A stretch of 64,000 bases of DNA from assembly GCF_000300875.1 (NCBI RefSeq), contig NZ_AMSG01000007.1:62001-126000 (forward strand), in the 5' to 3' direction. Shown piece after piece: positions 1 to 64,000 of the stretch (positions are counted from its first letter, which is position 1; each line of letters starts with the position of its first letter). The notes under the pieces were generated by a model, which had not been told where the DNA came from, made no database searches, and saw only the letters and a list, made by a program, of their open reading frames with translations. The translations under genes were made by a program, and so were the position numbers. The stretch comes from Galbibacter marinus. Its GTDB lineage: Bacteria; Bacteroidota; Bacteroidia; Flavobacteriales; Flavobacteriaceae.

Positions 1-197
1 GTTTTAGCATAACGCTTCCAATCAATATGCCTTGTACTTTCTCCTTGGTTATAAATTTTGTGTTCTGCAAATTCAGAGGAAAACCCATGAAAAGGGCTTT
101 TGTGCTTACCACTTATAAACCCCTCCACCACCTGATTGGCAATGAATCCCAGATTTTTAACTAATTCTATTTTATTTAATTCCTCTTGTAAACTCAC
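1..197 (-). CDS. DUF58 domain protein, N-terminal fragment (runs off window start)
   Basis: Reading the minus strand from a GTG at 197 gives an open frame to the window edge. It contains the DUF58-type stretch FISGKHKSPFHGFSSEFAEH followed by a segment close to GEST-R-HIDWK-YAKT. These are hallmark positions of flavobacterial DUF58 proteins, which often sit beside MoxR ATPases and VWA proteins in envelope- or aerotolerance-related clusters. Only about 65 codons are visible, so the fold and role cannot be checked further. An in-frame TAA lies about 22 codons upstream of the chosen start, and the GTG precedes the conserved part directly. The gene diverges from ftsX. The family call is firm from the motif; the function is only known at family level. 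Confidence 0.82.
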   Translation of the reverse strand, partial: MSLQEELNKIELVKNLGFIANQVVEGFISGKHKSPFHGFSSEFAEHKIYNQGESTRHIDWKRYAK

Positions 198-395
198 TTT
201 TAGTAATTTAGTTCCGTTGCTGCTAAAATGTTTTCTTGTTGATTCCACGCCCAACAAATTTTCTTATTTCTTCATAGGCTTGAAGTAGAATAACTTTACA
301 TACTTTTTTAGCATTTAAACGTTTAAAGATTAATGCGTATCCTTAAGCAAGATTAAATTTACTTTATTACTTTTACACATCCAATTAATTCGGGT

Positions 396-1274
396 ATGAG
401 CAAATCTTTTGAGCGCTATCAGAAACGCAAACTTATTTCTTCTTATTTTTCAGTAGTACTGAGTATTGCACTAGTACTGTTTCTTCTTGGATGTTTGGGA
501 CTTTTGGTGATCAATACCAACAAATTAGCCAACCATTTTAAAGAACAAGTTGCAATAACAGTCTTTTTAAAAGACAATGCAAAGGAAGTCGAAATAAATC
601 AACTTCAAAAGAGCTTGGCTATGGCAGAATATACTAAGTCAGCCACCTTTGTCTCCAAAGACGAAGCAGCCGAGGCTCACAGTAAAGAAATTGGTGAGAA
701 TTTTTTAGAATTTCTAGGATACAATCCTTTGCAAAATTCTATTGATGTACACTTAAATGCGGCTTATGTTGCCACTGATAGTATCGCGAAAATTGCGGAA
801 GATATCGGTTCCAAAGTTTACGTCTCAGATGTGGCTTATGACAAGCCTCTGATTGGAATGTTAAATGAAAATGTAAAGCGCTTAAGTTTTTGGATTCTTA
901 TTGCCTCAGGAGTCTTTACCCTTATCGCAGTTTTACTTATAAACAGCTCTATTCGTTTATCCGTATACTCCAAACGGTTCATCATTAAAACCATGCAAAT
1001 GGTGGGAGCAACCAAAAGATTTATCCGCCGCCCCTTCATTTGGAATAGCATAAAACTCGGAATGGTAGGAGCACTAGTAGCCATGGCAGCTATGGCAGGT
1101 TTACTATTCTACATCAATTCCATCATGCCACAATTACAATTACTCTCCGATCCCATCATAATTGTCTCTCTTTTCGTTGGAATATTTATCATCGGAGTGA
1201 TCATTACGTGGATAAGTACGTATATTGCAACCCAACGATTTTTAAATCTAAGAACAGACGATTTATATTACTAA
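396..1274 (+). CDS. ftsX: Cell division ABC-type permease FtsX
   Basis: 292 aa, normal length for FtsX. It has a short cytosolic N-terminus, TM1 at about residues 20-41, a large extracytoplasmic domain (about 42-160) and three further TM segments near 165-185, 221-242 and 256-275. This is the FtsX/MacB-type permease layout. FtsX partners the ATPase FtsE in the divisome to activate peptidoglycan hydrolases; no ftsE is in this window. The gene opens a tightly packed plus-strand set with DUF3098 (4-nt gap), uppP (6-nt gap) and truB (1-nt overlap), the conserved flavobacterial order, so co-transcription is likely. Identification rests on topology, sequence character and context. Confidence 0.93.
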   Translation: MSKSFERYQKRKLISSYFSVVLSIALVLFLLGCLGLLVINTNKLANHFKEQVAITVFLKDNAKEVEINQLQKSLAMAEYTKSATFVSKDEAAEAHSKEIGENFLEFLGYNPLQNSIDVHLNAAYVATDSIAKIAEDIGSKVYVSDVAYDKPLIGMLNENVKRLSFWILIASGVFTLIAVLLINSSIRLSVYSKRFIIKTMQMVGATKRFIRRPFIWNSIKLGMVGALVAMAAMAGLLFYINSIMPQLQLLSDPIIIVSLFVGIFIIGVIITWISTYIATQRFLNLRTDDLYY

Positions 1275-1278
1275 CAAC

Positions 1279-1536
1279 ATGGCAAAAAAACAATTACAAA
1301 ATACAGATCAAAAAGAGTTTATTTTTCAGAAGAAGAATTATATAATAATGTTTATTGGCTTAGCGTTCATAGTACTTGGATTTATTCTAATGAGCGGAGG
1401 TGGAAGTGATGATCCTAATGTGTTCAATCCCGACATTTTCAACTTTAGAAGGATTCGTTTGGCTCCTACTTTGGTTCTCCTTGGATTTGGAATTGAGGTT
1501 TACGCCATAATGTTGAACCCTACAAAGAAAAAATAA
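1279..1536 (+). CDS. DUF3098 small two-TM membrane protein
   Basis: 85 aa. A charged N-terminus (about 20 residues) is followed by TM1 (about 22-41), a short loop with GGGSDDPN, and TM2 (about 61-80), then a lysine-rich end. DUF3098 proteins are conserved in Bacteroidota and typically lie between ftsX and uppP, exactly as here (4 nt after ftsX, 6 nt before uppP). The biochemical role is unknown; co-conservation suggests an envelope or division accessory. Confidence 0.85.
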   Translation: MAKKQLQNTDQKEFIFQKKNYIIMFIGLAFIVLGFILMSGGGSDDPNVFNPDIFNFRRIRLAPTLVLLGFGIEVYAIMLNPTKKK

Positions 1537-1542
1537 ACCGTA

Positions 1543-2325
1543 TTGGATACTTTACAAGCAATTATTCTTGCCATTATTGAAGGATTAACAGAGTATTTAC
1601 CTGTCTCTTCAACTGGGCATATGATTATCACATCGTCCTTTTTTGGAATAGCGGATGATGAATTCACAAAACTATTTACAATCGTCATACAACTAGGAAC
1701 CATCCTATCGGTGGTAGTGTTATATTTTAAGCGATTTTTTCAATCAGTAGACTTCTATTTAAAACTATTAGCAGGTTTTATCCCAGCGGTTGTTTTAGGC
1801 CTTTTATTCAGTGACCTAATAGACACCCTTCTTGAGAGCCCTCTAGTGGTTGCAATATCTCTTCTTATTGGTGGTATTGTTTTAATTAAAGTAGATGACT
1901 GGTTTGGTGACGAACAAGGAACTGAGATCTCCTATAAAACCGCATTTAAGATCGGACTATTTCAATGTCTAGCCATGATACCAGGGGTTTCTCGAAGTGC
2001 AGCATCAATTATCGGAGGAATGTCCCAAAAGCTTTCCAGAACAGCTGCTGCTGAATTCTCATTTTTTTTAGCTGTACCGACAATGCTTGGGGCAACTGCT
2101 AAAAAAGGCTTTGATTATTTCAATGACGGACTGACCTTAAATTCAGAACAGATCGAACTCCTTATCATAGGTAATATTGTCGGTTTTATAGTAGCACTTT
2201 TTGCTATTAAAACCTTTATTGGATATCTGAGTAAACACGGCTTCAAAATTTTTGGTTACTACCGCATTTTTGTAGGTATCCTATTATTAGTAATACACTA
2301 TTTCATTAGTCCATTGAGCATATAA
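1543..2325 (+). CDS. uppP: Undecaprenyl-diphosphatase UppP (BacA family)
   Basis: 260 aa multi-spanning membrane protein that dephosphorylates undecaprenyl-PP to recycle the lipid carrier for peptidoglycan and other surface glycans. Both family signatures are present: [14 protein letters not shown] (residues 13-26) and PGVSRSAAS (from residue 147), including the conserved Glu/Ser/Arg set. The start is a TTG at 1543. The next Met (residue 27) would remove the first catalytic motif, so TTG is required. Its stop TAA shares one base with the truB ATG, indicating translational coupling. Housekeeping, high certainty. Confidence 0.95.
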
Positions 2326-3014
2326 TGACCTTAGAAGAACTACAAACAGGACAGACATTACTGATTGACAAACCATTGGGTTGGTCGTCCTTTCAAGCGG
2401 TTAACAAAATAAAATGGGATATAAAAAAGGCCTATAAATTAAAGAAAATAAAAGTAGGACATGCCGGAACTCTGGATCCTCTTGCTACAGGACTATTATT
2501 GATCTGCACAGGCAAGTCTACCAAAAAAATTGCAGAACTTCAAGGACAGGTTAAAGAATATACTGGTTGCGTTACATTAGGCGCCACAACACCTTCCTAT
2601 GACATGGAAACTGAAATAGACCAAACCTTTGATATTGATCATATCTCAGAGGAAATGATTCAAGATGCGACACATAGCTTCATAGGTAAGATTCAACAAT
2701 ACCCCCCAGTATTCTCAGCTTTAAAAAAAGATGGAAAACGTTTATACGAATTCGCTAGAGAAGGTAAGTCTGTGGATATTCAACCTCGGACTGTTGAAAT
2801 AAGTAGTTTTGAAATTACCAAAATAGAATTTCCAAAGGTGTACTTCAAAGTTACTTGTAGCAAAGGTACTTACATCCGTTCTCTAGCCTACGATTTTGGC
2901 AAATCATTGAATTCAGGCGGCTATCTTTCTGTACTTCGGAGAACCAAAATAGGTGATTTTAACGTAGATAATGCAATAGACCCGAACACATTTAACAGCT
3001 TGCTAGAGTCATAA
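2325..3014 (+). CDS. truB: tRNA pseudouridine-55 synthase TruB
   Basis: 229 aa. TruB isomerises U55 in the T-loop of elongator tRNAs. The catalytic motif GHAGTLDPLATGLL is present, with nucleophilic Asp51. Further family blocks are YTG-(C)VTLGATT, QYPPVFSALKKDGKRLYE and CSKGTYIRSLAYD. The length is short because it lacks the C-terminal PUA extension of E. coli TruB, as is usual in Bacteroidota. It overlaps uppP by one base. Confidence 0.95.
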   Translation: MTLEELQTGQTLLIDKPLGWSSFQAVNKIKWDIKKAYKLKKIKVGHAGTLDPLATGLLLICTGKSTKKIAELQGQVKEYTGCVTLGATTPSYDMETEIDQTFDIDHISEEMIQDATHSFIGKIQQYPPVFSALKKDGKRLYEFAREGKSVDIQPRTVEISSFEITKIEFPKVYFKVTCSKGTYIRSLAYDFGKSLNSGGYLSVLRRTKIGDFNVDNAIDPNTFNSLLES

Positions 3015-3053
3015 TAAATTTTATTTTTATCTTTAGCTAGCCAAGTCATTGCC

Positions 3054-3851
3054 ATGAATCTAGAATCAATTCTCATAAAGCTAAAAGAAGCATCCGTTAA
3101 AATAAAGGACGCAGCCTCCAATATTTTGGATAAGCTTGATCAGCTAAGCAACAGACAACTATCCTTAATTATTACTTGTTGTTTAATGGGTTTATTCTTA
3201 CTAACCCTACTCAACATCCAAATGGCCGCTAAACAAGAAGAGGAGTTTTTATACGAGCTAAGTTTTGATGAAGAGTTTTTAGAAGTTATCCCAACAGAGG
3301 AGCTTTCCATGACAGAGCTAGAAACACACAAGGCTTATAATCAGGCGATGAAAAGTGATTATGCCGATGAACTGGACAACTTCAAAACCCTTGAGGAACT
3401 TGAACAACAAGCCCAGCAGGCCGCTAGCCAGGATCCAGACTACAATAATTCTGAAATTGGGGAGCTCTCAAACCAAGGAGGCTTTGCAAGTGAGTATGCT
3501 GAAAAACTTAAAGAACAGCGCGAACGACTAGAGGCCATTAAAAGAAGAGGTGAAGCGCCTAAAATAAATGTAAAAAGACGTACGACCATCACCTATTCTA
3601 TGGTAGATCGCATGCATAGTTATTTGGCTAATCCGGTCTATACCTGTGAGAGCTTTGGAAAGGTGGTTATAAACGTCAAGGTTAATTCCAGCGGAAGAGT
3701 GATCGATGCGACTTATAACCAATCTAGCTCTAATACCAAGAATGGATGCCTAGTTGAAAACGCTATTAAATACGCTCTTCAATCAAGGTTTGATCCCAAA
3801 CCTGGCTCAGAAGAACAAGTAGGAAGTATCACCTACTTATTCCAAGGCTAA
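3054..3851 (+). CDS. Membrane-anchored protein with TonB-like C-terminal domain
   Basis: 265 aa. A cytosolic N-terminal helix of about 35 residues, one TM segment (about 37-56) and a long acidic, coiled-coil-prone linker (about 60-180, rich in Glu/Gln) lead to a C-terminal domain (about 190-265) of energy-transducer type: VNSSGRVIDATYN, a late conserved Cys, and a terminal strand GSITYLFQG. TonB itself has a shorter N-terminus, so this may be a TonB paralogue or a periplasm-spanning protein sharing that fold. It lies 39 nt after truB and probably closes the ftsX operon. Its last 15 bases overlap the end of the convergent downstream gene. Confidence 0.7.
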   Translation: MNLESILIKLKEASVKIKDAASNILDKLDQLSNRQLSLIITCCLMGLFLLTLLNIQMAAKQEEEFLYELSFDEEFLEVIPTEELSMTELETHKAYNQAMKSDYADELDNFKTLEELEQQAQQAASQDPDYNNSEIGELSNQGGFASEYAEKLKEQRERLEAIKRRGEAPKINVKRRTTITYSMVDRMHSYLANPVYTCESFGKVVINVKVNSSGRVIDATYNQSSSNTKNGCLVENAIKYALQSRFDPKPGSEEQVGSITYLFQG

Positions 3852-4448
3852 TATTTTTAGAATATCACTAACCACATTAAGCCCTTTATCTTTGGTATAC
3901 CACCTTTGAAGTTCTGTTCTAAACTCAGGAGTTATTTTTCCAAATTTTAATTTTTGTGCATTAAACATAGCGGTAGCTTTGGTAGGTCGTGGCCCCCAAG
4001 TATCTTGTATATTTCCTGTAATTTCGTCCAACATAATCAGCTTAGGAATAGAACGCCCTCCATCGGTTAAGAATTGATCCATAAGTGGAAGATGCTGATC
4101 TCTGAGCACTATTTTCAATGAAATATTTGGTGAGGCTTCAGCCATCCTGTTAAGCACAGGTAAGCTTTGAGCTCCATCCCCACACCAGTTTTCAATTAAA
4201 ACTAACCAAATAACCGGGCTCTCAACTTCTTTTAATTTGGCAAGAACTGATTCACTAAGTTTAAAACTCTTATCCAATCTTTTCATGCGCTGTTGATTCA
4301 ACAAACGATATTCCAGATACTCATCATTTTGATCTGGGTTTCCGGATTTTACTGACTCAACTAAGCTGTCCAAATCCGCTCTATACTCCTTGTATGAAAC
4401 CGCACTTTCAAGGGCTTTCTCAATAAGATTATCAACGATTACTTCCAT
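3837..4448 (-). CDS. Thioredoxin-fold protein with a single-Cys WCGDGA site
   Basis: 203 aa. A helical N-terminal part (about 1-75) precedes a thioredoxin-like core. The position of the WCxxC active site reads WCGDGA (Trp88, Cys89), so the resolving cysteine is replaced. GRSIPKLIML supplies the usual cis-Pro region. Proteins with WCGD and one Cys form a recognised thioredoxin_9-like group in Bacteroidota and Firmicutes. They cannot do classic dithiol chemistry alone, so a monothiol or binding role is likely. The physiological substrate is unknown. Its 3' end overlaps the preceding gene by 15 bp (convergent). Confidence 0.8.
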   Translation of the reverse strand: MEVIVDNLIEKALESAVSYKEYRADLDSLVESVKSGNPDQNDEYLEYRLLNQQRMKRLDKSFKLSESVLAKLKEVESPVIWLVLIENWCGDGAQSLPVLNRMAEASPNISLKIVLRDQHLPLMDQFLTDGGRSIPKLIMLDEITGNIQDTWGPRPTKATAMFNAQKLKFGKITPEFRTELQRWYTKDKGLNVVSDILKILALE

Positions 4449-4550
4449 GCTATTAATTCTTCAATTATCTTTGATACATTAGACCCTTTTTCTTAGGAAC
4501 CTTACAGTAAAAAAGCAATTTATATACTCAAATTAAATCAATAAAAAATC

Positions 4551-5147
4551 ATGGATAATTCAACCGTAAAAGCAAAGAAAATAAGATGCGGCTGGTGCGA
4601 AGGAGACCCACTATATGAAGCTTATCACGATCAACAATGGGGTGTTCCGGTGTATGATGATCAAACGCTGTTTGAGTTTTTAGTTCTCGAAACTTTTCAG
4701 GCCGGCTTGAGCTGGATTACTATCTTGAGAAAACGCGAAAACTTCCGAGAAGCCTTCGATCAATTTGACTATAAAAAAATCGCTAATTATGGTGAGCAAA
4801 AGTATGAATTGCTGTTACAAAATCCTGGTATTATAAGAAATAAATTGAAAATAAAGGCGACCATCACAAATGCCATACAGTTCATGGCCATCCAAGAGGA
4901 ATTTGGAAGTTTTAGCGCCTATATTTGGAATTTTGTGGATGGAAAACCAATCCAAAATCAAGTAAAACATTACAAAGAAGCTCCAGCTACAACTAGCATA
5001 TCGGACGCCTTGAGTAAGGACTTAAAAAAAAGAGGGTTTAAATTCGTAGGTTCTACGGTAATTTATGCTCATATGCAGGCTACAGGGATGGTGAATGACC
5101 ATCAAATTGACTGTTTTAGATATAAGGAGATTCAAAGTCTGACTTAG
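4551..5147 (+). CDS. tag: DNA-3-methyladenine glycosylase I (Tag)
   Basis: 198 aa helix-hairpin-helix glycosylase that removes 3-methyladenine (base-excision repair). The Tag signature is clear: RCGW-C-GDPLYEAYHDQQWG, with zinc ligands Cys13 and His26, and the C-terminal NDHQIDCFR supplying His184 and Cys188. The latter keep the four-residue spacing seen in E. coli Tag. FQAGLSWITILRKRENFREAF is the substrate-pocket region. A TAnnTTTG-like element (TATCTTTG) sits at 4466-4473. The 3' end overlaps aat by 32 bp tail to tail. Confidence 0.94.
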   Translation: MDNSTVKAKKIRCGWCEGDPLYEAYHDQQWGVPVYDDQTLFEFLVLETFQAGLSWITILRKRENFREAFDQFDYKKIANYGEQKYELLLQNPGIIRNKLKIKATITNAIQFMAIQEEFGSFSAYIWNFVDGKPIQNQVKHYKEAPATTSISDALSKDLKKRGFKFVGSTVIYAHMQATGMVNDHQIDCFRYKEIQSLT

Positions 5148-5781
5148 TACTTTTTAGAATTTTTATAAAGTCTTTTCTCGGGATTTCTCTTGCTCCCATG
5201 GAAGCTAAATGATCAGTATACATCTGGCAATCGATAAGATGATATTTTTTCGCCTCTAAGGTATTGGAAAGACTAATCAGTGCTATTTTGGAAGCATTAC
5301 TCATTAGTGAAAACATGCTTTCTCCACAAAACACATGGCCTAAGTCTATACCATAGAGTCCACCAACAAGCTCAGAGTTGTACCAAACCTCAACAGATTT
5401 AGCAATACCTTTTTGATAAAGCGCATTATAGGCTTGAATCATCTCTTGAGTGATCCAAGTATCATCCTGTCCTTTACGAGAGATGGAAGCACAATGTCTA
5501 ATCACTTGGTCAAATGCCTTATTGTAGGTCACCTTAAAAACTTGTCTGTTAAAGATATTGCGCATACTTTTTGACACCTTCACCTCTGATGGAGGCAACA
5601 CCATTCTAGGATCAGGACTCCACCACATGATTAAAGAACCATGATCAAACCAAGGAAAAATTCCCTCTGAATAAGCCTCTATCAACCGTTTGGTTGATAA
5701 GTCTCCACCAACAGCTACTACACCTTCCTCTGTTGCACTATCAACCGGAGGAAATCTCATGTTTTCTGTAAGAAAAACCAT
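5116..5781 (-). CDS. aat: Leucyl/phenylalanyl-tRNA-protein transferase Aat
   Basis: 221 aa, typical length. Aat transfers Leu or Phe from aminoacyl-tRNA to proteins with N-terminal Lys or Arg, feeding the ClpS/ClpAP N-degron pathway. Recognisable family blocks are the N-terminal FPPVDSATEEGVVAVGGDLS, EGIFPWF, WWSPDPRMVL, and the core VGGLYGIDLGHVFCGESMFS, followed by IDCQMYTDHLASMGAREIPR. Start at ATG 5781. Convergent with tag (32-bp overlap). Confidence 0.94.
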   Translation of the reverse strand: MVFLTENMRFPPVDSATEEGVVAVGGDLSTKRLIEAYSEGIFPWFDHGSLIMWWSPDPRMVLPPSEVKVSKSMRNIFNRQVFKVTYNKAFDQVIRHCASISRKGQDDTWITQEMIQAYNALYQKGIAKSVEVWYNSELVGGLYGIDLGHVFCGESMFSLMSNASKIALISLSNTLEAKKYHLIDCQMYTDHLASMGAREIPRKDFIKILKSTKSDFESPYI

Positions 5782-5827
5782 AATGTATCAAGGTATTGTT
5801 AAATATTTTAGTAAAATAACATTAAAA

Positions 5828-5950
5828 ATGAAAATTTTATTGGTATTATCCATTTTTTATCCCTACTTTGGAAGTGCCTTTGCAAACAAATTTTTTCATC
5901 ATTGCTTTTTTGAATTTACAGCATTGGCAAACCTAAAACCACAAAATTAA
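5828..5950 (+). CDS. Possible small secreted peptide (40 aa)
   Basis: An ATG at 5828, preceded by A-rich TTAAAA sequence typical of flavobacterial translation starts, opens a 40-codon frame. It begins with a signal-peptide-like segment (MKILLVLSIFYPYFGSAFA) and ends in TAA at 5948-5950, running straight into the hairpin at 5949-5980. The placement (short ORF, then terminator with a T-rich plus-strand tail) is what a small expressed gene would look like. I recognise no family, and chance remains possible at this length. Confidence 0.3.
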   Translation: MKILLVLSIFYPYFGSAFANKFFHHCFFEFTALANLKPQN

Positions 5951-5984
5951 GCCTCGATATTGTAATAATATCGAGGCTTTCTTC
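5949..5984. terminator. Intrinsic terminator hairpin, likely bidirectional
   Basis: Perfect 11-bp stem (5951-5961 with 5967-5977, GCCTCGATATT/AATATCGAGGC), extendable by two A-T pairs, with a 5-nt loop. The plus-strand tail is TTTCTTCTTATTTT. On the minus strand it lies about 85 nt beyond the stop of the DUF3127 gene. It can serve either that gene or the putative 40-aa ORF. Confidence 0.75.
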
Positions 5985-6063
5985 TTATTTTAGATGTTGA
6001 TCACCTAAGAATTAACTATAGTCAATCCTTACGACAATCTATTTTTTGGTTGAATCCCCCCTA

Positions 6064-6447
6064 TTAAAACGGCAGATCGTCATGCTCATCTTCTTTGAAA
6101 TCATTTGCTGGCTCAAAGGCATCTTGTGGAGATACAGGAGGATGATTCACAGGTGAAGCCCCTTGTGCTGCTTCAAGATTCTCAATTCTCCATCCTTGAA
6201 TAGAATTAAAATATTTAGTCTCACCTTGTGGATTTGTCCATTCTCTTCCTCTTAGGTTGATACTTATTTTAACCTGTTGCCCTGGCTGATAAGCATTAAG
6301 CAAATCACATTTATCTTGTACAAACTCAACCATGATGTGTTGTGGGTATTGCTCTTCTGTGGTAACGACCACCTCTCTTTTTCTAAAACCGTTATTTCCG
6401 AAGGTTTTAGTCTCATCAATCAACTTAATTCTTCCTTGTAATTCCAT
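6064..6447 (-). CDS. DUF3127 protein with an SSB-like acidic tail
   Basis: 127 aa. The N-terminal about 95 residues form the DUF3127 domain (starts MELQGRIKLIDETKTFG), predicted to be OB-fold like. A Pro/Glu-rich linker ends in the acidic tip DEHDDLPF. This resembles the DDxPF tail by which bacterial SSB recruits repair and replication partners. The family is common in Bacteroidota and uncharacterised. Convergent evolution of a partner-recruiting tail is my inference. Confidence 0.82.
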   Translation of the reverse strand: MELQGRIKLIDETKTFGNNGFRKREVVVTTEEQYPQHIMVEFVQDKCDLLNAYQPGQQVKISINLRGREWTNPQGETKYFNSIQGWRIENLEAAQGASPVNHPPVSPQDAFEPANDFKEDEHDDLPF

Positions 6448-6556
6448 ATCCTAACTTTAATTTATATTGCAAATCCACTAATTTCCACAAAAAATCAGAT
6501 GAATTTACATTAATATTGACATTCTGACAATTCGTTTTCAAAGGTAAAAAAATTAA

Positions 6557-7429
6557 TTACTTTGCCAGTAATAGTTTCCAGGCTTCTACTACTTTATTTT
6601 GTTCAATTAATTCTTTTGCTCTTTGGTGAACTTGACTTCGATCATCACCACTTAAGAGCTCTCGAACCTTCATGTTTTCTGAGATATAATCTTCCACTTC
6701 CTGCTTTAAAGGTAATCGCTCTACATTGGCGAGCCTCCCAAGGTCGTTCCCTGTTAATGTGTTACTATTTCTTATAAACTCAGGAATCTGATCCACACCA
6801 ATGCCTTTTGATCTTAGCGGTTTAGGCACCTCAAACATTCCTTCTCTAGCGCGGGTATACCAATCACCTCCCATACGTGCCACCAAATCAATTTTTAGCG
6901 GATCGATCGCATTGTTTTCATCCAAAACCTCGGGGCGAATGTGGATTTTCAGAACCTCTGCAATAATTAAATTCCCAGCTCCTCCTTGATCTCCTAAGGC
7001 AATAACCTCATTTACTTTACACTCAAACTGCACAGGAGATTCTGCTACCCTATATGGTTTGACAACTTCTGACTTACGCATTGTCAAACCTGACTTTATA
7101 AACTCATTAACTCCTTTTGGGTACTCTGTACTACTCAATGAAGCTTGATGAACTATGGTATGATCAACAATATTAATGACCACTTGGTTGGTTTGTAATA
7201 TATTTTCCAAAGTGTGCTTGGTGGTATTATCCCTTACCCTCCTATTTACTGAAAATATCATAATCGGAGGGTTGGAACTGTATACATTGAAAAAGCTAAA
7301 AGGCGATAAATTCACTTTTCCTTTATTATCAATAGTACTGGCAAATGCTATGGGTCTTGGAGCGATAGCATTTAATAAATAGGAATGTAATTTAGCAGTG
7401 GATATTTCTTTTGGATCAATGGTCAACAT
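6557..7429 (-). CDS. Flavin reductase-like FMN-binding protein
   Basis: 290 aa. The N-terminal about 200 residues match the flavin reductase/flavoredoxin split beta-barrel family: LLNAIAPRPIAFAST, NLSPFSFFNVYSSNPPIMIF, and a run with NTLENILQTNQVVINIV. An about 80-residue C-terminal helical extension (EDYISENMKVRELL...) is usual for the Bacteroidota members. These bind FMN; the redox partner is unknown. Start ATG 7429. There is no operon partner on the same strand within 100 nt. Confidence 0.85.
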   Translation of the reverse strand: MLTIDPKEISTAKLHSYLLNAIAPRPIAFASTIDNKGKVNLSPFSFFNVYSSNPPIMIFSVNRRVRDNTTKHTLENILQTNQVVINIVDHTIVHQASLSSTEYPKGVNEFIKSGLTMRKSEVVKPYRVAESPVQFECKVNEVIALGDQGGAGNLIIAEVLKIHIRPEVLDENNAIDPLKIDLVARMGGDWYTRAREGMFEVPKPLRSKGIGVDQIPEFIRNSNTLTGNDLGRLANVERLPLKQEVEDYISENMKVRELLSGDDRSQVHQRAKELIEQNKVVEAWKLLLAK

Positions 7430-7637
7430 ATACGAGTTTTAAACAAAAATAATGTAAAATAACTATGGCCTTAAATAATACAAACTAACTTAGCCCCGTG
7501 CTTGAAAAACAGCACTGAATTTAGGGGGTTTCGAATTTTGCTTGCAATTAAAAATGCTTCGAAAGTTTCCTCGAATGCAATAAATTTACATCTTTTGCTT
7601 TATCTTTAGTGATACAGTCGAATTTAAATTTTAACTA

Positions 7638-8777
7638 TTGAAAAAAACCACCCGTTGGATACTCATCATATCTTCTATTGCCATAGTGACCTCAGTATTA
7701 TGGAATACCTATGTGTTTTTTCAGCGTTTTAAGGAGGAGGAGAGGGCCAAAATGACCATTTGGGCCGAGGCGCTGGGTGAGTTTATTCAAACTACAGATT
7801 TGGATCGGGATATGGGTAATGTCACCTTAGCGGTGATGAAAAACAATACCAGTACCCCAATTATATACGTTGGAAATGAAGGAGAGGTTACCTCCAACAA
7901 CCTCCCGGAAAACAGGGTTGATGACAGTGTGTATATTCAGCGAAAGATACAACAGTTCACCACGGAAAACCCTCCAATAGATGTCACCTTTAGAAACACC
8001 AAATATGGCACGTTATATTACGGTAATTCAGATGTGCTAAACAATCTGAAATACTATCCTATGGCTCTTCTATTGGTGATATTTCTCTTTGCTGCAGTGG
8101 TCTATTTCTTTTATAGAACCTTCAAAGTAGCAGATCAAAATAAGCTATGGGCAGGAATGGCCAAGGAAACAGCACACCAAATTGGAACACCACTTTCCTC
8201 ACTCTTGGGTTGGAGTGAGCTTTTAAAGGCTGAAAATGTAAACCCAGAGATTACCGCAGAAATTGAAAAGGACATCGACCGTCTATTGGTAATTACAGAA
8301 CGTTTTTCTAAAATAGGGTCAGTACCGGCATTAGAGAAATCAGATGTCGTTGCTGAAACCTACAAAACATTTCAGTATTTAGAACTAAGAAGTTCAAAAC
8401 TTGTGGAATTTGATTTTAAATCCCCCGAAATTCCTATATATTGTGACATTAATCGACAGCTCTATAGCTGGACTATAGAAAACCTTATTAAGAATGCTAT
8501 TGACGCAATGAAGGGAAAGGGCAGGCTTACAATAGAGGTAGTATTGGATAAGAAATTTGTCAAAATTAACGTTATTGATATTGGAAAAGGAATTCAGAAA
8601 AATGATTTCCATCAAATATTTGAGCCAGGGTATACGACAAAGAAAAGAGGGTGGGGACTTGGTTTATCCTTGGTAAAAAGAATAATTGAAGACTATCACA
8701 ATGGTAGAGTTAGAGTTTTTGCCTCTACTGTAGGTAAGGGGACTAAAATGCAAATTGTGTTAAAGACAACACCATAA
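7638..8777 (+). CDS. Membrane sensor histidine kinase
   Basis: 379 aa. TM1 at about 7-29, a small extracytoplasmic domain and TM2 at about 138-158 precede the kinase core. The H-box is KETAHQIGTPLSSL with phosphoacceptor His180, a sub-type common in Bacteroidota. ATP-binding boxes are NLIKNAIDAM (N), VIDIGKGI (G1) and GWGLGLSLVKRI (G2). The start is TTG at 7638, directly followed by the KKTTRWIL signal-anchor. No response regulator lies beside it, so it is an orphan kinase here. The next gene is a zinc-ribbon membrane protein 18 nt downstream. Confidence 0.9.
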   Translation: MKKTTRWILIISSIAIVTSVLWNTYVFFQRFKEEERAKMTIWAEALGEFIQTTDLDRDMGNVTLAVMKNNTSTPIIYVGNEGEVTSNNLPENRVDDSVYIQRKIQQFTTENPPIDVTFRNTKYGTLYYGNSDVLNNLKYYPMALLLVIFLFAAVVYFFYRTFKVADQNKLWAGMAKETAHQIGTPLSSLLGWSELLKAENVNPEITAEIEKDIDRLLVITERFSKIGSVPALEKSDVVAETYKTFQYLELRSSKLVEFDFKSPEIPIYCDINRQLYSWTIENLIKNAIDAMKGKGRLTIEVVLDKKFVKINVIDIGKGIQKNDFHQIFEPGYTTKKRGWGLGLSLVKRIIEDYHNGRVRVFASTVGKGTKMQIVLKTTP

Positions 8778-8795
8778 CAGGTAAATTTATACATC

Positions 8796-9143
8796 GTGAA
8801 AATTAGACAAAAAGAGATCAAACAAACCACACTGACTAACAATTGTCCTGAATGTTTTTCAAACGAAGGCTTAATGTTGACTTTTTATCAAAAACATGTT
8901 GAAAGCCCTTGGTATAAAAAAGCCACTGGTGAGATCACCGATAGTATAAAATGCCAAAATTGTAATACAGATATTTATCCAGTACGATGGACTGATGATA
9001 TTGAGAGAGTTCGAGAATTTTACCTTAAGTCTATTGAATCTCCAACTCGCTATTTTAAGCTAACCCGTTTAGCAGTCATTACCCTGTTGGCTATAGCGGT
9101 GGTGGGAATTGCAGTATATGTAATTGTAAATAATGTGATATAA
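8796..9143 (+). CDS. Tail-anchored zinc-ribbon protein
   Basis: 115 aa, GTG start at 8796. Two CxxC pairs (Cys17/Cys20 and Cys53/Cys56) are spaced as in a zinc ribbon. A single hydrophobic helix (about 90-112) at the C-terminus would anchor it in the membrane facing the cytosol. It is 18 nt after the histidine kinase and probably co-transcribed. I do not recognise a named family. Confidence 0.72.
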   Translation: MKIRQKEIKQTTLTNNCPECFSNEGLMLTFYQKHVESPWYKKATGEITDSIKCQNCNTDIYPVRWTDDIERVREFYLKSIESPTRYFKLTRLAVITLLAIAVVGIAVYVIVNNVI

Positions 9144-9144
9144 C

Positions 9145-9534
9145 CTATAGCGCAGCTCGAATCTTACTGGCAATATCTTGAAATTCTTCTTCTGTAAGTT
9201 TAACCTTAGTTTGAAAGGTTACATCATTCATAGCATTTAAAGGAATAAGATGCACGTGGGTATGAGGCACCTCTAAACCAACTACAGACATCCCTATACG
9301 CTTACAATCAACAACCTTCTTTATGCCAATTGCTACTCTTCTAGAGAAGGCCATAAGATCCATATATGTCTGCTCATCCAAATCGAATATTTTGTCGACC
9401 TCCTTCTTTGGTACGCATAAGGTGTGACCAGCTGTATTTGGATTGATATCCAAAAAAGCAAAGAACTGATCATCTTCAGCAATTTTGTAACATGGAATTT
9501 CCCCTTGGATAATTTTAGTAAATATGGATGCCAT
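9145..9534 (-). CDS. HIT-family nucleotide hydrolase
   Basis: 129 aa. HIT (Hint/PKCI-like) proteins hydrolyse adenosine phosphoramidates and related nucleotides. The catalytic triad HTHVHLIP has His91, 93 and 95. The N-terminal SIFTKIIQGEIPCYKIAED is the classic HIT opening. Its stop is one base beyond the stop of the upstream convergent gene. Confidence 0.93.
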   Translation of the reverse strand: MASIFTKIIQGEIPCYKIAEDDQFFAFLDINPNTAGHTLCVPKKEVDKIFDLDEQTYMDLMAFSRRVAIGIKKVVDCKRIGMSVVGLEVPHTHVHLIPLNAMNDVTFQTKVKLTEEEFQDIASKIRAAL

Positions 9535-9630
9535 AAGTGTAATGGTTTATTGAAATACTAAAGTAGAAAAGCTTTGGCAATAGTTCAAACCTTTTTTTAA
9601 ACTAAATCCACTGATTTCAGACTTCATGAC

Positions 9631-9680
9631 ATAAAAATACCACCCAAAAACATATTTTGAATGGTATTTTTATAATTTTT
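9631..9680. terminator. Hairpin terminator downstream of trxA
   Basis: Perfect 12-bp stem (9631-9642 with 9662-9673, ATAAAAATACCA/TGGTATTTTTAT). A second small stem (CAAAA/TTTTG, 45-49 with 55-59 of the 96xx block) lies inside the loop. It is 48 nt beyond the trxA stop on the minus strand. The plus-strand side has the longer T tract, so it may also block read-through from the other direction. Confidence 0.65.
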
Positions 9681-9720
9681 TTACCTTCTTTGGTATATAT
9701 CTTCTAATAGCTAGTCTCTA

Positions 9721-10038
9721 CTATAAAAGTGAGTCGATAGCGTCGGTGTAGGCATTTTTAGGTGATACACCTACCTGACGTCCTACAAGCTCTCCATTCT
9801 GGAAAACCAAAACTGTTGGGATGTTTCTCACTCCGTACTTGGCTGCAAATTCTTGATTTGCATCTACGTCCAATTTACCAACGATTGCCTTTCCATCATA
9901 CTCCTCGCTAATTTGGTCAATGATTGGTCCAACCATTCTACATGGTCCACACCAAGCAGCCCAAAAGTCAACTAAAACTGGTTTGTCACTTTTTAAAACT
10001 ACTTCATCAAAAGTAGCATCTGTTATTTCTAAAGCCAT
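9721..10038 (-). CDS. trxA: Thioredoxin
   Basis: 105 aa from ATG at 10038. Active site WCGPC within VDFWAAWCGPCRM, cis-Pro in VRNIPTVLVF, and terminal QVGVSPKNAYTDAI. It is the general cytosolic dithiol reductase. A longer frame back to 10092 exists, but the extra 18 residues would overlap the -7 element at 10080-10087 and have no family counterpart, so the internal ATG is preferred. Confidence 0.95.
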   Translation of the reverse strand: MALEITDATFDEVVLKSDKPVLVDFWAAWCGPCRMVGPIIDQISEEYDGKAIVGKLDVDANQEFAAKYGVRNIPTVLVFQNGELVGRQVGVSPKNAYTDAIDSLL

Positions 10039-10079
10039 TTTAAAATATTTTAGAGTTTCACTTTCTTTTATGTGTTCTG

Positions 10080-10087
10080 CAAATTTA
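10080..10087 (-). promoter_or_regulatory. Bacteroidota -7 element for trxA
   Basis: The minus-strand sequence TAAATTTG matches the TAnnTTTG consensus exactly and lies 41 nt upstream of the chosen trxA ATG. A TTG occurs about 23 nt further upstream as a weak -33 box. Confidence 0.55.
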
Positions 10088-10205
10088 GTCAATTATTTCT
10101 GGCATCCTTACAATTGGATTATTTGTTTTGGCTATGTATACATTTGATTCATTTATACTTTTACGAGTTGATGAGCGTTTTAATGATAGTTAAAAAAACC
10201 AATGT

Positions 10206-10613
10206 ATGAAATATATTGTAATAGGGTTTTGCGCTTTTCTTAGTCTTTACCAGGCCCACGCTCAACAAAAAATTAACCCAGATAACTATGTTTGGGTAGA
10301 ACGAAAGGTGAAGGCCTCCGCATATAACTCTACCAAGGCACAGACTATTGGCAATCCGTCTATAGGGGCGTGGGGAGATAAACTTGAACCTGGTATGCTT
10401 GCCATTGCTATTTCAAGAGATCTAATTAAACTTGGGATTACAAGACATACACCTTTTAAAATAGAAGGATATCCCGGATATTATTTAGTTAAGGACAAAA
10501 TGCATGCTCGCCATAAAAATAAAATAGACTTATATATGGGAGACGATATTCAAAAAGCTAGAGAATTTGGAGTCCGAACCCTAAATGTTGAGTATGGCAT
10601 TTTAAAAAAATAA
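10206..10613 (+). CDS. Secreted 3D-domain (double-psi barrel) protein
   Basis: 135 aa. A signal peptide (about residues 1-19, cleavage after AHA) precedes a mature domain of 3D/RlpA-like type. KVKASAYNSTKAQT opens the barrel, and GYYLVKDKMHARHKNKIDLY with a following GDD carries the aspartates for which the 3D domain is named. Such domains occur in MltA-like lytic enzymes and phosphate-starvation-linked secreted proteins. An envelope role is probable; the substrate is unknown. An intrinsic terminator follows at once. Confidence 0.75.
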   Translation: MKYIVIGFCAFLSLYQAHAQQKINPDNYVWVERKVKASAYNSTKAQTIGNPSIGAWGDKLEPGMLAIAISRDLIKLGITRHTPFKIEGYPGYYLVKDKMHARHKNKIDLYMGDDIQKAREFGVRTLNVEYGILKK

Positions 10614-10648
10614 AACTGGAACTTATAAACGTACCAGTTTTATTTTTT
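10611..10648 (+). terminator. Intrinsic terminator
   Basis: 9-bp stem TAAAACTGG/CCAGTTTTA (10611-10619 with 10634-10642), 14-nt loop, then the T-run TTTTTTT. It starts at the stop codon of the 3D-domain gene. Confidence 0.85.
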
Positions 10649-10701
10649 TAAAATTGCGTGTTTATTTTTATATTTTATCCCTGTTCAACCTTTTCAATAC
10701 T

Positions 10702-12333
10702 TTAAGGTAACTGAGCTGGATAAAGCGTATTATAATCCGCCGCCTGAACACGAGGTAGACTTGCGTTATATGCTTTTTCTATTGCATCTAAAAAAGCATT
10801 AGCCACATAGGCATATCCTCTTGCTGTCGGGTGAATCCCATCTAGAGAGAAAGCTCCACCGAAAACCAAATCTCCTTTAAGTGTAAAGGAATCAAAAGCC
10901 ACACCAGTTTCTGCCACAGCTTTTAAAATAGCATTGGCATCTACAAAGGCTAATCCTTTAGACTCGGCCACCGATGCGATAGTCGCATTAAAGGCTTGAG
11001 TTGCATTTTTAACAGCTGTTTGTTCCTGTGGAACCAAAACCCATTTATCTTCCATGGGAAGGGTAATCCCTTCTACGGAAAATTGTCCAGCAAGCTGTTC
11101 ACTAAGCCCCATTCCCATTAAACCCTGCATCGCATCCACATTTAATGTCCCTATAGTACTACTACTTGGAAGGACAAACAAATCCTGCTCTGTGGCTTGT
11201 CTAGATTGACCATACATGCTACCTAGCAATTTAGCAACCATAGGAGCAGCTTGAGCAGGCAGCCCAAATTGTGCTAAAAAAGTTGGAAAACCAGGGTTTG
11301 CATTTAACGCGCCTTCAATCTGAAGAGAAATATCCGTTAAATATTCGTCTTTAATTACCACTGCATTGGGCTCTTGCTCTGAAAACACAATGGTTCGCTC
11401 TGGCATTTGCATAGCCACATAAATCTGATTCAAGGCCCCAAAAATAGAATTCAACATTGGTATTTGAGCTCCAAAATCAGGATTCTCTGGATTTAATGGA
11501 TTATACGGCACAGTAGTAAAGAAAGGAACTGCGGTAATATCAGGAATATTAGCTACTACACCTTTGGTGTTGTTGCTACTTAATTGCTCGACAAGAGTCG
11601 TATATACATTAGCAAAAACCATTGGATCGGTAATATCATTAGAAGCGTAAGTTGTAGGATCCATATTTCCCGCTTGATCAATGCCTGTACCTCCAGAGGT
11701 GGCATAACCTAAAACATCATTATTCCCTATCCAAAGAGAAAAAAATGTCGGTTGTTGTGCTAATGCATCCGCAAGTATACTTGTCGATGGGTTTGAAGCA
11801 AAGCGGACAAAATACGGGTTAGCTTGTCCAGTTTGTAAGCCCGCGATATTTCCATAACCCGGAGCCAACAAATGATAACTTAAAGCGCCAGGTACACCCA
11901 TATTATTATAGGTTCCCGTTAAGGTAGTAGAAACATCCGTGGTCGGTGAAACTGGTAGGCGTACTGGGCCTGCTCCATCAAAGTACAGTCTTGGTTCTTG
12001 AATCGTTGTTCCTGCCATTACAACACCTCCTAAATTATCTGCCATTAACGGTTGGGTAAACTCTCCCCCACCAACTTCAGAAAATTGGGAAGCCAGAATA
12101 TTCGGAAGTGAATTTTGTTGACCAGCAACAAACAAAGCTCCATCTGTATATCCAGAGGTCAGTGAATTTCCTAGTGAAACATAAGTTGAAAAGTCAGCCT
12201 CACCAGCAGAATAAACGATCTCTGGTTCTTGAGTAGATGCTGTATCATCATCTGAACTACAGCTATAGCTTACCAGAGATATCATAACTAGTAAGCTTAC
12301 ATAGGGTATATATCTTATTGTATTGATTTTCAT
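10702..12333 (-). CDS. Large SGNH/GDSL-hydrolase lipoprotein
   Basis: 543 aa. Lipoprotein signal with lipobox ending at Cys25 (VSYSC) followed by SSDDD, which suggests surface export in Bacteroidota. Block I reads SLGNSLTSGY (the GDSL Ser in a GNSL context), the Asn block is WIGNNDVLGY, and the catalytic Asp-x-x-His block near the end is LDGIHPTARGY. The expected Ser, Gly, Asn and His residues are therefore present, consistent with an active esterase or lipase. It is 21 nt downstream of a TonB-dependent receptor gene on the same strand, so the pair probably captures and hydrolyses an acylated or lipid ligand (inference). Confidence 0.85.
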   Translation of the reverse strand: MKINTIRYIPYVSLLVMISLVSYSCSSDDDTASTQEPEIVYSAGEADFSTYVSLGNSLTSGYTDGALFVAGQQNSLPNILASQFSEVGGGEFTQPLMADNLGGVVMAGTTIQEPRLYFDGAGPVRLPVSPTTDVSTTLTGTYNNMGVPGALSYHLLAPGYGNIAGLQTGQANPYFVRFASNPSTSILADALAQQPTFFSLWIGNNDVLGYATSGGTGIDQAGNMDPTTYASNDITDPMVFANVYTTLVEQLSSNNTKGVVANIPDITAVPFFTTVPYNPLNPENPDFGAQIPMLNSIFGALNQIYVAMQMPERTIVFSEQEPNAVVIKDEYLTDISLQIEGALNANPGFPTFLAQFGLPAQAAPMVAKLLGSMYGQSRQATEQDLFVLPSSSTIGTLNVDAMQGLMGMGLSEQLAGQFSVEGITLPMEDKWVLVPQEQTAVKNATQAFNATIASVAESKGLAFVDANAILKAVAETGVAFDSFTLKGDLVFGGAFSLDGIHPTARGYAYVANAFLDAIEKAYNASLPRVQAADYNTLYPAQLP

Positions 12334-12354
12334 AATCTTCGTTTTTACTTTAGC

Positions 12355-15105
12355 TTAAAAGTTATTTATTGTCCATGAAACATAAAGCTGTGTACCAACA
12401 TGTCCAGTACCGTAAGCAGTATAGTACTCTTCCCCAGATAAGTTGGCTGCACCAACTTTAAAAATGGATTTAATTTTAGGCACAGTATAATTCAACTGCG
12501 CATCCAATACTGAGATCGATGGGATGTTTCCATCACCAAAACTAGATTGCCAGAAATATGAATCACTCCATCTGTAACTAACGTTAAAACCAAAATTTTT
12601 AACCAGCTCTGTATGCCCGAAAGAGGCTTTAAACTTGTGCTTAGGTGTATTAAAACTAGCTCTAAACTCGGGATCATCTTGCTCAAAATCGGCAAAGGTA
12701 TAATTGGCACTAATATCAAATCCATTTAACACTTTACTTGCCACGGCAATAGAAGCACCGTAAGATTGCACCTGTGAATCGGCATTGGTATAGGCCTGAA
12801 AAACCTTATAATCTCCACTTTGTAATGCAAGAAGTGAAAGTGAGTTATCACCTACCTCCCCATACAAAGGTGCTATTACATTCTGTGAAGCAATAAAATC
12901 ATTATAGTCTGTAAAGTAAGCGTTCAAATCAACGGTCACTTTTCCAAAATGCCCGCGATACCCAACTTCATAAGCCATCGCTTTTTCTGGTTCTACTAGC
13001 TCCACACCTGAGGAAACTGGTGCTCCTTGTTCTACCGAGGCGACAGAAAAGGAATTCTCATAGGCTGCTCTAGCGCTAATGGTAGCAGTAGCATTCCCTC
13101 CATTTGCAGCTGGATTATTTACAGGAAAATCTCTAACATAACGATCTAGATTGTCCTTTGATGATCCCACCAAAATAGCTCTACCTACATCCAAACCAAT
13201 ATATAGGTCTTGAGTTGTCGGGTTTCTAAAGGCTGATTGGACAGAGGCCCGAAAGTTGTGATTTCTTTTAATTCCTGCTGTATAACCTATCGAAAATCTA
13301 GGTGTCATCTGTCCGTCAAATAATTCTGATTTATCATAACGAAGTGAAGCAGTTAGCTTCAAGCGTTCATCCATTAGTTTCTTTTGAATTTGAGTGTACA
13401 ACCCTAATTCACTATAACTAATAGGACCGTCGTAGTCTGTAAAAATAGTACCGAATGAGTTTAACCTGTAGGTCCTGTAGGACCCTCCTACTTGTATATC
13501 CGCAAAATCAATCAAATGCGAAAAATTGTAGTTCCCTTCAGCATGATACAATTGGGATCCGTCTCTAAATTGTGACCCTGTTGCTAAGTCAGGATTAGTG
13601 GTCACTGAGTTCAATGCTCTTTCAAAGGCTGGTGTTCCAGGAATCAGTCTACCCGTTTCAGCTGTCTGTCTAGCCAATTGGTGTGCTTGGTCATTTGATG
13701 CTCCCGCTAATGTAGCTTGAATGTAGGCTCCTGCATACTCACCGAACCATTGTTGATCACTTTTCCAAGACCTATTGATATTAATTCCCGTAAAACGCAT
13801 ATCGTAAGAGTCCCCAGCATCTTCATCGGTCATATAAGCTCGTAAGAAAAAATTATCATTGCGCACCTCAACTTTATGTTGTTGAAGAAAGAAGTTCTTT
13901 AAGGAATAGCGATTAGCACCTTGATAGATTGTAGCCCCTTTACCGACTTTAACTTGATATATAAATTCCAAATCATCGGCAAATGGACGGTAGTGAAGTG
14001 CTCCATCAAATTTGATACTCTGAGCTTCATAATCGGTAAGGTCACTTTCCAAATACCCTGTCCTGCTCACATTCTCACTTGGAAGCAAATTGACTGCTCC
14101 CGAAGGAATAATACCAGCTTCGGCTAAGGCTAGACCGACCGCTTGAATATTGGTACTTACCTCATCACCGTAGACATTTAAACCATCGTAATCGATTTGC
14201 TCACGCCCAGTCCCTGGCATCAAGACATTTTCCTGACTCACCGCAAACCAATCCGTACCTTCTAAATAGGAGAAATTAACTTTCGCTGCGAATTTATCTG
14301 AGAACTTTTTAGCAGCTCGAATTCCTAAATCCCAAAATATATTGTCGCCTGCTGCTTTTTGAGAGGTTAATCCTGATTTGGCATAGGCGCTGATCCCTTG
14401 AAAATCGAACGGACTTTTACTTCTCATAAACAATATCCCATTAAAGGCATTTGCTCCATAGAGTGCGGAGGATGCTCCAGGTAAAAGCTCAACACTTTGA
14501 ACGTCAATCTCCGTCATCCCTAGTAAGTTTCCTAGGGTAAAATTTAAAGCTGGAGCTGAATTATCCATCCCATCTACCAATTGGACGAATCTGGTATTGG
14601 CAAAGGAGGCAAATCCCCTAGTGTTAATAGATTTAAAGGTTAAACTGTTGGTATTGATATCAACCCCTTTTAGGTTTTCAAGACCATCATAAAAATCTAC
14701 TGAGGCCGTGTTTTTGATTTCTTTTAAACCAAATCTTTCCACAGTCACTGGTGATTCAAAAATACGTTCTGGTGTCCTTGATGCAGAGATTACAATCTCA
14801 CCCAAACTCATCGTTTCTTCTTCAAGTACAATGGCAAGGGTTTCTGAATCAGACAACGAAATCGTTTGCGTAACAAACCCAATACTTGATACTCTTATGC
14901 TCGCTGGCAAAGATTCTAATTGAAGTGAAAAATTACCGTCGAAATCTGTTGCGACACCTTGAGTTTGTCCAACCACCTGTAGCGATGCGCTAGGAATAGG
15001 TTGATTGTGGGCGTCCACTACTTTACCTTGAATGGTAATTTGTCCTAAGCATACACCACTACATAGTATACTTAGTACAAAAAAAATTGTTCTTATCATA
15101 ATCAT
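12355..15105 (-). CDS. TonB-dependent outer-membrane receptor
   Basis: 916 aa. The signal peptide (to about residue 21) is followed by a carboxypeptidase-regulatory-like beta-sandwich (about 22-100, ITIQGKVVDAHNQPIPSASL), a plug domain (about 110-225, with GASSALYGANAFNGIL), and a long beta-barrel. The protein ends in a hydrophobic strand with a terminal Phe (YVSWTINNF), as needed for BAM insertion. It imports a substrate using TonB energy. The ligand is unknown; the neighbouring SGNH lipoprotein is the best clue. Start at 15105, or the second Met at 15099. Confidence 0.92.
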   Translation of the reverse strand: MIMIRTIFFVLSILCSGVCLGQITIQGKVVDAHNQPIPSASLQVVGQTQGVATDFDGNFSLQLESLPASIRVSSIGFVTQTISLSDSETLAIVLEEETMSLGEIVISASRTPERIFESPVTVERFGLKEIKNTASVDFYDGLENLKGVDINTNSLTFKSINTRGFASFANTRFVQLVDGMDNSAPALNFTLGNLLGMTEIDVQSVELLPGASSALYGANAFNGILFMRSKSPFDFQGISAYAKSGLTSQKAAGDNIFWDLGIRAAKKFSDKFAAKVNFSYLEGTDWFAVSQENVLMPGTGREQIDYDGLNVYGDEVSTNIQAVGLALAEAGIIPSGAVNLLPSENVSRTGYLESDLTDYEAQSIKFDGALHYRPFADDLEFIYQVKVGKGATIYQGANRYSLKNFFLQQHKVEVRNDNFFLRAYMTDEDAGDSYDMRFTGININRSWKSDQQWFGEYAGAYIQATLAGASNDQAHQLARQTAETGRLIPGTPAFERALNSVTTNPDLATGSQFRDGSQLYHAEGNYNFSHLIDFADIQVGGSYRTYRLNSFGTIFTDYDGPISYSELGLYTQIQKKLMDERLKLTASLRYDKSELFDGQMTPRFSIGYTAGIKRNHNFRASVQSAFRNPTTQDLYIGLDVGRAILVGSSKDNLDRYVRDFPVNNPAANGGNATATISARAAYENSFSVASVEQGAPVSSGVELVEPEKAMAYEVGYRGHFGKVTVDLNAYFTDYNDFIASQNVIAPLYGEVGDNSLSLLALQSGDYKVFQAYTNADSQVQSYGASIAVASKVLNGFDISANYTFADFEQDDPEFRASFNTPKHKFKASFGHTELVKNFGFNVSYRWSDSYFWQSSFGDGNIPSISVLDAQLNYTVPKIKSIFKVGAANLSGEEYYTAYGTGHVGTQLYVSWTINNF

Positions 15106-15149
15106 TAGTTTTAGATTGATTTAGATAAGAACAATATACATATTTTTTC

Positions 15150-15185
15150 AATTCCGAAATTATTTAGTTTAAAAATTACGGAATT
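15150..15185. terminator. Hairpin between glmS and the TonB receptor gene
   Basis: Inverted repeat of 12 nt with one mismatch (15150-15161, AATTCCGAAATT; 15174-15185, AATTACGGAATT), 12-nt loop. It starts eight bases beyond the glmS stop on the minus strand. The T-rich tail (TATTTTTT) is on the plus-strand side, so strand assignment is uncertain. It probably separates the glmS and receptor transcripts. Confidence 0.5.
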
Positions 15186-15193
15186 AATATTTT

Positions 15194-17041
15194 TTACTCC
15201 ACTGTAACGGATTTTGCTAAATTACGTGGTTGATCCACATTACACTCTCGCATTACTGCAATATGATAGGAGAGCAATTGAAGTGGTATGGTCGTAATTA
15301 AAGGGGTTAACCCTTCCAAAGTTTCTGGAACCTCAATTACATGATCAGCCATTTCTCTTACCTCAGTATCTCCTTTAGTTACTACGGCAATAATCTTAGC
15401 TTTTCTAGATTTTATCTCTTGAATGTTACTTAAAACCTTTTCATAGTGTCCTCTTTTAGTGGCAATAACTACCACTGGCATATGCTCATCGATTAAAGCA
15501 ATAGGCCCGTGTTTCATCTCTGCTGCCGGATATCCTTCTGCGTGGATATAAGAAATCTCTTTAAGTTTTAAAGCACCCTCTAGAGCAACAGGGAAATTAT
15601 ACCCTCTTCCCAAATATAGGAAGTTAGGTGAATCCTTATACATTGATGATATGTACTTCACATGAGCATCTACCTTTAGGCACTCCTCTACTTTTGCAGG
15701 AATAGCCTCCATTTCTGCGATGTACTCACGTAGTTGTGAAGCTGATAGCATTCCTTTAAATTGAGCCAATTTAAGAGCGATCAAAGAAAGTACCGTGATC
15801 TGCGTTGTAAAGGCTTTGGTGGAAGCTACCCCAATTTCAGGACCAGCATGGGTATATGCACCAGCATGGGTTTCTCTAGCAATAGATGATCCTACTACAT
15901 TACAAACCCCAAATACGAAAGCTCCCTTTTCTTTTGCAAGTTTAATAGCCGCCAGGGTATCTGCCGTCTCGCCTGATTGCGAAATTGCAATCACTACATC
16001 ATTAGGAGTAATCACTGGGTTTCTATATCGAAATTCGGAAGCATATTCTACCTCAACTGGAATTCGGATTAAATCTTCAAAAATATATTCAGCCACAAGA
16101 CCAGCATGCCATGAAGTTCCACAGGCAACGATGATAATTCGTTGAGCACTAGTTAAGCGCTCTATATTATCTTCAATTCCAGCCATTTTAATGATTCCAT
16201 CATTGAGAAGTAGACGACCTCTATAGGTATCTTTAATAGCATCAGGCTGTTCGTGGATTTCTTTCAACATAAAATGGTCATAGCCATTCTTTTCGATCTG
16301 TTCTAAATTGAGTTGCAATTCCTGAACATAAGGTGCAACTGCTTTATCATCTCTAATTTGGCGAACCTTTACATCCCTACCACGTCTGATAATAGCCATT
16401 TGCTCATCCTCTAAATAAATAGCATTATTGGTGAACTCAATAAATGGAGACGCATCAGAGGCGATGAAAAACTCATCCTCTCCAACTCCAATAGCTAGTG
16501 GGCTTCCTAACTTAGCGGCTATAATTTCATCAGGTTTGGTTTTGTCAAACACCGCGATAGCATAGGCTCCAATCACCTGGTTTAAGGCGAGTTGAACTGC
16601 CTTCCCAAGCTTTACACCTTCGTTAAGTTTAATATCTTCAATTAGATTGACCAATACCTCAGTATCGGTATCAGATTCAAAATGATATCCTCTTTTTTGC
16701 AGAGCTTTTTTAATAGCCCCATAATTCTCAATAATTCCGTTATGGATAATTACAAGATTTCCAGAGTTTGAGTAATGAGGATGTGCGTTTACATCATTTG
16801 GAACACCATGAGTAGCCCATCGGGTATGTCCTAAGCCGATATTTCCAGAAGTTACTCCTTCTAATTCTGCTTTAGATTTCAGATCGGCTACTTTACCTTT
16901 GGTTTTACAAAGTTTAATGTCTTCGGCATCAAAAAGTACGATGCCTGCACTATCATATCCTCTGTATTCGAGACGTTCAAGACCTTTGGTCACTATTGGA
17001 TAGGCTTGCTTGCCCCCAATATATCCAACTATTCCACACAT
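15194..17041 (-). CDS. glmS: Glutamine-fructose-6-phosphate aminotransferase
   Basis: 615 aa. Makes glucosamine-6-P, the first step to UDP-GlcNAc for peptidoglycan and LPS. The class II glutaminase domain starts with MCGIVGYIG (Cys2 nucleophile after Met removal), then RWATHG, HNGIIENY and SDTDTE. Two SIS sugar-isomerase domains follow (CGTSWHAG, SQSGETADT, GRGYNFPVALEGALKLKE), and the terminal PRNLAKSVTVE is canonical. It is last in the operon glycogen synthase-DUF4270-glmS (gaps 15 and 21 nt). No glmS ribozyme is expected or seen. Confidence 0.97.
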   Translation of the reverse strand: MCGIVGYIGGKQAYPIVTKGLERLEYRGYDSAGIVLFDAEDIKLCKTKGKVADLKSKAELEGVTSGNIGLGHTRWATHGVPNDVNAHPHYSNSGNLVIIHNGIIENYGAIKKALQKRGYHFESDTDTEVLVNLIEDIKLNEGVKLGKAVQLALNQVIGAYAIAVFDKTKPDEIIAAKLGSPLAIGVGEDEFFIASDASPFIEFTNNAIYLEDEQMAIIRRGRDVKVRQIRDDKAVAPYVQELQLNLEQIEKNGYDHFMLKEIHEQPDAIKDTYRGRLLLNDGIIKMAGIEDNIERLTSAQRIIIVACGTSWHAGLVAEYIFEDLIRIPVEVEYASEFRYRNPVITPNDVVIAISQSGETADTLAAIKLAKEKGAFVFGVCNVVGSSIARETHAGAYTHAGPEIGVASTKAFTTQITVLSLIALKLAQFKGMLSASQLREYIAEMEAIPAKVEECLKVDAHVKYISSMYKDSPNFLYLGRGYNFPVALEGALKLKEISYIHAEGYPAAEMKHGPIALIDEHMPVVVIATKRGHYEKVLSNIQEIKSRKAKIIAVVTKGDTEVREMADHVIEVPETLEGLTPLITTIPLQLLSYHIAVMRECNVDQPRNLAKSVTVE

Positions 17042-17062
17042 AAAATTTTTCTTTAAATCGGT

Positions 17063-18712
17063 TTATTTTTCAGGTTCAGTATAGTATATTTCTAATTTAA
17101 GTTTTTTATCACTTACATCATTAGGAACATTATTTCCATAAAGGACTGTTCCTTGAAAATTAGGTATACTGGCTTGAGGAACTTTTATTAAACGTGAATC
17201 AGACTCTAATATTGCAGAAACACTTGCCGCATTTAAAATACTGTTCGTAGTGCTTAATCCAAGTTTGATATTTAAAGAATCATTTTTAATGAGGTTATTG
17301 ATATAATTTGTGATTCTAAATTTATACCGAGGTCCAACACTATTCTCCTCATCCAATCTGCCGTCGAAGATAGCGTAGCTCGTAGAATCGACCCCCGTAT
17401 TCTGGCTTAAATCAACAGTATAGTCGATTAACGGTCGTTCATTTTGATAATCGTATAGGTAAATTCTCTTTGGAAGGGTCTCTGTTCCACCCTGACCTAT
17501 TGCTGTTTCATCCACATAAAAAATCAAGTTGGCTTCATTGATTAGCCATCCTTTTGATTTGGCTTCTTGGAGCTCATTAAGCGCATCTCCACTTCCATTT
17601 GATATATCAACCTCCACTATAGACCCTGCGCCACCTTGAATATACAATCTCGAGGCGTCTTGATTGGTGAACTGATCCGCAATTTGTTGTGGATATGGAT
17701 CATTACTTAAATAGTTTACTTTGTTTGCTGTATTGGCGCTAAGGGAAAGTTTTACGGATTTTTCAGAAACAATTGCCTCTCCTTCACTATCAGTATTATC
17801 ATATTGATAGTGAACCTCTATATAACCATTAGAAACATCGAGTAGCATCGCCAAATCATTATTGGCGGTTTCCATACTCACGTATACACCCCTTAAATAT
17901 TCCTGGAAATTATTAGCACTTAACAATGGACTTTTGCCTTCATTATTTATTATCTTCTCCTGGAAAAATTGTGTATTAAGCGCAATACGAAGCCTAGGTG
18001 CTAATCTTTCAGAAGGAACTTCAGATTCATCCTCATCTGGTGTATTTGGATCATCTTCATTATTAAAGTAAAGCAATTCTTCTTGATTAATTTCAACATC
18101 GCCATCAAAGAGCACCGTAGAAATAAATTCAGTAGGATCTTCATTAGAATAATACGCTTTAGCCTCTTGGAAATTTGTCTCTGGATCTAGTACTCTTAAA
18201 TATTTGGTATACTCATTAACTTTTAAATTAAAAGTTGCATTTATATTTCCAAATATGGAATCCACCCTATAATCTTTAGGTTTAGATGAATCATCACTAA
18301 TGGTATCACTAACAAGAGTACTATAAAATGGTATGTGAAGGTATACCTCAGTGACCACTTCATTTTCTTGGTTATCAGCAGAGGAGTCTTCATTTGCCTG
18401 TGAAACATCTCCAAAGGTCGGGTTGGAACTTGGAAGTGATAACTGAGAGGCAAAAGAGGCTTTTTGAACTCCAAAAATTGGATGCTTATAATCTGCCAAT
18501 TGATAACCACTCAATCCATCTGTTCTTACAGCTGATAATTTTCTGTTATACGCCTTGACATCATAACTGATCTTATTGATATTGGTAGAACCATCATCCA
18601 CAATATCAACTCCAATGGTATTGTAGTCACGCTCACAAGCCGTAAAAAAAATAACACCACTCATCACAAGTAGTGTTACTAAAACATTGCTTTTTAAAAT
18701 ATTTTTTATCAT
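17063..18712 (-). CDS. DUF4270 lipoprotein
   Basis: 549 aa. The lipobox ends at Cys26 (FFTAC), followed by ERDYNTIGVDIVDDG, the usual start of DUF4270 proteins. The family is a large beta-rich, probably outer-membrane-associated lipoprotein restricted to Bacteroidota and regularly found beside the short GT5 glycogen synthase gene. Function unknown. A very acidic stretch (about residues 218-235) may bind cations. It sits between the synthase (15 nt) and glmS (21 nt). Confidence 0.85.
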   Translation of the reverse strand: MIKNILKSNVLVTLLVMSGVIFFTACERDYNTIGVDIVDDGSTNINKISYDVKAYNRKLSAVRTDGLSGYQLADYKHPIFGVQKASFASQLSLPSSNPTFGDVSQANEDSSADNQENEVVTEVYLHIPFYSTLVSDTISDDSSKPKDYRVDSIFGNINATFNLKVNEYTKYLRVLDPETNFQEAKAYYSNEDPTEFISTVLFDGDVEINQEELLYFNNEDDPNTPDEDESEVPSERLAPRLRIALNTQFFQEKIINNEGKSPLLSANNFQEYLRGVYVSMETANNDLAMLLDVSNGYIEVHYQYDNTDSEGEAIVSEKSVKLSLSANTANKVNYLSNDPYPQQIADQFTNQDASRLYIQGGAGSIVEVDISNGSGDALNELQEAKSKGWLINEANLIFYVDETAIGQGGTETLPKRIYLYDYQNERPLIDYTVDLSQNTGVDSTSYAIFDGRLDEENSVGPRYKFRITNYINNLIKNDSLNIKLGLSTTNSILNAASVSAILESDSRLIKVPQASIPNFQGTVLYGNNVPNDVSDKKLKLEIYYTEPEK

Positions 18713-18727
18713 CTCGAATCCTCTGGA

Positions 18728-19537
18728 TTAACTTAATACTTTGCTCTGGTAAAAATTTATGTAGGCTTCCTCAAATTCAAAAATAGGAACATGAGGCAGC
18801 ACTGGTTTAGTAAGCGAGTCAATATGCTTTTTTAAATCATCAGGTAATTCCTCCGAAGCAACCACTACCGCATCCGAATGATCAACAGCCACTTTCAACA
18901 AGTTACTGTAGTTAGGCGTTTCTAGTGAAGCAACATCTTTTTGATCAATACCATCAAATTTAATCTTATCTAGCATTCCATTATCTAACGTACCCTCAAA
19001 ACCTTTGTTGTAAACCGATGTTACAATTTTACTCCCTGTGAAAAGTGGCTCATCAGCGTAGTATTTTTTAAGATATAATGGCAACAAAGAAGCCATCCAA
19101 CCGTGAACATGAATAATATCAGGATTCCAGTTGAGTTTTTTAACAGTCTCTACTACACCCTTTGCAAAGAATATAGCCCTTTCATCATTGTCTGGAAATA
19201 GATTTCCATCCTCATCTGAAAAGGTCGCTTTGCGTTTGAAGTATTCTTCGTTATCGATAAAATAAACTTGAATTCTCTCCTTTGGTATGGAAGCTACCTT
19301 GATAATTAAAGGCATATCCATATCGTTGACAACAAGGTTCATTCCGGATAGACGAATTACCTCGTGTAGTTGATGCCTTCTTTCATTAATGTTTCCAAAT
19401 CTGGGCATAAAGATTCGTATCTGTCCACCTCTGTCATTCACCATCCTAGGACTCTCATAAGCCATTGAGGAGACCTCGTTTTCCGGCAAATAAGGAACCA
19501 TCTCAGAAGCGACAAATAATACTCTTTTGTCTGTCAT
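18728..19537 (-). CDS. Glycogen/starch synthase, GT5 N-domain only
   Basis: 269 aa, about half of canonical GlgA. It begins KRVLFVASEMVPYLPENEVS, the GT5 N-terminal motif region, and has IIHVHGWMASLLPLYLK. The C-terminal Rossmann domain that carries most ADP-glucose-binding residues is absent. Short forms of this kind are conserved in Flavobacteriaceae and annotated as glycogen synthase, but whether they are catalytic is doubtful. It heads the operon with DUF4270 and glmS; a perfect -7 element lies at 19577-19584. Confidence 0.82.
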   Translation of the reverse strand: MTDKRVLFVASEMVPYLPENEVSSMAYESPRMVNDRGGQIRIFMPRFGNINERRHQLHEVIRLSGMNLVVNDMDMPLIIKVASIPKERIQVYFIDNEEYFKRKATFSDEDGNLFPDNDERAIFFAKGVVETVKKLNWNPDIIHVHGWMASLLPLYLKKYYADEPLFTGSKIVTSVYNKGFEGTLDNGMLDKIKFDGIDQKDVASLETPNYSNLLKVAVDHSDAVVVASEELPDDLKKHIDSLTKPVLPHVPIFEFEEAYINFYQSKVLS

Positions 19538-19576
19538 ATAATCTATTTATTACTTTCAACTAAAGGTTAAAGCACG

Positions 19577-19584
19577 CAAAAATA
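19577..19584 (-). promoter_or_regulatory. -7 element for the glycogen synthase operon
   Basis: Minus-strand TATTTTTG fits TAnnTTTG and is 39 nt upstream of the start at 19537. It shares the 108-bp divergent spacer with the panC element. Confidence 0.5.
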
Positions 19585-19615
19585 CAAAAAATATGCCTAA
19601 TTCGTTTAATTTATA

Positions 19616-19623
19616 TAGCTTTG
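19616..19623 (+). promoter_or_regulatory. -7 element for panC
   Basis: TAGCTTTG fits TAnnTTTG exactly, 22 nt before the panC ATG at 19646. No clear TTTG -33 box is seen. Confidence 0.55.
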
Positions 19624-19645
19624 CAGGCTGTTAATTTTAAAACTG

Positions 19646-20494
19646 ATGCGCGTTTTTAAACAAAAAGAAGCATTAATTTCTCAGCTGAGCGCAGAGAAAA
19701 ACAATCACAAAACCATCGGATTAGTCCCTACTATGGGTGCATTACACAAGGGACACCTCTCTTTAGTATCACGCGCTTTAGAGGAAAATGACCTTGTCGT
19801 TGTCAGTATTTTTGTCAACCCGACGCAATTCAATAATCCTGAAGATTTAGCCAAATATCCCAAAACATTAGATAAGGATGTTGGTTTATTAGAAGAACTC
19901 AATGATCAGATCATCATTTTTGCTCCTTCAGCAGAAGAGATGTACCAAGATGATATCACCTCCGAAAAATTTGATTTTGACGGCTTGGAATTCCAAATGG
20001 AAGGCAAATTTAGACCTGGCCACTTTGATGGAGTCGGCACTATAGTCAAAAAACTTTTCAATACTGTAACCCCAGATAGGGCTTATTTTGGTGAAAAAGA
20101 CTACCAACAACTTCAGATAATTAAAAAGCTTACAGAAAAAGAGCAGTTAGATGTTCAAATCATAGAATGCCCCATTACTAGAGAGAGTAGTGGGCTAGCA
20201 ATGAGTTCGAGAAACGAACGCCTCCCAAAAGATTTGAGAAATAAAGCTGCTTTTATTTATAAAACCATTTCAAAGGCAAAAGAAAAATTCAGCACTCAAA
20301 GCATCCAACAAACTCTTGATTGGATTAATGATCAATTCGTAAACCACGAGGACTTTGAATTAGAATACGTAGAAATAGCGGATCAAAAAACGCTAAAATC
20401 TGTTAAAGTCAAAAAAAATGGCGAGCATTATCGTTTATTTGTGGCCGTATATGCAAATGACATACGACTTATAGATACAATTGCTTTAAATTAA
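19646..20494 (+). CDS. panC: Pantothenate synthetase
   Basis: 282 aa, normal length. Joins pantoate and beta-alanine using ATP, via pantoyl-adenylate. The signatures are PTMGALHKGHLSLV (HIGH-like), FVNPTQFNNPEDLAKYP, RPGHFDGVGTIVKKLFN, YFGEKDYQQLQ and the KMSKS-like MSSRNERL. It is followed by panD after 12 nt, giving the beta-alanine-making and -using steps in one operon. Confidence 0.97.
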   Translation: MRVFKQKEALISQLSAEKNNHKTIGLVPTMGALHKGHLSLVSRALEENDLVVVSIFVNPTQFNNPEDLAKYPKTLDKDVGLLEELNDQIIIFAPSAEEMYQDDITSEKFDFDGLEFQMEGKFRPGHFDGVGTIVKKLFNTVTPDRAYFGEKDYQQLQIIKKLTEKEQLDVQIIECPITRESSGLAMSSRNERLPKDLRNKAAFIYKTISKAKEKFSTQSIQQTLDWINDQFVNHEDFELEYVEIADQKTLKSVKVKKNGEHYRLFVAVYANDIRLIDTIALN

Positions 20495-20506
20495 TACCTT
20501 TGTAGC

Positions 20507-20857
20507 ATGCAAATTGAAGTAGTAAAGTCCAAAATACACAGAGTAAAGGTCACAGGAGCAGACCTTAACTACATTGGTAGTATCACCATCGATGAAGCAT
20601 TGATGGAGGCTTCCAATATCATTGAAGGAGAAAAGGTACAGATCGTTAATGTGAACAACGGTGAGCGTCTTGAAACATATGCCATTAAAGGCAATCGAAA
20701 CAGTGGGGAAATCACCCTAAATGGGCCTGCTGCACGACGTGTTCAACGCGGAGACATCATTATCATTATCGCCTACGGCACGCTTGATTTCCAGGAGGCC
20801 AAGCACTTTAAACCTTCCATTATTTTCCCTAACGAAAATGATAATTCTTTAAAGTAA
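20507..20857 (+). CDS. panD: Aspartate 1-decarboxylase proenzyme
   Basis: 116 aa. A pyruvoyl enzyme that makes beta-alanine from aspartate. The self-cleavage site Gly24-Ser25 lies in [20 protein letters not shown] and [20 protein letters not shown] are family blocks. Bacteroidota use no PanZ activator. The next gene begins one base after its stop. Confidence 0.96.
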
Positions 20858-20858
20858 G

Positions 20859-21824
20859 GTGAATTCCAGATTAAAAAACATACTTAAAAATACACTCCCA
20901 CTATTGCTGGGAGTTTTTTTAATCGGTTATTCATATTCGATAACCTCAGCGGAGGATCGAAAAAACATAGTAGAAGCCATCAAAGAGGCCAACTACTTCT
21001 GGGTTATCATATCCCTTATACTGGGGCTTCTAAGTCATCTATGTAGAGCAGTCCGATGGAACTTGTTACTAAAACCTTTAGGCTATCAACCACGACTGAT
21101 CAACAACATTATGGCTATATTTACAGCCTATTTAGCCAATTTAGGAATTCCACGCTCTGGTGAATTACTAAGAGCCACCACTATCAGCACCTATGAAAAT
21201 ATCCCATTCCAAAAAGGATTTGGAACAATTATAGCTGAGCGTGTAATTGATGTAATTATGCTACTGCTAATTGTTCTTATCACAGGGATTCTACAGACTG
21301 AGATCATTCTTGATTATTTTGCCGCAAAACAAATCAATTACATCAAACTCATCGCATTGGGTGTTGGATTGCTGATTTTCGGAAGCCTATTCTTGTTCTT
21401 TATAAAGAAAGCTAAAAGTGGGATTTTATTAAAGATTAAACACATAGTTCAAGGCTTAATCGAAGGTGTAAGTAGCGTTTTTCAGATGAAAAATAAGGGT
21501 TTATTTATCATCTATACCATTGCGATTTGGGTATTGTATATCGCCATGTTTTGGGTGGTGAAATTTTCCATCCCACAAACAGCTGATCTTCCAGTAAGCG
21601 CTATCTTAGCTGCCTTTGTTGCAGGTGCCTTTGCTATGACTGCCACCAATGGTGGAATAGGTTTATACCCTATTGCTGTTAGCAACATCCTTTTGATTTA
21701 CGGGATAAGTAAAACTACGGGAGACGCATTTGGGTGGATCATGTGGTCTTCACAAACGATCATGGTGGTTCTCTTTGGAGCAATCTCATTTCTTTTACTC
21801 CCGATAATTAATAAAAACAAATAA
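20859..21824 (+). CDS. YbhN/UPF0104-type lysylphosphatidylglycerol synthase TM-domain protein
   Basis: 321 aa, GTG start one base after panD. It has six to eight hydrophobic helices and the family blocks LSHLCRAVRWNLLL, AIFTAYLANLGIPRSGELLRA and TATNGGIGLYPIAVS. It lacks the catalytic domain of MprF, so it is only the flippase-like membrane part. Proposed roles are lipid or polyprenol transport; no substrate can be named. Conserved next to panD in Flavobacteriaceae. Confidence 0.85.
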   Translation: MNSRLKNILKNTLPLLLGVFLIGYSYSITSAEDRKNIVEAIKEANYFWVIISLILGLLSHLCRAVRWNLLLKPLGYQPRLINNIMAIFTAYLANLGIPRSGELLRATTISTYENIPFQKGFGTIIAERVIDVIMLLLIVLITGILQTEIILDYFAAKQINYIKLIALGVGLLIFGSLFLFFIKKAKSGILLKIKHIVQGLIEGVSSVFQMKNKGLFIIYTIAIWVLYIAMFWVVKFSIPQTADLPVSAILAAFVAGAFAMTATNGGIGLYPIAVSNILLIYGISKTTGDAFGWIMWSSQTIMVVLFGAISFLLLPIINKNK

Positions 21825-21858
21825 TTTCTTATCTTTCCGATTCCAAATCTTATGTATC

Positions 21859-23004
21859 ATGAAAAAGAATGCCCTGGCAAGCATTTTAATATTGCTATGC
21901 ACATACTTTAGCCTTGCTCAAGTCACATCAACTTCTATAGAGTCCATTAAACTCGCTGAGAAACGAAACATAAAACTTTATGTACCCGAAGATTACAGCC
22001 CAGAGAAGACCTATCCCCTTGTGGTCGTTTTAGACGCTGATTACCTATTTGACATTACAGTTGGAAATGTAAAGTTCTACACTCATAAGGATAAAATGCC
22101 ACAGTGTATTATTGTGGGAATTGATCAGGGACAAAGCCGATATGAAGATTGTTATTACAATCCAGACAGCGGTTTTCCGGATAAAAAAGGAAATGCGTTC
22201 TTTGAGTTCATCGGCATGGAACTCATTCCAATGGTAGCTAAGAATTACAATTTAGCTAATTTTAAGGCTATTATAGGCCATGGTATCACAGCCAATTTCA
22301 CCAATTATTTCCTATTTAAGAAATCACCGCTCTTTAACGCTTATATAGAATTATCACCTTCCTTTGCCCCACTAATGGAGAGTAAAGTTCCTAAACGTTT
22401 AAGCGAATTAGAACAAATGGTATTTTACTACCTAGCAACAGCAAATGAAGACGAAACTGAAAATCAACAACGCATTGAAGTGTTTCACAACCAGACAAAA
22501 GGATATAACAACGATCAATTACATTTCTACTATAACAATTTTCAGAATGCTGATCATTATTCTGTTGCTTCTTTTGGTATTCCGATAGCTTTTGACCAGT
22601 TCTTTAAAGTTTATAAACCTATAAGCGTGAAAGAATACAAACAAGAGATCCTTACCTACAATGGCCCTATTATTGAGTATTTGACTGAAAAATACGCCAC
22701 TATTGAAACCTTATTTGGATTTAAAAAACAGGTTAGTCTAAATGACATGATGGCTATTTATGCTGGGGCCAAGAAAAAAGAAGACTTAGAGTCCATAAAA
22801 GAATTGAGCAAAATTGCCAAAAGTGAATATCCAAATACGATGCTTGGGTTCTTCTGGGAAGCGGAGTATTTGGAGCAATTAGGGGAACCAAAAAAGGCTC
22901 TTCGCACCTATGAAAAGGCTTTTGGCATGAGTGAAATTGATTTTGCCACCAAAGATCTAGCTTTAGAGCGAATGGAATCGCTAAAGGCTGATTTTGGATG
23001 GTAA
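21859..23004 (+). CDS. Secreted esterase-fold (EstD-like) protein lacking nucleophile Ser
   Basis: 381 aa. Signal peptide to about residue 20 (FSLAQ). The alpha/beta-hydrolase part (about 25-255) resembles putative esterases of the ferric-enterobactin-esterase group (KTYPLVVVLDADYLF, IIVGIDQG). At the nucleophile elbow, where GHSxG is expected, the sequence is IIGHGITANF: Gly replaces Ser. A C-terminal TPR-like helical segment (about 290-381) follows. It is therefore likely a non-hydrolytic binding protein. Convergent with the LacI gene, two bases apart. Confidence 0.75.
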   Translation: MKKNALASILILLCTYFSLAQVTSTSIESIKLAEKRNIKLYVPEDYSPEKTYPLVVVLDADYLFDITVGNVKFYTHKDKMPQCIIVGIDQGQSRYEDCYYNPDSGFPDKKGNAFFEFIGMELIPMVAKNYNLANFKAIIGHGITANFTNYFLFKKSPLFNAYIELSPSFAPLMESKVPKRLSELEQMVFYYLATANEDETENQQRIEVFHNQTKGYNNDQLHFYYNNFQNADHYSVASFGIPIAFDQFFKVYKPISVKEYKQEILTYNGPIIEYLTEKYATIETLFGFKKQVSLNDMMAIYAGAKKKEDLESIKELSKIAKSEYPNTMLGFFWEAEYLEQLGEPKKALRTYEKAFGMSEIDFATKDLALERMESLKADFGW

Positions 23005-23006
23005 TC

Positions 23007-24026
23007 TTAAAGAGTAGACTCTCGTTTTACTAAACTAGATTTGATAATTTCAGTGACAAAAGGCCTATTTTCATAATCAGGATCCTCTAGACGCTTAATT
23101 AGTAAATCAGCGGCTTTCTCACCAATTTCTTCACCTCCTTGACTTACGGTGGTAAGCGAAGGGCTACTACTTATGGAGATAATGCCATCAGTGAATCCTA
23201 TAATAGAGATATCCTCAGGGGCTGATTTGCCCATTTTTTGCGCTATTTTCATGGCTGAAACTGCAAAGAACTCCGTTACCCCGAACACGGCATCAACGGT
23301 ATGGTTTACAAGTAAATCTTCTATAACCTCTGATCCTCCATAGGGATCTTCGACCTTGACAATTAAATTATCGTCCACTTCAATTCCGTTGTCTTCTAAA
23401 GCTTTTCGGTAGCCTTGAGTCCGCAAATTACCAACGCTCATATAATCTGGCATACTGATAAGAGCGATATTCTTACGGCCCGATTCAATCAAATAGGTTA
23501 CCGCATTGTATGCCCCTTGGAAGTCATCAATAATAACTTTGTCACATTCGACCTGATCGGTAACACGGTCGATCATAACCACTGGCATTCCTTGGTTAAT
23601 AACCTCTTTAATATGGTGGAAATCTTGTTTGTTTTCTGTTCCCATCGAAAGAGACATGATAAATCCGTCTATACTTCCATTGGCAAGCATTTGCATATTA
23701 ATCACCTCTTTATCAAAAGATTCGTTTGAGATACAAACAATTACATTATATCCTTTTTCCGTGGCTAAACGTTCAATTCCTGTGATCACAGAGGAGAAAA
23801 AATAATGGACAATTTCGGGAAGGATGATTCCAAGATTTTTAGTTTTTTGATTCTTCAAACTCAAGGCAATATTATTAGGCTTATAGTGGTGCTCTTTTGC
23901 GAATGCCTGAATAATCTCCTTGGTCTTTTCACTAATTTCTGGACTGTCTTTCAGCGCCTTAGAAACAGTAGATATCGACACATTGAATCGTCTTGAAATC
24001 TCTTTTAGCGTTATTTTTTGCCTCAT
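23007..24026 (-). CDS. LacI/GalR-family transcriptional regulator
   Basis: 339 aa. The N-terminal HTH reads ITLKEISRRFNVSISTVSKAL, with the hinge NIALSLKNQKTKNLGII. The rest is a periplasmic-binding-protein-like sensor (LPEIVHYFFSSVITGIE, MIDRVTDQVECDKVIIDD, GFTDGIISISSSPSLTTV). Effector and targets are unknown. No sugar-use locus is adjacent. GCAATT and AATTGC arms about 20 nt apart in its upstream region (about 24079-24112) could be an operator, but this is weak. Confidence 0.92.
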   Translation of the reverse strand: MRQKITLKEISRRFNVSISTVSKALKDSPEISEKTKEIIQAFAKEHHYKPNNIALSLKNQKTKNLGIILPEIVHYFFSSVITGIERLATEKGYNVIVCISNESFDKEVINMQMLANGSIDGFIMSLSMGTENKQDFHHIKEVINQGMPVVMIDRVTDQVECDKVIIDDFQGAYNAVTYLIESGRKNIALISMPDYMSVGNLRTQGYRKALEDNGIEVDDNLIVKVEDPYGGSEVIEDLLVNHTVDAVFGVTEFFAVSAMKIAQKMGKSAPEDISIIGFTDGIISISSSPSLTTVSQGGEEIGEKAADLLIKRLEDPDYENRPFVTEIIKSSLVKRESTL

Positions 24027-24272
24027 TTTCCTTTTCCTTTATTGCGAAATCAAAATTAAGCTTTTTATCCTATCCACCGCAATTTCATGATAACATTACG
24101 GCATAATTGCAGATTTTGATTCAAATGATATTTAATTTTAACAAAAACTCATTTCCTTTTGGGCCTTCCTTTTACTAAATGGCTCATTATTGTAAATATA
24201 CAGATTTTTTTCAGGTTATTTTTCAAAAGGGATTCTGCCAAAAAAAGAATTACTTATATAACTTATAGTGTC

Positions 24273-25247
24273 TTATAGTACCATCAAATTACATCCCCTT
24301 ATATCGGAGTGATCAAAACGACCAATTACCTCAAAGGAATCTCCTTTTAATTTTCCTAAATCCTGTGTGGCAATAAATGAACAGGAATTCAAATTAGCAA
24401 GGTCGATAATATTCATCCCTCCGGATTTGCCAGCTGGCAATAAACTCAAAGGATCTTCTGGGTCTCTTATGATAATTCTCATCCAGGGTGGACAACCAAA
24501 AACTCCATCACCTTTTGAATATGCTTGTGAGAGTAATTCCGTCATTCCATATTCCGAGTGGATATGTTCAAGGCCAAAACCATTTTTTAGTAATTGATGT
24601 AGCTCACTACGGATGAGTTCCTTTCTCCTTCCTTTCATCCCCCCGGTCTCCATGACAATAGTGTTTCTAAGGGAAAACTGGTGCTTCTCAATAAGATCTA
24701 AAAGGGCAAATGATACACCGATTAGTAGGATTTTTTTTCCTGATTGATCCAGCTCCTTTAATCGAATTGCAAGCTCATCAATGTTGTGCAAATAGAAACC
24801 ACTGTCCTTTGCCCCTGACTGCTTAATCATATCATTGGCCATATAAATAAGTGAAGAGCCTGTTCTCTCAAGATAAGATGGTAACAAAGCTAGCACTGTA
24901 TAGTCTTTGATTTCACTGTAGAAGTGAGTAAATCCTTGCCTAAAACTTTGCTCATACACCCCCAAATCAGTAACGTAATGCTTACTCGTTATACTTCCAG
25001 TGGTACCACTACTTGTAAAAATAATATCTGTTGAATCCGTATGACAAGTTACCTTTCGGGATTTAAAAAATTCGATTGGCAAAAATGGAATCTGCTCAAT
25101 TTGAGTTACCTCTTTGGGTGTTATACCAAGGTGGTTACAAAATTCTTGATAGGTTTCATTAGCTCTATACTGAAATCCAAATACCTCCAAAGCCACTTTA
25201 TTAAAGTCCTTATCAGATTGAATATTAAAAATAGCGTGGGGATCCAT
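24273..25247 (-). CDS. LuxE/PaaK-type acyl-activating protein
   Basis: 324 aa. Matches the LuxE (acyl-protein synthetase) branch of the adenylate-forming superfamily. FTSSGTTGSITSKHYV is the phosphate-binding loop, with SEYGMTELLSQAYS further on and a C-terminal GRFDHSDIRGCNLMVL. No luciferase or reductase genes are nearby, so it is not a lux system; such solitary genes are common in Flavobacteriaceae. The likely reaction is acyl-AMP formation; the acceptor is unknown. TATTTTTG (minus strand, 25266-25273) is a perfect -7 box 18 nt upstream. Confidence 0.8.
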   Translation of the reverse strand: MDPHAIFNIQSDKDFNKVALEVFGFQYRANETYQEFCNHLGITPKEVTQIEQIPFLPIEFFKSRKVTCHTDSTDIIFTSSGTTGSITSKHYVTDLGVYEQSFRQGFTHFYSEIKDYTVLALLPSYLERTGSSLIYMANDMIKQSGAKDSGFYLHNIDELAIRLKELDQSGKKILLIGVSFALLDLIEKHQFSLRNTIVMETGGMKGRRKELIRSELHQLLKNGFGLEHIHSEYGMTELLSQAYSKGDGVFGCPPWMRIIIRDPEDPLSLLPAGKSGGMNIIDLANLNSCSFIATQDLGKLKGDSFEVIGRFDHSDIRGCNLMVL

Positions 25248-25371
25248 AAACTTTATTTAACCCGACAAAAATACACAAAATAGTAAGGACATATTCATTG
25301 TCACGCTATGCTTTTGTAAAGTATAGAATTATCTTAAAAAAAATTGGTTTCATCATTAAATTCGTAAATTA

Positions 25372-25397
25372 GAAAAAGGCTGCCAAAGGCAACCTTC
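25372..25397 (-). terminator. Intrinsic terminator of the TonB receptor gene
   Basis: Stem AAGGTTGCC/GGCAGCCTT on the minus strand (25388-25396 with 25376-25384, one mismatch), 3-nt loop, followed by TTTTTCT. It lies 32 nt beyond the receptor stop. Confidence 0.85.
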
Positions 25398-25428
25398 ATT
25401 TAAAAATAATCAAAACCGTACTATCTCG

Positions 25429-28278
25429 TTAGAAGCTTAAACTATATCCCAAAGAAAAAGAAGTTCCAAGATCTCTGTAAGAGAAGTTTTGACTGGCTGC
25501 TCCATAGGACTCATACCAGCTTTCTTTCTTATCATTTAGAATATTGGACAGTTTAAAACTAATTTTAGAGTTTTGCTCTTTACCGAAAGTTTTGGAGATA
25601 TTAAAATTCAAACTATTGAAGGGTTGAGTGTAAACATCAGGATTTTGCCCAAATCCTACTACCTCTAAAGTTTTACCTTGCACGTTATAGAACACTCCTG
25701 TCTCTAAACCTAATTCTCTATTATTATAGTTAAGTCCAGTATTGACCAGAAATGGTGATTGACCTTGTAAGTTTCTAGTATCCTCAATAACCTCGCCATC
25801 TCTTGCAAAGATCTTCCTTGAATCATATTCTTGATCCTCTCCTTTTGCCATGTCAATTTTTGAATCGATTACAGATACATTTAAGTTTAGAGATAGATCA
25901 CTAAGACCCTCCGAAATAAAACCGAAGTTTTTTCGAGCTTCTACCTCAACACCTATAACCTCAGCTGATGGCGAATTACGCGGTGTGAACTGGTTAGGAG
26001 CTGTTATATCATAAGCCACAATTTCTATAGGATCTTTGAAACGTTTATAGAAACTACTTATCGCAAACATCTGTGCTGCATCGCCGAAGATTTCAAATCG
26101 AAAATCAAAATTGTCAATATATGTAGGCTTTAGATCAAGGTTCCCCAAGAACATTATTCCCGTAAGTAGATCAGGGATCTGAACGACGGAAAGCTCTCTG
26201 AAACTAGGCCTTGCTGTAGTTCTAGAATAGGAAAGTCTAAAGTTCTGATTCTCCTTGAACTCGTAAATAAAGTTTGCTGAGGGAAAGAAATCAAGCTCAT
26301 CGATTGTTTTAACATCATCGTAGTTCTCAGTTCCTGTATTGTTTTGTCCTGTAAAATAGGTGGTGAAATATTCAGCTCTTAACCCTAATATAGCCCTAAA
26401 TTTATCAGTTACTTTAAACTCATTGGATACATAAGCAGCAGCAGTATTTTGATTGGAATCAAAAGTATTGGCAGGCTGGAAATTTCCTCTTAAATAAGAG
26501 CCAGAATTATTATCTGTATTCCATATGTTTTCTGGTCTAAGTATAGCATTTGGATCACCTTCTAAACTAGAAGTGGAGAAGTTATAAAAGGCAATATCAT
26601 AATTATGGATACTGTAATCACGTTGCTTATAACTATATAATCCACCAAACTTAAAGACCGACTTATTATCAAATAATGTGTAATTTTTAGTGAAATCGAT
26701 TTTACCTACAGCGTTAATTTCTTTTAGATCCCTCCATAAACGAATTGGGAAACCAGCATCAGAACTAATACTATAACCATCAGGATTGATAATAAAAGTG
26801 GTAAGACGAACATCTTTATCTTGAACACTACTAAAGGTTGGAGACAAACTCCACTCAGTGGTAAAGGTGGCATCTTCAGAGGTGTGTTTTCCAGACAATA
26901 GCACATTACTCACCGAACGTTGGGTGTATTCAAGATTGTCCTTTTTTACATCTATCGCATTGGAAATTTCTGTTCTTTGATTAAACAAAGCCGCTCTTTT
27001 CTCTCCATTTTGAATATGCAAGAGATTCAATTTATATTTCGACCTTCCAGTTTTATAAGAAAGTCCAGCTAATGCGGAGGCCAGCACATTGTTTAGGCCT
27101 AGATCTCCACGCTGTCTTCTGTCAAAACGTAATTCGTATTGGTCACTTTCAGCAGATTTTTGATATACACCATTTTCAAAACCTTCATAAAATTCAGTGG
27201 AATTTTTAAAATCTAGTGAAGCAATGACTCCAAGGACATTATCATCTCCTACGTTGAATTGATTTCCGTAACTAAACCCTAAGCTAAAATCAGGCATTGA
27301 AGTTTGTCTCTCTGCGGCCATATTAGATTCTATCGAACGAGTATAGTCATCCAAAACACTGTTATTTCTGGAATCTGAAGGACTAGGTATATTTGCATTT
27401 TCTGGAAATGGCAAATCTCTTGTTCCATCATCAAACCCTAAAAAATCTGTAGCTCCCCCTTGGTAACTCAAGTAATTTTCATTAAAATGCATGCTTGGAT
27501 TATATCCCAAGGATGCTGAAAATGAAAGCTGTTTTTGCGTTGGAAAATCCTTAGTTACAATGTTCACAACACCTCCTGTAAAATCTGCAGGTAAATCGGC
27601 AGATGCGGATTTTAATACGATCACATTTTCAAGTATATTAGTAGGAAAAATATCCATCTGCACCGTGTTCTTATCAGGGTCAAGTCCAGGGATATCCATA
27701 CCATTTAAAATTGATTTGGTATATCGGTCACCCAATCCTCTAACATAAACATATTTTCCGTCTTGTACAGAGACACCAGGAACACTTTTTATTGCGGAAG
27801 CGATGTCACTAGCACCTGTTTTTTTAATGGACTCCAAAGACAACCCATCCATAAGTGTAACTGAATTCTTTTGAAGATTCAACACGGAAGCTTCTGTGTT
27901 TTTCCTCACTGTAGTGGTAACAACAACCTCATCTAATACCGCTGAGGAAGCGTGTAAAGTTATATTTACTTCTGTTGTTTTTCCTTCTTCAATTACAACT
28001 TCTGTGACCTGCTGGGAGGAATACCCCACAAAGGAAAACAATAAAGTATAGGTGCCCTCATTTAGGTCTAAAGTATAATCTCCATCAAAATCTGTGGTAG
28101 TTCCAACGGTTGTTCCACTCACTGATACATTTGCAAAAGGAAGCACATCATTAAACTCACCATCCATTATTTTTCCCCTTACGGTCCCTTGTTGTCCAAA
28201 AGCAAACTGAATAAACATGGATGCTATTGCGACTAATAAGAGTTTTTTATTAATCATTCTTTTGTGTTTAATTTTCAT
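25429..28278 (-). CDS. TonB-dependent outer-membrane receptor
   Basis: 949 aa. Signal peptide (about 8-28, to AFGQQ), carboxypeptidase-regulatory-like domain (VRGKIMDGEFNDVLPFANV), plug with VPGVSVQDGKYVYVRGLGDR and DLPADFTGGVVNIVT, and a beta-barrel ending LGYSLSF. The true start may be the second Met (28257). The RGLGDRY plug subtype is common in Bacteroidota receptors paired with a beta-helix lipoprotein. Here that partner gene lies 92 nt upstream on the same strand, and a PhoB/PhoR-type pair diverges beyond it. Uptake under phosphate limitation is plausible but inferred. Confidence 0.9.
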   Translation of the reverse strand: MKIKHKRMINKKLLLVAIASMFIQFAFGQQGTVRGKIMDGEFNDVLPFANVSVSGTTVGTTTDFDGDYTLDLNEGTYTLLFSFVGYSSQQVTEVVIEEGKTTEVNITLHASSAVLDEVVVTTTVRKNTEASVLNLQKNSVTLMDGLSLESIKKTGASDIASAIKSVPGVSVQDGKYVYVRGLGDRYTKSILNGMDIPGLDPDKNTVQMDIFPTNILENVIVLKSASADLPADFTGGVVNIVTKDFPTQKQLSFSASLGYNPSMHFNENYLSYQGGATDFLGFDDGTRDLPFPENANIPSPSDSRNNSVLDDYTRSIESNMAAERQTSMPDFSLGFSYGNQFNVGDDNVLGVIASLDFKNSTEFYEGFENGVYQKSAESDQYELRFDRRQRGDLGLNNVLASALAGLSYKTGRSKYKLNLLHIQNGEKRAALFNQRTEISNAIDVKKDNLEYTQRSVSNVLLSGKHTSEDATFTTEWSLSPTFSSVQDKDVRLTTFIINPDGYSISSDAGFPIRLWRDLKEINAVGKIDFTKNYTLFDNKSVFKFGGLYSYKQRDYSIHNYDIAFYNFSTSSLEGDPNAILRPENIWNTDNNSGSYLRGNFQPANTFDSNQNTAAAYVSNEFKVTDKFRAILGLRAEYFTTYFTGQNNTGTENYDDVKTIDELDFFPSANFIYEFKENQNFRLSYSRTTARPSFRELSVVQIPDLLTGIMFLGNLDLKPTYIDNFDFRFEIFGDAAQMFAISSFYKRFKDPIEIVAYDITAPNQFTPRNSPSAEVIGVEVEARKNFGFISEGLSDLSLNLNVSVIDSKIDMAKGEDQEYDSRKIFARDGEVIEDTRNLQGQSPFLVNTGLNYNNRELGLETGVFYNVQGKTLEVVGFGQNPDVYTQPFNSLNFNISKTFGKEQNSKISFKLSNILNDKKESWYESYGAASQNFSYRDLGTSFSLGYSLSF

Positions 28279-28311
28279 TCTATTCTTTTCAATTCTTTTC
28301 TTTTCAACAAA

Positions 28312-28352
28312 ATGTCCAAAAGCCTATAAACCAGCCTTTGGACATCTTTTTT
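28312..28352. terminator. Intercistronic hairpin between the beta-helix gene and the TonB receptor
   Basis: 9-bp perfect stem ATGTCCAAA/TTTGGACAT (28312-28320 with 28337-28345), 16-nt loop. Strong T-tract on the plus side (TTTTTTATAATTATTTTTT); only TTTTG on the minus side. Both flanking genes are minus, so it may act as a partial terminator or mRNA-processing hairpin that sets the ratio of the two products. Confidence 0.55.
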
Positions 28353-28370
28353 ATAATTATTTTTTAAGTT

Positions 28371-30746
28371 CTAATTTAAATTAAGAACTCCTGCAGCAAA
28401 AGCGTCCGTCCACGCGAACACTGAAATGTCAGCACCCACAGTAGCGTTATTTAAAGAAACATTTGTAGCATTATTGGTGAATTTCACTTGATCCCCAGGG
28501 GAGAAATCTCCTGTAAAAATTTGATCGATGGTTAACCCTTCAGCTAATACTAATTCCCAGTTGGAAAAAACAAGCCGATCATTGGTCAATTCTGTAGCTG
28601 TATCTGGCCCATTTATATGAACGGTAGCGTCAGTTCCAAATCCTACAGCAAAAATATTGTTAAGATTTGCGATAAGTCCGTCTCTTAAATCAGCATATTT
28701 ACTAGAGGTACCTGCACCAATTAAAGTGATGTTTTCCATGGTAAATCCAGCCTCTGTAGTAGCAGATCCTTCTGGTCCATCTAATTCTAAAGCCGTTCCA
28801 GATTCAGTTCCCATAACCACCACTCCGTTACTAAGTGTTCCACTCCAAGCTTGATCAGCGTCAAAACCGTCATCGCCTTGAGACCAAACAAGTGCATTTG
28901 TCACATTAACTGACCCTCCAAACCACTCTATACCATCATCTTGATTAGCAACAACCTCAACGTGGTCAATAGTAGTTCCTGAACCTACTCCGCCTAAGGT
29001 TAGGCCGTTAATTTCATTATCTGCTCCAATGGTTATACCACCATGACGGATAGAGATATACTTTATAGTTCCTGAATTATCCGCTGGATCTGACCCACCG
29101 TATTGTCCATAAGACTCAGTAGCAGGAATTCCTTCGATTTGAGCCGTTTGAACATCACCGTTTACAGAAATAGGCGCCTTACCTAGAACTATCACACCTC
29201 CCCAAAGACCCACATCTGAACTAGATAAGGTTCCTGTAGTTTGCCCGGGTTCAATTCCATCCAATATGGAAGTAAAGATAATTGGAGCATCTGCAGTTCC
29301 TTCTGCCATTAGTTTAGCACCTTGATCTACTACTAGTGCTGAGGCTAAAGATTCTTGTCCTTCTGCTCCTTTAACAATGGTTCCAGGTTCGATAGTTAAG
29401 GTAGCACCTTCACTAACTACTACCTTACCATCTAATATATATATGTTTTCAGCAGTCCAAGTCTCATCCGCAGTCAAACTACCACTTTTAGTGATTGTAG
29501 TCCCTAATGGAGCAGTAGGAATAGCTCCTTTTGTCGCAGCAAAAGTCCAGCTAAACACGTCCATATTCGCTCCTACCCCTCCTTGAGATCCAACGGCTTG
29601 TGCGTTGTTCAGGAATTTAACCTCATCACCTTCATTGTAATCTCCTGTGAAAACTTGATCCATAGTAATTCCTTCTGGTAATACAATTTCCCAATCTGAG
29701 AATGCGATACGATCACTAGCCAATTCTGCAGCGGTGTCTGCACCATTGATACTTACTGTAGCATCCGCTCCAAAACCATAGGCAAAAACATTATTGAGAT
29801 TAACAATAAGTCCGTCTCTTAGATCAGCATATTTACTTGAGGTACCAGCACCTATTAAAGTGATATTTTCCATTGTAAATCCTGCTTCAGTAGCAGCTGA
29901 TCCTTCTGGTCCATCTAATTCCAAAGCTGTTCCAGACTCCCCACCCATAATAACAACTCCATTGCTAAGTGTTCCACTCCATGCTTGATCAGCATCGAAA
30001 CCATCATCTCCTTGTGACCATACTAAGGCATTGGTCACATTCACAGTTCCACCGAACCACTCAATACCATCATCTTGGTTTGCAACAACTTCTATGTGAT
30101 CAATAGAAGTACCAGAACCTACTCCTCCAAGGGTAAGTCCGTTGATTTCGTTATCCGCTCCGATAGTGATACCACCGTGCCGGATAGAGATATATTTCAA
30201 GCTACCTGAATTATCAGCAGAATCAGTTCCTCCATACTGTCCATAATCTTCAGTAGCAGGAATTCCTTCGATTTGAGCTGTTTGAACATCTCCGTTTACA
30301 GAAATAGGTGCCTTACCTAAAACAATAATCCCACCCCATAATCCTACATCTGAATCCGATAAGGTTCCAGTAGTTTGACCTTGCTCTATACCATCTAATA
30401 CGGAGGTAAAGATAATCGGTTTACTAGGCGTACCTTCTGCCATTAATTTAGCTCCTTGATCTACAACTAGCGCAGAGGCCAAAGATTCTTGACCTTCAGC
30501 ACCTTTTATAATGGTCCCTGGTTCAATGGTCAAAGTAGCACCTTCACTAACTACTACCTTACCGTCTAAAACATAAATGTTTTCAGCGGTCCAAGTTTCA
30601 TTTTCAGAAATCTTTCCAGTCTTGGTGATCTCTTCTCCTAGTGGCCCTGGATCTGGATCAGGATTAAAGTTATCATCATCACTCGAACAAGCTGTCATAA
30701 GAATTGCAACCAAAGTAACAACGGGTAATAATTTGATTTTCTTCAT
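28371..30746 (-). CDS. Tandem-duplicated beta-helix lipoprotein
   Basis: 791 aa. The lipobox ends at Cys20 (LMTAC) followed by SSDDD, suggesting a surface lipoprotein. Two units of about 378 residues (about 36-414 and 415-791) are nearly identical in protein: both carry VVVSEGATLTIEPGTI, VDQGAKLMAEGT, SDVGLWGG, ISIRHGGITIGADNEINGL, VVANQDDGIEWFGG and DGFDADQAWSGTLSNGV. The repeats read as right-handed parallel beta-helix coils, with many Asp/Gly turns that could bind calcium or sugar. Related single-unit proteins usually accompany TonB receptors. It is first in an operon with the receptor, behind PhoB-box-like repeats. Confidence 0.82.
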   Translation of the reverse strand: MKKIKLLPVVTLVAILMTACSSDDDNFNPDPDPGPLGEEITKTGKISENETWTAENIYVLDGKVVVSEGATLTIEPGTIIKGAEGQESLASALVVDQGAKLMAEGTPSKPIIFTSVLDGIEQGQTTGTLSDSDVGLWGGIIVLGKAPISVNGDVQTAQIEGIPATEDYGQYGGTDSADNSGSLKYISIRHGGITIGADNEINGLTLGGVGSGTSIDHIEVVANQDDGIEWFGGTVNVTNALVWSQGDDGFDADQAWSGTLSNGVVIMGGESGTALELDGPEGSAATEAGFTMENITLIGAGTSSKYADLRDGLIVNLNNVFAYGFGADATVSINGADTAAELASDRIAFSDWEIVLPEGITMDQVFTGDYNEGDEVKFLNNAQAVGSQGGVGANMDVFSWTFAATKGAIPTAPLGTTITKSGSLTADETWTAENIYILDGKVVVSEGATLTIEPGTIVKGAEGQESLASALVVDQGAKLMAEGTADAPIIFTSILDGIEPGQTTGTLSSSDVGLWGGVIVLGKAPISVNGDVQTAQIEGIPATESYGQYGGSDPADNSGTIKYISIRHGGITIGADNEINGLTLGGVGSGTTIDHVEVVANQDDGIEWFGGSVNVTNALVWSQGDDGFDADQAWSGTLSNGVVVMGTESGTALELDGPEGSATTEAGFTMENITLIGAGTSSKYADLRDGLIANLNNIFAVGFGTDATVHINGPDTATELTNDRLVFSNWELVLAEGLTIDQIFTGDFSPGDQVKFTNNATNVSLNNATVGADISVFAWTDAFAAGVLNLN

Positions 30747-31055
30747 TTTGGTTTTGATTTAAATTTTGTTTCAATGTTTTTCATTTCTGACAATTGAGAA
30801 CATTTTAAAATTGTTCCGTTGCAAATAAACGAGCGATATCGAACTTTGAAGTTACCCTCAGGTTAAAGATCAACCGAGTTTATGTTACCTTTAGGTTATC
30901 ATATTAAATGAATGTTAAGTGCTTTAATTAATTAATATTATCTTTACTTTTGGACAGTAATAATCAGTATTAGATTTTAATAATTGTTTAAAAATCTTTT
31001 AGTTATAGAACACATATAAACTGTATCATACTGTTTAATCAAATAATAAATCACA
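30747..31055. promoter_or_regulatory. Divergent regulatory region between beta-helix operon and phoB-like gene
   Basis: 309 bp without a gene. It holds the phased repeats at 30851-30901. A plus-strand -7 box TACTTTTG (30945-30952) serves the response regulator. A minus-strand near-consensus -7 (TTTATTTG, 30822-30829) has no -33 TTTG; instead the repeats occupy the upstream position, as expected for an activator-dependent promoter. Confidence 0.55.
30851..30901. repeat. 11-nt-phased GTTA direct repeats (candidate PhoB-type operator)
   Basis: GTTA begins at 30851, 30862, 30884 and 30895: two pairs, each with exact 11-nt period (GTTACCC-4nt-GTTAAAG and GTTACCT-4nt-GTTATCA), the pairs offset by 33 nt. 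PhoB/OmpR-family regulators bind 7-nt direct repeats with an 11-nt period. Such a regulator is encoded 155 bp away. Confidence 0.55.
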
Positions 31056-31742
31056 ATGAAAAAAGGAGAAATTAAAATCCTCTTGGTAGATGATGAACCG
31101 GATATTTTGGAAATTGTTGGCTACAATTTATCCTCAGAAGGGTATAATGTAACCACAGCCAAAAATGGTCATGAGGCCATCACCAAGGCTAAAAAGGAAC
31201 GGCCACATCTGATTATTTTAGATGTTATGATGCCTGAGATGGATGGTATTGAAACTTGTGAACAGATTCGCAAAGCTCCAGATCTTAAGGACACCATAAT
31301 TACCTTTTTAACCGCTAGAGGAGAAGATTACTCTCAGGTAGCTGGGTTTGACGCTGGAGCAGACGACTACATCACAAAACCTATTAAACCAAAATTACTC
31401 ATAAGCAAGGTTAAGGCCTTACTAAGAAGACTCAAAGAGGAAGATGGACCTGCAGATAGCATGGTACATGTTGGTAACATCACTATCAACAGAGATGAAT
31501 ACAAAATCGTGCAATCTGGAAAAGAAATAATCCTCCCACGTAAGGAATTTGAATTGCTTTCTTTACTTGCGAGTCGTCCTGGGAAGGTTTTTAAAAGGGA
31601 CGAAATACTAGATAAAGTTTGGGGAAATGAAGTAATTGTCGGTGGTAGAACTATCGATGTTCACATTAGAAAATTAAGAGAGAAAATCGGGGATGATCAC
31701 TTTAAAACTGTCAAAGGAGTAGGCTACAAATTTGTCCTATAA
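31056..31742 (+). CDS. PhoB/OmpR-family response regulator
   Basis: 228 aa. Receiver domain (1-120) with the acidic pair Asp12/Asp13, phosphoacceptor Asp56 (ILDVMMPEMDG), Thr/Ser in FLTARGE and Lys108 (YITKPIKPK). A winged-helix DNA-binding domain (about 130-228) has LPRKEFELLSLLASRPGKVF and RTIDVHIRKLREKIG. The partner kinase is 77 nt downstream. The pair matches flavobacterial PhoB/PhoR in type, but no pst or phoU genes are in the window, so phosphate sensing is inferred. Confidence 0.93.
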   Translation: MKKGEIKILLVDDEPDILEIVGYNLSSEGYNVTTAKNGHEAITKAKKERPHLIILDVMMPEMDGIETCEQIRKAPDLKDTIITFLTARGEDYSQVAGFDAGADDYITKPIKPKLLISKVKALLRRLKEEDGPADSMVHVGNITINRDEYKIVQSGKEIILPRKEFELLSLLASRPGKVFKRDEILDKVWGNEVIVGGRTIDVHIRKLREKIGDDHFKTVKGVGYKFVL

Positions 31743-31819
31743 TTGATCCAGAAAACCAATCACTATAAATTAATGGTTCTCTTCTTGGTTGTATTAAATT
31801 AAAAAGTTAATAAAGGTCT

Positions 31820-32875
31820 TTGAAAAGAAAATTAAAAAAGTCATACCGCTTTGCTCTGCGATCCTCTGGCATTATTACATTGTTAAATTTATGCCTCTTG
31901 TTATTTTTCCATTACATGGACTTGAGCTTGTTTTGGATGATTGCATTCCTAACACTATGCATCTTTGCGTTATCCTTTATAGTACTTCAATATAGAGTAG
32001 AACGATTTATCTATAGAGGAGTTAAAAAGATCTACGATGATGTCTCATTGTTAGAGTCCACTTCTTTTCAGGATCAACCAGTAACCACAAATATGCAAAC
32101 CTTAACCGAGGAAATTGAAAAGTTTGCTAACAATAAAAAGGTTGAAATTGAAACCCTTAAGATCAGGGAAGGGTATCGCAAAGAATTCCTAGGAAATATA
32201 TCCCATGAACTTAAAACCCCGCTATTCACAGTACAAGGTTATATTCTTACGCTTTTAGATGGCGCAATGGATGATAAGCAGATTCGCAAAAAATATTTAG
32301 TTCGAGCCAGTAAAGGTGTTGAACGATTGATTTATATCGTACGAGACCTAGATATGATTACCCGTCTAGAGGCCGGAGATTTACACTTGGAGCTGGAAAA
32401 CTTTGATATAGTAGAACTCATTCAAGGAGTTTTCGATATGATGGAAATGAAGGCCCATAAAAAAGACATCACGCTGACCTTTGATACAGTATACAAAAAG
32501 CCCATTATGGTCCATGCAGATCGCGAACGCATACAACAAGTCGTTTCTAATCTAGTGGTGAATTCCATTAAGTACTCCAAGGCTTCTAGCACAACGGAAG
32601 TTAGCATTGAAGACCTTGTTAAAAATAAAGTTATTGTCCGCATAACAGACAACGGTGAAGGAATTCAGAGTCAAAACCTGACAAGGATTTTTGAACGATT
32701 CTATAGAGTTGATAAAAGTGGAAGTAGAAAAGAAGGCGGCTCTGGGCTTGGGTTAGCCATTGTTAAACACATCATTGAGGCGCATAAAGAAAAGATATAT
32801 GTGGAGAGTGTCTATGGCGTTGGTTCAGAGTTCTCTTTCACTCTTGAAAAGACTAAAGAAAGCACTAAGGTCTAG
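31820..32875 (+). CDS. PhoR-type sensor histidine kinase
   Basis: 351 aa, TTG start at 31820. Two close TM helices (about 16-34 and 37-57) with almost no periplasmic loop, then a short linker and the kinase core. The H-box is GNISHELKTPLFTVQGYI (His129), with VVSNLVVNSIKYSK (N), RITDNGEGI (G1) and GGSGLGLAIVKHI (G2). The missing sensor domain is PhoR-like, suggesting signalling through a membrane partner. Its end overlaps the convergent glycosyltransferase gene by 51 bp. Confidence 0.92.
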   Translation: MKRKLKKSYRFALRSSGIITLLNLCLLLFFHYMDLSLFWMIAFLTLCIFALSFIVLQYRVERFIYRGVKKIYDDVSLLESTSFQDQPVTTNMQTLTEEIEKFANNKKVEIETLKIREGYRKEFLGNISHELKTPLFTVQGYILTLLDGAMDDKQIRKKYLVRASKGVERLIYIVRDLDMITRLEAGDLHLELENFDIVELIQGVFDMMEMKAHKKDITLTFDTVYKKPIMVHADRERIQQVVSNLVVNSIKYSKASSTTEVSIEDLVKNKVIVRITDNGEGIQSQNLTRIFERFYRVDKSGSRKEGGSGLGLAIVKHIIEAHKEKIYVESVYGVGSEFSFTLEKTKESTKV

Positions 32876-33895
32876 CTCAGCATCCACTGCACTTAGGCCT
32901 CTAAAACCAGCAACGCGATCTAGCATTTTAAGTTCGAAATCGTCTTGTTTACAATATGGAACAAGCTTCTCTTGCTCTAAACGCTTGGCTAGATACTCCT
33001 GTTCATACTGCCCAGGGGTTGGAATAAAAAATGCGCGCTTACCGAGTTTCGCTAAATCCAAAATGGTCGTGTATCCAGATCTTGATAACACGAGCTTACT
33101 TTGATTAAATGCCTTTTCCAGCTGCGAAGTATTCATGTAATTGTAAAGCAGAATATTGTTTTTTTTAATTACCTCTTGTTTGGCCTCTATTTTACCTTTT
33201 ATAAAAATAACCTCTCCAGAGTACCTCGAGAGTTGTTGTAGTAGTTTGGCTTCTAACATTGATCTTTGAGGTTCTGGCCCTGAAATTAGCACCATTAAGT
33301 CATAGATTTTCTCGTTTTCTAAAGTATTTAACCGACTTACTGCACCGATGTATTTTACCTTAGGGTTTTGGTTTTTCAAATGACCTAATTTGCCACTTAA
33401 ATTTGGATCGCCTGCTACATCTGGCACCCAACACTGATCAAATTTTTTGATGATTTCTTGATGGATTTTGGAGCTAATCCAAGTCGTGGTTCCCGTGAGT
33501 ACATTCAATTGATGGGTGATAAAAACAGAGGGAACATCACTATATGATACGCCAAGGCGATTATCAGATATAATACCACAGATACCCAAAGTTTCTACTA
33601 ACTGTTTGGTCTGCTTTTTCTCCAAGGCTATCGCCTTTAGAATTTTAGGAGTATCCCAGAGCATTTTTAGTTTAAAATAACGTGCTTTTTCGGCATACTG
33701 TATTCTATACGAAGGGAATTCAACAAAACCAAGCCGTGGAAATTCCTTCTTTAATAACGCTAAGGCATCGCCATCAGAAGCAATAACAGGCTCAAGATTT
33801 TGATCCAAAAGCGCCCTTATAATGGGAATACATCTTGTCGCATGTCCCAAACCCCAATTTAAAGGCGCCACAAGAATTCGTTTTCTATTTTCCAT
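32825..33895 (-). CDS. MurG-like (GT28-type) glycosyltransferase
   Basis: 356 aa. The opening KRILVAPLNWGLGHATRCIP and the late KLVLSRSGYTTILDLAKLGKRAFFIPTPGQYEQEYLA are the N- and C-domain signatures of MurG-type UDP-GlcNAc transferases. Several flavobacterial homologues of this length are annotated as generic glycosyltransferases; acceptor unknown. It diverges from trmB across a 70-bp spacer. Confidence 0.85.
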   Translation of the reverse strand: MENRKRILVAPLNWGLGHATRCIPIIRALLDQNLEPVIASDGDALALLKKEFPRLGFVEFPSYRIQYAEKARYFKLKMLWDTPKILKAIALEKKQTKQLVETLGICGIISDNRLGVSYSDVPSVFITHQLNVLTGTTTWISSKIHQEIIKKFDQCWVPDVAGDPNLSGKLGHLKNQNPKVKYIGAVSRLNTLENEKIYDLMVLISGPEPQRSMLEAKLLQQLSRYSGEVIFIKGKIEAKQEVIKKNNILLYNYMNTSQLEKAFNQSKLVLSRSGYTTILDLAKLGKRAFFIPTPGQYEQEYLAKRLEQEKLVPYCKQDDFELKMLDRVAGFRGLSAVDAELDLSAFFSLFKSEREL

Positions 33896-33965
33896 AACTT
33901 CAAAAGAACAAAATTTTTCGCTGTTAAAGATTTCCTTAATTTTGCCAAATAATTAAATAATTGTA

Positions 33966-34652
33966 GTGGGGAGTAAAAATAAATTAAAGCGTTTTAAAGA
34001 AAATGAAACATTTTCTAACGTTATCCAACCAAGCAGAGAAGAGTTGGTGGGTGAAGAATTTTCTTTAAGAGGGAAGTGGGGCAAGGACTTCTTCAACAAT
34101 AACAATCCTATCATCCTAGAGCTTGGATGTGGAAAAGGTGAATACACGGTAGCTTTGGCAAAAAATAATCCAAATATCAACTATATCGGTATTGATATCA
34201 AAGGTGCACGATTTTGGAGAGGAGCAAAAACTGCAGTTGAAGAAAACTTAAACAATGTCGCCTTTATTAGAACGCAGATAGAACTTATTGAATACATTTT
34301 TGCTTTCGAAGAGGTTCGAGAGATATGGATTACTTTTCCAGACCCTCAAATCAAGTATAAACGCACCAAACACAGACTAACGAATCTCGAGTTCTTAAAC
34401 CGCTATAAGAAAATATTACATCGCGATGGATTTATCCATCTTAAAACCGACAGCGAGTTTATGCACGGGTATACCTTGGGACTATTACATGGTCTTAATT
34501 GGGAGGTTTGCTATGCAAATCACCACATTTATCGTAATGAAGGAAGTCCAAAAGAAGTTACTGCTATTCAAACTTTCTACGAAAAACAGTATCTTGAACA
34601 AAATAAACCAATTACATACCTAAAGTTTAAACCGAGAGAATGTCGCATTTAA
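33966..34652 (+). CDS. trmB: tRNA (guanine-N7-)-methyltransferase TrmB
   Basis: 228 aa, GTG start. SAM-dependent m7G46 methyltransferase. Motifs are ILELGCGKGEYTVALA (SAM loop), YIGIDIKGARFWRGAKTA, and IWITFPDPQIKYKRTKHRLT, which carries the PDP-K-H signature. Overlaps the LysE gene by 13 bp. Confidence 0.95.
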   Translation: MGSKNKLKRFKENETFSNVIQPSREELVGEEFSLRGKWGKDFFNNNNPIILELGCGKGEYTVALAKNNPNINYIGIDIKGARFWRGAKTAVEENLNNVAFIRTQIELIEYIFAFEEVREIWITFPDPQIKYKRTKHRLTNLEFLNRYKKILHRDGFIHLKTDSEFMHGYTLGLLHGLNWEVCYANHHIYRNEGSPKEVTAIQTFYEKQYLEQNKPITYLKFKPRECRI

Positions 34653-35290
34653 TTATACTTTTCTTCGCTACTTTTTCAGCCTCACTGATGGCGATAGTCT
34701 TTCCAGGACTTGTCAATATTACGGCTGCGAAAACAAGCGCGAAGAAAGGTAAAACCAATGGTATAGTGTTTGCCGTTGGTGCATCTACAGTGGTGTCAAT
34801 GCAAGCTTACTTAGGTGTAATTATTTCAAAATACCTGTATAAAAATCCCTTTGTAATTGATCTATTGCTAAAAATTGCATTAGTAGTTTTTGCATTTTTC
34901 GCTATATATTTCTTTGTTCTTGCCAAAAAGAACAAACACAAAAACAAGCATAAGGTACACCAGTTAACCATTGAAAGCAATAGAGTACGTACCTTTTTTA
35001 AAGGCATGCTTATTGCAGCTCTAAACGTCCTCCCTATCGCCTATTTCTGTGGCATGAATGCTGCTTGGAACGTCTCTGGATGGATTAAATTCGAATTGTG
35101 GGACATCTTAGTTTTTGTGATAGCATCAGGACTTGGCACTTTTGCCATGTTGTACATGTACGTGTTCTATTTTGACAAGCTCGAGAATAAGACCAATAAT
35201 TTTTCTAGGTACTCTGATTACATCCTAAGTGGACTAATGGGGCTTTTATTAATTATCACCCTTATTCGCTTGTTTTACATCACCTATTAG
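34640..35290 (+). CDS. LysE/RhtB-family exporter
   Basis: 216 aa membrane protein with about six TM helices. The N-terminal SLMAIVFPGLVNITAAKTSAKKGKTNG and GASTVVSMQAYLGV match the LysE/RhtB amino-acid exporter pattern (PGP-like loop, followed by G-x-x-x-G helices). Substrate not predictable. Translationally coupled to trmB through a 13-bp overlap. Confidence 0.85.
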   Translation: MSHLIILFFATFSASLMAIVFPGLVNITAAKTSAKKGKTNGIVFAVGASTVVSMQAYLGVIISKYLYKNPFVIDLLLKIALVVFAFFAIYFFVLAKKNKHKNKHKVHQLTIESNRVRTFFKGMLIAALNVLPIAYFCGMNAAWNVSGWIKFELWDILVFVIASGLGTFAMLYMYVFYFDKLENKTNNFSRYSDYILSGLMGLLLIITLIRLFYITY

Positions 35291-35331
35291 ATGTAATCCA
35301 TTGGAAGGGTACAGAATAATTTCACAAACAG

Positions 35332-35655
35332 ATGGAGCAAAACTTTTTTAAACAGGTTTACAAAGTAACAAGATGCATTCCTTATGGCAGAGTAACTACC
35401 TATGGCGCCATAGCAAAATACTTAGGTGCTGCAAAGAGCGCACGTATGGTAGGATGGGCTCTAAACGGAAACAGCGAAAATGAAAATGTTCCTGCTCATA
35501 GAGTCGTCAACCGAAAAGGCTTATTGACTGGAAAACACCATTTTCAGGGTACAAACCTCATGCAACAACTTCTGGAGAGTGAAGGAATTATAGTAAAAGA
35601 CAATCAAATTCAGAATCTTGAAAACTACCTTTGGGATCCATCAAAGGAATTATAA
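35332..35655 (+). CDS. Alkyltransferase-like (ATL) DNA-repair protein
   Basis: 107 aa. Matches the C-terminal DNA-binding domain of O6-alkylguanine-DNA alkyltransferase (YGRVTTYGAIAKYLGAAKSARMVGWAL). The acceptor motif PCHRV reads PAHRV, so the alkyl-accepting Cys is Ala. ATL proteins bind O6-alkylguanine and hand it to nucleotide-excision repair. It cannot be a self-alkylating MGMT. Confidence 0.9.
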   Translation: MEQNFFKQVYKVTRCIPYGRVTTYGAIAKYLGAAKSARMVGWALNGNSENENVPAHRVVNRKGLLTGKHHFQGTNLMQQLLESEGIIVKDNQIQNLENYLWDPSKEL

Positions 35656-35701
35656 GAGACTTACATGAAGTATTGTTTATTAATGATTTATTTTTCCAAA
35701 A

Positions 35702-35789
35702 TTACCCGGTAAAGTTTACAAATTTACCCACGCAAGAGCACATATTTACCCATTAGGATATACAATTTTACCCTTCAACTGAACTATTT
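35702..35789 (+). repeat. Four 22-bp-phased TTACCC repeats
   Basis: TTACCC starts at exactly 35702, 35724, 35746 and 35768. The first three 22-nt units also end in ACA(A/T)(A/T)T, so the conserved core is ACAWWT followed by TTACCC across the unit junctions. The array lies 41 bp upstream of the ATPase start at 35830 and ends before any visible -7 box. It looks like a multi-site operator (two helical turns per unit). Confidence 0.7.
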
Positions 35790-35829
35790 TGAAGAATATT
35801 TTGTGTTTTGGGTCTGATTTCATACCATT

Positions 35830-37058
35830 ATGAAAAAAAGATTTATACATACTCAAGTTAGAGAAGCCCTTAAAGACACACCGGTTATAATGATATCAGG
35901 AGCACGACAAACAGGCAAATCAACCTTTTGTCAACAGCTTCAAAAAGAAGGGGTTTTTAATGGGGATTACCTAACGCTAGATGACCCAACACTTCTAAGT
36001 GCTGCGCAGAAAGATCCGATGGGATTTTTGTTAGACATGGGAGATAATGTAATTATTGATGAAATCCAGCGAGCCCCTGAACTATTTTTAAGTTTAAAAA
36101 AATTAATTGATGAAAATCGCAATCGAAGAGTCATTCTTACCGGGTCTGCAGAGGTAATATTAAGTCCTAAAGTTGCAGATTCTCTTGCGGGACGAATTGA
36201 AACTAACAACATATGGCCATTTTCAGTGGATGAAATTAAAGGTAAACCAAGTAACTTCCTGCCTATCCTCTTGGATTTAGAAAAAAGATTTAAATCTATC
36301 CAAACTCCATGGGAAGAACTTATCGAACTCATAAAACGTGGAGGTTACCCAGAAATGCTACACAGAGATTCAGACATCAGAAGAATAAAATGGTTTAATT
36401 CTTATTTAGATTCTATCTTACAAAAGGATATACGAAGTCTAGCAAATATTGAAGGATTAGCTCAAATACCAAAGATTCTAAATCTATTGGGCTCTAGGGT
36501 TGGAAGTACGTTAAACATGTCAGATATATCTCGAATAGCCGGAATAAAAAACACCACAACTCAGCGGTATTTGACTTTACTTGAACAAGTATTTCTTATT
36601 GTGAAAATCCCTGCATGGACACCAGATGCAGAAGGACAATTTGTCAAATCACCTAAAATATTTTTAAATGATACAGGATTATTATGCAGCATGACCAATG
36701 AAAGAGAAAACCTATTAACAAATAGAACACAAGCCGGACATCTTTTGGAAAACTTTATTGCTATGGAGATTGTAAAGCAGATCAGTTGGCACCATATCCT
36801 TTGAAACTAATGCATTTTAGCAAACACAAAGGCGCTGAAGTCGATCTGGTGATCGAGGATCACAGAAAGCAACTCTATGGTGTTGAAATTAAATCAAAAG
36901 CTTCCTTGAAACAAGAGGATTTTAAAGGACTATCAGCTTTAGCTAAACTAGCTGGAAAACGATTTAAAAGAGGTATTGTCCTATATACAGGAACAGAAAC
37001 CGCTGGTGGATTTGGGGAAAATTTAAGCGCTGTTCCTATTGCTAATTTATGGCAATAA
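35830..37058 (+). pseudogene. AAA ATPase / DUF4143 protein, frameshifted
   Basis: The first frame (35830-36804) encodes the ATPase domain: Walker A GARQTGKST, Walker B NVIIDEIQRAP, and SAEVILSPKVADSLAGRIE. It ends abruptly after EIVKQISWHHIL. The second frame (open from 36786, +1 relative) resumes with LKLMHFSKHKGAEVDLVIED, then GVEIKSKASLKQEDFKGL, the DUF4143 nuclease-like end that normally continues one polypeptide. A one-base-class indel near 36780-36800 breaks the gene, or is a sequencing error. Intact relatives are about 380-400 aa and often behave as toxin-like or mobile accessory ATPases. Preceded by a 22-bp-phased repeat array. Confidence 0.82.
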
Positions 37059-37186
37059 TATTTGATTAATTATTAAATTGAATGCAGCTTCTTTAATTCA
37101 ATTTCCAATGGAAATACTAGAAATCCTCATGCCTTATAACCTTGTATATTAAATCTTCAATTACCATCCAAATAATATTTAATGTG

Positions 37187-37253
37187 TATCTTTGTAATTT
37201 AGAATGAGTTTAAAAAAGGTTATAAGGACACTAAGCTGATTTAGCGTCTTTTC
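37187..37253 (+). promoter_or_regulatory. Possible mrp leader: -7 box plus small hairpin
   Basis: TATCTTTG (37187-37194) fits the -7 consensus. It is followed 32 nt later by an imperfect 8-bp hairpin (37227-37234 with 37241-37248) and TTTTC. This could be a start site with an attenuator in the 5' leader of mrp, whose ATG is at 37324. The evidence is modest. Confidence 0.3.
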
Positions 37254-37323
37254 ATTGAATTTCCTAAGGATTTTTGTATTTTAAACTCGAATGATAGAAT
37301 AAGAATTGCTGAAAAAAAATTAC

Positions 37324-38451
37324 ATGAAAATCAACAAGACAGAAGTTTTACAAGCTTTAGAAACTATATCTGCCCCAGGAGAAGGAAAAAACATGATTGA
37401 AAGTGGTGCTGTAACCAATGTAATGATCTTTGGAGATGAGGTGGTTGTAGATATTACCATAAACAACCCAAGCCTTCAAGCCAAGAAGAAAACAGAGGTT
37501 GAAATTTTAAAAACCATTCATGATAAAGTATACCAAAAGGCTAAGGTTAAGGTCAATATTAAGGTAGAAGCTCAAGAAAAACCTCAGATTAAAGGTAAGG
37601 ATATCCCTGGCATCAAAAATATTATTGCTGTTGCCTCTGGTAAAGGAGGTGTTGGAAAGTCCACTGTTACTTCTAATTTAGCAGTTACTTTGGCAAAAAT
37701 GGGCTTTAAAGTTGGTTTACTTGACGCAGATATATATGGTCCATCTGCTCCAATAATGTTTGATGTGGCCAATGAAAAACCATTGGCAGTAAATGTTGAT
37801 GGACGATCTAAAATGAAACCTGTCGAAAATTACGGAGTTAAAATACTTTCTATAGGATTCTTTACTCAACCAAATCAAGCAGTAATTTGGCGTGGACCTA
37901 TGGCCTCGAAAGCATTGAATCAAATGATCTTTGACGCTGCATGGGGAGAGTTGGACTTTTTGGTATTAGACTTACCTCCAGGGACTGGTGATATTCATTT
38001 GAGTATTATGCAATCACTGCCTATTACAGGAGCCGTTGTTGTAAGTACACCTCAGCATGTTGCTTTGGCCGATGCTAAAAAGGGAGTAGCAATGTTTCAA
38101 CAAGAAAGCATTAATGTTCCAGTTTTAGGAATCGTAGAGAATATGGCATATTTCACACCTGAAGAATTACCAGATAACAAGTATTACATCTTTGGAAAAG
38201 AAGGAGCTAAGGAATTAGCAATTGATTTACAAGTCCCATTCTTAGGTGAAATTCCTCTTATACAAAGTGTGAGGGAAGCTGGAGACACTGGTAGACCAGC
38301 AGCGCTACAAGAAAACACTCCATTTGAAGATGCATTTACAGTATTGACTCAAAGTATAGTACAAGAGGTAGTTAGAAGAAATGATAGTCTACCTCCTACA
38401 GAAGCCATTAAGATAACGACCATGGCAGGTTGTTCGGCCGTTAAAAATTAA
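37324..38451 (+). CDS. mrp: Mrp/ApbC-type Fe-S cluster carrier ATPase
   Basis: 375 aa from ATG 37324; an open frame extends six codons further up, but the ATG fits the family start. The N-terminal MIP18/DUF59 domain (about 1-95) is followed by a ParA-like NTPase with deviant Walker A VASGKGGVGKSTV, DADIYGPSAP and DLPPGTGDIH. The usual CxxC late in the protein is not seen; a lone Cys lies in TMAGCSAVKN. It transfers [4Fe-4S] clusters. The NifU-domain gene is 13 nt downstream, making a cluster-trafficking pair. Confidence 0.92.
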   Translation: MKINKTEVLQALETISAPGEGKNMIESGAVTNVMIFGDEVVVDITINNPSLQAKKKTEVEILKTIHDKVYQKAKVKVNIKVEAQEKPQIKGKDIPGIKNIIAVASGKGGVGKSTVTSNLAVTLAKMGFKVGLLDADIYGPSAPIMFDVANEKPLAVNVDGRSKMKPVENYGVKILSIGFFTQPNQAVIWRGPMASKALNQMIFDAAWGELDFLVLDLPPGTGDIHLSIMQSLPITGAVVVSTPQHVALADAKKGVAMFQQESINVPVLGIVENMAYFTPEELPDNKYYIFGKEGAKELAIDLQVPFLGEIPLIQSVREAGDTGRPAALQENTPFEDAFTVLTQSIVQEVVRRNDSLPPTEAIKITTMAGCSAVKN

Positions 38452-38464
38452 TCAGTTTAAAAAG

Positions 38465-38704
38465 ATGACATCCGAAGAAATCAAATTAAATGTAGAAAAG
38501 GCGCTAGAAGAAATCAGACCTTTCTTAGAGAGTGATGGAGGGAATATCAGCCTTGTTTCCATAGACGACAATAAATTTGTCAAGGTTCGGCTTGAAGGAG
38601 CATGTGTTGGCTGTAGTGTCAATCAGATGACCCTTAAAACTGGTGTGGAGATGACCATTAAGAAATATGTCCCTCAAATAGAAAAGGTCATTAACATTGA
38701 ATAA
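38465..38704 (+). CDS. NifU C-terminal-domain scaffold protein
   Basis: 79 aa, one domain. CVGC (Cys47, Cys50) is the cluster-binding motif of the NifU-C/Nfu family, in LEGACVGCSVNQMTLKTGVE. Works as an Fe-S carrier, presumably with the adjacent Mrp. Confidence 0.93.
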   Translation: MTSEEIKLNVEKALEEIRPFLESDGGNISLVSIDDNKFVKVRLEGACVGCSVNQMTLKTGVEMTIKKYVPQIEKVINIE

Positions 38705-38885
38705 AACACAGTAGCTGTAATTGAATCTGGACATCGATCAATTTTAAATTGTCTAAGGTTCTGAAGATAGATATGTTTAGTTTCCAAGAAATTTACATTT
38801 TGGAAATGGTCCTATATAGTACAGCTAGATTTAAATAATTAATGTAATAGCACAGGATTTATAACCCTGTACAAAGATTGCTTTC

Positions 38886-39938
38886 ATGATTAAAACAGAT
38901 ATACTTATCATTGGAGCTGGCCCTACTGGATTGTTTGCCGTTTTCGAGGCTGGCCTCTTAAAATTAAAATGCCACTTAATCGATGCTTTGCCACAGCCAG
39001 GAGGCCAATGCGCTGAGATTTACCCTAAGAAACCGATCTATGATATCCCAGCATACCCCGAGGTGTTAGCTGGTGATTTGGTCAATAACCTTATGAAGCA
39101 AATAGAGGCCTTTGAGCCTGGTTTCACCCTTGGGGAAAGAGCGGAAACCATCGAAAAGCAAGATGATGGCAGCTTTATTGTTACCACAAATAAAGGTACA
39201 AAACACCAAGCTCCTGTAGTTGCTATTGCTGGAGGACTAGGAAGTTTTGAACCTCGTAAACCACAGCTTGGAAATATAGGTGATTTTGAAGACAAGGGAG
39301 TGGAATACATTATTCGTGATCCTGAGCTTTATAGAGATATGAAAGTTGCTATTGCTGGTGGTGGAGATTCTGCATTGGATTGGGCTATTTTCCTAGCTGA
39401 TGTTGCTAAAGAAGTTTCACTTATACACCGAAGAAATGAATTTAGAGGTGCGCTGGATTCTGTAGAAAAAGTAGAGCAGCTTACCAAACTAGGTAAAATT
39501 AGGCTAATAACCCCAGCTGAAGTTACAGGCTTAAAAGGAAAAGATTCATTAGAATCCATTGAAATTAAGAAAGCCGACGAAACCTTTGATTTACAAGTAG
39601 ACCATTTTATTCCACTCTTTGGGTTATCACCAAAACTTGGACCGATCGCAAACTGGGGGCTTGAAATTGAAAAAAATGCTATCAAAGTAAATAACGCTTT
39701 GGACTATCAAACCAATATTCCAGGAATCTATGCCATTGGTGATGTGAACACATACCCAGGTAAATTAAAACTTATCCTTTGTGGATTCCATGAAGCGACA
39801 CTAATGTGCCAAAGTGCTTACCAACGTATTTTCCCTGACAAAAAATACATCCTTAAATACACCACTGTTAGCGGTGTAGATGGCTTTGATGGAAGTAGAA
39901 AAGAAGCAGAAAAAGCGGTAGTGAAATCCATTTCTTAA
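38886..39938 (+). CDS. Ferredoxin-NADP+ reductase, thioredoxin-reductase type
   Basis: 350 aa. FAD motif ILIIGAGPTGLFAVFEAGL at the N-terminus, GGQCAEIYPKKPIYDIPAYP, an NAD(P) site VAIAGGGDSALDWAIFL, and C-terminal GIYAIGDVNTYPGKLKLI. No CxxC is present, so it is the FNR-like TrxB branch rather than thioredoxin reductase. A ferredoxin gene 92 nt downstream is the natural partner. Confidence 0.92.
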   Translation: MIKTDILIIGAGPTGLFAVFEAGLLKLKCHLIDALPQPGGQCAEIYPKKPIYDIPAYPEVLAGDLVNNLMKQIEAFEPGFTLGERAETIEKQDDGSFIVTTNKGTKHQAPVVAIAGGLGSFEPRKPQLGNIGDFEDKGVEYIIRDPELYRDMKVAIAGGGDSALDWAIFLADVAKEVSLIHRRNEFRGALDSVEKVEQLTKLGKIRLITPAEVTGLKGKDSLESIEIKKADETFDLQVDHFIPLFGLSPKLGPIANWGLEIEKNAIKVNNALDYQTNIPGIYAIGDVNTYPGKLKLILCGFHEATLMCQSAYQRIFPDKKYILKYTTVSGVDGFDGSRKEAEKAVVKSIS

Positions 39939-40030
39939 AACAACAGATATACGGACTAAAAATTATTCTCTAGCAAATTAGTAGACTATAAAAAGTTTTA
40001 TTTAATTTTACCAGCTTAAAATTCCAACGA

Positions 40031-40360
40031 ATGTCTGATATTACGATAAAGATAAAAGATAGAGATGGTGTAGTACACCAGGTAGATGCGCCCACTGATA
40101 TGGCAATGAATTTAATGGAGGTGGTCCGATCTTATGAATTGGCTCCTGAGGGAACAATTGGCGTATGTGGAGGTATGGCAATGTGCGCTTCTTGTCAATG
40201 CTATGTAACCTCTGATCACCAATTACCTGAGATGAGCTATGATGAGGATCTCATGTTGGCGGAGGCTTTTAACGTTAAAGACAATTCACGTTTAGGATGT
40301 CAAATACAAATGACCGAGGAACTCAATGGTCTTGAAGTAGAGTTAGCTCCAGAGGTCTAG
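40031..40360 (+). CDS. [2Fe-2S] ferredoxin, adrenodoxin type
   Basis: 109 aa. Cluster ligands Cys46, Cys52, Cys55 and Cys90 follow C-x5-C-x2-C-xn-C (GVCGGMAMCASCQC and RLGCQI). This type serves Fe-S assembly or P450-like electron transfer. It sits in a redox set with the reductase, Mrp and the NifU-like protein. Its end is 4 nt from a convergent gene. Confidence 0.94.
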   Translation: MSDITIKIKDRDGVVHQVDAPTDMAMNLMEVVRSYELAPEGTIGVCGGMAMCASCQCYVTSDHQLPEMSYDEDLMLAEAFNVKDNSRLGCQIQMTEELNGLEVELAPEV

Positions 40361-40364
40361 TAGA

Positions 40365-41075
40365 CTAAAACAATTGCTTTTTCTTAATTTCAAAGAGAAT
40401 TTCTGAAACAAAACTGCTATAGGCCGTAGCCGATGGGTGTAGTTGATCTTCCGCAACTAAATCTGTATTGGCCAAGCCTTGCCTACTGATATCTGTAATG
40501 TTCACAAAGGTAATTCCATTTGCAGCAGCTAACTTTCTAGCAACCTCGTTGTACTGATTTATAGCGGAACTTATGCTAGAGGGGTCTGGACTGCTTTGTC
40601 CCTCTGGAGTATAGGCATAATCAGGTATGGAAATTAGAATCACTTTATTCTTATCACCGCCTGCGTATTGAACAGCTCTAAGTAATAAACTAGATAAATC
40701 CAATTCATATGAGGCTATATCTTTATTCTGATATTGATTGTTTACCCCTATGAGCAGGGTTACAAGATCATAATCGCTTCCAAGTTGCTTCAAACGCAGT
40801 CCACTGATTAAATCGGCGCTAGTCCAACCAGTCTGAGCTACGACTTCAGTCTTCACCTTTACCTTTTCCTCTTTGGCTATTCGTTCCATGAGTTGCATAG
40901 GAAAGCTACAGGATTCACAAACATTTTCTCCTTGTGTATAACTATCCCCTAAGGCAAGGTATTTTACAGTTTGTCTTTCTAAATCGGAAGCTCCTTGACC
41001 ACCACCTACGGCAGCTCCCTTACATCCAACAAAAAGAGCAACCACTCCTATAATAAATACTATTTTTCTCATCAC
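40365..41075 (-). CDS. SGNH/GDSL hydrolase lipoprotein
   Basis: 236 aa. Lipobox ending FVGC (Cys18), then a Gly-rich spacer. SGNH blocks are LALGDSYTQGENVC (Ser), LLIGVNNQYQ (Asn) and the catalytic EDQLHPSATAY (Asp-x-x-His). A compact esterase or deacylase, probably periplasmic or surface anchored. The start may be either of two adjacent Met codons. Confidence 0.87.
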   Translation of the reverse strand: MMRKIVFIIGVVALFVGCKGAAVGGGQGASDLERQTVKYLALGDSYTQGENVCESCSFPMQLMERIAKEEKVKVKTEVVAQTGWTSADLISGLRLKQLGSDYDLVTLLIGVNNQYQNKDIASYELDLSSLLLRAVQYAGGDKNKVILISIPDYAYTPEGQSSPDPSSISSAINQYNEVARKLAAANGITFVNITDISRQGLANTDLVAEDQLHPSATAYSSFVSEILFEIKKKQLF

Positions 41076-41385
41076 ATTATGGTTTCAAACAAAATAGTGA
41101 TCTAAGGGTTTTAAATTAAAAGAGCCTTGGTATACTAACCAGATTCTCCATGGGTATCAATTCCTTAGAAAACATTTTGGAGTATATACGGTTAAAATGC
41201 TTATAAAGGACTCCCTAGACACTATTTGTTTCCATAAGCAATTTACCAATATTTCAGTAATTTACCCGAAATTTTTTATTTTTTGTTAAACCTATGGAGT
41301 TATTTCGTCATTGTTTATTAAGGACGATCTCTTATTGCCAATAGCAATAGGAATCCGTATCAGTTCTAATAATCTATAGGATTTT
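41076..41385. other. 310-bp intergenic region, nothing convincing
   Basis: Contains the upstream region of the minus-strand SGNH gene and the 3' flank of the metallophosphoesterase. A 6-bp hairpin TATTGC/GCAATA (41333-41338 with 41344-41349) lacks a T-tract. No ORF, RNA gene or repeat stands out. Confidence 0.5.
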
Positions 41386-42279
41386 TTACCGTTGGTAGTC
41401 ACTTAATTTTCTCGGTCCTTCTAAAACAGTCCGTACAACTTGAAGAAAACCTTGATCGGTAGTATCCACATACCATTTCACTAGACAAATGGTTCCGCGC
41501 TCTATTTCAATTCCTGTTATACTACGAGGGAAAACACAGCTCCCATCATTAAAAAATGGAATTTCATCTGGTTCAGGAAATCTCGGTCTATGAGTATGAC
41601 CAGTGATGGTCATCGTAGAATCGTTTTTTAAGATCCATTTCTTGATTCGTCTTTCTACCCTAAATAACTCCTTATTATTCTTTGCTGGGCTGGTGGGATC
41701 TGATATCCCAACTACTTGTAAAGGCCTCCACAGTACTTGAACCATAAACCTACTCAAGGGCCAAAATCGGTGGTTCCACCAATCGGCTTGATGTCCATGC
41801 GCCATAAAAATCTCTTGTCCTGTATTAGCATGGCGAAGCAGGATAGCCTCATGATAGTTAAGCCCTGGCATTAATGGAACTTGCTCTCCAGAATTGGGAT
41901 CCCTCCAGCTATCATAATGCTTTTTTATTTCCTGTTGATCGTTATAAATCAAATCATGGTTACCGTACACCATATGCAGCCGGTTATCATCATGAAATTC
42001 CTTAAGCAGAAGAAAAACATTCTTATGTGCCTCGAAAATACTTTTAAAGTGGAGGTTTTCCCACAGCTCATTGCCGTCACCTAATTCAATATAGGTAAAG
42101 CCGTTTTTGTAGTATTCTTTAAGGGCGTGGAAATAGGTATTTCTATTGTTGGCAAAATCGTCAGCAAAACTATTATCACCACGATGGCAATCACTAAAAA
42201 TTATAAATTTAGAGTTATCGTCAAAAGGGATAGTAATGGCATTTTTAAAAGCCTTGTTCAAGCGTATTTCTGTTGACAT
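41386..42279 (-). CDS. Calcineurin-like metallophosphoesterase
   Basis: 297 aa. Metal-binding blocks in order are FSDCHRGDNSFADDF, YIELGDGNELWE, MVYGNHDL, MAHGHQADWW and TITGHTHRPRFPEPDE. The two-metal site is complete. It resembles the LpxH-like branch (UDP-diacylglucosamine hydrolase) but is longer; the substrate is not provable. Confidence 0.88.
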   Translation of the reverse strand: MSTEIRLNKAFKNAITIPFDDNSKFIIFSDCHRGDNSFADDFANNRNTYFHALKEYYKNGFTYIELGDGNELWENLHFKSIFEAHKNVFLLLKEFHDDNRLHMVYGNHDLIYNDQQEIKKHYDSWRDPNSGEQVPLMPGLNYHEAILLRHANTGQEIFMAHGHQADWWNHRFWPLSRFMVQVLWRPLQVVGISDPTSPAKNNKELFRVERRIKKWILKNDSTMTITGHTHRPRFPEPDEIPFFNDGSCVFPRSITGIEIERGTICLVKWYVDTTDQGFLQVVRTVLEGPRKLSDYQR

Positions 42280-42375
42280 AGCAACAGTAAATGTAAAGAA
42301 AATATTGACACTGTTAAGGCTAAATTATTGGTGAAATTCTAGACTCAACTATCTCTCTGACAACTATTAATTTGC

Positions 42376-42404
42376 GAAAACCGAGGGGATACCTCGGTTT
42401 TCTA
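42376..42404 (-). terminator. Hairpin terminator of the S9 peptidase gene
   Basis: Perfect 11-bp stem GAAAACCGAGG/CCTCGGTTTTC (42376-42386 with 42392-42402), 5-nt loop, 26 nt beyond the peptidase stop; TTTT occurs within the 3' arm on the minus strand. Confidence 0.7.
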
Positions 42405-42428
42405 GTAAAAACAACACTGTTTTGCTAG

Positions 42429-44666
42429 CTATTCTTTGTTATGTTCTAACAGATAATTAGAAATCAGTGTGTAGAGATGAATGGAGGTATTTTCACCTTC
42501 ATAAATACCATGTGAACGATTTGGATAAGACATCATGTCAAATTGTATGTTGTTACGTATTAGCTCATTGATTAAGTATTCTGCATTCTGGTAGTGAACG
42601 TTATCATCTCCAGTGCCGTGAATTAATAGCAGATTTCCTTCCAAATGTTTTGCATAGCTCACAGGTGAGCCTGCGATATAATCTTCTAAATTTTCTGTAG
42701 AGAGCCCCATATACCGCTCCTGATATACATTGTTATATAACAATTGATGTGAAACTGGAGCGATTGAAATTCCAGTTTGATAAATCTCTGGGTATTTGAA
42801 CATCAGGTTAAGAGTCATGGAACCTCCTCCACTCCACCCCCATACGGAAATTCTATCCTTATCAACAAAAGGCCATTTCAAGACTTGCTTGGCGGCAAGT
42901 GCTTGATCACGAGTATTGATTACCCCCACCTTTTTGTAGATGGATTTCCTCCATTGACTACCCTTTAGAGAAGGCGTACCTCGATTATCCATTTTTATAA
43001 TTACAAAGCCTTTACTTGCTAGGTAAATATCAAACATTCCTATCCAACTATCAATGGCCATTTGTCCCCATGGCTCTCCATATACATTAAAAACGATTGG
43101 GTACTTTTTATTTGAATCAAAGTCAGCGGGCTTGGTAATACGCCCATCGATTTCTACTCCTTCTTCAGTGGTGACCTTAAAGAAAGAGGTCGTAGGTAAA
43201 TCTAATTGTCTTAGTGACTCATTTAAATGATCATTAGTCACTAATTCTGAGACAAGCTGATGATTAGGCAAACGTACTAATTGTACTGTAGTTGGTCTTT
43301 CAGTATTGCTATGCTTATGGATGGCAAACTTTGCGTTTGGTGAAATATCATAGGTGTTAACCCCACTATAATCCTGCGGTGTTAATCTTCTTAATTTTCC
43401 TTTTCCATTAAGAGGCACACTGTACAAATACCGCTGTGTAGCATTATCAGGAGAGGCACTAAAATACAATTCATTATCTGAAAGAGCGTAAATTGTAGCT
43501 ACATCATATTCTCCAGGTGTCAATAAGGTTTGCTCACCTGTGGCTATATTTATTCTGTATACATGACGCCACGAATCCGTTTCTGTCATTCTCAAAAAGG
43601 ATTTATTGGAATCTGTTAACAACAATTCATTACCGCCCCAGTGGTTTGAAGACACATCCGGATATCGCAAATCTACCCAAGCACTGTGGTTTTCGGTATA
43701 CACCTTTTTGAGTTCACCTGAATCTACCTTATAACTATAAATAATAAGCTGATTTTGTTTTCTATTCATTTGTTGAATAAGCAACAAGTCTTCACTCACC
43801 CATTGCATGCCTGGGAGATAATGTTGGACTGGATCTCCAGGAATAGGTATCCAATTTATGGCTCCATCTTCGGTATTTATGACACCTACCCTAGTTTTGG
43901 AAGGTGGTTGTCCAACTTTTGGATATTGTAATGCAATAGGTTTTGAGTACAATGAATCCGTAGTATTGATCATATAGAAGGTCCCCGTATCAGAGGCATC
44001 TAATTGCCAAAAGGCAATATGTTCATCGTCATGACTCCAAGAAAACCCATCTCGCATTCCAAACTCTTCTTCATAAACCCAATCAAAAGTTCCATTAATA
44101 TGCGTAGTACTGCCATTAGTGGTAAGTTGCTCAATAAGCCCCGTATTTATATTTTCGATAAAAATATTAAAATCAGCCACATAGGCTACTTTGTTGTTAT
44201 CACAGGAGAATTTTGCAAACATCAAAGAAGAGGATGGAAATTGTTTTCCGATCTGGCTTAGTTTGGACTGTTTAAAATCGTATATCCAATAGTCTCCTTT
44301 TGTATTAGATCGCCATACTTTACTTGAGTTGGTAAAAATCAAAACCTTGGACTGATCATCACTTAAACTAAATGCCTCCACATCTAAGGCTTTGGTAGCT
44401 CCAATTGGAGTCAAGGCTTGTGAAGATAAAAATATACTTTTATTATTATTTTTACTAGCGTGTTTTATCAGCTGTTTTCCTCCATTTTCATTGGTAGCAA
44501 TGGTGATATACGCGTCGCCTTTAGAGATCCAAAAAATTTGGCTGTGGTATTGAGTGCTGTATTTGGAGGAATTATAAATTGCTTCCAAAGTAAGTTCCTC
44601 TTGCGCCTGTGCTATAAAACAGCTAAGGAATAAAACACAGATAAGGTATTTGAATTTTATTAACAT
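42429..44666 (-). CDS. Dipeptidyl-peptidase IV (S9B)
   Basis: 745 aa. Signal peptide (to about 22, IAQAQ). Eight-bladed beta-propeller N-domain, including WVYEEEFGMRDGFSWSHDDE, which carries the Glu-Glu that binds the substrate N-terminus. The alpha/beta-hydrolase C-domain has nucleophile GWSGGGSM, Asp in HGTGDDNVH and His in NRSHGIYEGE. Removes Xaa-Pro dipeptides in the periplasm. It is 30 nt downstream of the M24 aminopeptidase gene; the two together suit proline-rich peptide use. Confidence 0.95.
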   Translation of the reverse strand: MLIKFKYLICVLFLSCFIAQAQEELTLEAIYNSSKYSTQYHSQIFWISKGDAYITIATNENGGKQLIKHASKNNNKSIFLSSQALTPIGATKALDVEAFSLSDDQSKVLIFTNSSKVWRSNTKGDYWIYDFKQSKLSQIGKQFPSSSLMFAKFSCDNNKVAYVADFNIFIENINTGLIEQLTTNGSTTHINGTFDWVYEEEFGMRDGFSWSHDDEHIAFWQLDASDTGTFYMINTTDSLYSKPIALQYPKVGQPPSKTRVGVINTEDGAINWIPIPGDPVQHYLPGMQWVSEDLLLIQQMNRKQNQLIIYSYKVDSGELKKVYTENHSAWVDLRYPDVSSNHWGGNELLLTDSNKSFLRMTETDSWRHVYRINIATGEQTLLTPGEYDVATIYALSDNELYFSASPDNATQRYLYSVPLNGKGKLRRLTPQDYSGVNTYDISPNAKFAIHKHSNTERPTTVQLVRLPNHQLVSELVTNDHLNESLRQLDLPTTSFFKVTTEEGVEIDGRITKPADFDSNKKYPIVFNVYGEPWGQMAIDSWIGMFDIYLASKGFVIIKMDNRGTPSLKGSQWRKSIYKKVGVINTRDQALAAKQVLKWPFVDKDRISVWGWSGGGSMTLNLMFKYPEIYQTGISIAPVSHQLLYNNVYQERYMGLSTENLEDYIAGSPVSYAKHLEGNLLLIHGTGDDNVHYQNAEYLINELIRNNIQFDMMSYPNRSHGIYEGENTSIHLYTLISNYLLEHNKE

Positions 44667-44696
44667 TGTTTAATGGACCGCCTTTTTATGTTACTA

Positions 44697-46088
44697 TTAT
44701 TTAGAGGTATTTATTAACTCTTCAACGTCAGAGACGGTTTTGGCCAAGGGATCCCCTAATAATTTACTTGCCGTTGAAGTAATTAAAAAATCTTCTTCTA
44801 TGCGCACCCCTCCAAAGTTTTTGAACTTCTCCACTTCGCTATAGTTGATAAATTCACTTAACTTTTGTTCTGCCTTCCACGCATCTATCAGATAAGGATT
44901 GAAATACAATCCTGGTTCAACGGTAATCACAAAGCCTTCTTGAAGTTCTTTTCCAAGTCTTAGGGACCTTAATCCAAAGACATCACTTTTCTTAAGTGTA
45001 TCTGTATATCCTACATAAGGTTCGCCAAGATTTTCCATATCGTGAACATCTAACCCCATCATATGCCCTAAACCACATTGAAAAAACAATGTATGTGCAC
45101 CTTTTGACACAGCTTCTTGAGTGTCTCCTTTAATTAGGCCTAAACCTTTTAAACCTTCTACTAATCTGCTGGAAGCAAGTAGATGAACATCTAAGAATTT
45201 TATCCCAGGTTTTAGCGCCTCAATGGCAGTGTTATGCGCATCAAGAACAATATTATATACTTGTTTTTGTAATTCAGTAAAGCGCTCTGAAACGGGAAAT
45301 GTTCTTGTCATATCTCCTGCATAACCCATAGCAGTTTCGGCTCCACAATCACATAAAACGAGTTCTCCATCAATGAGCTTTTTTTCGGAAGCATGATTGT
45401 GCAGATATTGTCCATTGGCGGTAAGTATAATTGGGAAAGATATATTTCCACCACCACCAATTGCAATTGCTTGAAGGTCTCCTGCAATTTGTTTTTCGGT
45501 TTTCCCTGCTCGACCATTTTGTATAGCGTAGGTATGCATTTGAGCTGTAATATTAACAGCATTACGTAATTGCTCAACTTCTTCTAGTTGCTTAACCTCA
45601 CGTTGTTTGACCACAGCTTTTATCAAGGAAACAGAACATTTAGAATTGACCTCTGCTATTGGCATACCGAGGAGCTTATGCAGTTTTACACTAGTCTCAC
45701 TTCTATATGGAGGCAAATAATGAATTTTATTAGTCGGAGCTCCTTTAGCGAAATAATCCGCTAATTCACTTAAAGGTTTTATGTTTTTAATTCCAGAAGC
45801 CTCTGCAAATTCTCTAAGTGGTGTAGTCGGCCCAATCCACACTATTTCTTCTGGAGTAGGATCATTTCCAAAAAGTATTTCTTGGTCATTTTCAATGTCC
45901 AATACAAAATAGACGTCAGGGATATTTATACCCGTGTAGTATAAAAGAGTACTGTCTTGGCGAAAAGGATACCAGTTATCTTTAAAATTCATCCCACTTT
46001 CACCATTACCTGGAAGCAAGACTGTTCCTTTTTTTAAATTCTTTTTTAGTTCAGTTCTTCTACTGATATAAACTTGTTGTGAAAACAT
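44697..46088 (-). CDS. Xaa-Pro aminopeptidase (M24B)
   Basis: 463 aa. N-terminal creatinase-like domain, then a pita-bread fold with the metal ligands visible in LVLCDCGAETAMGYAGDMTRTFPV (Asp, Asp), GLGHMMGLDVHDM (His), ITVEPGLYF (Glu) and GGVRIEEDFLIT (Glu). Releases N-terminal residues before proline. Operon with DPP IV. No signal peptide, so cytosolic. Confidence 0.94.
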   Translation of the reverse strand: MFSQQVYISRRTELKKNLKKGTVLLPGNGESGMNFKDNWYPFRQDSTLLYYTGINIPDVYFVLDIENDQEILFGNDPTPEEIVWIGPTTPLREFAEASGIKNIKPLSELADYFAKGAPTNKIHYLPPYRSETSVKLHKLLGMPIAEVNSKCSVSLIKAVVKQREVKQLEEVEQLRNAVNITAQMHTYAIQNGRAGKTEKQIAGDLQAIAIGGGGNISFPIILTANGQYLHNHASEKKLIDGELVLCDCGAETAMGYAGDMTRTFPVSERFTELQKQVYNIVLDAHNTAIEALKPGIKFLDVHLLASSRLVEGLKGLGLIKGDTQEAVSKGAHTLFFQCGLGHMMGLDVHDMENLGEPYVGYTDTLKKSDVFGLRSLRLGKELQEGFVITVEPGLYFNPYLIDAWKAEQKLSEFINYSEVEKFKNFGGVRIEEDFLITSTASKLLGDPLAKTVSDVEELINTSK

Positions 46089-46190
46089 TACAATTTAATT
46101 TATAGATCCAAATTTGACAATTATTGATGGATAATACAATTTTTCATTTAAAACTGGGTAATATTCTACCAACATGAGGTAATTATAATA

Positions 46191-46222
46191 ACGCTCCCTC
46201 ATGATAAGGGAGCGTAATGAAA
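46191..46222 (-). terminator. Terminator of the M20 dipeptidase gene
   Basis: 9-bp stem ACGCTCCCT/AGGGAGCGT (46191-46199 with 46207-46215), 7-nt loop; the minus strand continues TATTATAATT. It lies 37 nt beyond the dipeptidase stop. Confidence 0.65.
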
Positions 46223-46252
46223 ATGGTGTATTTTGATATCTTAAGTACTTGT

Positions 46253-47641
46253 TTACTGATTTAATTCAGTAAAATATTTGTAAAAGTATGGGATGGTCTC
46301 TATCCCTTTAAGGTAATTCCAAATACCGTAGTGTTCATTTGGAGAGTGAATGGCATCACTGTTTAATCCGAACCCCATTAAAATGGTTTTGCTTTTTAAT
46401 TCCTGTTCGAACAATGACACAATTGGAATACTACCTCCGCTTCTTTGCGGGATTGGAAGCTTTCCAAAGGTAGTTTGATAAGCTTTACTTGCAGCTTGAT
46501 ATCCAAGACTATCAATAGGTGTAACATATGGATAGCCACCGTGGTGTGGCTTGACAACTACCTTTACTCCCTTGGGGGCTAGACTCTCAAAATAGGCTTG
46601 GAATAATTCGCTGATTTCCTTCCAATCTTGATGTGGTACAAGTCGCATTGATATTTTAGCATATGCTTTACTTGGAATAACTGTTTTGGCTCCTTCCCCA
46701 ATATATCCACCCCAAATACCATTAACATCTAAAGTAGGACGGATACTGCTTCTTTCATTGGTTGTATAACCATGTTCCCCATAAACATCTTCAATTCCTA
46801 TAGCTGATTTGTAGGATTCCAAAGAAAAGGGTGCCTTTGCCATCTCAGTTCGTTCATCAACTGATAGCTCATCGACCTTATCATAAAAGCCTGGAACTTT
46901 AATTCGCATATTCTCGTCGTGCAACCCAGCGATCATTTTATTTAGAATATTAATTGGGTTTGCTACTGCACCTCCGTAGAGTCCACTATGTAAATCTCTG
47001 TTGGGGCCGGTCACTTCAACCTCGACATAACTCAACCCTCTTAAACCAGTAGTTATTGAAGGCACATCATTGGCTATCATTCCAGTATCTGAGATCAAAA
47101 TAACATCGTTACTTAACTTTTCACGGTTGTTTAATATAAACCATTCTAAACTCTCAGAACCCACCTCTTCTTCACCTTCAATCATAAATTTCACATTACA
47201 AGGTAGCTGCTGGTTTTGGGTCATATACTCTAGAGCCTTAACGTGCATATACATCTGACCCTTATCATCACAGGCACCTCGTGCAAATATTGCACCATCT
47301 GGATGTAGTTCTGTTTTCTTTATCACAGGTTCAAATGGCGGAGAATCCCAGAGTTCAACAGGGTCTGGTGGTTGAACATCATAATGCCCATACACCAATA
47401 CTGTTGGCAAGGTCTTATCAATAATCTTTTCTCCATAAACAATAGGATAACCAGGAGTTTCACATACCTCAACATAATCGCAACCTGCTTTATCCAAAGC
47501 GACTTTAACGGCTTCGGCAGTATTTAGCACATCATGAGAGTATGCAGGGTCAGCACTTACGGATGGCATTTTTAATAATTCTATGAGTTCAGAAATGAAT
47601 CGATCCTTGTTCGTATTGATATACGACTTTAAATTTTCCAT
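46253..47641 (-). CDS. M20-family dipeptidase
   Basis: 462 aa. Metal ligands are in VYGHYDVQPPDP (His, catalytic Asp), FARGACDDKGQM (Asp), EGEEEVGSES (catalytic Glu-Glu) and the terminal AIHSPNEHYGI (His). The lid domain has DLHSGLYGG. Similar to CNDP-like dipeptidases (C-terminal H-x-P-N-E). Completes a peptidase cluster with M24 and S9. Confidence 0.94.
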   Translation of the reverse strand: MENLKSYINTNKDRFISELIELLKMPSVSADPAYSHDVLNTAEAVKVALDKAGCDYVEVCETPGYPIVYGEKIIDKTLPTVLVYGHYDVQPPDPVELWDSPPFEPVIKKTELHPDGAIFARGACDDKGQMYMHVKALEYMTQNQQLPCNVKFMIEGEEEVGSESLEWFILNNREKLSNDVILISDTGMIANDVPSITTGLRGLSYVEVEVTGPNRDLHSGLYGGAVANPINILNKMIAGLHDENMRIKVPGFYDKVDELSVDERTEMAKAPFSLESYKSAIGIEDVYGEHGYTTNERSSIRPTLDVNGIWGGYIGEGAKTVIPSKAYAKISMRLVPHQDWKEISELFQAYFESLAPKGVKVVVKPHHGGYPYVTPIDSLGYQAASKAYQTTFGKLPIPQRSGGSIPIVSLFEQELKSKTILMGFGLNSDAIHSPNEHYGIWNYLKGIETIPYFYKYFTELNQ

Positions 47642-47661
47642 GAAGTAAATTGTTACAACTT

Positions 47662-47669
47662 CAAATGTA
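47662..47669 (-). promoter_or_regulatory. -7 element of the M20 dipeptidase gene
   Basis: Minus-strand TACATTTG fits TAnnTTTG exactly, with 20 nt between the element and the ATG at 47641. No TTTG is seen at the -33 position. Confidence 0.5.
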
Positions 47670-47700
47670 CCAAAAAAAGAAGATTTTTTTAATTATTAAG

Positions 47701-47730
47701 TTTGATTTTTAAAAAATAGATTTATATTTG
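47701..47730 (+). promoter_or_regulatory. Promoter of tRNA-Leu
   Basis: -33 box TTTG (47701-47704), 18-nt spacer, -7 box TATATTTG (47723-47730); the tRNA begins 18 nt later. This is the best Bacteroidota sigma-A promoter in the window. Confidence 0.8.
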
Positions 47731-47748
47731 CACCCACAAAACACACAG

Positions 47749-47830
47749 GCGGGTGTGGTGGAATTGGTAGACACGCTAGACTTAGGATCTAGTGCCGCAA
47801 GGTGTGAAGGTTCGACTCCTTTCACCCGCA
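47749..47830 (+). tRNA. tRNA-Leu (anticodon UAG)
   Basis: 82 nt class II tRNA. Acceptor stem GCGGGTG/CACCCGC with discriminator A. D-arm with GGAATTGGTAGAC. Anticodon stem CTAGA/TCTAG around loop CTTAGGA, giving anticodon TAG. A short variable arm (TGCCGCAAGGTGT) and T-arm GGTTCGACTCC. CCA is not encoded. It reads CUA codons. Leucine tRNA 3' ends are common integration targets, and island DNA begins just downstream. Confidence 0.97.
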
Positions 47831-47831
47831 C

Positions 47832-47861
47832 AAAAAGCCGAAGAGAAATCTTCGGCTTTTT
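47832..47861 (+). terminator. Strong intrinsic terminator after tRNA-Leu
   Basis: Perfect 13-bp stem AAAAAGCCGAAGA/TCTTCGGCTTTTT with GAAA tetraloop, starting two bases after the tRNA. Confidence 0.92.
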
Positions 47862-48224
47862 CATTTTATAAATGCGGGTTTTCTTCACGCTTTTTGACCT
47901 TGGGTACAACATAGGTACAACATTTTACCTTTTTTCAGAACCGAATTGACTTTAATACTATATCCTTTCATTTGATACCAAATCCTATTTTCCGTATTGG
48001 GGATCAATAAATTTTAGGTTTTCTCAACCTCTGTTCTTCGTTAGAGGGGTATATTACCATACAATATACACGCAAGGTAAACTCGTAAAATACTTCCATC
48101 AAAAGACTACGGCATAAAGCCAACGCTTCTTCCTCTACTTATTTATTCCGTTTCCTTTTGAGCCAAGATTTTATCTTCCGTTTGGTTTCTGCTCAAATAT
48201 TGTTTAATCAAAAATTTGAGTATT
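47862..48224. other. Left junction of the genomic island, no gene
   Basis: 363 bp between the tRNA-Leu terminator and the ParB-like remnant. It holds a 10-bp direct repeat (47903-47923). The sequence just before 48225 (inverted AAATTTGAG-like runs and CTCAAAT) resembles leader DNA of partition genes. No integrase remains. Confidence 0.5.
47903..47923 (+). repeat. Tandem 10-bp direct repeat next to tRNA-Leu (possible integrase arm site)
   Basis: GGTACAACAT occurs at 47903-47912 and 47914-47923, an 11-bp period, about 75-90 bp past the tRNA 3' end. Short direct repeats in this position are typical of tyrosine-recombinase arm-type sites. No integrase is present to test the match. Confidence 0.45.
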
Positions 48225-48809
48225 ATGACAACAAAAGCGAGTACCACAAAGAAGCGCAGTAGAGCGAAATCTACTGCCAAGAAAGAAGTGAGTGGAAAGA
48301 AAACATCCGCACTTCAAATTCAGAACTTACCATTGGGCAACATCTAGCCTGACCTTGAACAGCCCAGAAAAACTTTTAATGATGATGCCTTGCAGCAGCT
48401 TTCTGAGAGTATCGAAAAGCACGGTGTGTTGCAGCCAATCACGGTAAGGCAACTAAATGGCCATTACGTCATCGTGATGGGCGAACGCCGATATCGTGCA
48501 AGCAAACTGGCAGGAAAAAAGACCGTACCCTGTATCGTTAGAACTTATGATAACAATGATGTTCTGGAAGTTCAGATTATCGAGAACCTGCAAAGGCAGG
48601 ATGTCGAGCCTACCGAAGAAGCCGAGGCGATTGCTTACCTAAGTGAGAAATATGCACCTACCGAAATTGCGAAGCGATTGGGTAGAACGGATAACTTCAT
48701 CAGACAGCGTTTAAAATTAGCTGGATTGATTGACGGTTTCAAACACTTTGTCCGCGATGGCGAAATGACGATTTCATTGGGGGCTAAAATAAAATATTTG
48801 GGGCTTTAG
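48225..48809 (+). pseudogene. ParB/RepB-type partition protein, broken remnant
   Basis: The frame starts at ATG 48225 with a Lys/Ser/Thr-rich leader (KKRSRAKSTAKKEVSGKK), then hits an in-frame TAG at 48345-48347 between LPLGNI and PDLEQPRKTF, which are contiguous in intact homologues. The rest is a recognisable ParB N-domain (QPITVRQL, VIMGERRYRASKLAGKKTVP, IENLQRQDVEPTEEAEA) and HTH (YAPTEIAKRLGRTDNFI). It stops early after EMTISLGAK, losing the C-terminal half. This type is carried by Bacteroidota conjugative elements, so it marks a decayed mobile element. An internal start at 48390 could still give a 139-aa fragment. Confidence 0.85.
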
Positions 48810-48852
48810 ATTTGGGTTAATTATCAATAAATATGGTTATGTGCTTATTTTT

Positions 48853-50067
48853 TTATGGTGGATTTTTGAAAAAGAATAAAAAACCAATAACAGCCAAGAC
48901 AATGCTGCCAGCAATTATAAAAGGGTAGTAAAAACCACCTGCGAGTAACCAAGTCCCTAAAACAGGCCCTAGAATTTGACCAACGCTATTAGTAGAGCTC
49001 TGAATAGAAATGTTCCTGCCAGTATTTTGCTTTGATATTAATGAGACCGCAGAAAGTAAATTTGGGGTTACCATAGCACCTCCAGCAGCGAAAACAACGA
49101 TTAACACATATACCAAGTATTCATTCTTAAAAAAGGGAAAGACAATTAAGGATAATCCAGATATAAACAACCCTAATGCAATTTGTTTCTTTGTGGATAA
49201 AAACTTCTCTCCGTAAGTAGCGAACAAAGGTTGTAAAACAGCCATTATTGAACCACATAGCATAAAACCAATACCTATTTGGTTACTGTTAAATCCTAAT
49301 TCATCTTTCCCATATATTGAAAAGACAGTTTCAAACAGCGTTACTACAAATTGGATGACAAACGACAGACCAAGTAATACGACAAAATATTTGGTAAATG
49401 TGAATCGCAAGCTCGCTTTTTGTGTTGTGAACGTATGTACGCGAGTGGTGTTTTTTAACCATTTTGCTACTACAAATAAGACTATAAGTCCTAGAAGAGC
49501 GGCAAACAAAAAGGGTACTGAAAATCGGTCTAAATGCAGCAGACCTATCGTATATTTTAAATGAAGGTCAGTTTGAGACAGAAAGCCACCAATGACAGGG
49601 CCAAAAATAACACCAGAGCTAATGGCAACACCCGACCAACCCATTATTTTTGTTCTTCGTTTTTCAGAAGTAATGTCGCTCAAATATGCGTTGCTAACTG
49701 GAATAACTGATGACGTGAAAATACCACCAAAGATGCGAGCAACATATAGCATCGTCAATGATGTAGCAAGACCGGTAAGTAATTGCATAATTACAAAGCC
49801 GATTAGCCCAACAATGATAATGGGTTTACGGCCGTATTTATCGGATAGCCTGCCCCAGAGTACAACGAAAAGAAGCTGGAAGAGCGGATAAATACTGGTC
49901 AAAAAACCAATATGAAAGTTAATCGAATCAGTATCTAGGTTATCTCCTAAAGCTAATCTTTCGGTATAGTAGGGAAGGGTTGGCAATAAAATACCATAGC
50001 CCAACATCACTACAAATAAACTCAACAGGATTAAAAATATCCTGTTGAGTTTTTCTTTTTTGTCCAT
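48853..50067 (-). CDS. MFS drug:H+ antiporter (DHA1/TCR-like)
   Basis: 404 aa, about 12 TM helices. Motif A reads GRLSDKYGRKP, and motif C-like GVIFGPVIGGFL is present. Closest in style to the tetracycline/multidrug DHA1 group; substrate unknown. Its ATG directly abuts the copB stop (no spacer), so it is translated from the island operon as the last gene. It faces the ParB remnant tail to tail (43 bp), with no obvious terminator between them. Confidence 0.88.
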   Translation of the reverse strand: MDKKEKLNRIFLILLSLFVVMLGYGILLPTLPYYTERLALGDNLDTDSINFHIGFLTSIYPLFQLLFVVLWGRLSDKYGRKPIIIVGLIGFVIMQLLTGLATSLTMLYVARIFGGIFTSSVIPVSNAYLSDITSEKRRTKIMGWSGVAISSGVIFGPVIGGFLSQTDLHLKYTIGLLHLDRFSVPFLFAALLGLIVLFVVAKWLKNTTRVHTFTTQKASLRFTFTKYFVVLLGLSFVIQFVVTLFETVFSIYGKDELGFNSNQIGIGFMLCGSIMAVLQPLFATYGEKFLSTKKQIALGLFISGLSLIVFPFFKNEYLVYVLIVVFAAGGAMVTPNLLSAVSLISKQNTGRNISIQSSTNSVGQILGPVLGTWLLAGGFYYPFIIAGSIVLAVIGFLFFFKNPP

Positions 50068-52170
50068 TTATTTTTTACCGATTTTTCGCTTTAATAATTG
50101 CGCATTGATAGCCACTATAATCGTACTTAAACTCATAAGTACAGCTCCAACGGCTGGGCCCAAAACAAAACCGGTAGAATAAAGCACTCCAGCAGCTAAC
50201 GGAATGGCTATAACGTTGTATCCCGTTGCCCAAACAAGGTTCTGGATCATTTTATTGTATGTAGCCTTACCGAACAAAATCAAGTTAGCAATATCTTGTG
50301 GGTTGCTGTTTACCAAAATAATATCCGCGGTTTCAGCGGCTACGTCTGTGCCAGAACCTACTGCAATACCTACATTGGCTTGAGCCAGAGCCGGTGCATC
50401 GTTCACTCCGTCTCCTGTCATTGCCACAAACTCTCCCTTACTTTCCAATTCTTTTACTATTTCCACTTTTTGATGTGGCAAAACTTCGGCGTAGTATCCA
50501 TCCAAGCCGAGTTTATCGCTAACAGCTTTGGCAGTTCTTTCATTATCACCGGTAGCCATTAAAACTTTTATATTATTCTTTTTGAAAATTTTGATGGCAT
50601 CGGCAGATTCCGGTCTAATTTCGTCCGCCAATGCTATGTATCCTGCCAGTTTTCCATCAATCAAGACAAAAACAACAGTTTCTGCGGCATCGCTATAGGC
50701 ATCCTCTGGAATAGTTATTTTTTCATCCCTTAAATATCCGGGACTTACAACTTTTATTTCTTTCCCTTCTACGTTCGCCTCGACTCCTTTACCGGTAATT
50801 GCGTTAAAGTTTTCAGGGTTCGGAATAATAACTTCATCTTCTTTTACTTTTTTAATTATTCCAACCGCAATAGGGTGTTCAGAACTCTGTTCCAATGCAC
50901 TTGAAAGCCTCAAAATTTCTTTAGGTGGATATTTCTGATTGACCGACTCAACCCTTGTTACACCAAAATCACCTTTGGTCAATGTTCCAGTCTTGTCGAA
51001 TAATAATGCCGTTATTTTTCGGGATTCTTCAAAAGCTGTTCTATTTCTAATCAATAATCCATTCTGTGCAGAAACCGCAGTAGAAATAGCGACCACTAAT
51101 GGAATGGCAAGACCTAAAGCGTGCGGACACGCAATAATCATTACCGTTACCATACGCTCCAAAGCATACACAAAAGGGAAGCCTAAAATTAGCCAAACCG
51201 CCAATGTGCCAAATCCAATACCTAATGCGATATAGGTAAGCCATTTTGCAGCTCTATCCGAGAGGTTTTGCATTTTTGATTTGGACTTTTGTGCTTCTTC
51301 AACCATTGTGATCACCTTGTTGAGATAACTGTCCTTTCCTGTATGCTCAACCTTTACCTTTATGCTGCCATTACCGTTTACCGAACCTCCAATAACCTTA
51401 TCATCTATTTCTTTCTTAACTGGTTTGGACTCCCCAGTAAGCATAGATTCATTCAGGTAGCTGGTGCCTTCTGTTATAATACCATCAGCAGGCACCTTTT
51501 CACCTGGTTTTACTAATATGACATCATCTTTTAACAAATCTTCCAACGGAATATCTTCTATGGTATCACCCTTTACCCTATGGGCTTCTGCGGGCATCAT
51601 ACTTACCAAAAGCTGTAAGGCCTTTGATGCTCCCAAGACGCTTTTCATCTCTATCCAATGTCCTACCAACATAATAGCGATAAGGGTAGCCAGTTCCCAG
51701 AAAAAATCAACTCCTTCTAAGCCGAACACGGTTGCCGAACTATAAACGTAAGCCACGGTAATGGCCATAGAAATAAGGGTCATCATCCCTGGTGCACCTT
51801 TTTTAACTTCGGACCAAAATCCGGTAATAAATGGCCAGCCGCCATAGAAATACACTACAGAAGAAAGGCCAAATAATATATATTGGTTTCCGGGAAGCAG
51901 GAACTCATACCCAATAAACCCTTGGATCATCGGGGAGATGATGAGGATGGGAATGGTCAAGATTAAGGTTACCCAAAACCGTTTCCTGAAATCGGCAATC
52001 ATCATTTTATGATGGTCGTGGCCCATTTGACCGTGACCCGGATTGTGACCCGAATGGTCCCCACCTTTGTGGTTCATTTTAGAATGGTCTTCTTTTTTGT
52101 GTTTCATCTTCGAATGGTCCATTTTAGAATGGTCCATTTCATCGTGATTGTGGTGTTCGTGATTTTCCAT
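50068..52170 (-). CDS. copB: CopB-type heavy-metal P1B-ATPase
   Basis: 700 aa. The first about 55 residues are extremely His/Met-rich (repeated DHSKM-type units), a metal-binding tail. The transmembrane metal site is CPH (IIACPHALGLAIPL), which defines the P1B-3 (CopB, Cu2+/Ag+) group, rather than the CPC of CopA. Catalytic Asp in DKTGTLT, TGES in the actuator, and GDGVNDAPAL hinge. Exports Cu or Ag from the cytosol. 18 nt after the 97-aa gene and contiguous with the MFS gene. Confidence 0.94.
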   Translation of the reverse strand: MENHEHHNHDEMDHSKMDHSKMKHKKEDHSKMNHKGGDHSGHNPGHGQMGHDHHKMMIADFRKRFWVTLILTIPILIISPMIQGFIGYEFLLPGNQYILFGLSSVVYFYGGWPFITGFWSEVKKGAPGMMTLISMAITVAYVYSSATVFGLEGVDFFWELATLIAIMLVGHWIEMKSVLGASKALQLLVSMMPAEAHRVKGDTIEDIPLEDLLKDDVILVKPGEKVPADGIITEGTSYLNESMLTGESKPVKKEIDDKVIGGSVNGNGSIKVKVEHTGKDSYLNKVITMVEEAQKSKSKMQNLSDRAAKWLTYIALGIGFGTLAVWLILGFPFVYALERMVTVMIIACPHALGLAIPLVVAISTAVSAQNGLLIRNRTAFEESRKITALLFDKTGTLTKGDFGVTRVESVNQKYPPKEILRLSSALEQSSEHPIAVGIIKKVKEDEVIIPNPENFNAITGKGVEANVEGKEIKVVSPGYLRDEKITIPEDAYSDAAETVVFVLIDGKLAGYIALADEIRPESADAIKIFKKNNIKVLMATGDNERTAKAVSDKLGLDGYYAEVLPHQKVEIVKELESKGEFVAMTGDGVNDAPALAQANVGIAVGSGTDVAAETADIILVNSNPQDIANLILFGKATYNKMIQNLVWATGYNVIAIPLAAGVLYSTGFVLGPAVGAVLMSLSTIIVAINAQLLKRKIGKK

Positions 52171-52188
52171 TATTGTCTTGTTTAAGTG

Positions 52189-52482
52189 TTATCGTAATTT
52201 TTTTCTCATAGCTTCCGAAATGTTTTCGGCATAGACGCCATAGGCATCTACCAAAAGTCCTTTAATCCCATTTTTTGATGAAATAGCATAAAGCACACTA
52301 TTATCGTCGGTACTGCTCATACCCTCAAAACGATGCATCTCGTCAACATTAAAATCTTCTGGGTGTATTTCAATTTTTAGTGAGGCACACTCCAAACATT
52401 CTGGTTTTAGGTTAAAATCATATGTATAGCTATTTCCCTGTAAATCGTTTATGGCTTCAGAAAGTGTATCGTAATTTTTCAT
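52189..52482 (-). CDS. Small conserved protein beside prs (97 aa)
   Basis: 97 aa, acidic, no signal or TM. Contains CLECASLKIEIHPEDFNVDE with a CxxC (Cys35, Cys38 approximately). Homologues in Flavobacteriaceae often carry the label phosphoribosylpyrophosphate synthetase, probably transferred from neighbours: it is far too short and has no PRPP loop. Function unknown. 6 nt after the secreted protein gene, 18 nt before copB. Confidence 0.75.
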   Translation of the reverse strand: MKNYDTLSEAINDLQGNSYTYDFNLKPECLECASLKIEIHPEDFNVDEMHRFEGMSSTDDNSVLYAISSKNGIKGLLVDAYGVYAENISEAMRKKLR

Positions 52483-52488
52483 CTGTCT

Positions 52489-53133
52489 TTATTTATAGTT
52501 TATTGTAAAATAGCTGTTATCTGCTTCTGAAAATTTCTGAAAAGTCAATAATCCTTTTTCATTTAATTTTTCAATAACAGTATAATTGAATTGCTTGATG
52601 CGAATACCCCAGGCATAGGCCTTAATATTTATTTTTGATTTAATAGTGTTTTTGCCAGCTTCTAATTTTCGATCGTAAATTTTTATGATGCTTTTTGAAC
52701 CGAAAAAATTCAACAAGCCCGAGTCAAAACTCATTTCCAATTCAATATTTTTCAGATTATCCAAATTGTATAGTTCTTTAAATTTCTTTGAAGTGGTGTT
52801 GATTTCTGTTTTCTTTGATTTTGGATTGGAAAACGGGAAAGCCATTACCACTACACTTGCTTCATCAGGCTTACAGCGATAGGTTGTGGTGTATTTATCG
52901 GTCAATTTTTTGTCTTTATCAAACAATTCCGTAACTACCTCAATTTCATAGTATCCATTTTTCTTTATTGTTTCACTGGCTTTGAAAGTTTGTTTATTTA
53001 AAAAAGAACCATTTTCATCAAAGTTTTCCCGAATAACAACTCTGCCTGAAATCTGCCCAATGAGCATTTCAGTTTGTCCAGTCATTGTGATGCTGAATAA
53101 AGTGATTAGTACTATAAAGCCTTGTTTTCTCAT
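52489..53133 (-). CDS. Secreted beta-rich protein of unknown function
   Basis: 214 aa. Signal peptide (about 1-19, ITMTGQ). The mature part is beta-rich with a single Cys (TYRCKPDEASVVVMAF). It resembles secreted proteins of the DUF3108/TapB-like group, but I cannot assign a family securely. Its ATG overlaps the prs stop by 4 nt, so it is translationally coupled inside the island operon, an odd location for a secreted protein between prs and copB. Confidence 0.7.
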   Translation of the reverse strand: MRKQGFIVLITLFSITMTGQTEMLIGQISGRVVIRENFDENGSFLNKQTFKASETIKKNGYYEIEVVTELFDKDKKLTDKYTTTYRCKPDEASVVVMAFPFSNPKSKKTEINTTSKKFKELYNLDNLKNIELEMSFDSGLLNFFGSKSIIKIYDRKLEAGKNTIKSKINIKAYAWGIRIKQFNYTVIEKLNEKGLLTFQKFSEADNSYFTINYK

Positions 53134-54023
53134 ATATGGTGCATTAATTTTTTTACCTCTTTTGCCATAATATCACTTAAATCTATTCCATTTGAAGAGT
53201 GTGGGATGGTATTACAAGTCACTATTTTTTCTACTCCGGAATCCAATAAATCTTGATAGGCGTTTCCTGAAAAAACGGCGTGAATGCCTACACAAATAGG
53301 TGGTTTCATTCCTGCTTTTTTAAGATGTTGTACGGTTTCAATCATTGTTCGGGCTGTGGAAATAATATCATCTACCAAAATGGGTGTAGCATCTTTATAT
53401 ATATCCACATCGGGAACAGAGACTTCTACATCACGGTCACCGTGACGCACCTTTTGTAATACCGTAAATGGTGCTCCTGCATTTTTGGCGACTTCTGATA
53501 CCCATTGTTCACTTTCAGAATCAGGTCCGATAAGTACCGGGTTTTCGATATTTTCTTTAATCCATTCTGAAATTGCGTCGGCAGCGTGAATCACTTTATT
53601 TGGAATTTGATACACTTCTCCCAACGAACTAATTCTGTGCAAGTGAGGGTCAACTGTGGTAATGCTATCGGCGAAACCAGAAATCAATTTTCCGAAGAAA
53701 CCGGAAGTCACTCCTTCTCCTTCATTAAATACTTTGTCCTGCCGCATATACGCCAAATAGGGTGCTACCAAACAGGTACACATAGCTCCTAATGATTTGG
53801 CTGTGTGGCTTAAAAAATATAGTGACAACAGTTTTCCGTCCGGTTCGTGCAAGGTGCATACCAGTACCACACATTTATCTTTAACATCAGACAATATGCG
53901 CGTGTATGATTCCCCGTCAGGGAATTTCCTTAATGTGGCTTGACCCACTTCAGCATCCATTTTTGTAGCCATTAGTTCTGTTAGTTCTTCATTTCCGGGA
54001 AGACTGAATAATATTGTTTTCAT
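53130..54023 (-). CDS. prs: Ribose-phosphate pyrophosphokinase (archaeal-like short type)
   Basis: 297 aa, shorter than the about 315-aa housekeeping bacterial PrsA. Makes PRPP from ribose-5-P and ATP, releasing AMP. Visible blocks: LRKFPDGESYTRI, TVDPHLHR, IGPDSESEQWV, KVRHGDRDVEV (flexible-loop Lys/Arg) and the PRPP loop ILVDDIISTARTM. Its divergent, compact form suggests a second, island-borne enzyme. 10 nt after the AMP phosphorylase gene; AMP is the product of one and substrate of the other. Confidence 0.92.
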   Translation of the reverse strand: MKTILFSLPGNEELTELMATKMDAEVGQATLRKFPDGESYTRILSDVKDKCVVLVCTLHEPDGKLLSLYFLSHTAKSLGAMCTCLVAPYLAYMRQDKVFNEGEGVTSGFFGKLISGFADSITTVDPHLHRISSLGEVYQIPNKVIHAADAISEWIKENIENPVLIGPDSESEQWVSEVAKNAGAPFTVLQKVRHGDRDVEVSVPDVDIYKDATPILVDDIISTARTMIETVQHLKKAGMKPPICVGIHAVFSGNAYQDLLDSGVEKIVTCNTIPHSSNGIDLSDIMAKEVKKLMHHI

Positions 54024-54033
54024 AGTATGTTCT

Positions 54034-55536
54034 TTAATTTATAGTTATGATGTCGTTATGGTTGTTTTCATATTCCAAGGCATAATTAAGTTCACCTTTG
54101 GATTCAGCATATATGGTATAAAGCAGTTGGTTCTCTTCGATTTGTTCTCCCAAATGCACATTTAGAAGAATCCCTGCCGATTTAGATTGTGGTGCTCCAG
54201 AAAGCTTGGCCAGTTTTGCAATTTTACGGTTATCAATTCGTTGCAAAACGCCTGACTTTTCAGCTTTAATTTCAATTTTATAAGGTGCTAAAACTGGTTT
54301 TGAAAATTGACCTTGCGCCTTACAAATGGCTACGAATTTTTCATATGCTTTTCCAGATTTGAGAATTTTATGTGCGGTTTCCTGTCCCTTTCCTTTTTCT
54401 ACTTTTCCAGAAAGTTCTAATAGTTCAGTAGCTAAAAGCAATGCTCTTTCTGTTAAGTCTTTAGGTGCATCTTCCTCATTTTTCAAAACTTTTAATATAT
54501 CTATGGCTTCTAAAGTTGGACCGATACCCCTTCCAACAGGCTGCGTGCCATCCGTAACTACAACTTTTACATTCAACCCAACAGCAGTTCCAACGGTTTC
54601 CATATGATTTTTTAGTTTTTCTGCCATTTCGGTACTGCGAACCTTGGCGGTTTCTCCCACGGGAATATCAATGACCACGTGAGTAGAACCAGCTGCTGCC
54701 TTTTTAGAGAGTACTGAAGCGATGAGTTGCCCTTCGCTATCAATATCCAAGGCTTTTTCAATTTTAATGAGCACATCATCGGCAGGACTTAACTGCGCTG
54801 TACCGCCCCAAACAAAACATCCGCCTTCTTTTTCTACTACGGTCTTTATTTCCTCGGAAGAGAGCGTAACATTGGTCAGTACTTCCATTGTATCTGCTGT
54901 GCCTGCTGGCGAAGTGATTGCCCGTGAGGATGTTTTTGGCATAGTAAGCCCATACGCGGCAACAATGGCAACTACCAATGGTGTTGTCCTATTGCCAGGC
55001 AATCCGCCAATACAATGTTTGTCGACCACGATATCCTTGTTCCAGTTCAGTTGCTTTCCGGAAGCAATCATTGCTTTCGTTAGGTCGGATATTTCATCAA
55101 TATCCATTCGGTCGCCAGCACAGGCAGTAATAAATGCTGAAAGGTGGATGTTGGAATAATCGCCTTCCACGATATCGGTTATGATGTTGTTATAGGCCTT
55201 ATAATCCAGTTTTTTGTTATAGATTTTTGCCCTGACGTGGCTTAAGGATTCAATAGGCTCTAAATGGGAAACATATAATGTATCGTTTGGGGAAACATTG
55301 AGTTTTTTCGCAGCAGCATCTGATAGTCCGATTTCATTAGGCAACAGAATATCAGAATTCAGGACATTAAGACTTGCTACGATTGATGTATTTGCATTGG
55401 ATATTCTTATTCGGGTAAGTACCTCAAACCCTTCTGAAATACAAACGTGGCAATCTTCGCGCATATACACTACATTCTCGTTTTGGGTATAGATTCCGAG
55501 ATGTTTATATTTTAATATGTTTGAGTGTGTGTCCAT
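54034..55536 (-). CDS. AMP phosphorylase / thymidine phosphorylase family 2 (DeoA-like)
   Basis: 500 aa, the length of archaeal AMP phosphorylase and about 60 longer than bacterial DeoA. It has the extra N-terminal domain (about 1-85), then the pyrimidine-phosphorylase core with VVDKHCIGGLPGNRTTPLVV, KTSSRAITSPAGTADTMEVL and GGTAQLSPADD, and the C-terminal hammerhead part (AEKSGVLQRIDNRKIAKLAK). The characterised archaeal enzyme converts NMP plus phosphate to base plus ribose-1,5-bisphosphate. Whether this protein takes AMP rather than a nucleoside must be tested. 10 nt before prs, 21 nt after the MBL gene. Confidence 0.9.
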   Translation of the reverse strand: MDTHSNILKYKHLGIYTQNENVVYMREDCHVCISEGFEVLTRIRISNANTSIVASLNVLNSDILLPNEIGLSDAAAKKLNVSPNDTLYVSHLEPIESLSHVRAKIYNKKLDYKAYNNIITDIVEGDYSNIHLSAFITACAGDRMDIDEISDLTKAMIASGKQLNWNKDIVVDKHCIGGLPGNRTTPLVVAIVAAYGLTMPKTSSRAITSPAGTADTMEVLTNVTLSSEEIKTVVEKEGGCFVWGGTAQLSPADDVLIKIEKALDIDSEGQLIASVLSKKAAAGSTHVVIDIPVGETAKVRSTEMAEKLKNHMETVGTAVGLNVKVVVTDGTQPVGRGIGPTLEAIDILKVLKNEEDAPKDLTERALLLATELLELSGKVEKGKGQETAHKILKSGKAYEKFVAICKAQGQFSKPVLAPYKIEIKAEKSGVLQRIDNRKIAKLAKLSGAPQSKSAGILLNVHLGEQIEENQLLYTIYAESKGELNYALEYENNHNDIITIN

Positions 55537-55557
55537 ATTTTTTTTGATTGTTGTGAT

Positions 55558-56934
55558 TTATTCTATTTCTTCGATGGTGTATAATTGCGGAATTTCTGCA
55601 TCCCACCCATAAGTTTCCTTGATGCCTTTTTGCAATGCTTCTGCACTCTCTTTTTCACCGTGTACAATGAAAATACGTTCGGGTTTGTTTTTTATATTGT
55701 CCATCCAGTCCATAAGCTCTGCGTGGTCTGCATGTGCCGAGAGGCCTTGAATTTCGGCTACTTCCATATTAAACGGCACCCATTTGCCATATACTTTTAG
55801 CTCTTTATCGCCTTCCAATAATTTTCTTCCGCGCGTTCCTTCCGCTTGGTACCCAACAAAAAGCAACGTGTTATTAGGATTTTGCGCTTGGGTTTCAAGA
55901 TAGTTGAGCATTCTTCCGCCCGTGAGCATTCCACTTCCGGCAATCACAATTTTTGGTTTATTATCGGTTCGTAATTCCATAGTCTCGCGATAGCTGCTCA
56001 CGACAGTAAAGTGTGAACACATTTCGTCACATTCATTCTCGTTCAGCCTATGCCAATCTCTGGTACGGTGGAAGAGTTCCAAAACACTAGCTCCCATCGG
56101 GCTGTCCATTATCATTTGCACTTTGGGAATTTTGTGCTCTTTCAGTAATTTCCAAAAAATAAGCATCATCAATTGGGCACGTTCTACCGAAAAGCTTGGG
56201 ATAAACAGGCTGCCACCTCTATTGATGGTGTCATTTACCAATTTTTCAATCAGTGGAAGTGCTTCCATTTCATCTGGATGAAACCTTCCTCCATAAGTAG
56301 ATTCTATAAAAAGCACATCTGCTCTTTTTGGTTTCAGGGGTGGATAAAGCAATAAATCACTGGTTCTTCCAATATCTCCTGAAAAGACAAAACGCTTTCC
56401 TTCAACATCCAGCTCGATGAATGTAGCACCAAGAATATGTCCGTTATACTGAAATCGTGCCTTGATACCATCAAATAACGGAATCCATTGTGCTTGTGGA
56501 ACGTCTTTAAAATGTGGAATGGTTTTTTCTACATCATTTAAATCGTAAAGTGGTTCAGCAGGACTGTGTTTGGAATAGCCCTCTTTATTGGCACGTTCGG
56601 CTTCCTGTTCTTGTATTTTGGCACTATCATTCAATATGATTTTTGCGATGTCCAAGGTGGGATTGGTGCCGTAAATGGGCCCTTTGAAACCTTGCTTTAC
56701 CAATCTCGGCAAATATCCTGTATGGTCCATATGGCCGTGGGTAAGCAAAACAGCGTCAATATCAGCAACATTAACGGGTGGATACTCCCAGTTTTTAAGG
56801 CGTAATTCTTTTAACCCTTGAAAAAGTCCGCAGTCTATGAGTATCTTTTTATCTCCTGTGTCCACTAAATATTTTGAGCCGGTTACCGTACCTGCTGCAC
56901 CTAAAAAGTGAATATTTATTTTATTGTTATCCAT
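55558..56934 (-). CDS. Beta-CASP metallo-beta-lactamase, RNase-like
   Basis: 458 aa. MBL part: LGAAGTVTGSKYLV, metal motif LTHGHMDHTGYLP, FSGDIGR. Beta-CASP insert: ESTYGGRFHP, GGSLFIPSFSVERAQLM, GSGMLTGGRM, with ISO-type ends LSAHADHAELMDWM and IFIVHGEKE. Resembles RNA-specific ribonucleases of the YciV/Ysh1 type found in bacteria and archaea. In the island it lies between a CCGG-tail protein (15 nt) and AMP phosphorylase (21 nt). RNA turnover would yield NMPs for the next enzyme, a plausible link. Confidence 0.92.
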   Translation of the reverse strand: MDNNKINIHFLGAAGTVTGSKYLVDTGDKKILIDCGLFQGLKELRLKNWEYPPVNVADIDAVLLTHGHMDHTGYLPRLVKQGFKGPIYGTNPTLDIAKIILNDSAKIQEQEAERANKEGYSKHSPAEPLYDLNDVEKTIPHFKDVPQAQWIPLFDGIKARFQYNGHILGATFIELDVEGKRFVFSGDIGRTSDLLLYPPLKPKRADVLFIESTYGGRFHPDEMEALPLIEKLVNDTINRGGSLFIPSFSVERAQLMMLIFWKLLKEHKIPKVQMIMDSPMGASVLELFHRTRDWHRLNENECDEMCSHFTVVSSYRETMELRTDNKPKIVIAGSGMLTGGRMLNYLETQAQNPNNTLLFVGYQAEGTRGRKLLEGDKELKVYGKWVPFNMEVAEIQGLSAHADHAELMDWMDNIKNKPERIFIVHGEKESAEALQKGIKETYGWDAEIPQLYTIEEIE

Positions 56935-56949
56935 CTTTATAGTATTTAT

Positions 56950-57204
56950 TTAGAGTCCACCACAGCAAGAAGGTGTATTTCCTTTATCTTGTTTTGATTT
57001 GCTCAATTCCACTATTTCTTTATATAGATTTCGTGAATCCTCTTTAATATAAAGTGCTACCTTCTTAATAGAGTTAGTTTCTAACTCAACCATATCCAAT
57101 AGAATTTCTATGGCCTCGTCAAGCAATTTCGGGTCCTCTTCGAGAGCTTCGTAAAACGGCTCAAAATCTAATTGATTCTGTTGTTGTGAATCTTCTTTTT
57201 TCAT
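56950..57204 (-). CDS. Small acidic helical protein with CCGG tail (84 aa)
   Basis: 84 aa. Mostly alpha-helical and acidic (EALEEDPKLLDEAIEILLDMVE), then a Lys-rich segment and the terminal SCCGGL. The vicinal Cys pair may bind metal or form a redox switch. No family recognised. Part of the island operon (39 nt after the ATP-cone gene, 15 nt before the MBL gene). Confidence 0.65.
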   Translation of the reverse strand: MKKEDSQQQNQLDFEPFYEALEEDPKLLDEAIEILLDMVELETNSIKKVALYIKEDSRNLYKEIVELSKSKQDKGNTPSCCGGL

Positions 57205-57243
57205 TTGATTTTTTATTTAGAATTATTGATTGTTGCATTGTTT

Positions 57244-58089
57244 TTATTGATGTACTGAACATAATTTTTCTGAATCTTCTAAAATCTTTTTGTGTCTTTT
57301 ATTATCAATTCCTATTTTTTCCAAGAGCTTCGGGCTTTCGTGAAGCTCTTTGCAGAGTACGATGCCTTCATCTAATAATTTTGTTTTTTCAGCTTTGGTA
57401 AGTGTTGTTAAAGCGGTTAAGGGATGTAGCCCAGATTTATCTATTCTGTCTTTAAGACCATTTCCTCTTGGATAATCCCAACTTGTCAACAACAATCCCA
57501 CGCATGTACCATATTGTACCGCATCACTTGTAAATCGTGTATTTGTATAGACGCCTCCTTTGTGAAGTTTAGTATCGTGACCTTTTTGGCGTTCCCAATT
57601 TTTTTCTACATCTAAAAATCTTGAATTGATGTATAATGGAATCTTCACGTTGCAAACTCGGCCTTGATCGCTATGGTATTTGCATTCAATCATATAATGA
57701 TTATTGTCTTTTTGCGCTATCACATCTATTTCGTGTTGAACACAATTACCTTGGACAATAACATCAACTTCTGTATCAAAACCTTCGTGTGCCAATAGTT
57801 TGCCTACTAATTTTTCAAATGGAAAACCGGTTGGACCTAGTTCCATTAAAGCTTTTTTGAGCTTGTACTTTGAGGCACTTACCCTAGATTTTCGTTTTAG
57901 CATCTTGAAAGCCAACTGATAGATTTTTTTGGTTGTCATTCCTTCTTCAATCTGCTCTTGTACTTTCCGGGCTATATCTTGAATAATATCCTCATCTGCC
58001 CGTGAACGCCGCAGGGAGTTGATGAGTTTGTTTACATCAAAGGCTTCGTACTCACCAGAGTATTTTTTTATTAAGACTGATTTATTCAT
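57244..58089 (-). CDS. ATP-cone fused to Mrr/REase-fold domain
   Basis: 281 aa. N-terminal ATP-cone (about 5-90: LIKKYSGEYEAFDVNKLINSL...), the nucleotide-sensing module of ribonucleotide reductase and NrdR. The C-terminal part (about 90-215) looks like a PD-(D/E)xK endonuclease: ELGPTGFPFEKLVGKLL, QHEIDVIAQ (Asp) and HYMIECKYH (ExK). The tail (215-281) is helical. No methyltransferase lies nearby, so it is not a classical R-M enzyme; ATP/dATP-gated nuclease activity is the simplest hypothesis. 2 nt after the Usp gene. Confidence 0.87.
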   Translation of the reverse strand: MNKSVLIKKYSGEYEAFDVNKLINSLRRSRADEDIIQDIARKVQEQIEEGMTTKKIYQLAFKMLKRKSRVSASKYKLKKALMELGPTGFPFEKLVGKLLAHEGFDTEVDVIVQGNCVQHEIDVIAQKDNNHYMIECKYHSDQGRVCNVKIPLYINSRFLDVEKNWERQKGHDTKLHKGGVYTNTRFTSDAVQYGTCVGLLLTSWDYPRGNGLKDRIDKSGLHPLTALTTLTKAEKTKLLDEGIVLCKELHESPKLLEKIGIDNKRHKKILEDSEKLCSVHQ

Positions 58090-58091
58090 TG

Positions 58092-58922
58092 TTACATTTT
58101 AATAGTCATTACTGGTAATTCGGAGTGATTGGTTACACCCTCTGCGATGCTTTTAGAGAATAAGCTTAAAAAGCCTGTACGTCCGTGAGTACACATTGCG
58201 ATTAAATCGGCATTTTTATATCGTAAATAATTGTTTATCCCTGTTTCTACGTCTGGTTCGTTATATACATTCATTGAGAAGTTATCCAAATCGGGGAATT
58301 TTTTCAGGAACTCCTTGATGGGATCCAACCCTTGTTCTATACTGTTAAAATCGGTCTGAGTATTGACCCTCAATAAATGGATATGTGCGCCGCATTTTTC
58401 AGCAATCGAAATAACTTGCTTAAATGCATCGCTTACATCTTGAAGAAAATCTGAAACAAAAACGATATCCTTAAAAGGAAAGGATACTTCTTCATCCTTG
58501 ACTACAACAACTGGTACATCAGCTTTCCTAACAATTTTTTCTACGTTGCTTCCCATTAACTCACGTATACCGCCTCGGGTGCCACTACTTCCCGTAACTA
58601 TAAAATCGTGATAAAAATGACCCGAATGTTTAAGGATATTTGCCTGACCACCATCAAATTTAAGAAAAGTCCTGCATTCAAGGCCTTGTCGTTCTGCTTT
58701 TTTCTCCAGTTCTCTCAGGTAGGCTTTTGCGATGCCTATTTGCTTTACTGTTTCTGGGTGCTGTTTTTCTTTTTGTTTATCCAACTTTACCCATTCTACC
58801 GGGGTTTTCATCAAATGGAAAAAATGGATTTCGGAATTGTAAAGCTTTGCCATTTCAATTCCGAGTTCTTCTGCTTTATTGCAATTTTTTGAAAAGTCTG
58901 TTGGTACGAGTATGTTTTTCAT
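58092..58922 (-). CDS. Tandem universal stress protein
   Basis: 276 aa, two Usp domains. Domain 1 (about 1-142) starts ILVPTDFSKNCNKAEELG and ends with the nucleotide loop TGSSGTRGGIRELMGSNVEKIV, keeping the G-2x-G-9x-G(S/N) ATP-binding pattern. Domain 2 (about 148-276) has CTHGRTGFLSLFSKSIAEGV. ATP-binding Usp proteins respond to energy and oxygen stress. Located between ldhA-like (18 nt) and ATP-cone (2 nt) genes. Confidence 0.92.
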   Translation of the reverse strand: MKNILVPTDFSKNCNKAEELGIEMAKLYNSEIHFFHLMKTPVEWVKLDKQKEKQHPETVKQIGIAKAYLRELEKKAERQGLECRTFLKFDGGQANILKHSGHFYHDFIVTGSSGTRGGIRELMGSNVEKIVRKADVPVVVVKDEEVSFPFKDIVFVSDFLQDVSDAFKQVISIAEKCGAHIHLLRVNTQTDFNSIEQGLDPIKEFLKKFPDLDNFSMNVYNEPDVETGINNYLRYKNADLIAMCTHGRTGFLSLFSKSIAEGVTNHSELPVMTIKM

Positions 58923-58940
58923 AATATTTGTTTTTAACTA

Positions 58941-59936
58941 TTAATTAATGCTAATTTCATTTCCAGAAGGTTTTTGTTTTTCAAAACAATCCAGATTATA
59001 TATGGTTGTTTCTGCAATATTGGTCAATGCGGTTTTGGTTAAAAAAGCTTGATGGCTTGTAATTAGTACATTGTTGAAAGTCATTAAGCGTGCAATCACA
59101 TCGTCTTGCAAAATGTCATCGGAATGGTCTTCAAAGAACAATCCTTCTTCTTCCTCATAAACATCCAGTCCTAAATACCCTATTTTTTTAGTTTTCAATC
59201 CTTCGATAACTGCCTTGGTGTCCACCAACCCACCACGACTTGTATTGATGAGCATTACTCCAGATTTCATTAGTGCTATATGCTCTTTATTTATTAAATG
59301 TTTTGTTGAAGCTTTTAATGGCACGTGCAGGCTTATTATATCTGCGTGCTTACAGAGCGTCGCACAATCTGAATAGATTACGCCATATTTATCAATTAGG
59401 TCTTTGCTTTCTTCTATATCCTGGGCAAGAATATTGCAGCCGAATCCGTGAAGTATTTTTACGAGTACAGACCCTATTTTTCCTGTTCCAATCACGCCAA
59501 CGGTTTTCCCATTTAGGTCAAAACCAGTGAGACCGTTTAATGAAAAGTTTTGTTCGCGCACTCTATTGTGGGCTTTAATCAGTCTTCGGTTTAATGCAAG
59601 TATCAAAGCCATTGTATGTTCTGCAATGGCATAAGGTGAATAGGCTGGGACACGGGCCACTTTTATATTCAATTCAGCTGCTTTTTCTAAATCGACGTGA
59701 TTGAAACCTGCCGAACGTAATGCGATAAATTTTATGCCTAGTTTGTGTAAAATATCCAAAACTTCCGAAGAGGCATCGTCACTTGAGAAAAGTGCTATGG
59801 CCTTTGAACCTTCTGCCAATAAGGCGGTTTCCTTTGTTAGCCTAAATTCCAGAAAATTCAATTGATGTTTTCCTTTATTAGCGTTTTCAATGGAAGGCTT
59901 ATCGAATTTATGTGTGCTGTATATTGTTGTTTTCAT
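58941..59936 (-). CDS. ldhA: D-lactate dehydrogenase (LdhA-type)
   Basis: 331 aa. Same length and pattern as fermentative E. coli LdhA: LRSAGFNHVDLEKAAEL, VARVPAYSPYAIAEH, FSLNGLTGFDLNGKTVGVIG, the NAD motif GVIGTGKIGS, INTSRGGLVDTKAVI, and a catalytic His in ITSHQAFLT. Reduces pyruvate to D-lactate with NADH. 3 nt after pfkA, supporting a glycolysis-plus-fermentation unit. Another D-2-hydroxyacid is possible but less likely. Confidence 0.88.
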   Translation of the reverse strand: MKTTIYSTHKFDKPSIENANKGKHQLNFLEFRLTKETALLAEGSKAIALFSSDDASSEVLDILHKLGIKFIALRSAGFNHVDLEKAAELNIKVARVPAYSPYAIAEHTMALILALNRRLIKAHNRVREQNFSLNGLTGFDLNGKTVGVIGTGKIGSVLVKILHGFGCNILAQDIEESKDLIDKYGVIYSDCATLCKHADIISLHVPLKASTKHLINKEHIALMKSGVMLINTSRGGLVDTKAVIEGLKTKKIGYLGLDVYEEEEGLFFEDHSDDILQDDVIARLMTFNNVLITSHQAFLTKTALTNIAETTIYNLDCFEKQKPSGNEISIN

Positions 59937-59939
59937 AAT

Positions 59940-60911
59940 TTATGTTCCAAATAGTTCTAAAAGTTCGTGCAATTCTTTATTGACCTGATGTTGCTTGACC
60001 ACCTCATTAAAAGGGGTTAAGTGCAATTGATTGTTTAAAATCCCGATCATTACATTCTTTTTACTTTGTAAAAGCGATTTTACGGCTTCCACCCCAAGCC
60101 TTATGCCCAACATTCTATCCAAAGCACAAGGATTTCCACCTCGCTGTATGTGGCCAAGCTTTGTTATGCGTAAATCGACATTGGGATTGACTTCCTTTAT
60201 TTTTGAAGAAACAAGTTCGGCACCAATTTCGTCACCTTCAGAAACTACGATTAGAAAAGCATCCTCGCTATCGTAATTTTTCACCTTACCCAAAAGGTTA
60301 ATAAAGTCCGTACCGCTCTCCGGAATTAATATGGCGTCCGCACCAACCATCAATCCAGAATGAATACCGATGTAACCCGAATCCCTTCCCATTACTTCAA
60401 CAATGAACACACGGTTATGGGATTCGGCAGTATCCCTTATTTTATCAATATTTTCAATGGTTGTGTTAACTGCGGAATCAAAACCAAGGGTGTAATCAGT
60501 ACCCGAAATATCGTTATCAATAGTTCCGGGAATCCCTATGAATGGGATATCGCATATCTCTGAAAAAGCAAGTAATCCTTTAAATGTACCATCACCACCA
60601 ATGGCAATTAAAGCGTCTATTTTGTTTACATTTAGAGTTTGCAAGGCTTTTTTTCGACCTTCCAGTTCGAGAAAACGTTTGCTTCGGGCTGTCTTAAGGA
60701 TAGTGCCACCCTTTTGGGTCAGTTTTTGTAATTCGTGTGATTTTAATTGAACCAAGTCACCGTCTATCAATCCTTCATATCCTTTTCGAAAGCCGCTTAC
60801 GTTTATACCATTTACTTCAGCCGTTTTTGTAATGGCGTACAAGGCTGCATTCATCCCTGGACTATCACCTCCAGAGGTAAATACACCTATATGTTTTATA
60901 GTACTATCCAT
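59940..60911 (-). CDS. pfkA: ATP-dependent 6-phosphofructokinase
   Basis: 323 aa, bacterial PfkA length. GVFTSGGDSPGMNAAL (ATP loop), IGGDGTFKG (Gly after GGD, the ATP-using type rather than PPi-using), PGTIDNDISGTDYTLGFD (catalytic Asp; not the PPi-type PKTIDND), EVMGRDSGYI and LGHIQRGGNPCALDR. Phosphorylates fructose-6-P. 2 nt after the symporter, 3 nt before ldhA. Confidence 0.95.
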   Translation of the reverse strand: MDSTIKHIGVFTSGGDSPGMNAALYAITKTAEVNGINVSGFRKGYEGLIDGDLVQLKSHELQKLTQKGGTILKTARSKRFLELEGRKKALQTLNVNKIDALIAIGGDGTFKGLLAFSEICDIPFIGIPGTIDNDISGTDYTLGFDSAVNTTIENIDKIRDTAESHNRVFIVEVMGRDSGYIGIHSGLMVGADAILIPESGTDFINLLGKVKNYDSEDAFLIVVSEGDEIGAELVSSKIKEVNPNVDLRITKLGHIQRGGNPCALDRMLGIRLGVEAVKSLLQSKKNVMIGILNNQLHLTPFNEVVKQHQVNKELHELLELFGT

Positions 60912-60913
60912 AG

Positions 60914-62254
60914 TTATAAAGCTTCTTTTTTAAGAATTTCAGTATTTTTTATACCATACAACCTATTAAAAACCATACAAGCTGTAAGGTCACCCGTTAC
61001 GTTTACAGCAGTCCTGAACATTCCCAACAATCTTTCTACACCAATAATAATGATGATGCCTTCGGCTGGGATACCGACACTTCCCAAAACAGAAGCGAGT
61101 ATCACCACACCACCTCCGGGAATGGCAGGTGTGCCGATTGAAGCAGCAACGATGGTTACGATGACCACAATAATATTGAGCAAACTCATTTCCAAGCCAT
61201 AGGCTTGGGCTATGAATAGCGTAGTTATGGTTTGATAGAGTGCAGTGCCATCCATATTGACGGTTGCACCTATGGGAATAATAAAATTGCTAATGGTCTT
61301 GTCCACCTTCAATTCTTCTTCGGCTGTTTGAAGGGAAAGTGGCATCACGGCCGCAGAGCTTGTGGTTGAAAAGGCCAATAATTGAACGTCCCTTATTTTT
61401 TTTAGGAAATGCATAGGGTTTGCTTTTCCAAGAAGCACAATTAGCCCTAAATAGAAAATTACCAAAAGTAATAGACCGAGCAGGACGACGCCAACATAAT
61501 AGGTGAGACCGGAAAGAGAACTTAAACCAACACTAGAGGTAAGCTGCGCCATAAGTCCGAAAACAGCAATAGGCACTAGAAGCATTGACCATTTTACTAC
61601 TGTCATACAGACTTCCTGAATGGCAGTTAGAAGCAGCTTCACTGGGCGCAGTAAGGCATTTTCAAGTGAAAGCACAGCTACACCAATAATGATTGTGAAA
61701 ATTACAATGCTTAACATTTCACCACTTACCATAGATGCCAACGGGTTTTCGGGAAGTAAGTTTGAGATGGCATCAGGAATCGTTTCAATTCCGAAGGAAA
61801 GCTCTGGATTTTCCGTTGGAACAGCTGTAATTTCATTATGTTCAGCTAGAGCCTGTTGATGTAAAAAGCGACCAGGTCTAAAAAGTTGAGATAGTATGAC
61901 ACCCAAACTTACCGAAACTATCGTAGTACCTAGAAAATATAACAAAACCCCACCACCTAATTTTTTTAGATTGTCCTTATCATTACTTGCTATTCCAGTA
62001 ATGATGGAAGCCACAATCAACGGAATCATAATCATTTGAACCAGTTTCAGAAATAGTACACCAGGCAATGCCAGCCAATTCCCCGCGATATCTGCTGTTT
62101 CTTTAGAAATCCATCCATTTTGTGGGCTCAATAGCAGACCAAATCCAACACCTAAAAACAAGGCAATGATTACCTTAAGCCATAGACGACTTTCTACCAA
62201 TCTTATGAGGTAGTGGTTAAGTGATTTTAATGATTTTATCTCTGTGTCAAACAT
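60914..62254 (-). CDS. Dicarboxylate/amino acid:cation symporter (DAACS)
   Basis: 446 aa GltP/DctA-type transporter. Eight TM helices plus re-entrant loops: STTSSAAVMPLSL (HP1 serine-rich), GATVNMDGTALYQ (TM7 NMDGT) and IGTPAIPGGGVVILASVLGS (HP2). Takes up glutamate, aspartate or C4-dicarboxylates with Na+ or H+. Its place inside a glycolytic operon (8 nt after fbaB, 2 nt before pfkA) is unusual. Confidence 0.93.
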   Translation of the reverse strand: MFDTEIKSLKSLNHYLIRLVESRLWLKVIIALFLGVGFGLLLSPQNGWISKETADIAGNWLALPGVLFLKLVQMIMIPLIVASIITGIASNDKDNLKKLGGGVLLYFLGTTIVSVSLGVILSQLFRPGRFLHQQALAEHNEITAVPTENPELSFGIETIPDAISNLLPENPLASMVSGEMLSIVIFTIIIGVAVLSLENALLRPVKLLLTAIQEVCMTVVKWSMLLVPIAVFGLMAQLTSSVGLSSLSGLTYYVGVVLLGLLLLVIFYLGLIVLLGKANPMHFLKKIRDVQLLAFSTTSSAAVMPLSLQTAEEELKVDKTISNFIIPIGATVNMDGTALYQTITTLFIAQAYGLEMSLLNIIVVIVTIVAASIGTPAIPGGGVVILASVLGSVGIPAEGIIIIIGVERLLGMFRTAVNVTGDLTACMVFNRLYGIKNTEILKKEAL

Positions 62255-62262
62255 TCTGTTGA

Positions 62263-63324
62263 TTATGCTATATTAATTTTATTATCCAGATACACTTCCT
62301 GAACGGATTGTAATACTCTCACGCCTTCGCTAAAGGGTTTTTGAAATGCTTTTCTTCCCATTATCAGCCCAGAACCACCAGCCCTTTTATTGATAACGGC
62401 AGTTGTTACAGCTTCGGACAAATCTGATTTGCCTTTGGAACCACCACCTGAATTAATCAGTCCTATTTTTCCCATATAACAATTGGCAACTTGTAACCTA
62501 CAAAGGTCTATGGGATGGTCTGTGGTAAGGGTTTTATACATTTCATCATCATATTTTCCAAATCCTATCTCTTTGAAACCAAAATTATTGGTTGGTAATT
62601 TTTGTTTGATGATATCTGCCTGTATCGTTACTCCAATCTGATTGGCTTGTCCGGTTACATCGGCCGATGCGTGATAATCTTCTTTATCGGTTTTAAAAGC
62701 TTCATTTCGTGTATAGCACCATAAAATGGTAGCCATACCAAGATTATGAGCTTCTTCAAAAGCCTCTGCTATTTCTTTGAGTTGTCTGTTACTTTCCGCT
62801 GAACCAAAATAAATCGTAGCTCCTACGGCAATTGCTCCCATATCCCAAGCGGTTTTTACCTTACCAAAGAGTGTTTGGTCATATTTGTTCGGGTAGGTAA
62901 GCAGTTCATTGTGGTTAATCTTAACGATAAAAGGGATTTTATGGGCATATTTTCGGGCATTCAAACCCAAAACCCCAAACGTGGAAGCCACCCCATTACA
63001 ACCGGCCTCAAGGGCGAGTTTTATAATGTTCTCTGGGTCAAAATAATCCGGATTTTTATAGAAAGAAAAAGCTGCACTATGCTCGATACCTTGGTCTACT
63101 GGAAGGATACTCAAGTAGCCTGTACCACCAAGATTTCCGTGGTTATACAATTGCGAAAGGCTTCGCAGTACCTGCGGATTTCTGTTGCTTTGGGTAAATA
63201 CCTTATCTAGGCTTGTTCTACTTGGGGTTTGCAATTCATCCTTTGTTATTTTTTCACAAACGTGTTCTAAATAGAAGTCTGCTTTTTCTCCTAAAAGTTC
63301 TACTATATTCTTGTCTGTTTTCAT
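62263..63324 (-). CDS. fbaB: Class I fructose-bisphosphate aldolase (FbaB/DhnA type)
   Basis: 353 aa, close to E. coli FbaB along the whole length: [68 protein letters not shown] (carries the Schiff-base Lys region), [17 protein letters not shown] and [15 protein letters not shown]. Cleaves fructose-1,6-bisphosphate without metal. The DhnA family is shared with archaea, where it can also be bifunctional FBPA/ase; this sequence is of the plain aldolase form. 11 nt after gap. Confidence 0.94.
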
Positions 63325-63335
63325 TTTGATAGTAT

Positions 63336-64000
63336 TTAATGGATTCCTAAACTTTCATTTGTTTTGGCTATGGATTTTGTACCATCTGTTTCAATTCCAG
63401 TTAAAGCCCTAATAGCATCAATTGTTTCCGGGATTACAATAGCTTGGTTATCGACCACGTAGGCATAAAAGAGTTCGTCTCCCTGTACCTTCAGCATATC
63501 TTCCCATAGTGCTACTTCGTACATATCGCCCCAAGGCCTTCCCATATCCAAGAACATTTCCTTAATGGTATTGTTAGAAACCAGACCTTGGTCATATTGA
63601 ATCAATTTAATACGGCTGGACGTTTTGAAAGCATTTAGCACTTCTTGCTTTGTCGCCTGTTTTTTCAATTTCACATTCCAATAGTGCAGATGGCTTAAGG
63701 TTTGCGGTACTTTTACTGCTGCGGTGATGACATCCAGTTCTGGGTCAACACTTTTAGCATCCGGACCTTGATGGCTTGGGATATCTTTTTCGGGAACCAT
63801 CGTATTCATAATACCACCTAAATGACTTTCCCAAGGGTCTGTAGCTCTTCTTAAAAGTGTACCTCTGGCATAATCCAATAAATCGGCTCTTTTTAAAGCG
63901 GTCAAGGTTCTTAAAATAGACGTAGTATTACAGGAAACTACACGTGTAGCATCTAGATTTAGAGCAGACTGATAATTATTTTCAGCACTAAAGGAATGGC
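63336..64000 (-). CDS. Type II (archaeal-type) glyceraldehyde-3-phosphate dehydrogenase, partial
   Basis: About 221 C-terminal residues are visible; the N-terminus lies beyond the window. The minus-strand frame crosses the window edge without a stop. The catalytic block [15 protein letters not shown] has the Cys codon at 63930-63932. It is followed by [26 protein letters not shown] and [16 protein letters not shown], the order and spacing of archaeal type II GAPDH and unlike bacterial GapA (SCTTNCLAP). A TTG at 63905 is internal, not the start. Archaeal enzymes of this type use NAD+ or NADP+. It heads the visible part of the island operon, 11 nt before fbaB. Confidence 0.92.

What the first reader, a model, noticed from the sequence alone, without database searches (positions are those of the whole stretch)
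48853..64000. Fifteen-gene, single-strand island operon combining glycolysis, lactate fermentation, AMP/PRPP metabolism and ATP-sensing proteins
Seen: fifteen consecutive minus-strand genes with gaps of -4 to 39 nt and no internal terminator I can find. Transcription order is type II GAPDH, fbaB, DAACS symporter, pfkA, ldhA-like, tandem Usp, ATP-cone/nuclease, CCGG protein, beta-CASP MBL, AMP phosphorylase-like, prs, secreted protein, 97-aa protein, copB, MFS. Known: each family has a defined activity, and several bind ATP/AMP or generate them. Inference: one coordinated, transferable cassette for survival at low energy charge or low oxygen. It would shift sugar flux through enzymes insensitive to host regulation, recycle AMP, and make lactate to regenerate NAD+. 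I know of related AMP-phosphorylase/PRPP-synthetase/Usp/MBL/ATP-cone neighbourhoods in other bacteria, but not a characterised system of this composition.
Basis: partly seen in the sequence, partly recalled or inferred. Interest (0 to 1): 0.85.

Follow-up and report, generated by a model that had tools for sequence, protein, structure and literature searches.

The report
Mobile metal-resistance island carrying backup metabolism
A bacterium's transferable metal-resistance island also carries a long row of alternative sugar-burning and nucleotide enzymes, which may keep the cell supplied with energy when metals or lack of oxygen stop its respiration.

Summary
The fifteen genes are real, on one strand, with gaps of -4 to 39 nt. 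The unit continues past the window edge through an APC permease, NDH-2, Usp, a copper-chaperone-like HMA protein and an AraC-type regulator; diverging from it are CusA/TolC/multicopper-oxidase genes. The block lies in a tRNA-Leu-integrated island (99-106 kb in three relatives) with att duplication and tyrosine integrase. It moves: 96% nt identity to another species of the genus, chromosome 71%. The triad beta-CASP nuclease / AMP-phosphorylase-like / Prs recurs in 40 of 80 loci. A P1B metal pump lies within 10 kb in 20 of 50 loci, 1.3 expected. Type II GAPDH shares 19 plasmids with the phosphorylase, under 0.1 expected. In print, a same-named Bradyrhizobium triad is microoxia- and FixK2-dependent, and a copper ICE has an 18-gene Cu-induced cluster with copA and GAPDH. 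Best reading: a portable kit for substrate-level ATP and PRPP supply when metals or low oxygen stop respiration.

The parts
47749..47831 (+). tRNA-Leu, integration site (attL side) of the island
   Evidence: a 72-bp copy (98.6%) of positions 25-96 lies beside the integrase on own contig C37
47773..47844 (.). attL repeat (part of tRNA-Leu plus 13 nt) matched by the copy on contig C37
48390..48809 (+). truncated ParB-like protein (139 aa; 598 aa at the same place in G018, G453 and G455)
48853..50067 (-). MFS transporter
50018..50052 (.). perfect 14-bp inverted repeat inside the MFS start
50068..52170 (-). CopB-like copper P1B-ATPase with His/Met-rich N-terminus and CPH motif
   Evidence: TIGR01511 611.7 bits, cut-off 397
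52189..52482 (-). 97-aa protein with CxxC, no accepted family
52489..53133 (-). 214-aa putative secreted protein, no accepted family
53130..54023 (-). ribose-phosphate pyrophosphokinase (Prs), PRK07199 type
54034..55536 (-). AMP-phosphorylase-like protein (PRK04350/TIGR02645) with N-terminal CxxC
55558..56934 (-). MBL-fold beta-CASP/RMMBL nuclease
56950..57204 (-). 84-aa protein ending SCCGGL, no accepted family
57244..58089 (-). ATP-cone plus Mrr-type nuclease domain protein
58092..58922 (-). tandem universal stress protein
58941..59936 (-). D-2-hydroxyacid dehydrogenase (lactate dehydrogenase not proven)
59940..60911 (-). ATP-dependent 6-phosphofructokinase
60914..62254 (-). DAACS (SDF) symporter
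62263..63324 (-). class I fructose-bisphosphate aldolase
   Evidence: NF006707 636 bits, cut-off 327
63336..64000 (-). type II GAPDH, cut by the window edge (whole gene to 64349 in window-plus-contig coordinates)
   Evidence: NF003251 448 bits, cut-off 185

Best explanation
The fifteen genes are the distal part of a long same-strand unit on a tRNA-Leu-integrated mobile metal island (shown). Inferred function: when copper or another soft metal, or lack of oxygen, stops respiration and poisons cytosolic enzymes, the unit keeps carbon flowing and ATP and PRPP available. PfkA, class I aldolase and type II GAPDH form a second route through the ATP-yielding part of glycolysis, with aldolase and GAPDH of other classes than the host's own. 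The 2-hydroxyacid dehydrogenase and NDH-2 reoxidise NADH. Prs restores PRPP. The beta-CASP nuclease and the AMP-phosphorylase-like protein would turn RNA or NMPs into bases and phosphorylated ribose. Usp and ATP-cone proteins sense the adenylate state. The ATP feeds the island's pumps, CopB of the same unit included. Shown: gene content, mobility, linkage to metal genes. Published for relatives: induction by low oxygen (same-named triad) and by copper (a cluster with copA and GAPDH). Inferred: the biochemical roles, one transcript, and respiratory failure as the common trigger.
For: Own genome: the unit continues into an HMA copper-chaperone-like protein and an AraC-type regulator, divergent from CusA/TolC/multicopper oxidase. 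Island: att repeat 98.6% and a 90%-identical integrase on own contig C37; elements bounded by tRNA-Leu and a partial or full copy in G453, G455 and G018. Transfer: 96.4% against 71% nt identity; Marinicella pacifica (a gammaproteobacterium, recalled) proteins 84-89% identical for GAPDH, ATP-cone, MBL, AMPpase, Prs and CopB. Metal link: P1B-ATPase within +-10 kb in 20 of 50 loci, 1.3 expected; 14 of 17 annotated plasmid regions hold metal genes. Type II GAPDH sits on 37 of 72,556 plasmids; 19 of these are among the 60 listed of 155 AMPpase plasmids. Hosts already have GAPDH-I (23 of 25 over the cut-off), class II aldolase (13 of 13) and another, higher-scoring Prs (16 of 16). In L057 GlgP-AckA-phosphoketolase, another ATP-yielding route, stands before the 2-hydroxyacid dehydrogenase. 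Literature: Cu(I) inhibits Prs and prs dosage sets Cu sensitivity (PMC10249872); Cu inhibits GAPDH (PMC6350627); triad and phosphoketolase raised at low oxygen and FixK2-dependent; Cu-induced 18-gene ICE cluster with copA, norA and terminal GAPDH (PMC13393423).
Against: No expression or phenotype data for this organism. 40 of 80 loci have no metal gene by the strict count, 31 by the loose one; many are AMPpase-Prs pairs in gammaproteobacterial contigs. The 2-hydroxyacid dehydrogenase is under every D-LDH cut-off, and S. aureus L-LDH was switched off at 1.5 mM Cu in one medium, where the aldolase also fell slightly. NDH-2 needs a working quinone pool. Island Prs has 6 and AMPpase 6 cysteines, so they are not poor in copper ligands. 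Class I aldolase shows no such link on plasmids. P. putida carrying the P. aeruginosa ICEs had unchanged Cu MIC, which the authors lay to its high baseline. In L057 the GAPDH block may lie beyond the 10 kb held, as it does for L052 (compare). The 80 loci are the best matches to a flavobacterial-led profile and related to each other, so the statistics are not independent.
Confidence: 0.56

Rival explanations
1. Target bypass: the island brings isozymes of exactly those enzymes that Cu(I) poisons (GAPDH, Prs, perhaps Zn-aldolase), of other structural classes and therefore less sensitive. It is a specific copper-tolerance module rather than a general energy kit.
For: Cu(I) inhibits Prs, and copper inhibits GAPDH, in S. 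aureus. Island enzymes are type II GAPDH, class I aldolase and a PRK07199-type Prs beside the hosts' type I GAPDH, class II aldolase and higher-scoring Prs. Strong metal linkage.
Against: No reason from sequence for lower copper sensitivity; cysteines are not depleted. Explains neither the FixK2/microoxia induction of the triad's namesakes nor AMPpase, nuclease, Usp and ATP-cone.
Confidence: 0.35
2. RNA/nucleotide salvage: the beta-CASP nuclease and AMP-phosphorylase-like enzyme degrade RNA/NMPs to base and ribose 1,5-bisphosphate, which Prs-linked steps and phosphoketolase or glycolysis use; metals are only one inducer.
For: The AMPpase-Prs pair is the most conserved part (same strand, within 200 nt, in 66 of 71 loci), also without metal genes. 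The best PDB sequence matches of AMPpase are 4ga5 and 4ga4, deposited as putative thymidine phosphorylase (that they are the T. kodakarensis AMP phosphorylase is recalled).
Against: AMP_phos model 494 bits, under its cut-off 535. No R15P isomerase over the cut-off in 26 genomes, so the fate of the product is unknown.
Confidence: 0.3
3. Hitch-hiking: unrelated useful genes gathered on a mobile island, with no joint function.
For: Variable inserts (NhaA for APC, methyltransferase, SDR and glycosyltransferase-like proteins, by eye) in related islands; class I aldolase not linked on plasmids.
Against: Order kept in several loci of different genera; co-occurrence with metal genes and of AMPpase with GAPDH-II on replicons of other phyla.
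Confidence: 0.13

Closest known systems
ICE13534/ICE24TCP of Pseudomonas aeruginosa (PMC13393423; sections 6 and 9 read, passages elsewhere)
   Same: tRNA-integrated ~120-kb copper element; 18-gene Cu-induced mixed cluster with copA, norA and a terminal GAPDH
   Different: Other element family (ICEclc-like, tRNA-Gly); the remaining genes of the cluster are in a supplement not read. Its likeness to the Acidovorax p1-T1 cluster (MerR opposite, P-ATPase, MFS, MBL, AMPpase, Prs ... GAPDH) is my inference, not tested by sequence.
FixK2 microoxia regulon of Bradyrhizobium diazoefficiens, bll3117-bll3115 and bll2518-bll2517 (PMC6515984: section 18 part 1 and passages; PMC9104804: passages)
   Same: MBL, Prs and thymidine-phosphorylase-family triad plus phosphoketolase/acetate kinase
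   Different: Not described there as a metal island; homology to our proteins taken from names and adjacency, not compared by sequence
Archaeal AMP phosphorylase / R15P isomerase / type III RubisCO pathway (recalled)
   Same: AMP-phosphorylase-like enzyme
   Different: Isomerase not found over the cut-off in 26 genomes (RubisCO not searched); paired with Prs and a beta-CASP nuclease instead; N-terminal CxxC invariant in 9 of 9 aligned
Copper-resistance plasmid clusters (Sphingobium pDE1 and pSLPG, Methylophaga, Acidovorax p1-T1)
   Same: MBL, AMPpase and Prs beside CueR/CopA/CopB/CopCD, Cus or P-ATPase genes
   Different: No class I aldolase/Pfk/DAACS block annotated in the stretches read

Membership tests
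tRNA-integrated genomic island (tyrosine recombinase) | direct repeat of the tRNA 3' part at the far end | tested here: met
   72-bp, 98.6% copy on own contig C37; copies at the far ends in G453, G018, G455. The own element is split over two contigs, so its two ends are not seen on one.
tRNA-integrated genomic island (tyrosine recombinase) | tyrosine integrase at one end | tested here: met
   G000:C37:3468-4679, 90% identical to the G453 integrase; Pfam Arm-DNA-bind_5, SAM_5, Phage_integrase on the G453 one
Integrative and conjugative element | conjugation genes | tested here: inconclusive
   none recognised by eye among the 97 ORFs of at least 90 aa in the G453 stretch; not scanned with profiles
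AMP phosphorylase (TIGR03327) | score over the curated cut-off | tested here: not met
   494.3 bits, cut-off 535; PRK04350 and TIGR02645 are over theirs
AMP phosphorylase pathway | R15P isomerase in the genome | tested here: not met
   0 of 26 genomes over the TIGR00511 cut-off, 5 weaker matches
Ribose-phosphate pyrophosphokinase | over the model cut-off, conserved K/R and PRPP-loop aspartates | tested here: met
   PRK07199 394.8 bits, cut-off 322; K191, R193, D218, D219 invariant in 9 of 9 (meaning of residues recalled)
Type II GAPDH | TIGR01546 / NF003251 over cut-off | tested here: met
   325.9 of 232.9 and 448.2 of 185 bits
Class I fructose-bisphosphate aldolase | a class I model over its cut-off | tested here: met
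   NF006707 636.4 of 327 bits; the sister models NF006706, 6705 and 6704 are below theirs
D-lactate dehydrogenase | a D-LDH model over its cut-off | tested here: not met
   best NF000492 236.9 of 540; NF006374 200.4 of 356
Copper P1B-ATPase | TIGR01511 over cut-off, CPx motif | tested here: met
   611.7 of 397 bits; CPH read in the sequence
Copper- or hypoxia-regulated operon | induction by copper or low oxygen in this organism | not testable with these tools
   only relatives in print

The most novel reading that the evidence does not exclude
Mobile metal-resistance islands of several phyla carry, beside pumps, a portable 'second central metabolism': isozymes of other classes for the enzymes that copper poisons, or a phosphoketolase/acetate-kinase bypass, together with a new nucleotide cycle (beta-CASP nuclease, NMP phosphorylase, Prs). 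This would be metal resistance by replacing metabolism rather than by removing the metal.
Probability: 0.35. Interest if true: 0.85.

Novelty: new variant of a known kind. Interest (0 to 1): 0.64.

Why it matters
Metal resistance is usually explained by efflux, oxidation and sequestration. A conserved, transferable set of central-metabolism enzymes beside the pumps, in several phyla, would mean that islands also make good the metabolic damage, and it gives a testable role to the uncharacterised nuclease / NMP-phosphorylase / Prs triad. It joins separate published observations (microoxia-induced triad; copper-poisoned GAPDH and Prs; Cu-induced ICE cluster with GAPDH) into one question. Searches for the triad or the GAPDH/phosphoketolase block with metal islands and for AMP phosphorylase with copper or plasmids listed no paper that describes this module by title or abstract start; of the listed papers I opened passages of four (PMC13393423, PMC2864759, PMC6315756, PMC6515984; also PMC10249872) and left the rest at the listing. 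Only open-access papers are held.

Tried and rejected
Composition: GC 0.35-0.41 along the window, no help in marking the island. Type II (Ca/H-like) P-ATPases were first counted as metal pumps (24 of 50); a motif count gave 20 of 50, which is used; it misses at least L116, whose pump is TIGR01511 over cut-off, and the motif marks P1B pumps in general, not copper alone. Class I aldolase on plasmids: 56 records, 30 of them Rahnella, Escherichia, Klebsiella, Salmonella or Proteus; none of the 40 listed is among the 60 listed AMPpase records: a negative result. Anaerobox scan by operon start: 4 perfect and 5 one-mismatch of 80 loci; the fuller listing gave 19 perfect boxes in 1.744 Mb of 88 loci. 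Checked: boxes 24-105 nt before a same-strand run that leads to the AMPpase in L047 (annotation), L094, L095, L098, L117, L130, and in L123 inside the preceding ackA ORF; seven of 88, about 0.12 expected for 120-nt stretches. L126, first counted, was dropped as unclear. L095 and L098 are near-duplicates. The 'gap' upstream of DUF5676 turned out to hold two small genes. A near-identity plasmid search for the Acidovorax cluster found no other record covering most of it; Pseudomonas was among the short matches. Structure prediction was not used. A uranium-stress proteome names a thymidine phosphorylase 2.5-fold up in one Burkholderia strain (PMC6315756, passages); which protein family it is was not checked.

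Plasmid regions: 18 opened, 17 annotated; H45 had no annotation. Of the 17, 14 hold metal genes in the stretch; H15 and H105 none (H105's record has a heavy-metal P-ATPase about 20 kb away); H116 only RND pumps and a 'periplasmic heavy metal sensor'. Ten of the 17 were picked by hand from the 60 best, seven by me from the 24 rows of a spread list.


Full report
What is there. Profile matches support the names, except that the 'ldhA-like' gene is only a D-2-hydroxyacid dehydrogenase, and the AMP phosphorylase is over the cut-off for PRK04350 and TIGR02645 but not for AMP phosphorylase proper.

What the window hides. The window is G000 contig C7:62001-126000. The contig goes on for 16,862 bases. 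The same-strand unit continues through an APC permease, NDH-2, Usp, a lycopene-cyclase-domain protein and DUF5676 with gaps of at most 19 nt. Then come a SHOCT protein, a heavy-metal-associated (HMA, CGGC) chaperone-like protein, small proteins and an AraC-type regulator with a CxxC near its N-terminus. No terminator-like site was found in L016 4500-8300. Divergent from it are a CusA-type pump, a TolC-like protein and a multicopper oxidase. So metal genes stand at both ends: CopB and MFS last, the HMA protein near the start.

A mobile island. tRNA-Leu at 47749-47831 is the integration site. A 72-bp copy (98.6%) of its 3' part lies beside a 404-aa-type tyrosine integrase on own contig C37, so the island is probably split over at least two contigs of the draft. 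In G453, G018 and G455 the whole element is readable on one contig: tRNA-Leu, full-length ParB, this block among metal genes, integrase, tRNA copy; about 102, 106 and 99 kb. In the window the ParB is a 139-aa remnant. The block is 96.4% identical over 27 kb to G005 of the same genus, in which 5.2 kb of the neighbouring chromosome is 71% identical. Among 395 genomes of the class 19 (own included) have the AMPpase at E 1e-60.

A core with many partners. An AMPpase relative is on 155 of 72,556 plasmids at E 1e-5, 115 at 1e-60. The triad is seen in Bacteroidota, Pseudomonadota, Chlamydiota (plasmid) and one MAG labelled Verrucomicrobia (L060); the AMPpase-Prs pair also in MAGs labelled Planctomycetota (L087), Gemmatimonadaceae (L129) and Pyrinomonadaceae (L113). 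MAG labels can be wrong. ATP-cone occurs in 23 loci, 21 of them with metal genes; Usp 11 of 11; GAPDH-II 13, 10 with metal; class I aldolase 9 of 9; phosphoketolase 11, 7 with metal. All fifteen genes in order are in three loci (L051, L054, L059); flanks of 10 kb cut others: L052 lacks the GAPDH block in its flank, but its genome G453 has it further on. In L057 GlgP, AckA and phosphoketolase stand directly before the 2-hydroxyacid dehydrogenase, another ATP-yielding route; whether the GAPDH block follows beyond the flank is not known.

Metal link. Against the density of TIGR01511 matches in the same 50 genomes, a P1B-ATPase lies within 10 kb in 20 of 50 loci, 1.3 expected (13 of 19 in L051-L072, 7 of 31 in the rest). 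Any metal gene: 40 of 80 strict, 49 of 80 loose. Fermentative and metal genes go together (21, 9, 19, 31; Fisher p 0.01). On plasmids, 19 of the 37 type II GAPDH records are among the 60 AMPpase records listed (expected 0.03 with these 60, 0.08 with all 155). Related plasmids are not independent, so the p-values are not to be taken literally. 14 of 17 annotated plasmid regions have metal genes. Class I aldolase has no such link on plasmids.

Low-oxygen link. In B. diazoefficiens the same-named genes bll3117, bll3116, bll3115 and phosphoketolase bll2518 rise at 0.5% O2 (log2 2.1, 4.4, 2.9, 4.3 and 5.1, 7.7, 15.4, 8.2-fold, which I read as protein and transcript; PMC6515984). They stand in that paper's wider list of 71, not among its 62 most significant proteins, and are not marked there as FixK2 targets. 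In PMC9104804 bll3117 and bll3115 fall 6.6 and 30.6-fold without FixK2, bll2518/2517 about 10-fold, with a FixK2 box given 74 nt from bll3117 and a predicted operon bll3117-3116-3115. In relatives, perfect TTGAYN4RTCAA boxes lie 74-75 nt before the MerR...CopA...AMPpase runs of L094, L095 and L098, 77 nt before phosphoketolase-AMPpase-Prs of L130, and similarly in L047, L117 and L123; most loci have none.

Copper link in print. Cu(I) inhibits S. aureus Prs, PRPP falls, and prs dosage changes copper sensitivity (PMC10249872: abstract and passages). GAPDH is inhibited by copper, and aldolase and GapA rise in one medium (PMC6350627: abstract start and passages); in the other, at 1.5 mM Cu, aldolase was 0.9-fold and L-lactate dehydrogenase was off. 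In P. aeruginosa ICE13534 an 18-gene cluster with copA, norA and a terminal GAPDH is copper-induced, a cueR homologue lying opposite; in ICE24TCP the GAPDH gene itself was not (PMC13393423 section 9). It looks much like Acidovorax p1-T1: MerR opposite, P-ATPase, MFS, MBL, AMPpase, Prs, hydroxyacid dehydrogenase, GAPDH-II (my comparison, not tested by sequence). Cu MIC of P. putida was unchanged by these ICEs.

How it may work. The common factor of copper stress and microoxia is failing respiration (inference). The hosts tested have their own counterparts: GAPDH-I over the cut-off in 23 of 25, class II aldolase in 13 of 13, another Prs in 16 of 16. The island adds GAPDH and aldolase of other classes and a lower-scoring Prs type. 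I infer a backup for substrate-level ATP, NAD+ and PRPP, feeding the island's ATP-driven pumps. The AMPpase product has no known outlet here: R15P isomerase is over the cut-off in 0 of 26 genomes. The step from ribose 1,5-bisphosphate is the weakest link of the model.

Verdict. Observation confirmed and extended; interpretation partly supported. The parts are known families and metal islands are a known kind; I found no description of the conserved metabolic module on them in the searches made.

Noticed in passing
L016:6646-7227 (window-plus-contig 70646-71227): AraC-type regulator with a CxxC-bearing N-terminal part, perhaps a metal sensor for the unit; related ORFs in G018, G453 and G455
   Followed up: partly
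window 50018-50052: Perfect 14-bp inverted repeat within the first codons of the MFS gene
   Followed up: no
window 54034-55536, protein residues 25-36: MRxDCxxC..EG motif, CxxC invariant in 9 of 9 aligned AMPpase relatives; could bind metal
   Followed up: partly
window 48390-48809: ParB of the island cut to 139 aa; 598 aa in three relatives, so the left end is decayed
   Followed up: yes
L021-L022 (G018) and L142-L148 (G453): Inserts in the unit: NhaA for APC, methyltransferase, SDR, MgtC-like, glycosyltransferase-like and sugar-isomerase-like genes (mostly named by eye)
   Followed up: no
L045-L050, L116, L169, L171: DUF2933, DUF5676, isoprenylcysteine methyltransferase and lycopene-cyclase-domain proteins recur around the triad
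   Followed up: no
coordinates: G453 3834-3873, G455 3427-3466, G018 10449-10488, G005 (L158) 6804-6842: A 39-40-bp copy of the 5' half of tRNA-Leu stands just before tRNA-Leu in four relatives, not in the window
   Followed up: no
L058: Two partial Prs matches side by side; the island Prs looks broken there
   Followed up: no
L017-L020 (G005:C2) and L178 (G005:C1): In G005 the block sits on contig C2 beside transposase-like ORFs, while a related integrase with a tRNA-Leu stands on C1 about 57 kb from the tRNA-Leu of L158, so another element may occupy that site
   Followed up: partly
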